From NCBI GenBank assembly GCA_017562135.1, contig QEYB01000921.1, forward strand, positions 496,001 to 560,000: a DNA stretch of 64,000 nucleotides, read 5' to 3'. The position numbers were made by a program, and so were the translations under genes. Below are positions 1 to 64,000 of the stretch, piece after piece. Source of the stretch: Dipylidium caninum. Lineage: Eukaryota; Platyhelminthes; Cestoda; Cyclophyllidea; Dipylidiidae. The notes under the pieces were generated by a model. The model was given only the letters and a program-made list of their open reading frames with translations, did not search any database and had not been told where the DNA came from. The stretch's first letter is position 1; each line of letters opens with the position of its first letter.

Positions 1-1840
1 ACATCTTCTTTCCCCCTGTGTGTAAAAGTGTGAAATGCCGTACTATAATGCAACTCGCCTCTCTTCGGGGCCAAGGTTTTCCAGTGTTGGCTGAACTTCT
101 TTCTAATTTCCGCAATTTTGGCAATTTTCCTCGTCTTCACCCAGCAGGTTTATTTCCGTTGATTCAATCTTTCAATCGCCACTTATACGCACAGTTGCCC
201 CATGGGACGACTTTATTCCACGCCTTTCAGAGGCACACATACTGCTCCACATAATTCCAACTCATTATTTGTCGTGAGCGCCAAGCCGAGCGGAGAGGAG
301 TCGGGGGCCTGGCGCAGTGGTGTCGTCATGTTCACCTATTTTTGGTAGTTCATAAAAGGGTGAATCACGAGCCAAGCGTGTGTCCGTCAGAGGGAAGGGA
401 AGTAATTGCGCGGGCATTGGCTGGGCCTTGTGCTTCATGAATGTTCTCCAAAACAAGAGGAAGCCATTGGGTGACCTGCGCCGACTGCCAGTCCACGGCG
501 GCGTGTTGCCAACCCGACTGTCGAGGCGAGGGGAGGACGGCAGAATAGCATAGGATCGGGTGTTCAAGTGGCCTGACGTCCTGACGATGTGGTCCACGCC
601 TCCGGCCCACGGAGGTCATAAGATGGAGGTAAAAGCGCCTTAAATGACCCGAAATGTTCAAGGTGAAAGCTAAATTACGCTTCATTTCACCTTCTAATAC
701 ACTAAGTTGAACGTTTATCTGGGCCTTTGGGCATTAAAGTTTTGGCAATTACGCAATGTAAATACGAACACTTCACTCACCTTAGAAACTACCGCATCGA
801 CTGTAAAGTTTGACTGTGAAGTTTGATCGTGAGTTTCACCCCCCTCGTTCATGAAAGCTGCCTTCGTCAGAAGCCTTAAATTCCTGTCCCCCACTAACTC
901 CCACTTTCGGTCCACGATATTTGCGGCGTGACAGAAGCACTAATGTCTACCTGGGTAGATAGACGCGAGAGTAGCGAAGCCAAAAACTGCCCCTCACTGC
1001 CTACGATATTGACGAGGTGCCAATTTTGGGGGTTTTTTAATCTCCGCATCGCCGTCTTTCCCACGAGAATTATATTTTCAGTGGGCGCCGCCTCGATGAA
1101 GGGAAAAAACCCTGAAACCCATCGAGAAGGGCGAATCGACTAAAGTTGCAAGATTGACGCTGTCGTTGTTGTTGACGCAACACTCGCTTTCTATTGGCAG
1201 TGTTTCCATCCCATTCATTGTGCTGGGGAGCAACTCTATTTTTGCTAGACTCAATGCTGAAGGCCTGAAACAATGAGTCCAATTTTTTTCCTTCCACCAG
1301 TCCTGGAATGCCGATTCTCGGGGATCAGTGCCTCCCGACACTAGGAAAATTAGTGTCGAACAGCCTTTTCTTTCTGACGTCTACGCGACTCACTTGAGTT
1401 CATGTGACTACCACGAGTTATCGTCTTTCACTTCGCTAGAACTGTCTTCGTTTCGTCTCGCTGCCCTCACACTTGCCTGTTGGCAGGCCTTTCTCTATCT
1501 TCTCTTGTGCAATCAACCAGCGTCTTTTGTGCCTGGTTATACAGAGCTAAAAAAAGAGGAGTATATAAGTGAGAGTGAGTTTTCCTCACCAAATCACCTA
1601 GTCGTAGCGTTTGTGTGTGTTGTATATGAATCGTATGCATTCCAATTCCTTTAAACATCGGATTTCCGCTTGGCTTTTGGACTAAAATATTAAGGTGGCA
1701 GAAAGTGCTAGGCGCAAGGCAGGTTACGTGGGCGACTGCCCGGCACAATGGCCGTCTATTTCACTTTGGCCATTTAAATTCGTAGCCTGTAGTTGAAAAT
1801 GCCCGTGTAGTCCTACTATTTTGTTTAAATGGTTTTGCAG
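1..1840. other. No gene recognised; probably intron 5' of the decarboxylase exons
   Basis: I see no convincing exon here. The open frames are short, overlap on both strands and carry no family motif. The exon starting at 1841 begins in the middle of a conserved domain, so this stretch is probably intron of that gene. Its upstream exons are either outside the window or too short for me to see. Confidence 0.4.
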
Positions 1841-4554
1841 ACAAGTCCCGCCGATGGTAAAGTGATCTCCTGTGGACGGGTGGAAGAAGGTCATCTGGAA
1901 CAGGTGAAAGGCCTGGCCTACACTCTTCGGGCCCTCCTCGGTCCCCACGGGCGTTTAGAGCGATGTCATGACTTTGGGGTGCGGCGTGTCGCCACCCTTC
2001 CCTCCCGTCTCGACACTCTGGCTGACGAAGGTGGTGTTGACAAGACAATGGGCCTTTCAAGGCTCTCCCTGGTCCCGGAGTGTAACATTACTGATGGTGA
2101 AAAGGTCCTCTATCACTGTGCTATCTACCTCTCGCCGGGTGACTACCACTGTTTTCACTCTCCCACGGACTGGCGAATTGATATGAGACGCCACTTCCCC
2201 GGTATGTACTACTTTTTCGCCTGTGTGTTCTGCCTCTTCCCCCCCCCCCCTCCTTTTCTCCCCTTTTCACTGGTTTTCAAGGGTTGAATGTTCAGCTGAA
2301 AACGCTATGGAAGTCACCCAAATCGAGCGAGGGAGGGGGTGGGTGGGTGCGTTGGAAGCTGATGACGCTGGTGTGTTAGGATGGAATTGCTGACCTTCAG
2401 TGCCCTTTGGTCGGCTTGCGAGGCCTCGGCCTCATGTTACCATAGCTTGAAGCCAAAGCGGGGTAACCAAAATCCCGATGATTTGCGAACTAGAGTAAGG
2501 TTGTAATAGCACAATTACTATGATCAAAAAAGGCAAATACACCATTGCTGTGCATTTGCGTGTTTACGTTGACGACTTGTGCGGCTACGACTTCAGCTTC
2601 CCTGTGCAATAAATCAGACTTTGAAAGGGCGTAAAAGTGACCTTTTGTAATTCAGCTGCCAGATCTCTTTTCTTGTCCCAAACCGGAAATACTAAGTTGT
2701 GGTCGCTTAAAGGGTAGACGGAGTTGGAGAAGTTTGCTTTATTTTGCTATATTCGCTATAAAATAGGCCAATTTCTCTACCAGCAGACAGGTAACCAGGA
2801 CACAGAGATGACTTCAGTACGCTGAATGTCAGTTCCTGAAACATAATTACCGAGAAGTGGACTAGGGACGATGCTAACCCAGCAAAAGGCAATGTCCTCC
2901 CATTATCCTCTACCGTCTCTGTAATCACAGAGCGCGCGGCTACGTGGTCCGGACGGTTCAGGTGGCGCCTAAATCAAACGAGACGCGGAGAGATGTGTAT
3001 TTGACGTTAATTCCCGTTCTAAAAGGAGGAGCAAACAGATGTGGAGGACGAAACTAATGAAGAATGGGAAGCGAGACACAAAAACCCCCATTTTAAGTGT
3101 AGCATCTGCGCCGGTGAGTGGGAGAAGTCGGTTCCTGCCTGAACGTTTTAACACAAGCGAGTGGGGGCTCGAGTTAACCGCAGTGGATACACCCTGCCTT
3201 ATGCGCACATTTCGCCGATGTTCGTCCCTAAGTCCGAGTATTGTCCTACATCGCTGTAGGCTGAAACGCAAGTAAATATTGACACCAAAGTCTACAAAAC
3301 TAAAAGAAGAACTGGTAGATTTAAGAACAAGTTGACTACTCTCTTCTACTTGGTCTTATTATAAGACCGCAAGGAGCCTCGGCATGTTTGTTACCACACG
3401 TTTGCAACTTGCGGTCCCTCTGAATCGCATCACCAGCAACTGGAGTTCGTTTGCAGATTGCCATGATTTACTCCTCTTAAAGCCTATGGCACCACACTTG
3501 GCCAGGGGGGAGGGCAGCCTCAAATTTGCCGTCTTTAAAAGGTGCTTTCATAGCCCCTCACGGAGGATTTTAACAAGAGAGTAGTATTTACTTTAGCTGA
3601 TTGTTACAGTTGGGAGGATTCTGCGCTCCTTTGTGAGGCAGGAGGACCGTCCATGTATCAAGTGTCTCTTTCACGTGTGGTTATAACCGCCCCGCGTATC
3701 ATTGTGTATCCATACGTATGTGACGATGTAAATTATCCACAAGCTTGAATATGTTATTGTAACAGGGTTAATTAGTAAATTGTGGGTGTTTACTAGAGGA
3801 GAAATGAAGCCTTAGACGATGGTTCAAGTTTTCTTTGCTGGGGTGAGTCGCTGCAACATATTTAAAAAGAAGCTAAGTAGTTTTACAATGCTGAATCATT
3901 TGAGAGAGCGTTCATGGATATTTTGTGTTTGGTTGGTTACTGAGTGCCTAACTTCTCTTCCATTCTCGAGTAAATGAAGGCGGAATCAGATCCACTCTCG
4001 CATGACAAGTGAACTATGCTGTTCCCAAAATTTGAAAGGAAACCCTCTGTTTTCGTACAACGCTAGGTCGTCTGTTTTCCGTCTCCTCCCTCGTGACGAG
4101 CTGGCTAAACGGTGTCTTTTGCATCAACGAGCGTGCCGTCTACATGGGGAGTTGGGCCCACGGGTTTTTCGCCTTCGTGGCCGTGGGAGCCACCAACGTT
4201 GGCAGCATCCACGTCTTCTCCGATCCTGACCTCGTGACAAACCGACAACCAAGTTACTTGCGCTATATCTTCACTGCACGCCGCGGTGTCAAGGTTACCA
4301 GCCCTTCAACAACCAACGCGGTTTCTGCCTCCGAGCGGGGTTCGATGCCGATAATCATGAAGATGGAAGGCTACGAGGATCTTCACTTCCTCAAGCCTCA
4401 CCACACCACAAAGGGCGAGCTCTTTGGCGAGTTCAACTTCGGTTCCACCATTGTCCTCATCTTTGAGGCACCGACAGACTTCCAATTCTCCGTGAAGCGA
4501 GCAGAGAGGGTGCGAGTGGGCCAAGCACTTGGAAATGTGGTATCAGGTTCCTGA
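1841..4554 (+). CDS. PISD: Phosphatidylserine decarboxylase proenzyme, C-terminal two exons (partial at 5')
   Basis: The enzyme converts phosphatidylserine to phosphatidylethanolamine, in animals at the mitochondrial inner membrane. Exons are 1841-2201 and 4067-4554; the intron splits a Gly codon and rebuilds the conserved HFPG. Together they give 282 residues in one frame. Exon 1 holds the SPADG aspartate region, LEQVKG and YHCAIYLSPGDYHCFHSP with the catalytic histidine. Exon 2 holds CINER, GATNVGSI and GEFNFGSTIVLIFEAP. Family knowledge: self-cleavage between Gly and Ser of the (L)GST motif yields the pyruvoyl group; here the residue before GST is Phe. The small subunit would be about 36 residues. 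Between GSI and GEF there is a longer, Ser/Thr-rich segment than in the human protein. The ATG at 1829 lies in the intron, before the acceptor cag, so it is not the start. The targeting sequence and N-terminal membrane helix are missing from this window. Confidence 0.93.
2202..4066 (+). other. Intron between the two decarboxylase exons
   Basis: This 1.87 kb GT-AG intron has donor g|gtatgt and acceptor ctag|gt. It contains a C-rich run near 2240 and no open frame I can connect to a known protein. Confidence 0.85.
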
Positions 4555-4657
4555 CTTAAATCGGTTCAATTTGTAATCATATTTTTTGCTATTTCGATTC
4601 TTTCTCATTCCCCTTTTCGCCTACACATGCCGCCACCCACTTCTAAATCCTGTGCAA

Positions 4658-4663
4658 AATAAA
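4658..4663 (+). promoter_or_regulatory. Poly(A) signal AATAAA for the decarboxylase gene
   Basis: A canonical AATAAA lies about 100 nt after the stop codon at 4552-4554. A second copy near 4799 is a possible alternative site. Confidence 0.6.
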
Positions 4664-6376
4664 TAATGTGGGGAGGTGGACAGCACTGAGATTTTCCACC
4701 ATTGGGTTGAGTTCTGTTTTACCGAAGGCATAGATGGTCATGCATCCAGTAACCATAACCTTAATTAACACTTCTGTGTTAACCTCCTTAAACATTACAA
4801 TAAAATAGTTTAAAGGTAGAATGTTTGAAACTAACAAAACCTAGTTTGGTTACAGTTTAACAACGAGAAACTCATGCTGGGATTTTGGCAAGCTTGGGTG
4901 GGACTCCCTCCAAAGGCGGGACCACCACTTGTGTACATCGTCTCGGAAAGCATACTTCGACTAAATTAGACCAAAACGCACAATAATGCCTTGCAATATG
5001 TTATGAGGAAATGAACATCATCTATTTAGCTCGAAGGCAGGCCAATTAGGTCAGCTATAATACTTATGAATGGTGTTTCCAAAAGGGATGTAAACACTGT
5101 AAATTGGCTGAATACATTAGACCCCGCTTAAGAGTATTGTTTGCATTTAAGGGTGCCGGATTTTCGAAATTCGCTTTGTGAATCGGCAGTGGAATTAAGT
5201 CAAACGTTGGTGAACTGTTTATTGCAACCACAAGATTTGTGCCTGGGAACTAATCTATCTGAGGAATGGACTAGAAACTTGATGTTCCGACCTTCGTTGC
5301 TGTTTTCACAAAGGCATTCCTACGAAATGCGGGTGGTCTTGTGATTACATCAACTTAAGAACATTACCCAGCTCATCGGAGTCGTATTTACAGATGCTAT
5401 TTATTCTGGTAGTCTGAACCAGTCGTAAGCACGTCCTGTCATCAAACATTAAAATTCGCCATGTGGTGCAATTTCATTACGCCTCAGCTAGTATTTTCTC
5501 GTGGGCGAGGGGTCAAGGGAAATTATTGCTACTCGCAGCAATTTATTTATTAACAGAGACATCATTTGTTTCATAGCTTGCACTTGTGGGCTTGTGGAAC
5601 AGAGGGAAAATTTTACACATATTCACCATATGGGATATGGTTTTTATCACGATTAACACTACCATATGTAACTTATGCCAGCATCTACTTGCCTAATACT
5701 ATATTCACACAGCTAATCCTTTTCCAATGATTTAATAAAGGTAACGGGAGGCCACTACACCACGTACTTTACGTTATTATCACGTGTTGCAATAAATTTA
5801 CTGTGGAAGCACTGCTATTGTGGTAATTATGGTCGTTTTACTAAGCCTGTGGATAATTCCAATCTTTATCTACTGGGGAAATAAGCAGAGGAACAGGGAA
5901 CTAAATATAACAACTATTTACTTACTGTCGCTAGTGGGTGCTAAATGGAGATACAAAAGTAATAAAAGCTAGTTCGTCATCAAATGAAAACACACGGCTT
6001 TGGATATTATGTGCATTTTACATGCATAAAAATAGGGCCTCACCGTCTTAGAAGGCCAATAAGAGGAGGAGAACATAGAAGCAAATAAATAAAAGCAGTC
6101 CATTATTTGCGCCTTGCAATGCTATCTAGTTCTCAGCTTTATTTAAGGTTCTCTGCTTAAATGACTTTGAACTAAACCTACTTCGTAAATTGTACTTTAG
6201 TGCTGTTTAATAAGGGCCGATGATATCTGTCCAACTGGTTATTATATTGGCCATGATAGCCTTCAAAATTGATGTAGTTTATTGGTTATCAAAGTCGACA
6301 TTTCCAGCCCATAGTTAACAATTTCGCTGTTGTTTTGGTAATGATGAGAGTGATTAGTCCTTGGGTAGGTTCCACT
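4664..6376. other. AT-rich intergenic stretch, no gene seen
   Basis: The stretch between the two recognised genes is visibly AT-richer than the rest of the window, and its open frames are short and unconserved. It should include the promoter of the ferrochelatase gene, but I cannot point to a specific element. Confidence 0.5.
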
Positions 6377-8379
6377 ATGTTAAGTAAATTAATCCATACC
6401 AATGCAATCAGGTAAGTTTACTTGTTCAGCAACATTATATCTGAGCAGACCAAAAACAGGAATATTGATGCTAAATATGGGCGGCCCGGAAACGATAGAA
6501 GATGTATCCAACTACCTTTTGCGATTATTTAGCGATCGGGAACTAATTAAAATACCTTTCCAGAGGTTTGGACATTTTCAACACTAATAGGCAGAATACT
6601 TGCTCCTTGGGTTGCTCGCCGCCGCACTCCTAAAATTCAACAGAAGTACAACGAGATAGGCGGTGGATCTTCTCTTATTCATTGGACTATTTGTCAGGGC
6701 AAGGCGCTTGTACGAACATTAGACACAATTAGCCCTGAAACTGGTCCCCATAAATATTACATTGGCATGCGGTATACTCATCCGCTTGTAGAGGAGGCAA
6801 TCAACGAAATTGAAGCGTAAGTACGTAAAAGCTCCAATGCCACTCTTTCTGTTAGCGATTCGCAACGCTTTTTACTTTTGATTGTAGTGATGGAGTCGAC
6901 CGCGTTGTTGCCTTTAGTCAGTTTCCCCAATATAGTTGCACCACCTCTGGTAGCGCGTTCAATGCCATTGCTGCACACTACAACGAGCCGAAGAGCGGCG
7001 GTATCGCTGGTATTGATTCTATTCCACCTCCCAGGTTTCAGGTTGGTGAACTCCCCGTGCGACCCAATACCATTTGGTCATTTCTTGACCGGTGGTCCAC
7101 GGCTATGCCCGAATTCTCGGAGGTGATGGCCGAGAATATTTTACATGAGCTTTCTCAAATGCCACCACCTTTTGACAAAAGGGACACGGTAATTTTATTC
7201 AGCGCTCATTCTATCCCAATGTCTATTGTCAATCGTGGTGATCCTTATATTCAGGTACGCTTTTACTACGATTATAAAAAGTGGTATATTACAAATGTAT
7301 ACCATATATATGTCTCCATTCAGGAAGTCGCAGCGACAGTTCAATTAGTAATGGATAAATTGGATTTCATACTGCCATACAGACTGGTGTGGCAGTCAAA
7401 GGTGGGTCGAGTACCCTGGATTGGACAGGACACGGCGAGCGCTCTTCGGGGACTTGCACGTCTCGGTAGAAAACATGCAATTCTTGTACCCATAGCTTTC
7501 ACATCTGAGCACGTAGAAACTCTTCATGAGATGGACATTGAATATTGTGCAGATTTGGCCAGGGAGGTCGGGATGGTCAGTGTTCGAAGAGCCTCTGCTC
7601 CTAACGACCATCCTCTTTTCATTCAAGTAGGTATTCATTCCCTAACCAAGGCGATGTAATATTTAGCTTGCTTTCTGAGGTCTTTTATGTAATAATGGTT
7701 GATGAAGCATCCAGGATAAATAAGTTAAATGTGCAATTTAAGGAATGGTTGGTGGAGGAACCACCCCCCCCCTTCCAATTGTTTTAGTTCTTTATAATGT
7801 GATGCCTGACATCTAAACGATATGGAATGATGGCCGTTTGGAAATGATGACCAAAAACCGGATCCTATGGTCGAATAAGTTAAAATTATAGCAAGGCCAA
7901 GGAGTGTGAAAATATAAATATTGCTTCTGTAGGCACAGTTTACGGTGCCTGTCTTCTAAGGTTAGATACTTCTGCCCTGATTCTTGTCGTTTTTAAATCG
8001 GAGTACAACTAAAAACTTGCCGTTATCGCGCTGGCGGCGGTCATTTTCCCTCGAATTTGAGCTTTATTATTATGCTCTAAACTTAAAATGTATAGTTCGA
8101 GGAAATTTTTTTGAAATCTATATTCCTTTTATTTTGCTACGATGGTGTTGCATTTTTACACAAAACCTACTTTAGGGAATGGCAAATTTACTGTTGAAAC
8201 ACCTCCGCAGCGGCGAGGTTGCTTCGAAACAGTTTTTTCTACGCTGTCCAGGTTGCACCAATGATCGCTGCTCGAAGGCACGTCACTTTATTGCCGCCGA
8301 AGCGGATCGCCTTCAAACCTGGACTCGATCTTTTCCTTTCCGCGACGCCTCTATCACGACCTGTAAAAAAGTAATTTGA
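6377..8379 (+). CDS. FECH: Ferrochelatase (protohaem ferro-lyase), six exons
   Basis: It inserts ferrous iron into protoporphyrin IX, the last step of haem synthesis, at the matrix side of the mitochondrial inner membrane in animals. Exons: 6377-6411, 6449-6565, 6595-6816, 6888-7254, 7324-7626, 8176-8379; total 1,248 nt, 415 residues. Visible motifs: [63 protein letters not shown] with the catalytic histidine, [13 protein letters not shown] and HEMDIEY. All four cysteines that bind the [2Fe-2S] cluster in the human enzyme are present: YSC, and CPGCTNDRC near the C-terminus. The start ATG at 6377 precedes a 37-nt intron and leaves only about a dozen residues before the conserved core, much shorter than the human presequence. 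There is an extra segment of about a dozen residues near 7000-7045 relative to human. An additional upstream exon cannot be excluded. Confidence 0.95.
6412..6448 (+). other. 37-nt intron at the 5' end of ferrochelatase
   Basis: Donor ag|gtaagt is a perfect consensus and the acceptor is gagcag|a. Splicing joins codon AG|A in frame with the conserved RPKTG. If the intron is kept, the frame opened by ATG 6377 stops at once, but a different ATG at 6402 reads through the intron into the same conserved frame. Confidence 0.65.
6566..6594 (+). other. 29-nt mini-intron in ferrochelatase
   Basis: Removing 6566-6594 (gt...ag) joins FQ|R to [14 protein letters not shown] with exact frame and with the spacing of the human protein. 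Keeping it gives a stop after eight codons. A branch-like ctaat lies inside it. It is one of the shortest plausible spliceosomal introns. Confidence 0.8.
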
Positions 8380-8436
8380 TGCTCTCCTCATTCGATGCAA
8401 TGCGATTTTTTATGGAGTGATTCTTCATTTAAATAG

Positions 8437-8442
8437 AATAAA
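8437..8442 (+). promoter_or_regulatory. Poly(A) signal AATAAA for ferrochelatase
   Basis: A canonical AATAAA lies about 58 nt after the ferrochelatase stop codon. Confidence 0.65.
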
Positions 8443-10882
8443 ACTTCCAGTGTGTTTTTGATATAGTGTATTTGCGCTCCTCCTTTGTTTTTCGATTAGG
8501 TTGCTACTCATGTTTTATGGGTAGGGGATTGTGCCGCCCCACTTAAGGCTATTCTCTCTCTCGTACAGATAGTAATTTCACAGACTTCGCAATAATGATG
8601 GCTGTTTGGGTCCGCCCCTGCCTTGTATGTTTATTGTATTTGCAAGTCCTGTTAAGGCAACGTTGAGCGGAAGGAAAATTTATATGGGGGTGAGAGCATG
8701 AATAGCGAGCTTAGCGGATATTTAGGAGCTCGTAGTAATGATGATAATAAAGCTGAACTGACCTGTTCGGCATGTCTCCGTGCGTGAGGAGTGCGTAAGG
8801 CGTTATCGAAACCATGCCGTCCAATAATTTTTTTAACTAGAAATCTGAAAGTGTTTAAAGGTCGGCGTTTCAGGCTTACTTTGGAGTCACTGACGTAAAC
8901 AAAAGGGTGTGTAGTATAAGAGGGAGATTTAATTACCAGAAGGACTATTGTTCTATCTATGAAGTCTTGGTTCCGGTGGGTAGGATGTGGTTGTACACCA
9001 CGAGCCACTACGGTTGGCTCTAAAATTTAATCACCTTCAGATTTGAGTCAGTTTCCGGATATGACGCTCCAGGAAGACTTTCTTATTGTGAATAAAAGCC
9101 AAATTTAAAGTTGGTTCATTAGTAGTTAAGAATAAACAAACTTGAAATTGGTGCAACTTGGGGAATCTGCGCTCTGGGGCAAGAAGAGCGTATTCGCCAT
9201 AGTAGCATTTGCTATCTGTATGTGTAGCATTTGAGTTTGGCGGTGGGGAAAGATTGGTTTCGCCTATTTCCCGTGTGGAGCTCCTGGTCTCCCTTAGGCG
9301 CCCTGGTTCATCGCAATCAAATGGAATGTGTCTAAACTGCTGGGGAGTCCACGGTCGGTTTTAAGTTTTTCATGCATAGCTCACAACTATCCTCATCATA
9401 ACAGTTGTTTCCTCACCAAAGCTCTGCCTAAAATGGAAAGAACTCAGAGATCTGCATACCTTTGTACCACCAGTCTTACTAAAGAATTTTCTTTACGTGG
9501 GCTACCTATACATCGGCGTGACATTTTAATAAATCCACTTTCTGTCTGAGAGTTTATGGGGTCCTTTATTACAATCGCTATGGTAGCCTTTTCACGAAGA
9601 CTGATGAATCAAATGGCGTTGAAATTTGGTATGGTGGAAGCGGTTGTCGTTAGGAGAAAGGAAGTAGAATGACATAGCGTAGCCTCATTTGCGCACAAAG
9701 TAATGCTGGTGTGGTGCATGTGAGCGGGGAGGAATATGGAACAGTTTGTGGAAAAGAGGCAGATTTCGTGGAGGCTGATTGAAATGACACCGCCTGTAAG
9801 CTCGAGGCAGTATGAGATTGAAATGAATTAATTTCCGCCTGTCCATCGCAGCCAAATAGGTCCAATTCTGTCAATTTGGTCGTAAAGTTTCAACTTTAAA
9901 GGCTGCAAAATGTTATCATTTTAACATCGCTTGAGCATTAAACGAGCACCGACAAAGTAGTTTAACGAAGCCACATAAAGAAAAAAAGGGTCTCTTTTAG
10001 ACAACAGGAATGTAGTGCTTTAACCTCAAGGAATGCTTGTCTTTGACCAGTAAGGAGAGGCTACAGTTACAAATCACTAAAAAGTGAGCATATTAGAGAG
10101 ACTTGAGGGAGGAAGAAGAGGAAAAGGGAGACATATTTCCTACTGTACCCAGTAATTTAGGTGAACCAATTCAAAAAAAATTACAATCGGCAGGAAACAT
10201 GCTTACTCCTCACTCGAGCTGCATAAAACAAAGTAGTGGGAAAGGGACTGGATCGCACGCGGCACTCACTTTTGGATATTTCGGGCCGCTCAAGAGTTGC
10301 TTATGAAGAGGCACCGGCGCTTTCAAAGCTCCAAGTTCGCTGAGCATTTACTTTTCCTACGCTCTTTAGACAGGAACGCACGTCGGCTGTAATCACAATA
10401 TTTGGGGACGAAGCGGAGATGCTTAACAATGATTAATTTCCCACTCTCCTCTAAGAAAACAGAGTCATGGCGAGGGGTAATTGCCTTGGAGCTCTCAGAA
10501 CAAGTGGAGGTTCCCCAGCAATCTCCGAAATCTCGACCTCAATTGGGAATCTGCCATTAAATGTGTTTTTCGTTCGCCTTTTTCAGGAACACGCTAAGGC
10601 TTTGATAGCTGCAAGGAGACACACAGTCGGGGAATGTGGACGATGGGAAAATGAAGGTGAGCGACTAAGCGGACGCTTGGTCGTCTTGGCACTGCGCCGG
10701 GAAGACATCGCGGCGTCCGATAAGTCCGCGGCAAATGCCACAAATTAGGCCTCAGTTATCACTGACGCTCCGGGAATAACACTTTTTTATCTGTACTCCG
10801 CTGTCGAAAAGTTGATCGACGTTGAAAAAAGTGGACACAAGTTGGCGAGGTCGAGTAAATCCGCACGGAGATGGGTGCAGTG

Positions 10883-10985
10883 ACCACGTGACACAGGGCC
10901 CGAAGACGAAGCTCTCGTCGCACTCATACATCGTCTTCCACTTGTCGCCAGCCACGATGTGCGAAGGAGAGGTGACAAACAGCAT
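10883..10985 (-). CDS. Possible exon of a methyltransferase-like protein (tentative)
   Basis: The minus strand encodes AGDKWKTMYECDESFVFGPC. The spacing of GDKW, Cys and GPC recalls the start of the methyltransferase fold in METTL24-like proteins of invertebrates. Codons end mostly in G or C, unlike the surroundings. I found neither a matching next exon with the expected SFG or DP motifs nor a convincing donor. The family link is resemblance from memory only, and the exon limits are approximate. Confidence 0.25.
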
Positions 10986-13545
10986 TGATGTAGCTAACAG
11001 CGAGTGTTTGTTTGAAAAACCAAGGCGTGAGGTGAGTGGAAATGCCGGCCAGTTAGGGCAAAATACTCCGGTCTGCTACTCGAGGCTTTCCTCACAAGTT
11101 CAACAACTTCGGGCGACTTTCGTAGCTGCGTCAACTTAAAGTGCTGCAAATCGGAACCTCGCAAAAAAAATATGGCTTTTCAGTGTGGCGTCCAGTGGAC
11201 TTGACGACTTTAAACCCTGTAAAGTTCTGCCCGTTTTTGTGACAATTTTTGATACGTAGTACATGTCTGTTCGTCACTGTATTTTATACGAGTCTCAACC
11301 AAGGGAGAAATGCTACAAAGGCATGTAGAAATTTGTTGAAAGTATTTGGGGAAGGTGCACTTTCTGTTGGGATATGTAGATGAAGATTTTAAAAATCAGA
11401 AAGAGGTGATTCTGACCCTCCCGATGAGTTGCATTCTGCGCGAACGTCTTTGATCGCCGACGATGGTGTTGAGCCCGCGTTGGATCTGAGATCGCAGAAA
11501 GGCCTAATTTAGCTCATCAAGACAATTCCGATGACATGCGAAGGAGAAGGTTGACGGGGGGATGGTCAAGAAGGGTGCCACGTGAATGAACTCAGAAGAG
11601 TCTCGATGTTAGGGTGGTCATTTGCACATCTCTGCACAGGAGCCCGTCATTAACCGGATGACAACACAAGGAAAGGGGAACATTGTGAGCCTGAAGAATT
11701 TTGTCCTTCTGCCCCTAAAGCAGAAGGTAGTACATTCGAGGATAAATGCATTGTCAGCTTTTAAATGCGAAAGGAAAGCCCAAATCTGGGAATAGTTGTC
11801 TGCAACCAGATGATTTAAAGACAGCCGTCCAAGGAAATAGGCGAGCGATGTTTGGAAGGAAGGACATCTTACATGACGAGTGGCGACATGCTACTTTGGG
11901 GACTCGTCAGAGAAGTGCAGAATTGGCCTGGGAAATTCTGACGCATCCATCATATTCCACGGACTCCGTAGCCCCCACTCGCTCCCGGCTATCACTGAAT
12001 TTTGGTCTTGCAAATTTTTTCTTAAGGAGTAGAAAATTCTAAAAACGAGAGGTTTTGAAGCAAACTCCCTTGCAACTTTTCGCACCATAAGATGAAGCAT
12101 AAGTTTTAAAAATGGGATAAACACACTGTGTCCTCACGTTACCAAGAAGACACTAATAGATAGGATAATTATATTATTCAAAATTTGCACGTAGAAAAAT
12201 TGTAATTTGTTTTATTTAAGGCACGGACAGAACCCTCCGGCAGACCTTATGCAATACCCGGAGGCCTGTCGAGTGATACACAAAACAAATGGATCACTGC
12301 AAATGAATGAGAAGCTTTTTCCCCAATCGCGATAGATGGCAGCAGAGAGAGGCGTTAGAGGACGGTAGTCCGCTCTGACAATGAACTCGGCAGTCGCCTC
12401 ACTCGATGGGGAACGTTATTCGTCACCCTCCGGTCCTCCTCTTCCTCCTCGTGGTCGTCCTCGTCAGCCTTTTTTCTTCCCCCCACAAAGTGCTTCTACG
12501 GCTAATGAAGAGTTTGAGTCGTAAAAAGTATGGAAGTACTAATGTTTATGTCTTGGTAGAATGGAGTAGCTCTGAAAAATGTTCGCCTCCTTATGAACCG
12601 CGTAAAACAATTGGGCGGAAGTGGCACCAGGAGCCAGAATAGGAGTCGGGGGTGTGAAAGGAACTCGTCCTCAGCATGCACGCACCACTTTGTTGTCACC
12701 ACGTGAGACATCTGGCAACCGTCCACCTTCGGGGTTGGCAGGCCAAAGAAGATGCAGATGATTTTGAAACGAGCCCTTCCATCGTCTTATTCTCACAACA
12801 AAGCATATTTTTGGTGCAGATTAAGGTTAATCATAAAATAAACTCCATATCATCTGCGTCGGAAACGCTCGCAGATGGCTTCTCCAAAACCACGATTTTG
12901 CGTTTTCGGGTGATGGAACTTTTGGACTGGCCAAGGTGGCGTACTCATCTACGAGGTGCAACGGAAATTTGGATGCAGGGAGTAGAAAGTGTTGCAATGA
13001 CCTCCGGGTTATCTACTCTATCTACTCTGCGCTGTTGTTGTTGAGGCCGCCTACCTTCTCCTCTCTCTCTCTCTCAACCCTCAGGAGACAATTCAAGCAA
13101 AAGTAGCTTCCATGCAGATGTCCCGAACCCCGTCCAACTGGAGGAAGTCAGGAGAACGAGGCAGCGGGGTTTGGGGGCGGGGTGGTGGAAACTGGTTGAT
13201 ATCCTATCGCCCGAGGCGCCAAAGTCCCGAATCCGCATGTCCTCTTTCCCAGGCTATCACGAAGGTGACGCGGTAAGGTCGGCAAGCGACACGTCTCCTT
13301 CGACGACTATACCACTGTCCACACGAATAAGTACGCGTCAAGAGCGTAGAAGCACGTAATCAAGCGCCGAGTAGCCTGGCACTAGTGATGGGGACTTGAA
13401 AGAATTGTTTGCACGCAGCGCTAATGCGAACGGCGTGAAGAAAGATAATTTTTTGTCTCTCTATGCCCTTGACAAAGTAACAACTGGAAGTAAACAGTTA
13501 TGATCGTTAACGGTGGAGTTTAATGGTCGTTGCAATTGGGTCAAT

Positions 13546-13567
13546 TGTGTGTGTGTGTGTGTGTGTG
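13546..13567 (+). repeat. (TG)11 microsatellite
   Basis: An uninterrupted TG dinucleotide tract. The small frames that cross it are artefacts of the repeat. Confidence 0.9.
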
Positions 13568-14550
13568 GTGGGGCTGAACACTGCCTGTCATTTTCTTTCA
13601 AAACAGTTGAATTTCCAAAGGGGCGTAAGCATGAGCAGCAGGTGAATATTTCGCCGGCGAATGGGAGATTTTGGGCAATTTCAAGCACGGGAATTTGAAC
13701 TAGCACGGTCGCCTCATCACCATCACCACCGCCATCAGCAGCAGCATCGTGCAGGTTCTTAGGTGTTAAAGAAAAAGCCAGGCAGGGGCGTTTTCATTGC
13801 CGTGGGAGTCGAGACCTCTGCATTGTCGATCATAATAATGGGTTATGTGTTTTCCGGGCCATAAGATGCACCACGGCAAAGTAATTGCGCAGCACTGGAA
13901 AAGTGAGACAAATTGGAGGTAGACGCTGATGCACTTCCTCGGGGCGTTAGTTTCGACTTCGCATACACAGTGTACGATGGCCGAAGAACAGTGGTGATGA
14001 GGCGAGCAACTTGTGCTGCGAAAGTCCAAATGGTGGGTTGACACGATTGGGCAATAAGACTTCCGCCAGAAGATCTGAAGGAACTAAACCTTTCCGCCTT
14101 CTTCGTTCTCCAACGAACTTAGAAGAAACCTCGGTTCTCACACAGCCTTCCTGGCCCCCCACCAGCCCCACTGATGTCTCGACGCCAAGGTCCATATTGA
14201 GTCAAAGTCGTAGTCGAAATATGCGCCCAGTATGTTCGGTCCAGCGCCTTCGGTAAACTGTAACCACACTTTTTAAAAGGGCAGCCGTGTGCTATGTTTT
14301 CTCGGTCCACTTGCTGGCAGGTGAAGTTTGTGCCCAGCTTCGTAATCGACTCGAATCCAAAACTTAGCTGAGGTTTAATCAAAGGAGCGGTTAAAACACG
14401 AAATACTTTAGGGAGAATTTGGTTTTAACTCGAGCCTACTCTAAGGTCAACTTAAACTTCAAACACCGTCCCGTGCGCCGAGACGGAATCGTCTGCCACT
14501 TCACTAACTGGTAAATGTCGTAGGAAATCGAAAATAAGATCATAATTTAT

Positions 14551-14576
14551 GGCCGGGGTGAAGGGCCGGGGTGAAG
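14551..14576 (+). repeat. Two tandem copies of a 13-bp unit
   Basis: The 13-bp unit ggccggggtgaag occurs twice head to tail with no mismatch. It looks like a recent small tandem duplication. Confidence 0.9.
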
Positions 14577-17500
14577 GGGAACTCGTCAACTGTGGGCTAA
14601 ACGACGCTCCCCAACTGCGGCGAAGAAGCGCTTCAAGGCGGTGATTCGCCATAAGTGGTGAGCGTTGCGATCCGCAGTCGGTGAATCACTGCTGAATGAA
14701 CCTCCTCTAAGCCCATAGTTCAGAATATATAAATTTAGATTTTGGGAACCGCCGAAAGAAATAATGGCCTATCTGCCCTCGGTCACAGTCGTTTGTCATC
14801 GTCATCGTCGTAGGTGCACACGAAGGGGACTGTAGGCGCTGTAAAAACGTAAGGCCTGAGTTGAAGCAGAGCCCCACAGCACTGCAATCTACGCTTCCGA
14901 GGGCGCCATGTGAGATGATTTACTTAAGCCCGGCCACTCACTGGTGAGGTGACGCTTATCAAGCGGTTAAACAGATTCTTCAGGCGTGAGGTAATCTAGT
15001 AATTTGGGCATCGGCTTGCTTGAATTACCCGTGGATGGAATGCCTTAAGTTTTGGCGGCGCCACTCGCGAAGGCGGATGGAATTCTTGGAAATGACTCGT
15101 CAAATACGATGTTACCGGCACAGTGTGGGCCCTCACAAGACATCGTAAGCATGATAAAAAAGGGTGTTTTATTTAAATAGGCACAGCTCAGAGGGGCCTT
15201 GCTTTCCTTCTATTCCCTTTTTTGTACAACGCAACAATTGAGCAATTTATTAGTCTGGAAACTATGAAACGGACGTTTTTTTGTTTAGGCAGTGTTCGAT
15301 TGCGTGGCAAGGTACACTTGATGGTGATTTAAACATTTTAAAAGGGGTATTATCGCCCATTTAGTGAATTCCTCCAAATCTGTACTCCACCGTATTTAGT
15401 TTTATTGCTGAAAAAAATTGATACCAACGCGATTAACACCTGCTTTTTGTATACCAATTTAAACGCAATAAGAGGGCAGCTCAAGTTTCACGGTATATCT
15501 TCCATGCTTTCGCAAATGGTGCTGCTAATGAAAGAAGTGCTCGATCATGGTTTCAAAAAAAAAAATAGGAGCGTCGTTAAGGCTCCTCGCATCGAGAAAG
15601 CCCGCCGACTTGCGTTGGCAACGAGGAGGAAATAAGGACGACGCCTATGGAAAACGATTTGCACGCGCGACTATTCGCGAAGTTGGCTCTCAACGATGAA
15701 CTGGTCATCCATAGGGCCGTGCTTGTGTTCAAACATCTGCGTAGAATAAAGAAGACAAAAACGGAGGAAGCACCTGCGCCAACAGTACGAAGTGGCGCAT
15801 GTGGCGATGATCTTTGCAGCCTCCTTTGCATCACACAATTACCGCCTTGTTTACACCCAGTCGAAAAAGACCAAGAGAATGGGTAAACAAGAATACAGTC
15901 CTCAGGTCGAAATTTTGTTGGAAACAAAGGATTCTGGCTAGCGTAGGGGGGAATACCCACGGAGGGAACTGTTTTTCTCCCCGCCCCCTCCCCCAACCCG
16001 GCGAATGCGTAACAGCGGCGGAGTTCCATTGCCTTACATGAATTTGACGTCATTCAAGAGAAACTTGTGGAGAAAACAACCAGCGCCGCATGACAACGCA
16101 TGTCGATCACATGAAGTTCAACTTATTGTTGACAAATTATGTGGCTTTGCCACAGGAGGAAGTTTACCACATCTACGACTCACTGCAACCGTCTTCTTAA
16201 TTGATAGTTGTTTTTAAGAAAAAAATATATATATTTCAGCTACCCACATGGTAGTGTAAATGACTTTGATTCGTTGATTAACTTAAAAATGGTTTTTTTT
16301 GGAGTGGATCGTAGATATAGGTGTGAATTATTTCTATTGAATATAATAAATAATGTGAGAAAGTGCGCTCTCTGCTCTTTCCTCATGTTCAACTCCAGTT
16401 TCACGGTGTCCAACGCAATAGTTCAGAACGAAGCCGATGCCAAAGGGAAAGAGGCGACGTAACAGAGATCTTACACTTGCGTGGAGTGAGTTCTGTGCTG
16501 GGGGAGAACAAAAAGGCGTTAAATGCGACTTGCGGCAATTAAAAAGGAGACCAGTCGCTGTCAAGAAGGGACCAATGGGCCTCAGGCATCCTTTATTCTG
16601 CTCTGCCTTCGTGGCCACCCTCCCTGTCCTGCTGCCTGTCAGCGCCACTCATATATTAAGGGAGGGCGCTTTCGTGCCGACAAGACGCAGTGCCCCATAT
16701 TTATAAATGTCACATGTCACTGTCACTAATATCCTCTCTCGACGAGGATTCCCTATCCGAAATTTGAGGAAATTGACGACGGTTCAGGTGTCCAATCTAG
16801 CTGCTGGCTCACTTGTGCGGAAGGTGCATTGACCGGAGGTGCTCTCGAACCTCTGAGGAAACGCGTATTAGTCCCGTCTGCGCATGTACTTGTTGAGACC
16901 GCGCAAAACTCCCACCTAAATGCCAACCGACACACACTGGTGAAGCGCGGATTGTGAGTTTCAAAGGAAGCGCCGCAAAAGTGACGAGGTGTTTCGGTTC
17001 GACCGAGTTTAGAAGTCAAGACTACAGGCGTGTTGGCGGTCGAAAGCACCTGCTACTTCGCAGATGCGCCTAATGCGAGAGCTCGTTTCTTGTCATTTCA
17101 AACTGTACTGCCACTTGGCCAGTCGACCAGACTAAACTCTCCCCGGTCTCACTTTCAACCGCGTAAAACAGTAAACAGGCTTAACACCAGCAAAGTCATC
17201 CGACCATTTATTACAAAAAGTGTCATTCTACCCGCGAGAACGGTAAAAGCTGTGTTATCAAATGAAGGCGAGCGTTTTTGCCCGCGCCTTACAAGTTAAT
17301 TTCTACTAAGCGAATGAATTGATGCGTCATTAAAAGGACAATGAGTTGCAAGAGTCCAAAATCAAACTGGAAAATCCTCGAAAAGTGGAACATCCACCCT
17401 CCTCAGCTGTTTGTCAGGGCCGGTATTGTCCAGCGCGGACAAACCACAACTTCACCACGCGTAGGACAGAAGGAGAGAGTGCCGATTCTGTTCTACCGCA

Positions 17501-18061
17501 CCCGTCGTGAGAACAGAGACGCAGATGGATTAAGAGGGTTTCTACTCTGCCTAGTTTGTTGGAAGACGTTCTGTGTCGTGGCGATGACCTCCTCTGGAGG
17601 TCTTCATCACTGTCCCCACCAAATGATGAAATGATGAGATGATGAAACTCTTAGTTGTCACTCTTCTCTTCTCCGTATTTCTGCAATGCGAGTGTTTTTA
17701 CCTAGCATTTGTGACAATAGGCGATGCAATATTTTAACCCCCCGAGAAGGGAGAGAAAAATCATCTTCTTAACTGCCTCGAGAGATAGAAGACACGATCT
17801 GGCGACCAATGAATTGAAGGGCAACAACCGCGTGGGAAGAGCCGATCTCCTTCTGCCTTGCAACAGTCGGCTACACTTTTACGACTGGTAAAGTCTGTTT
17901 CTAGGGGAGGAAAGCACTTCAGCCCTGTCTTGCCAAAGCACTTAACAGGAAGTGTTAGTTCACCTCAGAACAGCTACGGCTTGTAAAAATTTCATCTGAT
18001 GATTGTCTTGTTCACAAGCTGCAAAAAAATATGCCTCAAAAGTTGCTTAAAAAGACAGCCA

Positions 18062-18649
18062 CTATGGGTCGAAAAGATGCCTGATGAAGGAATAGAATGA
18101 AGATGAGCAGCGGAAAGCTGCCCACAGGACACAAAGGCCTTGGAAGGGGTTCCACACTGGAGCGCGTGGACGTCCGAAGTCCTCATCCCCTTCGCTATGC
18201 TTATAGTTGGAGGACGAAGAGTCGATTTGATCTAAAATTAGTCTCACTTCCCGCTCCCCAACACACGAATTTAACTTATTTAGTCTGGTGATGAGGAGAA
18301 AAAGGTGCTCTTTCAGTCGTTGTAGCGAGTGGGGAGACAGAAAACTTTTGCAACCTCTGAGCAATACATCATTCACAATGTGGTACCCACGACTCAACAC
18401 TGTGGGCTTTTTGAGTAAAAAGTTCTCGGTAGAAGAGAGGAAAGAATCACATTGAGCCCATGGCTTACTGTCGATCGAATGAATTCGGGCGCGTTGCACT
18501 TCGGGGTGGGAAAAGCAAAGTGTTGACGGGGAAGAAGAAAGTGTCAAGTGGCGCAAGAAGAAGGCCACTGACGTAGCGGACCGTGGCTGTTTTTGGTTAG
18601 GCTTAGAGGGAAGGATGCAAGAGCTAAGGGAAAAGTACATTGAACCCAT
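18062..18649 (-). CDS. 195-codon open frame, uncertain
   Basis: This is a long uninterrupted minus-strand frame by the standards of the window. It is Ser/Leu-rich and its end contains an acidic run, SEGDEDFGR. I see no known domain, signal peptide or membrane segment. The frame could be a single coding exon or a chance opening; one frame of this length by chance over 64 kb and six frames would not be surprising. Confidence 0.2.
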   Translation of the reverse strand: MGSMYFSLSSCILPSKPNQKQPRSATSVAFFLRHLTLSSSPSTLCFSHPEVQRARIHSIDSKPWAQCDSFLSSTENFLLKKPTVLSRGYHIVNDVLLRGCKSFLSPHSLQRLKEHLFLLITRLNKLNSCVGEREVRLILDQIDSSSSNYKHSEGDEDFGRPRAPVWNPFQGLCVLWAAFRCSSSFYSFIRHLFDP

Positions 18650-18771
18650 CTCCTCTTGCCTGTAACAGCGTTGGAGTGTTGCCCCTCGGCGAGAGGAACC
18701 GCCGAGTGTCTTCTCTGTCGGCTGCGGTCACACTGTCTGACCGAAGAGTTTCTGTGACGAGGAGCTCCAAA

Positions 18772-19546
18772 ATGCCTGGACTCGTGGATGAAGAGAAGAG
18801 GAGTTCGGCAACCTCTGCGCCAAAACAAAAGGTGAGCAGGTCTGTCTGTCAGCTGTCACATACTAAATAACTCTGATGTATTTTAATATCGCCATGACAG
18901 CGCTGTTAATTACTCAAATGACTTGATTTATGAGAAGTGACGTGCTCGGTGGGTCGAGCAACATTTACCAGTGAAAATGATGGACAATGGTTAAAATTAA
19001 CTTTTCTCCGATAGTAAATGACCCCCAACGGAATACCGAGAATGATATTTTGAGCACACTTTACTGGTCAACTAGTCAGTCGGCGTGTTAATAGCGGCAC
19101 GAAGGTGTTTGACAACGCCTTCCATTGCTGGGCCCCCACGAGGGAACTGGACGCCTTTCACAGGCATGTCGAGGCAGGCCTTAATAACTTAATAGCTTTT
19201 CAACAGAGAGAACACTTGTGAAAACATAAAATACTTGTTATTGTTGCCCACTTTGGTCTCGGGGTACTGTTGCGGCATTTCTCGAGGGTAGAAGCATTTG
19301 TTCGCTTCTTCGAAGTTTAAATATGCATCCTAATTGTCCGCAGCCACTCACTCGACGCCGGTGGCGCCCTGGCCAAAGGGCTCCGTCCAAACGCCACCTT
19401 CGCGCCACACTCCAGCCGAGGTCTTCCGCCTTGACCGCGGCCTCGTGGCTGGAAGTACGAGACGCGTTAACGCAAACAACGGGCATTGCATTAGGCGCAT
19501 CTTATATTTCCGCTAGAGAGTCAACTTATCGTCACTATTCACTGTG
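18772..19546 (+). CDS. Possible first two exons of an unidentified gene
   Basis: ATG at 18772 sits in a good context (ccaaaATGcc) and opens a 20-codon exon, MPGLVDEEKRSSATSAPKQK, ending at a consensus donor (aag|gtgagc). A strong acceptor (gtccgcag) at 19343 begins a second exon in the matching phase. That exon stays open for 67 codons to a gtaagc donor at 19547. The second exon is arginine-rich and GC-rich and is also open in other frames on both strands, so its reading is less certain than the first. No further exon was found and no family was recognised. Confidence 0.35.
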
Positions 19547-20028
19547 GTAAGCACAAAAATGGCAATTTATCCACTTCTGTCCAAAGTTATCCAAGGACGA
19601 AGTACTATGGAGGTAAGTTCAGAGGTATAAATGATAAAAAACACGGTTTAGGTGCTCAAAAAAAACAGGCTGTGACGTGTTCCCTTCCATTGAGCCTCAA
19701 TCGAGCTATCTTGAGGGAGACAAACTAAACTTTGTCTATAAAACACTCGACCGGATTGATGTCTACGCCGGCAGCAACCGCCTCTGCAGCCTGGTTTTTC
19801 ATTATAATGGCAGAGAATAAAGTCACGGCTTGGAAAGGCGCCTTATCTCTGTATTATCACTTCATTCTTAGCCAAAGGGCTCTGCTTCCGCTCGCCCTCC
19901 GCTTGGAGAAGTTTGTTTGGATCGAGGCGGTGCTTCTTAGGCGCAACAGAGGAGGCGACGGCGGAACCGTCAAACTCAAAACGGCAATAACTTTGACTTC
20001 GTTAATTGACGGCTGAAGTGTACTAGAA

Positions 20029-20175
20029 TTATGAGGAGGGTACGCGATGCCGACCACCCGAAGTGGGAATCGGTGATGGAAAAATGGGGATAACCGAGTT
20101 GCGTCCAATTTGAGCGCCTCCCTCGTCGATTTGGTCCATAATTTGGGGAAGTACTTGATTCACAAAGTGCTGAGC
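20029..20175 (-). CDS. Probable last exon of an unidentified minus-strand gene
   Basis: A strong acceptor (pyrimidine-rich, ending in ctgcag) opens a 48-codon frame beginning AQHFVNQVLPQIMDQIDEGG and ending RHRVPSS before a stop. The composition looks protein-like: amphipathic helix, then a proline-rich tail. I do not recognise the protein. It may belong to the same gene as the exon at 21414-21626, but the phases do not fix that. Confidence 0.38.
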   Translation of the reverse strand, partial: AQHFVNQVLPQIMDQIDEGGAQIGRNSVIPIFPSPIPTSGGRHRVPSS

Positions 20176-21413
20176 CTGCAGGTAGCACAGGCAAGTGCAA
20201 ATAGAGTGGCAAGGAAATTGATGGGTCAAAGAAGAAGAAGAGGAACGTCTTAAGCCCGACCAGCATCGCCTTCTTCATTCAGTGGCTCTCCCCGCTTCTA
20301 CCGAGCTTCGTCCTCATTTCCTTAACGTCGACGGTTTCTTGTGGAGGGGATTGACATCGCTGCATGTAAAGTCGAGGGTTAGGTGATATCGAGAGAAAAT
20401 GCCTCTTTTGTCTCCGTGAGGCTCTCACTAGCGATAGACCAAAATTTTTCATGTCTCCACCATGTCGGAGCAACGACTTAACCTGGGAAAGCGCAGGGCA
20501 AGAAGCTCGAATCAATCACAGTCTCTGGCTAATTGAGGCGTTTTACGTCTATTTTCGTTTCACTTCCCCTTATTTTTTTGCGGCACCTTCAATTGGCCAG
20601 CCGCCTAGAAGCCTTAAATCATAACAAAATCCCTCTTGCATGATTTGTCGGATATTCACCAAGACTACCCTTGAAAATTGCTACTCGTCTGAGAGGTAGC
20701 CACTCTCACCCTTTCCAAGGTATAAAAATTGGTGAGGAAAATGTCCACATACTCGCCCAACACCTCGTCTCAATGCCCAAATGACTACTCGGATAAGCGG
20801 CAGAGCAATTCAGGAAGCACCAAGGAAGCATTGTAACTAGGACCGTAGAAATACACCCCAACTTTTTGTCTTAATTCCATAGCAATGTAAGGTGTTACCC
20901 TTAAAACATCAAAGTTTACGATTAACATTGTCTCTGATGTTCCATTGAAACACTCCTGCTCTTTGGGAGAGTGTGACTGTTTGGGACCTTCAGAATGCTC
21001 AGTTTTTGAGTACAAGAGAGCTGTCTTCCTGGTCTAAGACGTCCGACTACAGGTGTACTGCGGCCAGCGGCAGAAGTGGTGAACGTAGAAGGCGGTTCGT
21101 AATCTGGACCGAGGAGGAGCGCGGACATGAGGAGTCGGACGAGAGCACAGTGTTCAGAAGAAGAAGGTGTAACAAAAGAGTAGAAGTAACTTTTTCCCCA
21201 TGACCAGGCATAATGTCAGGCTGAGCACTTGAAAGTACTCCTAAGTTGACGTGAATTTATAAGTTGCTTGGACCCAAGACGTTTTTCATTCATTGGAGAG
21301 ACATCCCTTCCCCCAATGCTGGTAAGTTGATCTGCCTGACGATAAGGGCGAGCGGAAGGTTAACCCTCAATTAAAATGCTCAAACTAAAGCGGCTTGGTA
21401 AATTGTGGATAAA

Positions 21414-21626
21414 CTACTCAAGGCCCCATTCTGGAGGATCCCAGTAAAACTCACGATCGAGTCGGAATTGACTCTGAACAGCTATGAAACTCGGTGAGCA
21501 TGCGATGTAAGGCTTTATACAGACTCTGAACGAGTCGTTGTCTGACCAGGGAAAGGAAACGTAGGGGAAGGCAATAGTTGCAACTGTGTTTTTGCCAGAG
21601 TCCACTTTAACTTCCGTAGTAACGAG
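21414..21626 (-). CDS. Probable exon of an unidentified minus-strand gene
   Basis: After an acceptor (cacatctcag) the frame encodes 70 residues starting LVTTEVKVDSGKNTV and ending REFYWDPPEWGLE at a stop. The alternating hydrophobic pattern suggests a beta-sandwich. A phase-0 neighbour may lie upstream on the minus strand near 21950-22025 (AEFLNEYAMRGRNSRYLWK). The family is unknown. A gtagtt donor just before the stop would instead make it an internal exon. Confidence 0.35.
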   Translation of the reverse strand, partial: LVTTEVKVDSGKNTVATIAFPYVSFPWSDNDSFRVCIKPYIACSPSFIAVQSQFRLDREFYWDPPEWGLE

Positions 21627-24134
21627 CTGAGATGTGAGTAAATGCAGACTGCTAGGGCACGATTTTGAGGGGAATTCCACCATCATCACTACCGCAACGC
21701 CTCCTCCTCCAATGGTCATTGGGCGGATGAGAAAATAGCGTCCTCGACAGTTGAAAGGCTCAGACTAGTCGTCAGCTGGTTCAACTGTGGTACCAAATGC
21801 CTTTTGTACTAACTCCCAGTGAAAGTCCACTTGATTTGTTAGTCCCGACGAATTTCCTCCAGCCGAATGACCTCAATGCCACCGTCCCCATTCTATGCTT
21901 ACCGTCCCATGTGATAAAGACGCAGAAAACGGGATCAAGTCAACATGCGTGGCGTACTGACACTTTCCACAAATATCGCGAATTTCTGCCTCGCATCGCG
22001 TATTCGTTGAGGAATTCTGCCTCAGAAGGTGCAGCCTGATGGGAACAGGTGTACGATGACAAGTCTTGGCAACTTCGCTTCACCTCATTATTCGACAGCG
22101 CCAGACTTTTACCCGCCCCACGCTCCAATCAGGTATGAGGAACTACCATCCGCGACAAGTGAAAGGCCCGATTGGACGCCGCTAGCTGAAGTGCTGGGCG
22201 GAGGAGTCGGGCGAAGGCTACAGACGACAGTCATATGGTCCAGCCGTGGAGCCAGATGCCTTCGGTACCACATCCGAACGAAAATTCTACTCACCGTGTT
22301 AGTCCTGTCTGAGGGCAGGATGGAAAGTGAGATTTGTCGGAACGTAGATTTCGCTAAAGTAGAAGTGCAGAAGGCCAATCCCTTGTTATGCTCGTCATTC
22401 CCTTCCCCACTCCCTCACCTCTTGGACGATCTCAGTCATCACCAGCACCTGCATCAGCATCAGCACCACATCCTCCTTCACTGGTCATCGGAGTTGCCTC
22501 GGTTAACCTTGACTGAACCGATTCCTAATACGGCCGGTAAACAAAAGACTTCCATGTGGGCTCACTGGTGGCGGGCAGAAAGAAGTGGCTAAAGGGTGGG
22601 AAGAGGGCGGGCGGGGCAGCAAGCAGGAGTCCATTTTCCCGACAAAATCTTACCCAATAATTAACGCCAACTTGACTCTTTCTGTTAGTTAATTATGCAT
22701 GCGCTGCTGGTACCCATATTTCACTCTCATAAATTACCTTCAGGGGGACTCTGGCAACGCGAAAACAACTGCCCTCCGCGTCAAGAAGAGCCTGCAAATT
22801 GGGACTGGGCTATTATAGCCAGGACTTTTGCCCTTCGGCCTGATTAACTTCGTGGGTCTATTTAACGCGGTGCAAGGAGTGGAACCTCAAATGAGCTGAC
22901 GATCACCTTGCAGCCTGAATAATGCACCAGTGGGCACGGCCGACACCTAATTACCGCCTCCGCCGCCCTCGCCGTCGTGATGGCGTGAAGGTAAGGCATA
23001 ACCGCCTCCTCCCAGTGCTTAGCCACCACTTGCTCGCTGGACAGGACTTTCCGCTAGTTCATTAGGTGTTTCCTGCGAATTTGACAGCAAATGGGAGGGT
23101 GCCATTTAAATTCCTGTTTTTTTTCGTCCAGTAATATTTGCATCTCACGCTATCAAGGCCTGTTAACGACCGGTAGGAGGGGAAGTGGGCAGCAAGGTCG
23201 CCACCTCTTTCCATTCTACGCAGAGTAAATCGCGAATGTCACTTTCATGGCATTGTGAAACTCTAGTGTCACCGGAAAAAGTTAGACAGTCACGAGGCGG
23301 AAATGGGTCCGCGTGGGCACCGCGAGGCCATTCTCCTTTTGCTTACATCTTAATTTACCTATCCCTTTTATCAATTGTAAGCCATAGAAACATAAAACTG
23401 GACTCAAGTTCAACAGTAAGTCGTCCCTATGTTGGCTGACAGCAGAGACAATGGTTTGTAACCTGGAGAGAATATGTCCAACATGGCCGCAACACGCAGG
23501 GATCCGGGCGAGAAAGGTGGAGGTTCTGCCAGCTGATGTCCGAGATGAAATATAATATCAAGCGAATAAGCTGGAATTAGCACTCCTCAGAAAGCCACTG
23601 TTGACAGAATTGGACAAATATGAGGAGGGACAACAAGCTCGGGACTTTCAGAATGGCAAAGGTGTAAGAGAACCGAAATTTTTGCCTGCCAGTGCGGTAT
23701 CGCCATGGTAAATATCGGTCTAAGATCGGCTACAACGACAGGAAATGGAGTGTCTCTAATGCTGTTACGGTGAATCGAAACTACCGTAGATCCGCTTATG
23801 CGGTGACTACGTGAGCAGAAGTTCTTCCGCCTCGTCCACTGCGCCAATCTCGACGAGGCCATCGTGTAAATGTCTGCCACAGTGTCCTCCGTGTCATCTA
23901 ACTCTACTCACCACATAATGAATTATGAGGCTAATGTCGGCAGTGAAGGAGGGAGAAGTTTCTACTGGACAACACACAACATAAATCTGATTGGTCCTCG
24001 TCTTAGTCTTCTTTAAGGGGACTTTATAACGTGGACAAACGTGTTAGTGCGTCGAATCACCCTTATGCAACAACTAATAAGTGTAATAGGTACTTTCTGA
24101 CCGTGTTTGGACAGACTTTGTGGATTGCAAGACA

Positions 24135-24213
24135 ATGACATTTTTGAGTCTTTACATTCTACTCCTCCTTCTGCGCACAGGATACACATTTTCGGTAGAA
24201 CTATTGCAGACTG
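24135..24213 (+). CDS. First exon of the large membrane protein: signal peptide
   Basis: ATG at 24135 starts MTFLSLYILLLLLRTGYTFS, a classic signal peptide with a poly-Leu core. The exon ends at a consensus donor, ctg|gtgagt, in phase 1. An acceptor-like ggacag lies about 20 nt before the ATG, so a short leader exon or a trans-spliced leader could be joined there. Confidence 0.65.
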
Positions 24214-27200
24214 GTGAGTTTTTATGCCGCCATTTTTCACTTATTTAAAGTCGCTGCTTTGCGCCTTATGACAAAACTGGTCAAGGCACTTTAGTTCATC
24301 ACTTTTCTTCACACTCTCCCCTTTTCTCTCTCCCCATCTCCCATATCCCAAGCGTTGACAAGTGACAAAGAGAATTCGAGTCCATTGGCACCTGACACCG
24401 AATGTTTAGGGATGATAAATGGAAGTTCTATAGCTAATGGATGTCAGTGAACACGACTTCTATAATTTTGTTTGATCCCTGTCACAGTAGCCTCATTTCC
24501 TCGCATGAGTGAAGGATAGAGGCTGAGTAACCATTCATCAATGAAAATGGTCAGTCTTGGGAAATTACGGGAACAGACGGGTGTGAAGCCCTCACGCGTA
24601 AATTTCTCCCGGCTAAGCTAAAATAAAATGACCGCACATAAAAGGCCGCAACGAATTTTAATTATTCTGGGGGGAATTGTTCTATCTGAGGGTGATTCAG
24701 CAGGTCAGTCATCAAAAAGACAACGGCCAGTGCCTTATTATTCGCTGCAAGTTGATGGCCTCCTCCCCGTAGTCCACCGACTAAGCCCCGAGCCATGCAT
24801 ACTGGTGGCTTTAGGGCAGGATAACGTCGGCTGTTCACTTTGGCGCGTACGTCGGCCACTGGACTGTGGACGTTGAATGTAGGAAATTCCCTGATTGACT
24901 TCAGAGTGAAGGTGGGAGAAATATCAACTTCCTCGGGCAAACACTGCAATGGCGAGGAAGTTGCAGTCGTTATGGCGAAAGAAAAGAGGGCGGGTGCGGG
25001 GGGAGGGGCATGGCAAAAGATACCCGGCGTTCCACCTTGGAGCATGCCAAACGAAGAAATATGGGATCAGTGAAGCCAATTCCTCTGTTTGCTGAGGACT
25101 TTTAGCATCTCACAACCGCAAAACACATCATTTTGTCTTTTTTTTTAAGCCGCAGTGTTCGCTCGAAAGACCGCTGCAATAAGTTAGGATGGACGAGGGA
25201 CTGTCCTCCTTCTTCCCAACAAGTGGGAACTCCTCTAAAGTACACTTAATATTCAGGAGAAACTAAAGTCCACACACACACACACACACACCCCTGTCAT
25301 TTGGCGGCAAAAGATTACTGCACCCTGTTTTCTTTCTGCACGGCGGTTAAAATTAGAGCAGACTGCGATGCTTTGGGGGAAAAAACCTCGGGGATGCTCG
25401 CAGATCCTCGCACCGGATGTAGGTTATCTTTGCGAGTTTTCGCGAATTTTCAACCGCCACCGATTTTCCACCCTTCCTCCTCGGCAACTGTAGAGGCAGT
25501 GTCCGAGACTGCTGGAGGGGTGAAAGTAAAATTGCTCGGTACTCATGAAGGCGATATTTGAAATCTTCCGTAGACTTTGAGACAATGAGAATACGATCAG
25601 CACTGTCTCAGCATAGTTCTGTAGCACTGGAAATAATTGTCACAAGAGTGCTTATCACGCGTCAATGAATCCACACAAATTCACTTTCTTCATTAAAATC
25701 GTCGGTTTTATTTCGAAAAAAAGCTGTTAGTTGCGTGAAGGTGCCATTAAACTGAGGGCGACCGTAAGAGTGCTGTGCAACGCGCATAGGCGGGCATTGG
25801 AGCTACCTCATTTGAAAAATGGGCGGATGCACGCTGTCCTGCCCGACTGAAATTCGCACAAAGTCGGAGGGGGGAGAGCGGCGAAGCCAAGTTTTGTTAG
25901 GCGACGGGCACGAGCCTGCACAAAGTCGAAAGATGTGTTGTCGACGCAATCGAGGAGACCGCATCGCCAAGTCTTTGGTCCCCGACCAAATCTTGGCGCG
26001 GTGACAGCTTCAGGGGAGGCACTCAGACCTCCTCTGCGAGTGACTTGGCAGATGAGTCGAGGGAGTTGGAACAACTTGTGCTCTGACCTGGGAACGCTTT
26101 TGCCGACGGTTGGTGTCTTCCCCTGAAGGTGGAGAAAATTCGCCGCGTTTACGAAGTACGGTTTAGTCGTCTATTTCTGGGAATCATTTGGGATCATGTG
26201 TGCAGATGCACGCGAAAACGGAATGAAGCACCGACAAAAGGTCCGCTTTCCTCCCCCATCGGGCCGACTTAAATGCCGAACATACCAATTCAAACCTCAG
26301 AGGTACGTGACTCGTGTGATTGAGGCTAAAGCCTAATTTGGGAAAGAAAGTCACACCAGTAAGAGACGTTTTCTACAACAATTTCGCCTTTTTAAAATCC
26401 TTTCTTTGACATCTGTTCAACCCAAACCCATTTGTTATACATTTCGTGGACTAATGGAAATCTTGAAACTGTGGCACAAGTCAAAAGACTAGAAGGGGAA
26501 AAAAAACACGGCTATTTTGGCTGGTAGCTGAGTACGTGGGGCTGTGAGGATGAAATTAACTCCTAAACGACAATACAACATTAAAAGGACGGTTGTCCCC
26601 TTTGACATGGACCACAATCAACCGTGGTGCTCGACGCTCACCTCGGAAGGCATGTCGACGAAGCAAAGAAGTTGTACCTGAATCGCACCGCCAGGATGAG
26701 TTCCACAACAGCTGTGAAACGATCGTCGCGACAACTTCCATCGCATCTTCTTCCATCTTTCCACTCCTCCTACGCTTCCCCGCTCTCTATCTTTTTCGTT
26801 TCCATCTGTTTTTGTTTACTGACTGGAAACGGTGCACTGAGGTGTGCCACCAGATTATGGGCGGAGACACACAGACCCTGAGACTTTAAAGGCCCGTATT
26901 TTTCAGGGGGTACAAAGGCGATGAGACTGGAATCGGAGGATTTGTTGCAGACGCAGACATCGACGATTAATGCTGAGGTCTATCACGGCGAACAAAGGCA
27001 GTATTTCGTGGTAAGTTGTGAGTGCGTTGAGGGTGACTTTGCCCTGGGAGGAAGCCCTTTTTCCCCCTGCCGTGACCTAAAGTGTAGCGGAATGTTTAAA
27101 CACCACTCCACCATGACCGCCAGGTTGCGTAAGTGGGCGGAAGAGCCACTGACTGCCTCCTCTGTTCACTTGAAAAAGATCTCCCGAGTATGATTTAGTT

Positions 27201-30200
27201 TGGTTTCGCGTCTGACTCAGGCTGCTAAGGAATGCGTAGATTACTCGAGTGACGTACGATGTCAAAAGAGGTCTACGAGTGAGTGGGAGCGCGTTTGTGC
27301 GGCACTGATTCCCCAACTATGCGCCTCCAGGAGGGGAGAAGACCCGCATGGAGTAGCGAAGACTAACCGTGTCCCGATGGTGAGAAGAGTTGGCCAAAAA
27401 GTTTTTCCTTACTCTAGCAATTCCCAGAAGAGATGCGGTAACCATGGGGACACTTTATGCCAGAATGCAGTCTCCGCTGCGTTCAGTGGAAGCCTCGCAC
27501 TCCACCAGACATGCGATTTGCTCGAGTGCAGGCTTTCAGCAGCGGCAAGCAGGCGATGGAGTTAAGGCTTTGGGGTGCATTGCAATTTTGTTGCTTTATA
27601 ACAGCTACCATTTAAATTTCTATTGTGCATAATTTTAGCTACGAAAATCGGGTGTTTTCATTCTAGTCAACATCACCGGTGTCGCTCTCACCCGCGTCTA
27701 TGAGGAAGTGGAAGGTGTCGGAGAAAGTGGCCACATTCTCTCCTCCTTCAATAGCCCAGGCTTTTCTCAAAATGCAAAGCGGGACTTTGAGTATATTTTG
27801 AATACGTTTTGCAGGTGAGTAGACAGCTTGAAAATGTGTCTTTTCCGTAGTGGCCTCTACTTAATGTCCCACTCAATGCTAAGAGAAGTGGTTAGGCCAT
27901 TGACTGCACCCCTTCCGCCCTCGTCGGAACACCCTCCAACCCACTGGTCCTTCCCTGTCGGCCGGTAATACTCGAGGTGTTCCGGACTAGTCTATAAACA
28001 CCCCCCCCCCCGCAAATGCACTAACTATGGACGGGTTGGTTGAAGTCGTTCGGTCGAGTGCTGTCCTCCCACCTCACCGAGCGGAGGGTCCAAAATGGTC
28101 TAAGATGTGAGCTGCCCAGCACTGTGAGGCAGCAGGGCAACTCGGATTGTCCCAACAACTTTGTTTTATGCCTCGAACAGGACCTAAATTTTGGAGATCT
28201 AAGAGTCGAATATGTCCTTGTAAACAGTTCAATGATTTCAGTGCCACAAAAAAATTCACAGTTTACGATATTTTTTTTTTGTTGATGGAGGAGTAAACTA
28301 TACGGTGGTACTGAATAAACCATGAACTTTTTCGGTGAGAAGTGGAGTTTTAAGAGGCTTCAAAGCGCTGCCATTTGGGGAAGTTGAGATTATTTGTGGA
28401 GACCGTCGAGGTGAGAGAGGAGAGCAACGCATCCGTACCGCGTGGGCAGTGCCCGAAGTTCTTCCGCAGGCCATCTGAATGAGTTGTCCAAATGCACATC
28501 CTGAAGCGATCGTGGGGATTTTCCAAATTTCCTCTTTGAAACGTGGATATTGTGAGACCAGGTAGACAAAGGAAATACACAATCGTGCTTTTTTGACTGT
28601 CAAACCCACCAATTAACCTGAGAGGAGACTCATACACCCGCCTAACCGCTTTAAATTACAGAACTCCCATCCCGGACAGGTACCTTGTAAGCCTACAGAG
28701 CTTCCGCAATCGTTACACCCTCGTCTACCGAGTACCGTGTCGGGACAAAGGAGCGGGCGGCTGCAAGACCGGAGCCAAACTTACCGCTGTGATGCAACGC
28801 TCCCTCAACAGACAGTGCTCTCGAAATGTGAGTTGCTTCGCCGGCCCCCTTCCGTGCCGCGGGGCGGCTTCGGCGGAGGGGAGCGACGCCCTTCATTTAT
28901 TCCATCTTCACGCCGCGTTCTGCCTCGATTGCTCTAAGTAAAAGCCTTACCTTTGATGGGACGGCTAGCAGTGATGACAAGCAGGGGAGAAAGACAAATT
29001 ATCAGAAAGCTTTCCAGCCGTAAACACTAACACCAGGCCAGGGGGACAGAGTTACAGGTGGGACGGAGAGTGGTGTGCACCCGATTCCATCGCTTACGAT
29101 GCCACAATGAAAAAGTGCGACGTCCTCGCCTGATGAGCATTAGAACGCGAATACGAAATGACTGTGCCGAGACTAACGCGCTCGAAATAGTGGACGAAAT
29201 TTGAGCGTCCACTGACTGTAAGACGGTTCTTCATCGTCACCGACGTCCAGAGTAGATCTACGCGATGGCAAGTGGGACTTCTTGACAGTATTTCACTGCA
29301 TCTCAAGAAGAAGAGCTTTCGGCCCGTCGCCTCTATTTACTTCCCTCTCTTGGTCTTCGTCCTTACAGCCAACGACACGGCGTCCGACAGAGTCGAGTAA
29401 ATGTCCCCTCAGTCTGTAACACTGGGCGGCCCTCGGAGGTAGGGAAACCACTCGCCAGTGGGTTGCCAGAAACACCACGTCCGTGCACAGTTTCTAGTGT
29501 TAATTTGCTCCCTGACGACATGTGTCAAGATTATGCTCAGCTGCGCAAAATCATGCCAATTTCCTTCTGACTCGCAAACGTTGGTCAACACTTTATTGTC
29601 GAGTATCTACTTCACCGTAGCTCGTGTGTAAAGAAGGCAAAAAAAGCCTATGAGGTGTCCTGCCTAAACTCAGGGACAGAAAGACATTAAGAAACCTGTG
29701 ATAGAGGAATTTTTGGATTACTTTAATCTACAAAGTTTTTCCTGCTGGAAAAGAAGTCAGGAGCCAAAGCATTTGAAGGGTACTGGCTCCTCGCACTGTC
29801 TCCATCCTCCAATTCGCAGTCATCACTGGATAATAGCCGGAAACCACTGATTATTTCTGATGCAGAGGTCGCATAGGCTACCGCGGCGTTAATAACCGGA
29901 GACAGAGCCAAATCGCCTCTACTGCGGAATGTGGAGGTGAGGCATTTTAAGACGGCAGAACCTGTAGCCAAGCGCCCTCTCCAACGCAACAACGAGGTGC
30001 TCTTGATATTTTACGTTGAAGTCCTACCTGCCTCCTCCTCACGCACTCCTTCTCCAGCATTGTGTGACTCCTTTAACCCTAAAGCACGTGAGAAGAGGCC
30101 ATCAATTGGCTCATTTTAGCCATCATATGGCGGTAGCTTGCGGTCACATCGCTGTTGTAGAGACGCGTTGTCTGCTACTCAAAGTCCTCGCCTAATCTGC

Positions 30201-33200
30201 GTCAGCATTTGGTGACACAGTCAACAGTCTTGTCTGCGGCTCCTGCCAAAGAGGATCGCGGCAGGTCCAGTTTCGTTTCACTTGTTTGCTCGACGTAGTT
30301 GCCGGCGTCTGTGTTTGTCTCCAGACACACGACTCACCACAACAATGGGACGTTTCGTCTGTGGTCGTTCATGCGACACGCACTGGTCGGTGAGTGTGTG
30401 GACACGCGGAGGTGGCGGAGATCCACACTGACGGACTGCGGGTTGCGAGTAGCCGCGGGGGAGTGGCCACTTGACAGCCCGTGAAACACCCATCACTCCT
30501 CGCTGTGACAAGCCAAATTACTTAAAATCTTGCGTTTTTTGCAAGTTGCACCCTTGAAGATGCATCGATGCTGAGAGGTAGTTTTAATTTTGCGAAATGA
30601 CATTAGAGTTTCGCGATTGCTCCACGTTTTTGCTGCAGCAGTGGACAAAGCATGTCCTCCTCCGCTCAACACGATCAGATGTGAAGGCGGATCGGGAAGG
30701 TCGCAAGCACAGCCGGTTGTCAAGTGGAGGTAGAAACCGAGAGTTTTTCTCGCAACCAGCATGGTTCTGGTGCGTTATTTCCTGGCCATAATGTAAGAAT
30801 TTTTAATGATGGTGTTTCAGTTGGCAGCCCCGTTGACAGACAGTGAGGAGGCAACTGACAGTTTCTACTGCACCCAAGGATAGTCCCTTACTGAACGACG
30901 TGTTTGGCGTGTACGTGGAGGAGAGCATTTACGTCAAAAAACCACACGACTGTTCAAAATTTCAACGCGCCTGTTTGCAATGCTTCGAGCAAGTGAACCA
31001 GACAGTGAATAGAAACAAAATCTGTGAGTTTAGCCCTCCTCTAGGGCATGCATTCGTCTGAGAGGCGACCCCCTCGGCCAGCAGAGGCTGATTAGTGCAG
31101 TTGTCGTGTTCTCTTGGCGGGGCAGGGCAGGGCGCGGGCGGAGGCCGTGGGGACGGTGGGGCAAATGGCACGACCACGTCAGCTACCGAAATGGTCTAAT
31201 CTCCAAGATATCGGCGACTTCATTCAAAAAATGGAGGATGCTGCGCAATCCTCCCTCATTTTTTTTCCTCCCTTCACTCAGCACTGCCTCCTAGTTTTCT
31301 GCTGTTGTTGTCAAACCTATCAGCTGGTCCAAATAACTTCGTAAATAGAAAATTTACCATAAATAACATGAGTTGGGGAGTATGAGACTCGAGGCTTCAA
31401 AACCAACAAGACTCTTTATTTACTGGCAGTGCCAATAGCCCGGCTAGTTATCGTACCGCGCCACCGGCGGTCGTGTCCGAGGAAACACGGTTGCAGTGGG
31501 TGTGGACCCCTTCCACAGTTGCTCTGACACACAATTCCCACTATCCACTAAACAGGTCCCAGGCGTACCTACAAAGAGGTGGGGCGTGCGAGTTCGTTCC
31601 ATCACTTTTCCCACCTTGCCCTGGGCACTGTCGCACTCGCCATGAAAACACTGGCATGTGACGGCGAGAATGACACTTATTCACGATGACCGATGGGTGA
31701 GGAGGTTCATTTTGCCGCGCTAAATGACAAAAAGGAACCCTCTACAGTGCAATCAGGTGGCAGAAGAGAAAACATGGAACCGTTGCGCTCTAAAAATCCC
31801 CGTGTTTGGGCTAGTTTTCCTCACTGTCAAGACCTCTCAACCACCCCAGAGCGGTGGCGGGAGGAGGAAGGGCACAAGAGGAGGCGGGTGTGTGAAATGA
31901 AGACACCCTCATAATGCAGCACCAGTTGTGTGTCAACAAGTTGGGTTAAATTTGGACGACGATGCGCGCCAACCGCGGATCGCATTACGGTGGAGGAAAA
32001 TAGTGGCTGCAGGCGGGAGAATATGCTCAGTGCGCAGAACATAACTCCTTATTTCAGCGCAATTAATTCCTCGACCATATGGGGACTTTAGTGCTGTACC
32101 AGGAGTGTACGAGGCCATTGAAATACCCATATAAGTACTTAGAGCCGTTTTATGTGATGGTGCATCGAGTTTTGCCGGTTCGCCCCACATCGTCGAGGTA
32201 GCCTCGTAGTTTGAGGAGGGGGGCAGCGGGGGTAAGGAAAAGTTTAATTTTCTGCTTTATGACTAGGCGGTTTGGCGAGGGGAAACATATACTCCGCCCG
32301 ACAACAGCAGCGCTTAAGGAACTCCAACCGCGCCGGTGTTATCGCATACAAAATCGTTTCTACATTCTTGAGGTAGAGTATGTTTCGGCTGGACGCCAAA
32401 AGGCCTCTATGCATCATCAAGTCATCCTAGCATCCTGGGGACAGGAGAGATCAGACGTAAGGACACGTGGAGTTTATGGACTACACGGAGAAGTGCTGAG
32501 AGCCGAAGGGATAAGGAGTCCTTGCTGGAGACGTCACTGCGCGCCATTTTTGGGAGGGTGTAGCTATTTTTCCAGTCGAGCGACGTCCTCGGCTTTCCAC
32601 ACACACACTGAAGTCTCCGCGTGAATAGAGACAAGAAAATGGAGACCGAGGGATTTTGAGATTTGGTCGACGCACTTTTAGGGAAGTTAAGTGAGAAAAT
32701 TTATTGTCAACAACCACCTCCCACGCGTCTTAATTCCCTCGGTTTCCAGTTAGTCCGCCACAATGTGGCCGAGGCGCAGTAACCACCACAGCGCAGGAAA
32801 CAATGTGGACAGTTAAGAGTCTGTTGGTGTTATACTCACCTAACGACTTCACATATCCTCCAACTCAATGCAGTGGTGAAGGAGGTGATTTTAGCGTCAA
32901 TGAAGGGTCGATTTGGCGTTGCATTCACGTTCACCACTGAGAAGTGCCAAACCAGCGTGGATTAAGGGAAGAAAGGGCTATTTTTAGCCCAGGCGGGGAC
33001 TTACAGACCCACCTACGCATACGTATTCTTGACAGGAGATAGTGGCGTCCAGAGATGGCGTTGAAGTGTGCTGTCCCGGCAGAGGCAATGAGATAACAAG
33101 TCGACCTACCTTGAATGGGGGAAATTAAGTGGCTGTTAAGACCGCAGTCGGGCTGAAATGTCAACATGAGCGCGAGGTCACAGACTCACTTGGGTTCAAC

Positions 33201-36200
33201 TCTGGCACCCAGTGTCCATTCCGCACTGCCCACAGTTAATGGCTAGAAAACGATTTACCCACCTCTCCATGATATACCAAAATTTTGTCTTATTCAGTAC
33301 ACTGTGGAAGAAGCGGAAACAGTTGTAGGCAAAGCATCTCATGCTACAACACGCCCGGATGTCTGGGATTCTTCAGTCCACCATGCTATCCGGAGGACCG
33401 GCAGGAGCACATGGACAATGGAACCTGCGTCAAAGGTACCTTGCCTACTTGCACCTGCATGTCCTATAAATTCATTTTCAGTGCACCTCGTTGATACTCT
33501 TAAGGCTCGGCAGTGAGTGCCACCAAACGAGGCATTCAGCTCAGGTGGCTACTTTGACGCCTTTTAATCGCCCTCATATGCTTAACAAGAGCCTTGTGAG
33601 GACGGAACAAGGCAAACACTTTAAATGTCACAGAAGCACTTCGTAAGGAGCCTGATTGACTTGGAGGCACAGATGTTGGGCGGAGACTATTACACTTCAG
33701 TGGGAAATTGTCGTAAGACTTTTCCTCTCAACGGCCCCTATCCACTGCGTTCAGAGGTTGTTTTCTGGGTGCCCAACCTAACTTACACTAGCTATGGGAA
33801 AAGTTTTCTATTCAAATTTTAAACATAAGCTCGTGCTCACTAAACTTCGGTTTTGACTTGTGTCAAATCCAATTATAAATTTCGTTTATAAAGGTTTAGT
33901 TTGCATACCCAGTAGGTAAACAGTAAGCCTTGTAATTTCCCATGTCCGCCAAGACTTATTTTATTTTGTCTCCAGCTGGGCGTTCCTAAACTTTCCTCCT
34001 CCTGTAATTTACTAATTAGTCACTTCAGGAGGCATTTTCGTTAGCAAAGAGACAACTTCTCAGGTTCTCCGTCCGAATATATTGTCTACTGTAGTTGATA
34101 TTTGGGTAGGAAGGGCAGAACCCCTTATCTCCTATTTCATTTCCTGGCAAAGCCCCGGGGACAACCGGTTATGTGATTATATTATAGTCATCGGGCCAAT
34201 AAACTTTCTAAAGTATTGTGGTAGGAACGTGGAGCATATGATCACCCGGAACTACTTCCATTATAAAAGCTCATAGAACCTCGATTCTAGTAAACATTAC
34301 CTTTACCAAGCCAAAATCAACAGTTTTGAGGACAGATAAGATAGTAAAACCAAAAAACAGCTTAGCATCCGGTTTGCCTCTTGCATAATGGCAGAAATTA
34401 GACCGATACTAAAATTTCTACTCAATTAATATAAGCAATATAAGTTTACCATCGCAATTTAGGCCTCAGGTTAGTTTAATTGAAGGTTGGCCACGAAGAG
34501 GGGTGTGGAGACATTACGGGAGTTGCGAAGAATTTGTCACTTCAACGCATTGAGTCATTCTTGTCGGAGTGGACATTCCACAAGGGACGCGCGCACCTTT
34601 TCACCTCACTTTCTGACATGCAAACCTACCAAAATGATCGATTGCCCAGATTTTATCCACGATATACAGGAGTATTTTTTCCGCTGACTTAGTGGTAAGA
34701 ATGGACGCGTGACTTTTCACTTCAGCCTCCCATTAATGCCTAAATCAGTAGATCTCTGTCGAGTCGGTGTTGATGGAAAAGAGCCTTCGTGCCTGAATGA
34801 GATGTGGAGTTAAACCCTCGGCGAAAGCAACACTTTCGCCCAATCGCTTAATGCAACTGCGGGACTGCATCACACAGTCAACATTTTTCACTTTGACTTA
34901 TGTTCCGTAGGAAAGTTTGTTTGAAACTCATATGAAAAGAAGCCTCATTTTTATATAACATTTAGGCAATACGTTCAAGATCCGACTTTCACCCGTCTAT
35001 CGAAATATATCAAATGCTTTTCAATGCCACCTGCAACGCCGTCCACGACATCAACTTCACTTCAATTTTACAATTCTGGCAGGGTTGAAAAGGCAGAACG
35101 CGCTAACGCATCTGTGACGGACCCGTCGACGACGTTGTGGAGTGCAGATCCACAGCAATTCCACATTGTATTAAACACCACCATTGTGTCTACCGTTGCT
35201 GGGCCTCTGGACATAAAAGCTCGATTGTCACCTCAGAATTTATCAGTGACCTCTCCGCAAGACGTCATTCTAAGAGGAATCAGGTCATCCACTCATGGTA
35301 ATGAAAGTGGTAAATGTCATATCCCTGATTTACTTGGTTACACCAAAAGCTCGCATGTTTCCGTCGCCACGCTCGCAGACGCGAATGTGTCAATTGCGAG
35401 ATCCGAGGAGTCTCATCACTCCGAGTGTACACATGGCATAACACCAGCAAGACTGGCCTCTTTACTCATTCAGCATGAAGTCACGTCGATAAATTCGTCG
35501 GAGAGTTGAGTTATTTTGAGATACACCCCTACGAGCTGCCATATGCCACAGGAGAGAATTAGGTAATAAGATATGGCCCGTTTGGAATGGCGAGGAGAAG
35601 ATGCAGTAACCGTTCCAGGCTCATTATTTTTCTTCTCTGTTAGGGATAAGGAATTAGTTGCAGGGGAATTGGTCTTTGAGGTCGTGAAACAGGGGTAAGC
35701 CGGTCATTTGGTCTATAAAAATCACGGTTCCGCCCATCTTGCCCAGCACTCCACGGCGGACTATGGAGGGACGGGCTGGGATGTGTGATGCTGCCCACTT
35801 GGCTCGAGGCTTGCACTCCCACATGGGATACCAAAATACTGTGAGGTTTAGCTACTCTAAAACCCCAGGATTGTCATTCCTCTACTAATGGGAACGTGGA
35901 AAAGAATCGTGGAATTGCTGTCAGCTCCACCACAAAGGCGCGCCGATCAAATGGTTGTATTGAAGGCGCTGGATCTCAGATTTTTCGAGAGCGATTTCCT
36001 CCAGATTACACGAAAGCCCCTTGGCCAGCATCACGGTAGGAGAGTAAAAAGGGTGTTTGCGCGAAGGGAGGATTAAAGAACATACATAAGATGAAAAATT
36101 TTTAACTCCAGACGAAATACTTCTGCCCCATCCATCTTGAAACGAAATTGGGACCGGGGGTTAAGGGGACTCTGTGCTTTCGTGAGGAGTGGGTAAACAA

Positions 36201-39200
36201 GACGGTAAAAGGATTTATTTATCTTCCCCACAGAATATGAACTAAATCTACACTATCTGAAGTTGTTTGACCGAAAGACCGACGTACTGCAGAGCGATGA
36301 TTTCGATGGTGCACGAAGTCAAGGCGATCTTCGAATGAAATTTGTTCAATTCACAAAACCTTTCCTTTACACCACGTCGAGCTGGCGATCAGCCAGTTGT
36401 GATCTGGACATAAGCCATTTCGTGAACGGTGATGAAGTACTGTACGGCCCGGCTATATCACCTGCGTTTGTACAAAATTTGGACGGAAGAAGACCGCACA
36501 TATTTTCTTACGCTATGAAAAACGACCTGGATAATGGGCTCAAGGTGAAATTCCACCTGAAAAGTACGTGGTGGACATTCACTCATTAATATGCCTCTTT
36601 TGTCACGATCATGGGTTTACGAGGCTAAAGTCGTAGGTATCCGTATGGGGACAGGGCTACTTTCCTATTGACTCGTGTTGCTTTCTCTCATCCAACTAAC
36701 TGGAGACCTGATTTTGTGAAACACTCTCCCTAGAAGTGGTAGAGGATTAAATTTGCCATTAACTAACGTGAAAGGAATAACCTCCTCTCTCTTCGTCACT
36801 TACTTCGGTGGCTCGTTTAAAGTCTTGGAGTTCGACGCTGCACTGAATTGTGGAAAGAAATGGAGAAAAAAAATTTTCATGTTTAAAGATGGCATCAGGG
36901 AGAACAGTCGACATCGATCGCTCGCTGATTGGTCCGCTGGCTCGGCCAATGGAAATTAGTATGGAATCTCCGTTCATACAGTCGGTTCATGCTAGCAAGG
37001 CAGATATCAAAGTGTAAGCAGCGTTTCCCCTCCACCCTTTTTGTTTTCTTCTTAATCCAGAAGAGACGTCGATTCTAAAATTTTGCCATTTGCAATAAGA
37101 CCAGACGATTATCCGCGGCCGGCAAGAATGTCGCCAATTCAGTAAGAACGGCCAAACCCTCCCTCTTCTACTCCAAACAGCGTTGGACTTTAAATGTCAA
37201 CGGTAATCAACACTTATTTTCTTTCCTCTCATCTTCTCTTCTATGGACTTGTCCCAGTAGTTTATACTGTTAACCGTTGTTGTTTATACCCTGAGTTCAC
37301 TCCGGAAAGCTAAATGAGCGCTTTTCACGTTAATGGTAGATAAACTGAACGGAATACTTTGTTTCTTGTTCTTCTCCAAGTCGCCTTTTTATCATGGCGT
37401 GAATTCTTGCCTTACCTTAAGGCTAATATTCCACTTTCCTTGTTAAGTGGGTGAGAAGGGATTAGCAAGATGGAGCATAGACGATTGCGCAAAACGCTTT
37501 ATGGTTTTTTAATTTTTCCCTTATCCCGTATCCTATTTTATCCCTAGGTAGAACGGAAGTGACTCCGATTTATCTTAACGTATACGTTGCATTTGACGAA
37601 GCCCCCCCCCCAGGCCGTTTTTGCATCAAGATTTGATCATTTTCCCCACTCATGACAACTACGCACGCGATGTGCACTCCCGCTCCACCTATGATTTTTC
37701 CCTCCAACTACGCTTTCCACGTTTGTCTGAACTCGCTGGGGACAGAGGACCGAGACACGAGCAACAGGGTTTGCGTAAACTACTAATATCCATTCAAGAC
37801 TGCTTTCACACGCAAAAGTATCAAATGCTCCTGTTCATCACAGGCGATTCGACCGATCCGATGATGTGGGATGAAACATCGCGTGAATCCATCGACGCAG
37901 AGGATAGCGGCGTGGAGAATTCCACTCGCACTCCTCCCACCTACGCCATACTCTCTCGTGTGCTGTCAACCAAAGATGTCAATGTCATTCCCTACCTGGT
38001 GCTCTTCTTCGCCGCGTCAGCTGCTATCATCATTCTGATGATCATCAACACGTTGATTTGCTTGATTAAACGACAGAGGCGAGGCAGATGCCGTGGGATA
38101 CAATTAAGACATTTGCATCTCAAGGACTCGAACAATAAGGAATTTGTGGTTATTTCCGGTGAAAAGGCGAAACAGCATGAGGAAGGCTACATTCCCCTGA
38201 ATTTTAGAACTCCTCACACCCTGCTAACACCGTCTGAGGGTCCAAGTCAAAATTTTACCTGTGCAAAAAAGGGAATCCTCGTTTCCTACATCAGCTTCCG
38301 CGTTTTTTATACTTTCATTTTTACTTTCTCGGTGGCTCTGTCGATCCTCTTTAGCTTTTGGCCCCCTGTGGGTCTGGAAAACGTAGAATCCACATCCGTC
38401 TGGAATAAGGAAGTCCTCCTCCCTCTGAGCCAGCGGGAAGCTGCTCGTCGCGAGGCCGACACTGACAAGGTGCTCAATCAGCACTCCACGAAGGCGGCCC
38501 AGCTTGTCCACGTGTGTCAGGACATAATGATTCGGCAAATCGTCGATTTCACCCGAGAAGTTGACCGAACAGTCCATGAGGTGTTAACAGCCGAGTTGAA
38601 TCCGGGAAAGTCGAAAGAAAATATGTTCAAGATGATGGAGGCATTTATTTTTCGACAGATGAATGACCTCAACCTGGCTGTGCAAGACTACATCAGTCAT
38701 TTGAGGGCAGAACTCGATGGCAGCATGATGCCCGACGTGGTGCGCTTCTCCGAGCTGCTCTCCAGCATCTACGCGTCGCAGTGGCTGCTCTTTGTGAAGA
38801 GAATGATGAACAGCACGCACACATCCTGGGACATAAATGGCCCCGAGGGGCACTTTGTTCCCACTCCCGAACACTTGAACGCCCTCCGCCTGAAGATATC
38901 AAACATTGAATTTGCACGACAGTTTGGCCTGGCCGAAGCGGAGAACTTCCTCTTCATTCCTTCGCTCATTACGTCACAGTAAGTTTGATATGGTGGTAGT
39001 ATTGTACACTCTCAACATGGACCACATATCGTCCGGAGAGGCGTCACGCAGTGGGTGTTGGCCGGACGAGGAGGGTCCAGTGCCCCTCAGGCGCCACGAG
39101 CGCAGACTTGTGGATTAGCCGGGCTGTTTACTCGACGAGGTGACTGGCGATGACGGAGGGAATGAGGAATCAGAGTGATTTCATGAGGCCCCCCACGTTA

Positions 39201-42200
39201 ACTGCGTCCCGCGGCGGGTCTCTCAGCCGAGCACGGCCAGTTCTGCCATGTCGATTTCCTCTCCTCCGTCCAACAGGAGGAATGTTGTCTAAACTACCAC
39301 TTTATCATCCACTGATAATCCTCGCGAGTGTCTGTAGAATTTCCCATTAATTTTGGTCTCAAAGTAGACGTTTTCATTGTGATGATTTAAAAGTGTGATA
39401 ATGGGGGACGCGGAGATTTCAAGAAAAAGAAAAGGGCAAACATAATTTGAAGGAGTAGGTTAACATATGAGTCTCGAAATTAATAGCCTGCATAGCATTA
39501 GGTCAACGGTGCGGTGGGAAAAAGTATTTTCCTTTCCATTGTGGCCTCTCTCCTCCCCTCGCCCCATGAAGATGCGTGCAATTCCACGCATCCTCTTTAC
39601 AATATGCGCATTAAAAACACACGGACATTCACTGTGCTGTGGTGAACGAGGCCACCCTCGCAATTCGCCCGATTTGGTGTCCCATTGACAGCGGTGCATG
39701 CGTCGGTGAATTGCCCTGGGGTCATCCGAAGGTCATCATGGCAATCGCCGTGACTATCGCCAACTACCCGAATTTGCCTTTGCCCCAGCAAAAGTCTTGC
39801 GCCCCATTTACGATATGTGAGAGGGACGCCGAGCGGACGAGGAGGGGAGGCGGGGCGCGATTTACGCCTTGCCAGATGAGGTCCCCAACTCCGGCGTCGG
39901 TAGCGGCGGTGGCGACGGCGGCGGTGGTGGCGACTGTGGCCAATCACAAATTCTGGCCGGACGGGAATCTCGATGCGAGGCGCCATAAAAATAACGCGAG
40001 GATGTCGAACACATAAACAGGCGGTTATCAGGAGGAAGGATATGATCGGTCATTTTCACGTGGGAGTTGTCATTATCACAAGCCCATCGCGAAATTCCTC
40101 CTCGCCACTTTTTTACACGTAATTTGTAATTTCGAGGGAGACAAAGACTGAGCTGAAGATTTCTTCCATTTACCGTCAAAAAGACGTCTTAATAGAGGAT
40201 TATGTCGCCTGGTAAAGATCAGAGGACCCAGCAAATGTCATGGCGGAGGAGAAGAGCAACGCCCCGAATGTTTTAATCGTGCCATTCTCGGAACAAAAAT
40301 CCCCCTCTTTCCTCCCCACAAGGTCCAATTTCCCACTTCTCCGAGACAAGCACTCGCTGTGTAAATGCGTAAATCGGATTTGACTTGTGTATTTCTTGAT
40401 TTACCCCGTTGCATACACGTGGGAGCGCGGAATTACTCCTGTTTTTCGCTACGAAGGCAACGTGGCAAAGTGAGTTTCCGCAAAGCCACCTACCTTTTAA
40501 CACACTTGTGTAGTTTTCAAATTATGGATAAAAAACGCATCTTCTGCGAAGCTCGTTGACATCCATTAGTTCCATTTCAATGCTTCTACGCCTGCGTATT
40601 CCTCCGGGAATTACGGTCTCCTGTACTGGTGGATCCCGTCGCTTGCCACTGCTGCCTTTTCCACTCCATTAGCATTGCTTCTCCTCCCTCGTGGCGATCG
40701 AGTTGGAGGAAAAGGCGTCGTTAAACCTCCATTAAATTGAAACGTCTCCGTGGAATGTCGTGGCTTGAGGATCCGGTATACTGCCTAGTAGTGTTGTTTT
40801 GCCCTCGACTGCTCTTTTTCTAGTTTCCCCTAATATCCGCACCCAGACTCGCCGGTTAATTTCATTGCTGCAGTCTCTTCACCATTGAGGAGCCTGTTAA
40901 GAGAAGATGCCCTGCGTTTGAGGCGCATTGTTGCCTAATTCTCTGCCACGGTTTCACAATCATGGGAGCCGTGCCTTCGGCGCTTTTTTATATGTGTGCT
41001 GTGGTGTGAAATGCCGAAAGTGGTTTCTTACTTCACTCAGTTGCATCCGTTCTCTTCGGGTGGAAGTGAGGCTGAGGCATGCCGAGGCTCCTGTGCCACC
41101 CATGCCCACTCGTGATTCCACTGTCTGACCTAACGCAGACGAAACGACTTAAACATACGGTTTTCTATTAAGTGAGCCAAATGTCTGCATGCGGGAGGGA
41201 GATCGCGCCTCTCCCCTCAAATCAAGACCTCACTAATTGCAGTCACTCCTCTCCTACCCGTTCACCACTTAGTCTCATGGGGGCCTCTCGGTTTCCACCT
41301 GGTGATTCTCCCGCACTGTTTGTCCCGAGAGGATTCCATCTCTCCCACGGTCCGCTCCCACCCCACTTCACATAAAAAAGGCGAGGGAGATGCAGGAAAA
41401 ATTGCAGTTTTGGCCATCAGTAATGGCGCACTCATGAAACTCGAAACAGCGGCCAAATGGGGACGGGATTTTGCCTTTGTAGGGAATGTGAAACCGGTCG
41501 CCTCTTGTCCTCGTCCTCCCCATTATACACTGACCTCGAGAGCTTAAAATATTCACCTCTGGTGGTACAAAAACGCAACCCCGACTGCATTTCTGCCATC
41601 CGCACTAGTTGCATGCGTATAGGCGTGAAAATCGCCCACACCCAATGGATTGGGGGAATAAACAGCTTCGTATTTTGGGTCGAAACGACTTTTCCGAGTA
41701 AATTTAGACTTCATTCATGCGTAGTTATGCCAACCGCGTGTTTGTCAGGGGGATTATGTAATTGCGCATGTGTTCCTCCGCCGCCCCCACTGAAGCATCG
41801 TTAGACCCCACAAAAAAACCCTGTGATCTGCACATTCTTTTACTTTGACCAAGGCCGAGTCTATACACCTAACAATTTTGCTCCAATTTCCCAGTACTTG
41901 CGAGAAAATGCACTCAGCACCCATCAGCATGTGCCCGATGCCGCCCTTTCACACCCAATGGCTTTGGCCACTCCCCTGAAGCTGATGTCACTTTCTCTTC
42001 ACTGAAGTGGGGAAAACGATCACACCACGGTGTGAAGGCCACTCGGCCACATACACTTCACTCTACTGCCTTCGTGGCACACTCGCACCGAGAATTCCCA
42101 ACTGTTCCCGCCCCTTTCACCAGCACATGGGTGAGGCCGTTCACGCATTTGCTGTGGACGCAATTAGAGTTGTTCGAATCAAATGTGAGCCGCGATTCAC

Positions 42201-45200
42201 ACAGGCGTACTGTTCCCTGCCGCCAAAGTACATATCGTTAATTGGGATACAAACTGCCCAACATTTCCGCACAAATTTACGTTTCCTGCGTTTACCCCCC
42301 GATGTGCCGTAAGTCATATTATGAGAATAGTTACACATGAAACTACTTTGTGCCATGGAATCCGTGGTTGCCATTGTTTCCGCCCGGAAGTATCTTCAGT
42401 GCTCCGCTTCTATAGAAATTCATTTTTTAATTCTTTTTTGGCTTTATATGTCGTCCAGTTTCCACCCTACCGTAGCCTTATTGCCAATTCCTAGGCTAGA
42501 AGACATGGTTCTGTCCAAAGTGCCCTCAAAAACCCTTCAATCAAACTTCATATCGAGTATCTTCAATGAATCGGACTCTCTGACACAAAGCAGCGCTGAT
42601 CGCGGACTTGCCTCCGACGGAGATGCGTTCAAACCTCTCGTTGTACGCAGCTACAACACACTCGATGACCTCGAAGTTGCTAGCCTGGGACAGTCGGCCA
42701 AATCCTCGATCGGCTGGTCCACCACGCCAAAACCCTCGAAAAAGGGAAGACTGCACGGCAGAACGTTTGCACTGCACCTCACCCCACTCAGTCTGGGCCA
42801 GCTGAGGCTCACGCTGTTCGTCATAGACTGCTACCTGATAGCCACGAGGTTCTACACTACATACGCCATTTTGAGAGAGATTCTAGTGGGCAGAAAGTTG
42901 GTTGTAGACGCGGCATCCTACCTCAGTATTCTGGCCAGTCTGCCGATGCAGAAACACGTTAATAGAGGCGCGAAGCAGAACACGGCGAAGCCGACGCGGT
43001 ACAGCGTGTTTGAGGAAGAAACGCACTATCAATGTGGACATTCTCCCGCCGCGAAAACCCAAGTCGTAAGTTTGACTCAATTACATTCGCGATTAGGTCT
43101 ATTCTTAAGGACGGTATACACTGCTGGACGAAATTAAGGAACTATCACCCCACTTTGCTGGCTTTTTCATGCCTTTGTAACACTCTCTTTAGCTTCAAAA
43201 AGGTGCGATATTCGACAATGCGGAAAAAATGGCTTTCAACTTCGTATCTCGAAAGAAGTGTCACGTTTTAGACCTTCGAGGAATGTCCTGAATGAGTTGC
43301 ACTTGAGTGGTTTGTGCAGGCCGGAGTAAAAGTCCTCCCACACCTGTCAAAGTCGTGACTACGGGGAGGGTGGATGAGAGTCGAGGTGGCAGCGAGAGTC
43401 CTGGCATTCCTTCTGTATGAAAGCCTCCTCCCGCCTTTCTGTAGCCCGAACGCAAAGGACCACCGAAAGAATAGGCGACGAGTTCATGGTCAGCGGGAGG
43501 GCAGTAGAGTTTCCCCTGATTCGTAGCACAAACGCTTGAGTTATCGTCGCGAAATACTTGTGCGTTTGTTCCTCCGGACGCCAAGAAGGGGGAACCGAGT
43601 TAAACCACTTGAAGCGTTTTTGGGAGGGCTAGCGATCTGAACGAGGCTCTTGAAGTTGTTTATCACTGCCGCCAGCGGCGACTGTCGGGTTTTGCAGGCC
43701 GGACACAACGTGGTCTCCTTCTATTTGTCGGTTCCTTGGCGTATACATGGACAAAATGTGGCCTTCGTTCTCAAAGCCACCGCCATGCGGTCACCTCGTG
43801 TCTTGAAAGCCACTTTAATTCTACAACTTTTGTAAGTCTCAAGACAGTAGGCAGCGCCTCGCATCATCCTCCTGACATCCACTGAGAGTCGGAGACCTGA
43901 AGAGGTGTTAATGCAGGGAACTCTCCTTCGTCCAGGACTATTTCACTCTTTCCGTTGACATTTACAGCACATTGTAAAGCTTGCCACAACATCAACCGCC
44001 AGGAATCTCCTAATAAAACCTTTTTCGCGAGATGTGAAGCCACGCACTTGTGAAAACTGGCCTGTAAGGAGAACAAGCGGCCAATGAATTAAATACGCCA
44101 GCGCCTTCTTGGCCGATGAAATGCCGACGGCGTCCGGACACGCCGTCCCGATCGCTCCGGCGCCAGGCGGCCCTGGCCACGCCACCGAAACCGGCACCGC
44201 CAGCACGGGTCCCCTCGACTCCATCCTTCTTTGAACTAAGTTAGGCAGGCGGCTGCGCAATGGTTAGATCTGAGCACGGCAATTACTGCTTCTACGGTTT
44301 CGATTAATACCGTGATATCATAAGCATGTGGAGGCGGTCAATTTTGTTAATTTGTTGTGAATTTACAGCCAGGAAAGGGCGGTGAAATGGAGGAGGGTCT
44401 GTTTGATCCTGCGTGTAGTTTTAAACACCTCCACTTTACGTTAGTTGACTTAGACGTAGAAGCAAGGTAATCTGTTTAAGGCAGCAACTCGACCAGGCCA
44501 TTCCACTCCCGATTGGGAGAATGTTAGAGTCGGAAAGGCGAGGTAGGGAGCATGACGATCATCTAGAGCAACGAGTGAAAACAGACTCTCTTGCAGAATC
44601 TCCTCACAGTAAGGGAAGTTCTTCACTCCAACATCCACGTGCATACACGTGGAGGGAAGTAGAAGCAGTGTGGCTTGATTCCTTTTCTCGAGACGGATTT
44701 TTTCTCAAAATAAATCCGCTCCCATATCTTCATAGTTGCCTCAAGTATACCCCAGGGCGTAATTATTAGGGCAGCATCTGGGGAATTGGACTACATGTGG
44801 TTCAGTGTGTTATGTGTGTGTATTGTGCCACAGACCAACAAGTTAGATTATCACCTTTTTTGGAATTTTGAAGTTTTTTGTTGCAGAGTCTTAATGGAAA
44901 GTATCTAAGCGAGGTGTTCCCCACTTGCAATGAAAATAACTTTTTTTTCTGCTCATTTGCAACCACAAGCCCAGAATATGGTCTTTTGAGCTTTTATAAA
45001 ATGCCGCAAGGGGGTTGAGCCTAAAGAGCAGGGGACATTCCGAAATAACTTCGTCTCATGTTTGACCGAGATGCCAGTAAATGACACCGCCTCTGGCGTC
45101 ACACAACTCGTCGTTGCGCAATCATCCTCCACACCCGCCTTCCCGCTAACCGTCTTGTTTAATTGTCACCAGCAGCCAAACTGAGACAGTGCCCTTTCCT

Positions 45201-48200
45201 CCTCGCTTGCTACTCATTTCGCTTATCTTTCGGGTAGCGTCATATCGTGGAGAGTGGCAGCCTTCTGAAGCGATGATGTGCTATTCTGGAGGCCTTCGAG
45301 GAAGTGTTGCGCAAATTCCAGACGAATCGGTCTAATCCCCACACAGCGGATATTAGCATTGGGGAAGATTCGTCTCAGCAGCACCTCCTCAGTGGGAACA
45401 CGTGTCTCCACGCCGAGGGTGATGCTGCACACCTCCTCTGGATGCCTAGGCGGAATAAACTGGGACCACTTGTTGGGGTTGTTGCCGACAGCGAAGAAAA
45501 GTCACCGTTTTTAAGCCATCCACGAGGCAGTTAGATGCAGTTGCTGCGTGGCTATTGCCTCAACTTTTCTTAGCGCCAGCGAAGGTTGCACTCGCATCAG
45601 CGGTTCAAGACCCCGACTCAGCCATCGTGGGTAATTATGTGAAGATGAGGCAGGGTGGTTAGATAGACGAAAGGTGGGCAACTGCGAGGCCCCGACTCCT
45701 GTCGTCTCTATGATAACGAAGTGATCTTGAACAAGTCGAATGAGCGTCGCCATTCCTTTCTCTTCTATCCTTTTTGAAATGAAACAATGGAAACACTCGG
45801 ATTGTGTCACCGAGTATGCTGCATGGCTTTTCTGATAACATACCTGCTCCACTGTCCTCTCCGCCTTAGAAATCAGTAACTAAGAATGCGACTTGCTGTT
45901 TTTAAAATCGAGTTCGTTGGTTTTTCCTTCGGTTCACTCGTTTGAAGAGGGCTTTGTCTGCACGACTAGGCCTATCTTACTCTTACACTCCGAAAATTTG
46001 CTTTTTAGTAAATTACAACACAGTCTACCAGGGGATGTTCTATTCCACACTCACTCACTCACACCCACTTCCCCTTCCCATTCCAATTCCGTTCTACTAT
46101 ACACTTTTTTTGAATACTCGAAATGCCTCTCCACCTGAGGGGTAGGGAAGGCTTCGGCTACTCTGCCCAGAACACGAGGTGAGTTGGACAATTTGGGACG
46201 AGCTCACTTTTTGAGCAGGAAAGCCCTCAAAATCGACCTGTTGGACTGGGAGAAAAGCAGTTGACATGAATGCGTCCGTGAATGGGAGCCATGTTCGCGT
46301 GTGACGACTCTTGGCCTTTGTCCGGTTGACGTCGAGTTGCATACCTGCCCCTGCTACCAGCACTGACAGTACTTACTCCCGTTTGCCCAAATTCGCACTT
46401 CTTTCCATCGGAGACGAAAGTGAAAACGCCGCGCCAGTAATCCTACTGCGCTCGGAGTATGCGTTCAATTGCCTTAGTCGGACAAATTAGCTAGACGCGT
46501 TCCTACTGCTGTAATCCCAGCGGTTACTGATAAAAATCGCAGATGCCCGTGAGACCGCCTGGCTTCATTATTGAAAATAAACAAGGGATGGACGAAAAGA
46601 GGGGGCAACAAGTAGGTTGGAGTTGGCGAAACAAAGGCTGGACGAGCCTATGATCGCCTGGCACAAGTGGGCAGACAGGCAGAAGTTAATAACGTTACAT
46701 CGCCCGATAGGCTTTAAAGCGGAAGAGGTGATGTGACAGGCAGAATCATTTGGGAACCTGATGGACGTGAATTGGGACGCCGGGCGCGGGGGGAGGAGGT
46801 GGGGACAAGGGAAGCCCACCACCAAAATGGCTGATCTGCCCATTTGGCAGGCCTCATGGCCAAATCCGCGTGCCATCGCTTTCCTCACAATTGTCGGAAT
46901 ATGTCCCAGGACACTAAATGTTCCACTTCTACTCGCCTAATAATTCAAATCGGAGCTGAATTTGAAGCGAAGATTGTCTCACAACTGGTGAAAAGCTCGT
47001 CTTGCCGTTCATTCAGCCGGACCGCCGCTGCAACGATTGGAAAACGAAACTGATCCGCGGATTCGCCTACGAGTGAATGGAGGAAGGACGCAGTGAACCA
47101 ATTCCTTCTTCTGGACAAGTTGCCCTCAAAGTGGGTCTGAGGTGAAGTAGCTGAGCATTTCTAACCGCGTATTGCAAATGCCGCGCCTGTGGACAGAGGG
47201 CGTGTGTCAAAGCGGTTGCCATAGCGCGCCCATTTGGACCCAATTCAGCGGTGTGCACAATGAGGTGTTGCGATGCCTTTTGCTCAGATTCATTGTGTTC
47301 CTCCCAGTCCGCGAAACATCACCATATGCAACCAGAAGTTCGTCCAAGCTATTTGGTGGTGATGAGGCGAGTCCTTCAACACGCTGACACTTTTGTCCTC
47401 CGCAGTTCTCCAAGTCCACACAAACCAATTGGGCAAAGAGCTCTTTAAATTGCATCGAGTAGGATCAGCAGGTCGTACCAGAGGCCGAGTGAAATCCCCG
47501 TTCTCATTCAACAATTCAAGGAACCTCATTAACTCATGGGCAATTGCGGACATTGACGCGCTAGGGTCGGTGCAGTCTGGCCGGTACTTACGGGTGTGAG
47601 TAACTTCCCAGCATCTCCTGAGTCTAGGAGAAATTTTTGCTCTCTGCCAACCACTAAAAAATTCCAATGATTTTAAGGTAGTGGGTGAGGGGGGCGAGTG
47701 GTTACACATCCCCTTAATTTCTCATTGCATTTTTCTTATTCGGAAACATCGCCGTGAATCGCGTCGTTGATGTTGATACGACGTTTGCGCCTCCGATGTT
47801 CCTCATATAGTTTGACTGATTCTCTCACTCGCCACCGCCTCCACCTCCACCTCCGCCATTCCCCATGCGCTTGTCCACATTTTTGCGGGCCTGAGAGCCT
47901 CTTAGTCGTAAGATACACCTCCTCAGTTGCCTTCCACTCCATTTTCTACACAAATCCCTTAACTGTTCATCCTTCTCCATCGGGACGTGATTATCCAGTC
48001 TCAGCGGGCTGTCACTTTTGGACGCATTTGCCAATAATAGAGAGAGCTGTCAGTGTCACATTGCTGACTCTCTTGCATAAATGGTAGCGCATTAGCAGTG
48101 GCAGTCGCGCGGACGAAACACCAGGAAAGGTTAACGAGCATTGGCGTTTGGCACCAATTCAAGCAGGCACAGGAGCGGCGAGTTTGCTAGACGGAGAGGC

Positions 48201-50985
48201 GACTGCGGTGAAGTTTCCACGGCTAAGTGGATGGTGGGCGGAGGGCCAGAGTCTGGTCTCCAGCCCATCTCCGCCCCCGGTAGGTGATTAATGACCTACT
48301 CCACCTTTCTCCCGTGTTCGCGGTGAAAGGAAGTGGTCAGGACTCTGTTGCGCAATTCGTAACCGATATTCTGTGGATAAGTCATCAATCACGCTAAAAA
48401 CTTGTTGTTGCACAGCAACAAGGACATCCGTTATGTGTCTATTATGTTATAGTAATCTCAGAAAGCCCCCTTCTTCCTGCCATCCCACCGCAGTCAGTTC
48501 CCACGGAGGTTCGGTCCTCCCGAACTCGTCTACTTCTGCGCCGAGGCGCCAAAATGGTTAAATTTTAGCTTATTTGAACTGCGGGCTCACAACCATGCAT
48601 TTTATTCAGTGGGAAAATTGCCCAGCCCTGCGACTTGATCGGGCGTTTCGAGGGAGAGCCACCGCGATTTGGTCTTTCACGAGCATTGATTGCAGTCGCT
48701 GTCGGCGAAAAAGAAAATTAGGGTAATTCACTTACCCATCGGCTTTTTGGCGGTGGGACAAACCACCTCCTCTTGGTTAAAATGACTCGTAAATTACATT
48801 TGTGCAAGAAGGTCGCAGAAACTGACAGCATCGATATAAGCATCTTCACCTCCTCTACTCCCCGAGAAAAGATAAAATTGAGGAGTTTTGTGTGAAAGGG
48901 AGCTCCCACTTGGTCGTGTTTTGGCGACCCCTGGAAGGTGAACTCCGCCGAGAATGTGGGAGCACGTTGAAGCTCTTTCCTCCCCGGCGGGTATGATTAA
49001 CTGCGCCGGAGGCGCACCGTTGGGGGCTACAGGGAAACCTTCGTGTCTCTTTCCTCAAACAAAATTTACTTGACAGCCCTTTTATGTTCTGTCAAACGAC
49101 TGGCCCCTTAGGTAGGATTTATGTATCCATTAAGAAGAGTGGGAACAAGTTGCTCGGACAGAGGACGAAGGAAGGGATGTTGGCACATGCAGCAGCGCCC
49201 CTACTTCCGAGTTGGTCTCCGCCACATTATGCTTCCCAATTTTGACTGCTGCCAGTTGATCTCTTTTCAATTTGGTTACTGCATGGTGAAAACTTACCCG
49301 AATCCACAGTAAACAAGTCGAGGGAGGTCTCTGCTCCGAAACATCCCCAAATGCCCAATCGGCTACTAAATGGGCACGGAGGAAGGAAAGCAGTTAGACG
49401 GAGTATTCATGAGTGATGGTTAAAATTTCTCCTTCTCGACGTAACCTCGCCGGTGGCGTTGAATCCTCCATGCTGTTAAATAATTAACATCGGTTGGACG
49501 ATCTTCCAAACATCATACTTTTATGAGGAGGGAGAGGTGACTTGTGCAGACAGACAGACTTGGTGGGGAGGAGTTGCCACCATGAGGGGCAAGTCAACTC
49601 CCCTTGTAACTGTCCTACAAGAACACTCGGCTTCGCCCTGCAACTGCGTGAAGGAGGCGCTAAACGTGTCTGGGTGCCCTCCTCAACAATGCTATAATTT
49701 GGCTTTTCCAGGATGGTTCCCTCTGCGAGTATCAGCAATATGAACAAGCATGTCAGGCTACGTTCATCCGACCGGTCAAGTCGGTGCAGGAGATCGGCGG
49801 GTCCAGCATTTCCACATTGCACATGACCATTGCAAGGAACAATCGGTACATTGTCATTCTCTTCGGCTGCGCACTGGTCCTCTTCCTAGTTGTCTTCGCG
49901 GTCTCTGTTAACCACCGGCTACTGCATAAATCGAGGAGCGATCGCCCAGCGGCTGATAATGGAGCTGTCGGGGATAGCGACTTCTACGCTCACTCCGAGG
50001 GGCTCGTAAAGACTCACGTAGAAAATCTAAACAGGGTTCTTTTGTCACTAACCAGGCTGAACGAACATAGACTTCGCACGAGAATGCAACGCTTTGCCGA
50101 CCGATTCAGGCACGACTTGGTGAGTTATTTTCTGACTTGATTGGAGGCGGAGGAGAATAGCATCACACACACACACAAACAAGCAAAGGTGATTTTTTTA
50201 TTCCGATGCGTCTCCCCCTCTGGGAGTGAACTTTGTGTGGCGCTGCCGCTGCTTGAAATATTCACGGTGGGGACCTGAACAGAACCAGCGGTAAACATTT
50301 AGCCTTATCTCATAAGTTGTAGTTTGAGTGCATGAGCTTCCACCGCTCTGAGGGGCTCTGAAGATGGAAGTCGAGGTTAGGCTGGCGGTTCCTTCGATCT
50401 GTTGCGATTCTGCAGGTCAGGAGCCCCGAGCCTTTTGACTTGATAGCGTGCGTGTTCCCGTGTCCCGCATTTACTTGGACATCCTAAGCGACACCTTCTC
50501 CTCACAAGCCCTCCCAAATAAAGGTGATCGGCAGTCCAAGAACGTATTCAGCTAATTCCTTGACTAACGTCGCTCAAAAACGTCACGGGCAGCTTTCACG
50601 TTAGCTGAAACGCTCTCCACTACGAGCTCTTTCTTCTCCAGAGATGGTTGCCTTCTTTTGTCACCCTGTCCCCGTTATCACAACGTGGAGAAGTGCAGAG
50701 GCGAAAGAGGGCAAAAATTTAGGGTTGTAGGACAGTCCGCACTCTCCCCGCGGAAGGAAAACTTACTTCGAGGAGTAAACAAAAATTTCGGAGTTGGCAG
50801 TCAAAAAATGCCCACTTGTTTGACACCCAGGTGTCTGGATTTGACACCACAAGTGATTTGGTAATATCACTTATATTAACACATGTGGATTTCACGGTGT
50901 TGGGATAAGCAAATCCGAATGGGATGGCCAAATTCTCCCAGCCTCCAAGCGATGGGCTGCACGACTTCCTGTAACCTTCCCAACA

Positions 50986-51018
<33 letters not shown>

Positions 51019-54000
51019 CATATGTGGAAAATGCAGTTCATTTAAAATGCACCAGAGACTCATGCGTCCTCTCTCTCCGTTTTTCCCTTGTTCCTGTATT
51101 ACCGGATTAATTTGGTCCCTCAACCCGGCATCTCCTCGTGCACAGGCGGCACTCTCAGGATTGACGCAACTTTTTTGTAGCAATTCACAAGAACGACGAG
51201 AAATTTTGTTAGGCAAATTCCTTGCTTCAACCAGTCCTCTGGAAAAAAAACAAAAAGAAAACATTCGAATATTACTCTTCTCCCCAATTCTCCGTGAGTT
51301 TGTGTCGGTTGTCATGGCCACGGCTTCTAAATTATTAGGGAAAGGTCAGTGAGGAGAGTGTTGAAAGTCCTGGTGACGTGCCTTTTGTGTTAGCGGTAGC
51401 ACGTAAGGCATTAAAAATGTGCATGACAATTTTGTCAGTGGGACCCGTCACTCCCTGTACAAGCCTTCATCAACCGCCATTTAAACTTCGACAACAATCG
51501 CACGTCAGACAGTGGGTTACCACCATTTTCTACCTCTCTTTTGTCTCGGAGTCACACGAAGTCCTCCGACATCCGACGCCAATCAGGTGTAACGTGGCAA
51601 ATTAAAATTCGGTATTTAAGGGGGGAGCGGAGGGGAGGGAGGAGGCGGCATGAATTGATTCCCGCACATCGACGGCAGCGGCGATCCGAAATTCTGTCTC
51701 TCCTCGCGACTGACACGCGAGGGCGAGGTGGATGAGGCGAATCGAGCATTTCCCACTCCCCGTGTACCCCACACCGACACACACACACACACACACACAC
51801 ACACAACCACACACATACGTAAAAACATGCAAATACAAGCCGCCCTAGACGAAAAATCTGAAAGCCCTTATATCGCCGGCGCAAATCTCCACACAAAAGT
51901 CTGCTTAAATGTGCGCTTTAGACGGAAAGAACACACACACACACACACATGTACGCAGGTATACGGTTTCTTCTTCATGCTCACAAAAAATCCCAAACGG
52001 AGTTGAAAACGCCATTTTGGTGAAAACTCCCTCCGCCAAGGTGGCTCGGGTGGCCTAGCAAAAAGGGGCTCTGTGATGTTGGCATCGAGGAAACCGCGAA
52101 TTTGAGTAGACCGAAGAAGCATTTCTCGGCTGTATCCCACCGCGTAATAAAGTTGACTGCCATGAGAATAATGGCGGCAATATTTCTCACTTTCGTCCTT
52201 TCAAAGTACTCGAAACACCTCGTGTTGCAGCAAGATGTTAGGGACAAATCATGCATCCTCAAAAATAGGATTGCATTGAACGCATGCGGAGGAGGAGAGG
52301 CTTTTCACTCCATTTAGGCTGCGAACAATTGCACTTGTCGCTTCGTTACTCGGACCTCCGAGCGCGCCGAGTGACGGACGTGGCACGAGTCGTTTTGGCA
52401 ACGTCTCCGAGAAGTGGTGCGTTGCGAATGAAGACCCACCCGCTGCTGTCACCGCTTTTAACCTGAGCTCGGCAACATTCGAGGTGGTAAATATTTAACC
52501 AGTCCACCGTCAGACGCCATTATTAAGAGTCCACAGGGGAGCAGAAGGGCACCGTTTCGAAGACATAATTAATTAGCAATGTGCATGCCAATCCGAGGCG
52601 CACACAAGCTTCAAAAATCGCGCTGTCCCTTTTTTCTTTTTTTAATTGCGCATTTCGTTCATTGCCACCATTTGATATTCCCTCGATGTGGGAAGTTATT
52701 TCTCGGAGTCACCAGGCCGCTTAATCGCTCACCCTCCCGCCAGTTGCCATTGCGAAAGTCCCGACTGCCCTCTCGCCGTGGAAGCCGTCGCTTACTCGAG
52801 AATCCTGCCTGTTAATTTCACCGGAAGCATCGCACCCTCGCCTTGCCCACTTTGCACTCTCGTCCCACCCAAAATTGCTATTGCGCATTCGTGGAAGTAT
52901 TTAAAATACTCTAAAATAGTAGTCTTTATTCCAAGGGTCAAACGGAGCCATCTTCTACCTTTGTGTCCACGAGAAACCGTCTGCTTACCAGTCGAGTAGG
53001 CTTCATAAGGTCTCTGTAAGCGAAATAAATGCGTTCCATCCGAGTTGTACTAAAATAATATGAAGGCCTTAGGTGGTTCCCTTTCTTTCCACGGCGATAT
53101 CGTCGGTCACAGTCAATGTCATCAACGTTTGATGGCCTATTTTATCCTTTGATTCTTTGTGTGTGTGTGCGTGTGTGCATAAAAGGTTGATTCGTGAAGA
53201 ACTTAAGCTCAGTACACGCAGATTGAGAACTGCGGGGCCGAAAGAGGTGGGCTGAGGACTCTCCAATTCCACGACGCGACCGAGTGGCCGCGCACCTTTG
53301 CCTGCTCCCAGTGAATCACTTAAGTCGACCCATAATGGACGAAATTAGTCACCGCGGGTACCCCCTTCATCGGAGCTACCTCGCCTCCTTCCTCCGCCCA
53401 CCGCCCACCGCCCACCGTCAACGTCAACGTCACCGCCATCCCCGCCACAGCACTTGAGGCCTTCTGTTAACGCTGCTCCAGCCTTCGATGCAACTCCACC
53501 TTGTTTCGGCTAATGCACTCACGTACACGTGTAATTGAAGTTGTCCGTGAGCATTACCGCAAGCTTGCGTGTGGCGAGAATGGTCCAAAGGGTGGAATAC
53601 TTTCAAATTTGACAAGCTGATTCAGCTCCTGTTGGCCGGCTAGCCTGCCTCTGAAGGTGTTTGGAGGTGAAAAGCAGAGAACACCTCCACGTGATTCCGA
53701 AGCTAGCGAAGACTACTAACCGGTTTACTGAATCGCATCTTTTTTCTCCGGCCGACCCGTCCGATTCCAAGGGTTTCAGGATATTCATGCCCGTGAGGTG
53801 TCGTCGACAGCATTGAATGGTCTTGACTAATCACATACGGACACACACACACGCAAACAGACACATGAAACCCAATGTGCAAAAATGTCAGTCTAATAGG
53901 CTCCGACGCGCTGTTCGTTTAAGCGCCCTAATGGAAGGAGCTTGTGGGATCTCCAAACGAATGGCATTATGAAAAGTTGTCATGCTAAAAGGAGAGAGGG

Positions 54001-57000
54001 GGACGAGAACTACAGGAAACGCTAATTCGCGATTTGATTTCCCTAAGAAAATGACATTTTTACGCTAAAGTGTCATGATTTCCGGATGTGGAAATCTCGC
54101 CAAATCGGAAAGGGAAAATTATCATCGAGACGACTTCCATTAGCTTGCATGTTACGGTGCAATCATTCGGGCTGCCTGTTAGTCAGCCGCCGGCACCTCC
54201 ACGACACCGATTCTGCTGCGGCGAGGTTGGCGGAAAGACGGTCGAAGTCTCCTGCCTCGGCCGGCATCAGCCTCCTCCGCTGCAATTCTCATGTTGGCTA
54301 AAAACGTGGCCTTCAGCAGCCCCCTTCGGCGCCGGGCTCAGCTGAGAGGTCGCATTCGTGCCACAACCCATTGAGTCCTTACAAACGGTCAGTTCACCTT
54401 CACTCCCTCCTCCGAGGCCAAACTGTTGGCAGCGACGGTGATGGGAGGTGGCGTTGAATGTTTATGCTGGACAAGAAATTTTCCCCCACGAGGGATTTGA
54501 GCAAACTCAGCTCTGGAAGTTGCTCCCAGTTGGTGCTGAGGCAACCTCCAGTTCCGCCCGAACTCATCGCGCCCTTCAACAGACCCACAGTTGGGGCAGG
54601 ACGCGCTCATGCGAGCAATTTGCTGGCCCTCACGTGCGTGCTCGAGGACAGGCAACTGGCGTATCCCCAATTCATGGCCAATTTATTCATTTGACAGGCA
54701 CTGTCACTTTCTCCTACACTCGACGTAAGTCCTGCAAAAGTTAGCTCGGAACTTTGCAGTTTCTCTTCGTGATAATTTTCCAAATGGTCGGAGAGATAAA
54801 ATCAAAAGATACTGGACCACGTAATTCACTTCACAACTTACCTGAGTCGCGAAAACTCCTCCCTTTGGGGTTGTTAATGCCTCCGTGGAATGGATCGCAA
54901 AGTCTCCCCATTGTGGACTTAATTACATTCACTCCGCCTGCATCTGATAGCGTTGTGTGGCTGTTTTGAAAAGTTGAACTCCCCGTTTCCTGTTTGAGAC
55001 CTTTGAGATAAAGTGAATGACGGCCGGGATGCTGTCCACACACTGTGTTTCATTTGGCGTAAATGCTCCAAAGGGCTTTACGATGGCCTCTCACGCCAGG
55101 ACTGGAATAAGATCTGATAAAGTAACAAAATATGTTAGAAACAGTGGGACAGATGGCAGTTCATTCAGTCTCTCCTGCGCTCTGTCACACAGGCTTTTCG
55201 TCTCCTCAATGTGTTTCTCTAAAAAAAATAAAAAAGAGGTCTTTTACTTGTCCCTCCTGATCCATTCATTTCCCCGGTATCCAACCAGGCGAGCAGGGCG
55301 CAGTTGAGCTTAACCAAGAAGTCTCTTCTCACTCCCTTCACCGGAGCGTGGTCACTTCTTCATAAGTTGTCTTCGACCGTGAAATAAGGACAGACTCCCA
55401 CCCACAACCGCCCGCTTTCCTCCTCTCCGCACCGCATTTCACGGCTAATCACCATTGACGTTGGTCGCATGTCGATTTGCCCCTTGCCGAGGGCTTTGAC
55501 AAGCAGCCAGTGGGTAACTGGGCTTAAAGTGGGAAGAGACCAGTTGAGGGTCCTGCTTGTCAGAGGAAATCTTCACACGCACACACACACAACACACGTC
55601 GTGTCACGTGTGTCAGTCCATGCATTGTATGTGTTTTTATGTGTGTTTGTGTTTTTTGCCGTCCCACTCCTCGCCTGAGAATCGAGAGATCAGACAATTA
55701 TATGCAATTTAACTTCAAGTCTGTTTACTCAGGTTGAAATTAACGCCGAGATAAGGTTTGCGAATATGAGCAATAAATTGTGGCAAACACCGATGTCTGC
55801 CTCAAATTGTAACAAAAGAATAATGGCATGGGACTGATTTTGACATTCTCGTAAGTGCGCAAAAGCCTTTCCCATGAGGCGACTTCTTTTGCTCCACCAA
55901 TTACACCGATTAGGAGAGAAGGGTGCCTGTTTATTTATGAAATTTTAAATTTTAATAGAGTTTTTGTGTGATAACGTCACTAGAGACACGTGGAACACCA
56001 ATTTCTGCGAGAGACCTGTCAAATAGAGCGACTTTTGACGAGTTCGCGGTGGTCGGGCGAAGCCTCGGCACCCACCAAGGCCGCTCAAAGCCCCTCCAGC
56101 TGCTCTCCGCCCTCACCACGGCCGATCGAGGTGGGCAGCCTCTTTCGACAGGAGCTCTGCCAATTTCTTCCACTCAAACCCTCCAGCCATCCACGGTTCC
56201 TCCAACATCCCATCAGTGAGCTCATGCTCAGCTTTACTTTATTCTTTCACAATTTTTTTTCTAGACCCAAAGCGTGGCTTTCAGAAGTAGAGATTAAAAT
56301 CGCCAGGTAGAGTATCACAGGGCAAAAATACTAAAGTCACAAAATTATTATTGCGTTTCTTTCACAACTCAGTCCACCATGAATGGAAAAGTGGTCATGT
56401 TATGTTGACCATGCAGTGTCTGCCTCCTCAAATTCTCTGCCCTAAAACCGCTCTTCCGTAGCCCACTTGGACTTTCGAGGTGGCCGATGCGATTTTGGTG
56501 ATGGAAAGACGAGCATGGGGAGATGCCGAGAGGTGGGGGAACGCGCGACGAGGAGTCAGGGGACGTGTCGAGGAGGTTCCACGTCGTTCCCCCATAGCCT
56601 GAAATCAGCAGGCAGATGGAAAAGGAAATAAATTTGGCTCTGATTAAAGTAGTCTACGGTCAAGGGAAATGCCATGACTGCGTTCAGCTTCACGAGAGCG
56701 CTGTTTTGGGAGATGAGTCTACTAGGATTGCCTGAGGGGGGGGGAGGAGGGGAAGTTGTATTTCAACCCAACACCCATCAGGCAGGTTATGAGTTGAAAA
56801 ATTAAAGAGAAGGTTTTAAAAAGTTGACTTTTTCGACGCCTTCATCTACTTTGCGCGATGGATGTTCACACACAGTTCCTCTCAAATTCAGCTTTTGGGA
56901 TTAGCCCAGCGCCAGCATTTCAGTACCTGCCGAGGAGACAGCCGCCTCCTCATTGCATACACCAAATGTTGCATTATTTGTTCGTAACTTTTTGGATAAA

Positions 57001-60000
57001 TTAGCACAAAATCATTGCAAACTGAAGATTTGGGAGTTTTTCACGCCTCTCTCTTCCTAAAACCGAAACCCTGACATATCCACGTCTGTAGGCGCAAAAA
57101 CCCCAGAAATTTAAGATCGCACGACGGGCAAAAGTGGCCCCTCTTAGGTACACTTCTGCCTGGGGATTAATTTTTGCCCGGGGGAAGTACTCCCTAACAG
57201 CAAAGCCGCTTAGCCCAGAATCGTCTCACATTCGCGTCGTCGGCAACCTGACCTAAACCATTTTTGTGGTCCCATTTGAGTGGACATAGTCACACAGAAT
57301 GAAAAGGCAGCAAGTTTTTAGCATTATGGCCTTGGGTGAGTGGGGAGACGACGGTGGACTTTCGCTTGAGTTCCGCCAGGCCCAAGTCTCGTAGTCGCAC
57401 GAATTAGGGCTAACGGTGCCACACCACAACCCACCTATGCTTTCCACCGTGTGTGTAGTCTGTTCGTTCGACTAGTAAAACTGAGGAGTTTGAGAACTCG
57501 CCCAGTGTCTGCTCAATGAAAGGTGCTCGAAAGGACATGAACTGTGTCTGTGGACTTTTATTCGTGTGTTTTTTTTGGACTTCGTAAGTTTATGCTCAGC
57601 ATCATGCATGTTTCTTTGAGGATCTCGGAATTTGGGTCTCCTAAACGCCTCCACAACTGTCAGAGGCTAGTCCCTTCCCTCCGAGGTTTCGGTTTGCACT
57701 CGGATTCTGGCATTTTGTGTACCAAAAATTATTACCACGCCTTCTGTTCACCTCGCAGAATTCGAAGTCAGCAAACAAAACAATCAGCCCCTCTTGGCGA
57801 CATCCCAGTTGACGGTGCCTTGCTTTGCCACTATGAGATGCCACGGATAAGATTTCCTCATCCATCTTCACATTTTGACTAGGACATTTCCTATTCCACA
57901 TCAAAAGTTTGCCTCTCGTTAGGTCTTCATTACCATCACAACAACCGTAGGAACCCCGAGGCCTGCATCTTTCAAACAACTGCTTGATCTATCGTCCGGG
58001 CAGGACTTTAACTCCTGTTTGGAAGTTGGGCGTGACGATGGGGCGAGTTGTGCCGACTGTCGACGGTTTAAGGCGGGTCCACACGGAAGTGGGAGTGTTT
58101 GTGACCTCCAGCCGTATATCAGAACGACTTTTATCCTCCTCCCCCACCTGCTGTCGACTCGTCGCTCTTCGGGCTTACGCAATGGACTGCTTCTCAATAA
58201 CTGGGCTATTGTTTACCTCCACTTTGAGTAGAACTAGTTGGTAAATATAATGGCCTTTTTCGCTGAAACAATTTTATTGCCATTAGACAGGAAGTCATAA
58301 GAAGTTGTGTGGATTGCCCTTTCGGAAGACTAATCAAATCATTGACGAGGCGAGGTTTCGTAGAGAACATGCGGTTCCCTCGGCCCTCTAGTGCGAGTAG
58401 GCAGAGCACAAACCCCAGTTATCGCTCAGTGTAGGATCGAGGAGTTGGCAGAACCACGACTCCGTGGCATTTCAGGGCACAGAGTGTGGAGCAGTTTTGC
58501 CTAACTTCGCGGTATGTTGGTTTTTTTATTGGCGTCCAACTATTTCCTACTTGTGCCACTAATCGCCACTGTCCTGGGGCACGACAGAGTTGCACGCATT
58601 GGAAGAATAGAGGAGGCCACGCTGTGATAGGATTTTTCTCCCAGTATATGCAAGTTGAGGTAAAATTGGAGGTTTCTCCTTATTGGCATAAAAAAAGGAA
58701 GTTGCATTGACCTGAGCCCTGCCGAATAAGAAGGGTGAACTGGACTACGGCGGAGGCGTGGGATCGGGGACGAGGACGAGGGCGAGGGCGAGGGGGGCGA
58801 AGAGAGAGGGAGATCACAAACATCATATGCATGACAAGGGTTTGATTAGCTTCCGAGACTGTCGTTTCGAGACCATTTCTGCAAAACTTAACCATCGGCA
58901 AGGCAAATGAGAACAAGACTGAACATGATTGTTTGTATCCTACCTCTCCACGGCGTTTGCGGCTAACTGAACTTTCTCCCCCCCTTCCTTGCTTTGACAC
59001 ATCCCAAAGATTGCCCAGGGTCAATGATTTTCAATTCAGTGAATAAGGTTGGCCCAAATTAACGGTTCCGCTTTAGCCTGGGAAAGCGGTAATGTAAAAC
59101 AGCGCCACGAAGAGGTAAAGAAAGGTTGTGGCTGAATGGAGGAAGCCCTTCAATTGCCACAATCACGTTGCGTTATTTCGAAGGCGGCACGACTAAGAAA
59201 GACGCTGTATTTGTACGAACAAGGCAGCCTCCATTGTCTGGATCGGAGGGGAAGTGGGAGGAGTGAATGAGCCGGGCACGAAGACAGATTTCAATGCGAC
59301 TGGGTGGAACGCAGTCGGTGACTGGCGTTTCCCCCTCCCCTCCACACTCGCATTGCTTTGGGTGTTCTACTAAATCCGCCACCACCTTTACGGTGCTTCA
59401 CCTCGTCCCAATACCAAATATTATTTGTAAGGAATTGTCCGACGCTGTCGCTGCGCCACTTGAAGCATCCCCCTTTATGAGCCTAGCTTCTCTGCATAAT
59501 ATCTCTAAATGTCAAGTGCGTAATGACACTTAAAAGAAGTATGCAGATATTTTTCGTGCGTATGTCTAGATAAACACGATGACCCCAGTTGCGCTTTGGG
59601 GCCGTTACCATCCCCATGTTAATGACACCAACGGGGTTAACATTCCCCGTGCCACAAACTCCATGCAGGCGGGAAAGGTCCACACAACGGCTTTCGTAGG
59701 TGTATTGCAAAAAAGTTGAATTTGGTCTTATTGTACCGTGTTTACTAAGATCTGACAAGGCCCTCGGATACACACTTCAGCGGACATGGAGGTGCTTGAG
59801 TGTGGTGTTTCTTGGAGTGCTCTTGAAATAGGGCGGACGATGCGAAATGTCTTCGCACCCTTCAAGGTCCTTGATCCACTTTATCGGGGAGAGAAGACAC
59901 GACCGTCGTTGTCCGATGTCCTGTTGAGACGAAGGTCGTCTTTTCCCCCATCATCTGATGATGTTTGCTGCAATATCCCCTCAATTACGTGTAGATTATG

Positions 60001-61957
60001 GCGTCTGCTCATATTGTAGAATAAAAAGTCCCGTCAAGGAGGCTGAGTCGTTAATTTCTAGTGTTCACTGCCGAAAATAGTACAACGCTGGCGACTGAGA
60101 CAATCAGCATCGTCGTCTTTTTATCAATTGAAGATGTAAGGTATTTGCTGAGTTTGAATTCATTTTCTGCAGGACCAGACCAATCTAACTCTTTGAACTT
60201 TAACTGCAAAAAAAGCACGTGTAACAGCCCATTTCAAAACACATCCAAGTTTTTTTTCTGTCTTCGGAGCAGACAACGTCCACCAGTTGCCTGGGTGGAA
60301 AGTTAAAGTAAGTTGAAACGGCACATCTCGTGGCCCAGTAAGAGCGAAATGTGTTTTGCCATATGAACCATCCCATGTTATCCTTATTTGCAGAGATATT
60401 TTTACAGCTATTGTCTTCCAACCCGTACACATACGAAAGACGCTCCTCGTCACATCTCGATTTCCTCCTAATTAGCAGAAATTGTTAGCGGTAGTTAAAA
60501 AACACGGGAAGGGGGAGTTTCCATGGATGGGTCAAAAACCAGGAATGCTGTGAACTTTGGATGCATTATTTTGAATATTTAAATAACTCCTTAAATTAGT
60601 TCCAAGTAAAAAAGTGGTAGGAGCGCACGCAATGCCACACGTGTTAAAGCATTAAAATGGCACTAAAATGAAGCGTCGGGTTACCTTTTCCCGCAACGTG
60701 CAATACTCGAAAATATGGACAAGAATACGCTCAAGCTTACGACGAGATCAGATGAGACAGTAAATACTTGTCGCTAATGTTCAGAGGTATTTGTGTTGCT
60801 TTTAAAAAGTGTAAATTTCTCGCGTAACATACGTTGGCATTATCTTTGAATGAGCATCATTTCTTTCCTAGTCATGACAGCGACTTGAATGCTGTAAAAG
60901 GTGACATTCCAGAGACACATCAAGAGTCAGATGCAATGGAGTTGAAAGGCAGTAGGTGTAAGTGAAAGAGTAAAAGAGAAAAAGAGAGGAGGCTACCCAG
61001 TTAGTGTCAGTGTCGTTTCTTCACCTACAAAACCACCTTTACAGTCTTCACTTCAACTTTTCTTTCTCACTCAGTTTTCCCTAATTTTATTTAATTTATA
61101 CAACTCACAATTGTACAAATTTACAGTAAAATTTAAACTAAAAGGCAGTCGGAACTATTGGTCATCCTTGCTATCCACTAATTTGTAAACTCTTGTTACC
61201 AACTCCGCCTTAGTCCACGCCTCCACTTGTTAGCTGTCCAAAAGTATTTTTACCTGGTTTCGATACAAATCGAATGGCAGTGCCAAGTCCTATTGGACTC
61301 TTCTTCTAAAATTAGCTCTAAAATTAGCCTGTATATGGCTTTAGCTGTTTGTGTCAGGCTAATACCAAGATATGTTTGTTTATCTGTTTAAGAGAATTGG
61401 ACAAACCATTGTTTTTTTCTGAATTCAAAGAGCATCAACGCTGGCAAATAACAAGCGCAAGTCCCATCACCTATCTGTGGAGAGCTTTGGCCAGCTGGAT
61501 CGGCGGCCTGAGCCCTGCAAGCCCACTGGTCGTGAGCCACTTTCTCGTCATCGCTCTCTGCATCGCAGTGGTGATGTTCGGTCTCATAGGTATCTTCCAA
61601 TCCGTCGGCAAATTGTGCCATCGTTTGCAGCAGGGAGAGCCCGCCTTGGATGAACGGAGTGTCCGTCTTCTGTCCTCAGTGCCACCACCGCTTGAGAGAA
61701 AACTTAAACCACCCCCTACTCGAGTTTTCTCCGTCGTCGACGAAGAACTAGCCCCTTCTCTCACTCCCCTGAGTTTACCCATCGACGGCGTAAAAATTGT
61801 GGAAACCGCGACACTCGTGGGTGACAGTGCCATTGGCAATGCGCAGCAATATGTGCTCTTTTCTAATTCTCTTCAACAACCCGAAGCCACATTTTTCCTA
61901 TCAAATGAGCATTCGCATGGTTTTTGTCGTAGTGTGTCGGCACCATCTGAGGTGTAA
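24135..61957 (+). CDS. Large multi-pass membrane protein with signal peptide and Cys-rich ectodomain, about 19 exons, family not recognised
   Basis: Exons in phase: 24135-24213, 26907-27010, 27221-27437, 27667-27814, 28662-28827, 30840-31023, 33298-33435, 34029-34212, 34966-35297, 36234-36544 (or 36563), 36889-37013, 37614-38978, 42093-42308, 42459-43065, 43698-43831, 44369-44414, 49712-50119, 55959-56215, 61393-61957. The sum is 5,586 nt, one frame of 1,861 residues. Layout: signal peptide; ectodomain of several hundred residues with many Cys and N-glycosylation sites; membrane segments near 37987-38067, 38281-38358, 42802-42873, 49847-49909 and 61528-61596; proline-rich tail. A helical loop with further N-sites separates the second and third segments. 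Least certain are the entry of the 36889 exon, the start of the 42093 exon, the weak donor at 34213 and the small 44369 exon. The signal peptide and glycosylation sites suggest a cell-surface receptor or adhesion role, which is inference. I could match it to no family I know. Confidence 0.7.
25271..25291 (+). repeat. (CA)n microsatellite
   Basis: An uninterrupted CA tract of about 21 nt in the first intron of the large membrane-protein gene. Confidence 0.9.
26907..36544 (+). CDS. Ectodomain exons of the large membrane protein
   Basis: Nine exons in matching phase encode the extracellular part. Cysteine-rich pieces include AAKECVDYSSDVRC, RVPCRDKGAGGCK, CSKFQRACLQC and HCGRSGNSCRQSISC. N-glycosylation sites include NITG, NQTV and NGTC. 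The exon at 34029 (DIWVGRAEPLISYFISW) and the exon at 36234 (GDLRMKFVQFTKPFLY) have the alternating pattern of beta-rich domains. I could not match the cysteine spacing to EGF, Sushi, Ig or fibronectin modules. Confidence 0.6.
34966..35297 (+). CDS. Ser/Thr- and N-glycan-rich exon of the ectodomain
   Basis: This 332-nt exon contains a mucin-like stretch, PPATPSTTSTS, and N-glycosylation sites NASV, NTTI and NLSV. It closes at cat|g before gtaatg, in phase 1, and rejoins the exon at 36234 in frame. The open frame continues to 35509 past the donor, so an alternative longer exon that ends the protein as a secreted form is conceivable. Confidence 0.6.
37614..38978 (+). CDS. Largest exon of the membrane protein: first two membrane segments and loop
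   Basis: 455 codons are open without interruption, the longest frame in the window. After DLIIFPTHDNYARDVHSRS the ectodomain ends. The first membrane segment (YLVLFFAASAAIIILMIINT) is followed by a basic stop-transfer stretch (KRQRRGRCRG). A short cytosolic loop leads to the second segment (FRVFYTFIFTFSVALSILFS). The rest is a helical loop with a Cys and an N-site, NSTH. The acceptor lies directly behind a C10 run. The donor is tcaca|gtaagt, phase 2. Confidence 0.85.
42459..43065 (+). CDS. Exon of the membrane protein with third membrane segment
   Basis: The exon enters in phase 2 after gtccag and leaves in phase 0 at a gtaagt donor. It encodes a Ser-rich linker, then LRLTLFVIDCYLIATRFYTT as a membrane segment, followed by a basic stretch (HVNRGAKQNTAKPTR). 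The preceding exon (42093-42308) ends at a perfect gtaagt donor and encodes two cysteines (IKCEPRFTQAYC). Confidence 0.65.
45223..45459 (-). CDS. Possible nested minus-strand exon, faintly methyltransferase-like (tentative)
   Basis: After an acceptor ending ggtcccag the minus strand encodes 78 residues to a stop: FIPPRHPEEVCSITLGVETR and later EEVLLRRIFPNANIRCVGI. The pattern CxxxTLGV followed by LxxxxPN recalls FkbM-type methyltransferases of invertebrates, where TLG(I/V)G begins the SAM-binding strand; the usual GADP is not present. It lies within an intron of the plus-strand gene. No matching exon could be joined with confidence. Confidence 0.28.
   Translation of the reverse strand, partial: FIPPRHPEEVCSITLGVETRVPTEEVLLRRIFPNANIRCVGIRPIRLEFAQHFLEGLQNSTSSLQKAATLHDMTLPER
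47290..47601 (-). CDS. Possible nested minus-strand exon, unidentified (tentative)
   Basis: The minus strand reads MSAIAHELMRFLELLNENGD, then SLPNWFVWTWRTAEDKS and AWTNFWLHM, which look protein-like. The same segment has an open plus-strand frame behind a strong acceptor (gtcctccgcag at 47405), in a phase that does not fit the plus-strand gene. Which strand is coding, if either, cannot be decided from the sequence alone. Confidence 0.25.
   Translation of the reverse strand, partial: THTRKYRPDCTDPSASMSAIAHELMRFLELLNENGDFTRPLVRPADPTRCNLKSSLPNWFVWTWRTAEDKSVSVLKDSPHHHQIAWTNFWLHMVMFRGLGGTQ
49712..50119 (+). CDS. Exon of the membrane protein with fourth membrane segment
   Basis: Acceptor ttttccag and donor gtgagt frame an exon in phase 0. 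It starts with DGSLCEYQQYEQACQ, which is probably extracellular. Then come the membrane segment YIVILFGCALVLFLVVFAV and a charged helical region (HVENLNRVLLSLTRLNEHR). The large intron before it (44415-49711) contains possible minus-strand coding sequence. Confidence 0.75.
50995..51018 (+). repeat. (TG)12 microsatellite
   Basis: An uninterrupted TG tract within the large intron. It could pair in RNA with the CA tract about 760 nt downstream. Confidence 0.9.
51777..51805 (+). repeat. (AC)n microsatellite
   Basis: An AC tract of 29 nt. A second, shorter AC tract follows at 51931-51949. Confidence 0.9.
53395..53437 (+). repeat. Short tandem repeats CCGCCCA and GTCAAC
   Basis: Three copies of a CCGCCCA-type heptamer run directly into two to three copies of a GTCAAC-type hexamer. 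Confidence 0.8.
55959..56215 (+). CDS. Linker exon of the membrane protein
   Basis: A phase-0 entry after aatag and a gtgagc donor in phase 2 fit both neighbours. The encoded segment (SFCVITSLETRGTPISARD onward) is Ser/Thr/Pro-rich and lacks a membrane segment, like a flexible linker. It is GC-rich and also open in another frame, so it is supported mainly by phase. Confidence 0.5.
61305..61328 (+). repeat. Two tandem copies of a 12-bp unit
   Basis: The 12-bp unit tctaaaattagc is repeated twice without mismatch, just upstream of the last exon of the membrane-protein gene. Confidence 0.85.
61393..61957 (+). CDS. Last exon of the membrane protein: fifth membrane segment and cytosolic tail
   Basis: The exon begins after tttaag in phase 2. 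It encodes ELDKPLFFSEFKEHQRWQ, an approach helix, then the membrane segment VVSHFLVIALCIAVVMFGLI, then a tail of about 120 residues with a proline-rich patch (PPPLERKLKPPPTR) ending SAPSEV. A C-terminal S-E-V could bind a PDZ domain; that is inference. An ATTAAA poly(A) variant follows at 61983. Confidence 0.75.
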
Positions 61958-61982
61958 TTGATTCTACAAATGTATATTCGAA

Positions 61983-61988
61983 ATTAAA
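61983..61988 (+). promoter_or_regulatory. Poly(A) signal variant ATTAAA for the large membrane-protein gene
   Basis: ATTAAA lies about 25 nt after the stop codon at 61955-61957; another ATTAAA follows near 62041. Neither is the canonical hexamer. Confidence 0.45.
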
Positions 61989-63451
61989 TAGCCGACTACT
62001 TGCACAATCCCATGTTTTCTGGATGAAGAGTATTTCACTTATTAAAACCGGATCTGCATTTTTTGAGTAGCGTGAGAGTAAGAAAATTAGAAAATGTGCG
62101 ACTGTCTAAATGGCCGGAGGGCCACTTATTCGCAGGAACACAACTTAGTAAGAAAAAGGGAACATTTGAAGCATTACTTCGTTAATTTCAAAAACAGTGC
62201 GTAAATGCTACTCATAGTCACAATTTGTGTCGCTCCCTCCACCTTCACTCGATAAACAAGGTTAAGCGCCTGCAGATTGTGCAATGAGGTTATATGAGCA
62301 AGATTAACGCTAGCAAATCAATGTACTTGCAAGTGCTATAATGTGAGAACGGTCATTCGGACATACTCAAAGCCTTTCAGGGCATATCAAGAGCTTCAGC
62401 TGATTTTTTGTCTATAATTCGTATATTTCACTACATTGCACAATCCCGCTAGACTGTCCATCTTAAGATGCTCCAAAGGGTTAATAAAAAGAGTACGTCC
62501 GAACACTCAATTATACTTTTTTTATAAGTGTAATACCTACCTCGAAATCAAATGACAATAAGAACCGACTGTGCCTTGCGACTGTCTTTAATGAGTAGTA
62601 GGTACGGCGAGTACAAGCTCATTACAAAGTAGTTAACGCACAACATATAACTTATAACGTAGTTTTACATACTGACAAGAATATTTTGTTTTACTGAACG
62701 TCCCACCCACCCCTACTTCCGACGTTAGATCGGCACTATCGTAGACGTTTGTCCGTCCCGGTGGTGGCCCAAGTAGTACTCTAGGTGGTGATGAACGGGT
62801 AAGTGATGACTAAAAGGCTATTATGAGATGAATGTCAAGTTAGCACCGACCATCGACTCTTTGTGATCTTACTCATATCAGTTAGGAAAGGATATGGGTG
62901 TAATACAAAGAAATACAAAGTTGCTCATAATCGCTGAACCCTTCTTTAAGTAACGTTGAGTTCAGATTAAGAGCGATACTCTACACAACCGTCGACCGGT
63001 GCGCTTGCTTCATCTGCGCTTAAAGTTTTAGTAATCTGACTGACGAGATTTTCCCACTTTTGTAGATACTAGCAGAAATCTATCCATAAACCGGGTAAAT
63101 GAACAAGTGATGACCCAAGCATATGCCTGCCTTCTAATGAGAACTCTTGTCTGATAATGCACAAGCGCTCAATCATCTTATTTTTGCTTTAGATCTCAGT
63201 CCCGTGACCCCTTTCTCGGTGGAGAAATGTATTCGCAACGCGGATTCGTCTCGGGGACGCAGGGTCGCACGGTCCTCATTTAGGAAGGCTACCCGTAGTT
63301 GCAAGAAAAAGCGGGTTCTGCACTGTGTTTACACTATGAAATGATACCGTAATGTTTATACCTCCTGCCTTAGTGTCAGTGAAGCTAGTCTGGGTTTGGC
63401 TCGTGAAATAATTCAGCAACAATGTATTTTGAGGCATCGGGTCAACATGTT
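61989..63451. other. Intergenic region between convergent genes, no gene seen
   Basis: Here the plus-strand membrane-protein gene and the minus-strand MOZART1 gene end towards each other. I found no exon with motif or splice support. The region should hold both 3' UTRs; no AATAAA was found for MOZART1, only a weak variant near 63420. Confidence 0.5.
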
Positions 63452-63740
63452 TCACCCTGAGTTGTGAGCGTGCGCCTCGGGTTCCATTGTCTTCACCTCC
63501 TCCTTCATTTGCTTAATCAGCAGAGCAAGTGCCGTGGGGTCTGCGCCGTTCTCTAGGAGCCTTAAGGATTCGAGGAGTTCCCTCTGAGTTAAACCTAAAA
63601 CGCAGGGTAGGATGCCTTGTAGTAGGGCATTGTTGAGTGAGAGCGGGAGGCGTTCGCGTACCTGTGTTGAGTTCGTCTGATATTCTGCTTAGGATACCGA
63701 ACGCTTCTGCATTCGTGGAAAGTTCTTGCAGGTCAGACAT
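63452..63740 (-). CDS. MZT1: Mitotic-spindle organizing protein 1 (MOZART1), two exons
   Basis: MOZART1 is a small subunit of the gamma-tubulin complex that helps recruit and activate it at centrosomes and spindle poles. Exon 1 is 63662-63740 and exon 2 is 63452-63594, with a 67-nt GT-AG intron between them that splits a Gly codon. The product is 73 residues, close to the human 82. Visible: EAFGILSRISDELNTG (human has LLEISRILNTG), then LTQRELLESLRLLENGADP and TALALLIKQMKEE, matching the LCEQGINPEALSSVIKEL region of human. The C-terminus is a short hydrophilic tail. The start follows directly after an acceptor-like cccctag. An unspliced reading of exon 1 runs on into a different frame and hides the gene from simple ORF searches. 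Confidence 0.92.
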
Positions 63741-63742
63741 CT
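63741..63742 (-). promoter_or_regulatory. 3' splice site directly before the MOZART1 start codon
   Basis: On the minus strand the sequence is tgtgcaatcccctag|ATG, behind a pyrimidine-containing stretch. This fits either a spliced-leader trans-splice acceptor or the acceptor of an unseen 5' UTR intron. Confidence 0.55.
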
Positions 63743-63850
63743 AGGGGATTGCACACAAGTAAAGCGACGCGTAGGGAGGGCTGGGGAGCCCCTCTCCACG
63801 ATAACTACTTCCATAACGCGCAGTGAGAACGAGAGACGGAAGCTATATAG

Positions 63851-63856
63851 TTTATT
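63851..63856 (-). promoter_or_regulatory. Poly(A) signal AATAAA of the right-edge gene
   Basis: On the minus strand AATAAA lies about 31 nt after the stop codon of the right-edge gene and about 110 nt before the MOZART1 start. Confidence 0.7.
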
Positions 63857-63887
63857 CACAAAATAGAGCTACAAGATCGCACAAATT

Positions 63888-64000
63888 TTAACGAGAGAAC
63901 TCATAGCCGAAGAATTTCTGCACACGGAAACGGGGATCAATCTTCCTCCCATCAGGAGTATAGAGCAGATAACGGAGGCAGGTAATACAGAGCATGGTAG
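63888..64000 (-). CDS. C-terminal exon of an unidentified gene, cut by the window edge
   Basis: The minus strand encodes an uninterrupted C-terminus: CITCLRYLLYTPDGRKIDP followed by RFRVQKFFGYEFSR and a stop. The segment is charged and aromatic and looks conserved, and a canonical poly(A) signal follows. I could not name the family. The gene runs towards higher coordinates outside the window and lies head to tail with MOZART1. Confidence 0.6.
   Translation of the reverse strand, partial: TMLCITCLRYLLYTPDGRKIDPRFRVQKFFGYEFSR

What the first reader, a model, noticed from the sequence alone, without database searches (positions are those of the whole stretch)
24135..61957. A 38-kb gene for an unrecognised multi-pass surface protein of about 1,860 residues
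Nineteen exons, many with consensus splice sites, join in one frame from a signal peptide to a proline-rich tail. The combination is unusual: signal peptide, long Cys-rich N-glycosylated ectodomain, then about five membrane segments with a helical extracellular loop. The topology recalls prominin but the sequence does not. I know no family that fits, so it may be a lineage-specific or highly diverged receptor or adhesion protein.
Basis: partly seen in the sequence, partly recalled or inferred. Interest (0 to 1): 0.75.

Follow-up and report, generated by a model that had tools for sequence, protein, structure and literature searches.

The report
Tapeworm membrane protein family, function unknown
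The stretch holds a real, long tapeworm gene for a probable five-pass cell-surface protein that is found in many tapeworms, has a distant second copy in the same genome, and matches no known protein family that we could test.

Summary
The gene is real. I support 14 + strand exons (24135-61957): 11 (a-k) by tapeworm proteins, three upstream ones by phase and splice sites only; one more conserved exon lies at 37061-37202. Length about 1,595 residues, not 1,860; I found no support for more exons. The frame is not unbroken: inside exons c, e, g and the extra exon it changes beside homopolymer runs relative to intact orthologs. Assembly error or decay cannot be told apart.

It belongs to an undescribed family: 17 protein clusters, all tapeworm where an organism is named (11 of 17); no Pfam match over cut-off, best PDB E 0.045, no usable fold. 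A diverged paralogue lies on contig C452.

Predicted topology: signal peptide, ectodomain of about 600-670 residues, about five membrane segments, two helical loops. It recalls prominin, but prominins lie elsewhere in this genome and profile comparison shows no relation. Likely role (inferred, weak): surface scaffold or adhesion protein of membrane protrusions.

The parts
24135..24213 (+). exon 1: start codon and hydrophobic signal-peptide-like stretch
   Evidence: open chain with exons 2, 3, a, b; GT donor score 7.1; no ortholog covers it
24353..24442 (+). exon 2, N-terminal ectodomain
   Evidence: phase-consistent; modest splice scores 2.0/2.9; no ortholog covers it
26907..27010 (+). exon 3
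   Evidence: phase-consistent; splice scores 6.5/6.7; weak likeness to paralogue, 44 of 1000 shuffles
27639..27814 (+). exon a
   Evidence: tblastn P0001, E 2e-14
28662..28827 (+). exon b
   Evidence: tblastn P0001, E 1e-15; pairwise z 8.1 with a paralogue piece picked by eye
30821..31023 (+). exon c, cysteines; frame changes inside relative to orthologs
   Evidence: tblastn P0001 and P0006, sequence
33298..33435 (+). exon d, cysteines
   Evidence: tblastn P0001, P0006; paralogue block E 1.3e-6
34966..35297 (+). exon e; frame changes inside relative to orthologs
   Evidence: tblastn P0001, P0006, sequence; 3' boundary inferred
36234..36563 (+). exon f
   Evidence: tblastn P0001, P0006
37061..37202 (+). 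exon f', alternative or cassette exon conserved with Mesocestoides P0004, whose model starts here; not used by P0001, P0005, P0006, P0007; frame changes inside; 5' boundary inferred
   Evidence: tblastn P0004 E 2e-6, z 21.5
37548..38978 (+). exon g: end of ectodomain, segment 1, cytosolic loop, segment 2, helical loop; frame changes near its 5' end at a run of C
   Evidence: tblastn P0001, P0004, P0006, sequence
37993..38067 (+). membrane segment 1
   Evidence: hydropathy on orthologs, placed by alignment
38293..38361 (+). membrane segment 2, core motif FRVFYTFIFTFSVALS
   Evidence: near-invariant in the 17-row alignment; hydropathy
42495..43065 (+). exon h, segment 3 at about 42802-42861
   Evidence: tblastn; hydropathy marginal; paralogue block E 6.5e-4
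49712..50119 (+). exon i, segment 4 at about 49847-49909
   Evidence: tblastn, hydropathy
55984..56215 (+). exon j, second helical loop; weak acceptor (0.5)
   Evidence: tblastn, junction
61431..61957 (+). exon k: segment 5 (about 61541-61606), proline-containing tail, stop
   Evidence: tblastn, in-frame junction

Best explanation
It is one protein-coding gene of a tapeworm, closest to cyclophyllideans, for a plasma-membrane glycoprotein: signal peptide, an ectodomain of about 600-670 residues with cysteines and glycosylation sequons, then about five membrane segments with two helical outward loops and a cytosolic proline-containing tail. It belongs to a family with no described relative, with at least two members in this genome. 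Shown: gene blocks, orthologs, paralogue. Predicted only: signal peptide, glycosylation, topology. Inferred (about 0.3): it works as a surface scaffold or adhesion protein, the ectodomain binding a partner and the helical loops organising membrane protrusions, much as prominin does, by convergence.
For: 17 ortholog clusters; invariant segment-2 core across cyclophyllidean and diphyllobothriidean worms; one open frame from exon g (37615) to the stop; five hydrophobic segments in P0002; helices at and between them in low-confidence models; paralogue: blocks d, e1, f, segment 2 and segment 3 on one strand in gene order, hhalign 91.8% over 36 columns.
Against: No transcript was available. Four frame changes in this assembly. 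Segment 3 is marginal (1.6 in P0002; below 1.5 in P0004) and charge flanks fix the side for segments 1 and 2 only. Models have mean pLDDT 33 and 46, no fold match. Seven of 11 block profiles do not find the paralogue. Nothing tests function or location.
Confidence: 0.6

Rival explanations
1. A highly diverged member of a known metazoan family (prominin or another) whose similarity lies below sequence detection.
For: Prominin-like number of segments and two helical loops.
Against: Prominin matches over cut-off lie elsewhere in the genome (C659, C3); hhalign probability 0.1 with the C3 prominin; no Pfam match over cut-off for pieces, orthologs or paralogue pieces; best PDB E 0.045 for the orthologs and none for the paralogue pieces.
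Confidence: 0.2
2. In this species the gene is a recently broken relic.
For: Frame changes in three exons and the extra exon, whereas a prominin frame of 928 aa and nine kinase frames used for training are open.
Against: All four lie in or beside homopolymer runs (f' by reading the sequence); from 37615 to the stop 1,033 residues are open and conserved. The open controls were picked because they were open, so they are biased.
Confidence: 0.15
3. Two neighbouring genes, an ectodomain gene and a membrane gene.
For: Ten of 17 database clusters hold only the exon-g part.
Against: P0001, P0005, P0006 and P0007 cross the f-g boundary and P0001 has pieces in all blocks a-k; these are gene predictions, not transcripts.
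Confidence: 0.05

Closest known systems
Uncharacterised tapeworm proteins (EGR_04192, A0A068WPW4, A0A5K3EGS8 and others)
   Same: Orthologs: same blocks in the same order
   Different: 33-75% identical over the exon-g part; most database models are incomplete; names such as 'Transmembrane protein 231' or 'Integrin_alpha2 domain-containing' found no Pfam support here
Prominin (PF05478)
   Same: About five membrane segments and two large helical loops (loop structure of prominin recalled)
   Different: No profile similarity; longer ectodomain (prominin length recalled); genome has separate prominin matches
Tweety (PF04906)
   Same: Five segments (recalled)
   Different: No match in Pfam scans of pieces and orthologs; no match in the genome at E 10

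Membership tests
Prominin | Match to PF05478 | tested here: not met
   No hit in Pfam scans; the six genome matches lie on C659, C3 and C44, not in the window; hhalign 0.1
Prominin | Five segments, two large outward helical loops | tested here: inconclusive
   Hydropathy agrees, segment 3 marginal; models weak
Prominin | Location on curved membrane, cholesterol dependence (abstract of PMC10659291 in a search listing) | not testable with these tools
   needs cells
Tweety | Match to PF04906 | tested here: not met
TMEM231 | Match to PF10149 | tested here: not met
   no hit; genome's only match is elsewhere at E 4.2
Meckelin (TMEM67) | Match to PF09773 | tested here: not met
   no hit in Pfam scans of pieces, orthologs, paralogue pieces; the genome-wide search did not complete
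The tapeworm family described here | Collinear conserved blocks a-k | tested here: met

The most novel reading that the evidence does not exclude
A tapeworm-specific, multi-member pentaspan family, unrelated to prominin by descent, that shapes or coats the microtriches of the tegument, a structure found only in tapeworms (recalled).
Probability: 0.1. Interest if true: 0.75.

Novelty: new variant of a known kind. Interest (0 to 1): 0.42.

Why it matters
A conserved multi-pass membrane protein family that the searches find only in tapeworms, with a paralogue, is a candidate for tegument biology and diagnostics, and a test case for convergent prominin-like topology. None of this is tested yet.

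Tried and rejected
Ab initio gene finding with a small codon model gave false exons or merged genes; its high coding score for exon g is circular, because exon g was in the training set, so I do not use it. Splice scores use generic matrices from recall. AlphaFold on 17-18 rows was poor; Foldseek found nothing useful. Weak PDB and Pfam hits (DHDDS E 0.045, MmeI_TRD E 0.006 below its cut-off, DPRP and others) were judged chance. One search's second match, C862 (L049, E 0.007, 49% over 49 residues), scored better than the window itself (E 0.86). My first look read only + frames and missed it; the right frame shows one membrane segment with similar flanks, no segment-2 motif and no family-profile hit. 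I leave it open. L050 was rejected. In one search the blocks a, b, c, e2, i, j, k did not find the paralogue: b's best hit (E 0.037) lay on the other strand, c's was in the right place but near shuffled level. Pairwise (paralogue pieces picked by eye): b 0 of 1000 shuffles; the exon-3/a piece 44 of 1000 with the window chain but 450 of 1000 with P0001; the next piece 27 and 35 of 1000. One search's 97.6% covers 147 columns only and used pieces that I had trimmed with the family in view, so it is partly circular. Papers: PMC6344059 and PMC5818524, prominin passages only; all others search listings only.

Full report
What is there. The window is G000:C211:496001-560000 of a 106-Mb assembly. The ORF at 37597-38982 has no Pfam match at E 1 and no PDB match at E 10. 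A search with joined exon translations found seven proteins, all from named tapeworms; two profile searches found the same 17 clusters among about 8,000 scored candidates each. Eleven of 17 carry an organism, ten species in all, and these are tapeworms (three lineages looked up; the rest recalled). The candidates must share five-residue words and the lists were cut at about 8,000, so absence from flukes, planarians or other animals is not shown. Over the exon-g part the window is 73-75% identical to the taeniid rows P0002, P0003 and P0011 (62% to P0001, whose model lacks part of it), 54-63% to the other named cyclophyllideans and 33-35% to diphyllobothriideans (named rows).

Gene model. tblastn of the orthologs gives ordered blocks on the + strand from 27639 to 61954. 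Listed introns begin GT and end AG; boundaries were chosen by ortholog alignment, phase and splice score together. Median donor and acceptor scores of all GT and AG sites in 24000-62000 are -0.6 and -0.1; the exons' sites score 0.5 to 8.5, lowest at the acceptor of exon j. Total 4,787 nt, about 1,595 residues. A further exon f' is conserved with Mesocestoides P0004, whose model starts there; P0001, P0005, P0006 and P0007 go from f to g without it.

Frame. Neighbouring ortholog-matching pieces lie in different frames within a few bases in exons c, e and g, and in f', in or beside homopolymer runs. Intact copies exist in other tapeworms. I cannot decide between assembly error and decay.

Family. 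In this genome the exon-g ORF's only other hit was weak (E 1.36), but that ORF carries the segment-2 motif (hhalign 91.8% over 36 columns); the reverse search finds the window at E 0.86, behind an unresolved hit on C862 at E 0.007 and a rejected one on C908 at E 0.58. In 80 kb of C452 the family profile's best three of 2,728 ORFs (E 0.002, 0.006, 0.09) lie on one strand in gene order. Block profiles d, e1, f and h find 97.2, 95.2, 94.6 and 84.3 kb on that strand at E 1e-6 to 2e-3, against 0.5-6.1 for one set of shuffled ORFs; the other seven of 11 blocks do not stand out at the right place. Block b gives z about 8 pairwise, 0 of 1000 shuffles. The stretch also holds, by eye, a signal-peptide-like ORF and later hydrophobic ORFs.

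Topology and function. P0002 has five hydrophobic segments. AlphaFold gives helices at and between them, at low confidence. Ectodomain pieces total about 607 residues with 15 Cys and 9 sequons; exon 1 is counted, exons 2, 3 and f' are not. Prominin membership fails. Flatworm prominins are in print: PMC6344059 and PMC5818524, passages seen. Searches for EGR_04192, A0A068WPW4, 'tapeworm-specific' with two further terms, and 'pentaspan' with Echinococcus found no paper on this family. Scaffold or adhesion at membrane protrusions is inference from topology alone.

Noticed in passing
window 6856-7656 +: Ferrochelatase (PF00762, E 3e-49), a haem-synthesis enzyme in a tapeworm.
   Followed up: no
window 4036-4551 +: Phosphatidylserine decarboxylase (PF02666, E 2e-23).
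   Followed up: no
L034 1261-3474 - (G000:C3): A prominin match over cut-off in a 928-codon open frame, plus prominin matches spread over C659:58-66 kb.
   Followed up: partly
G000:C452 about 80.2-104.8 kb, minus (L002, L040-L045): Diverged paralogue of the window gene.
   Followed up: yes
L049 1240-1737 - (G000:C862): 165-codon ORF with one membrane segment and flanks like segment 1 of the paralogue (49% over 49 residues); no family-profile hit. A possible third relative or chance.
   Followed up: partly
window 30821-37620: Four frame changes in or beside homopolymer runs relative to orthologs.
   Followed up: partly
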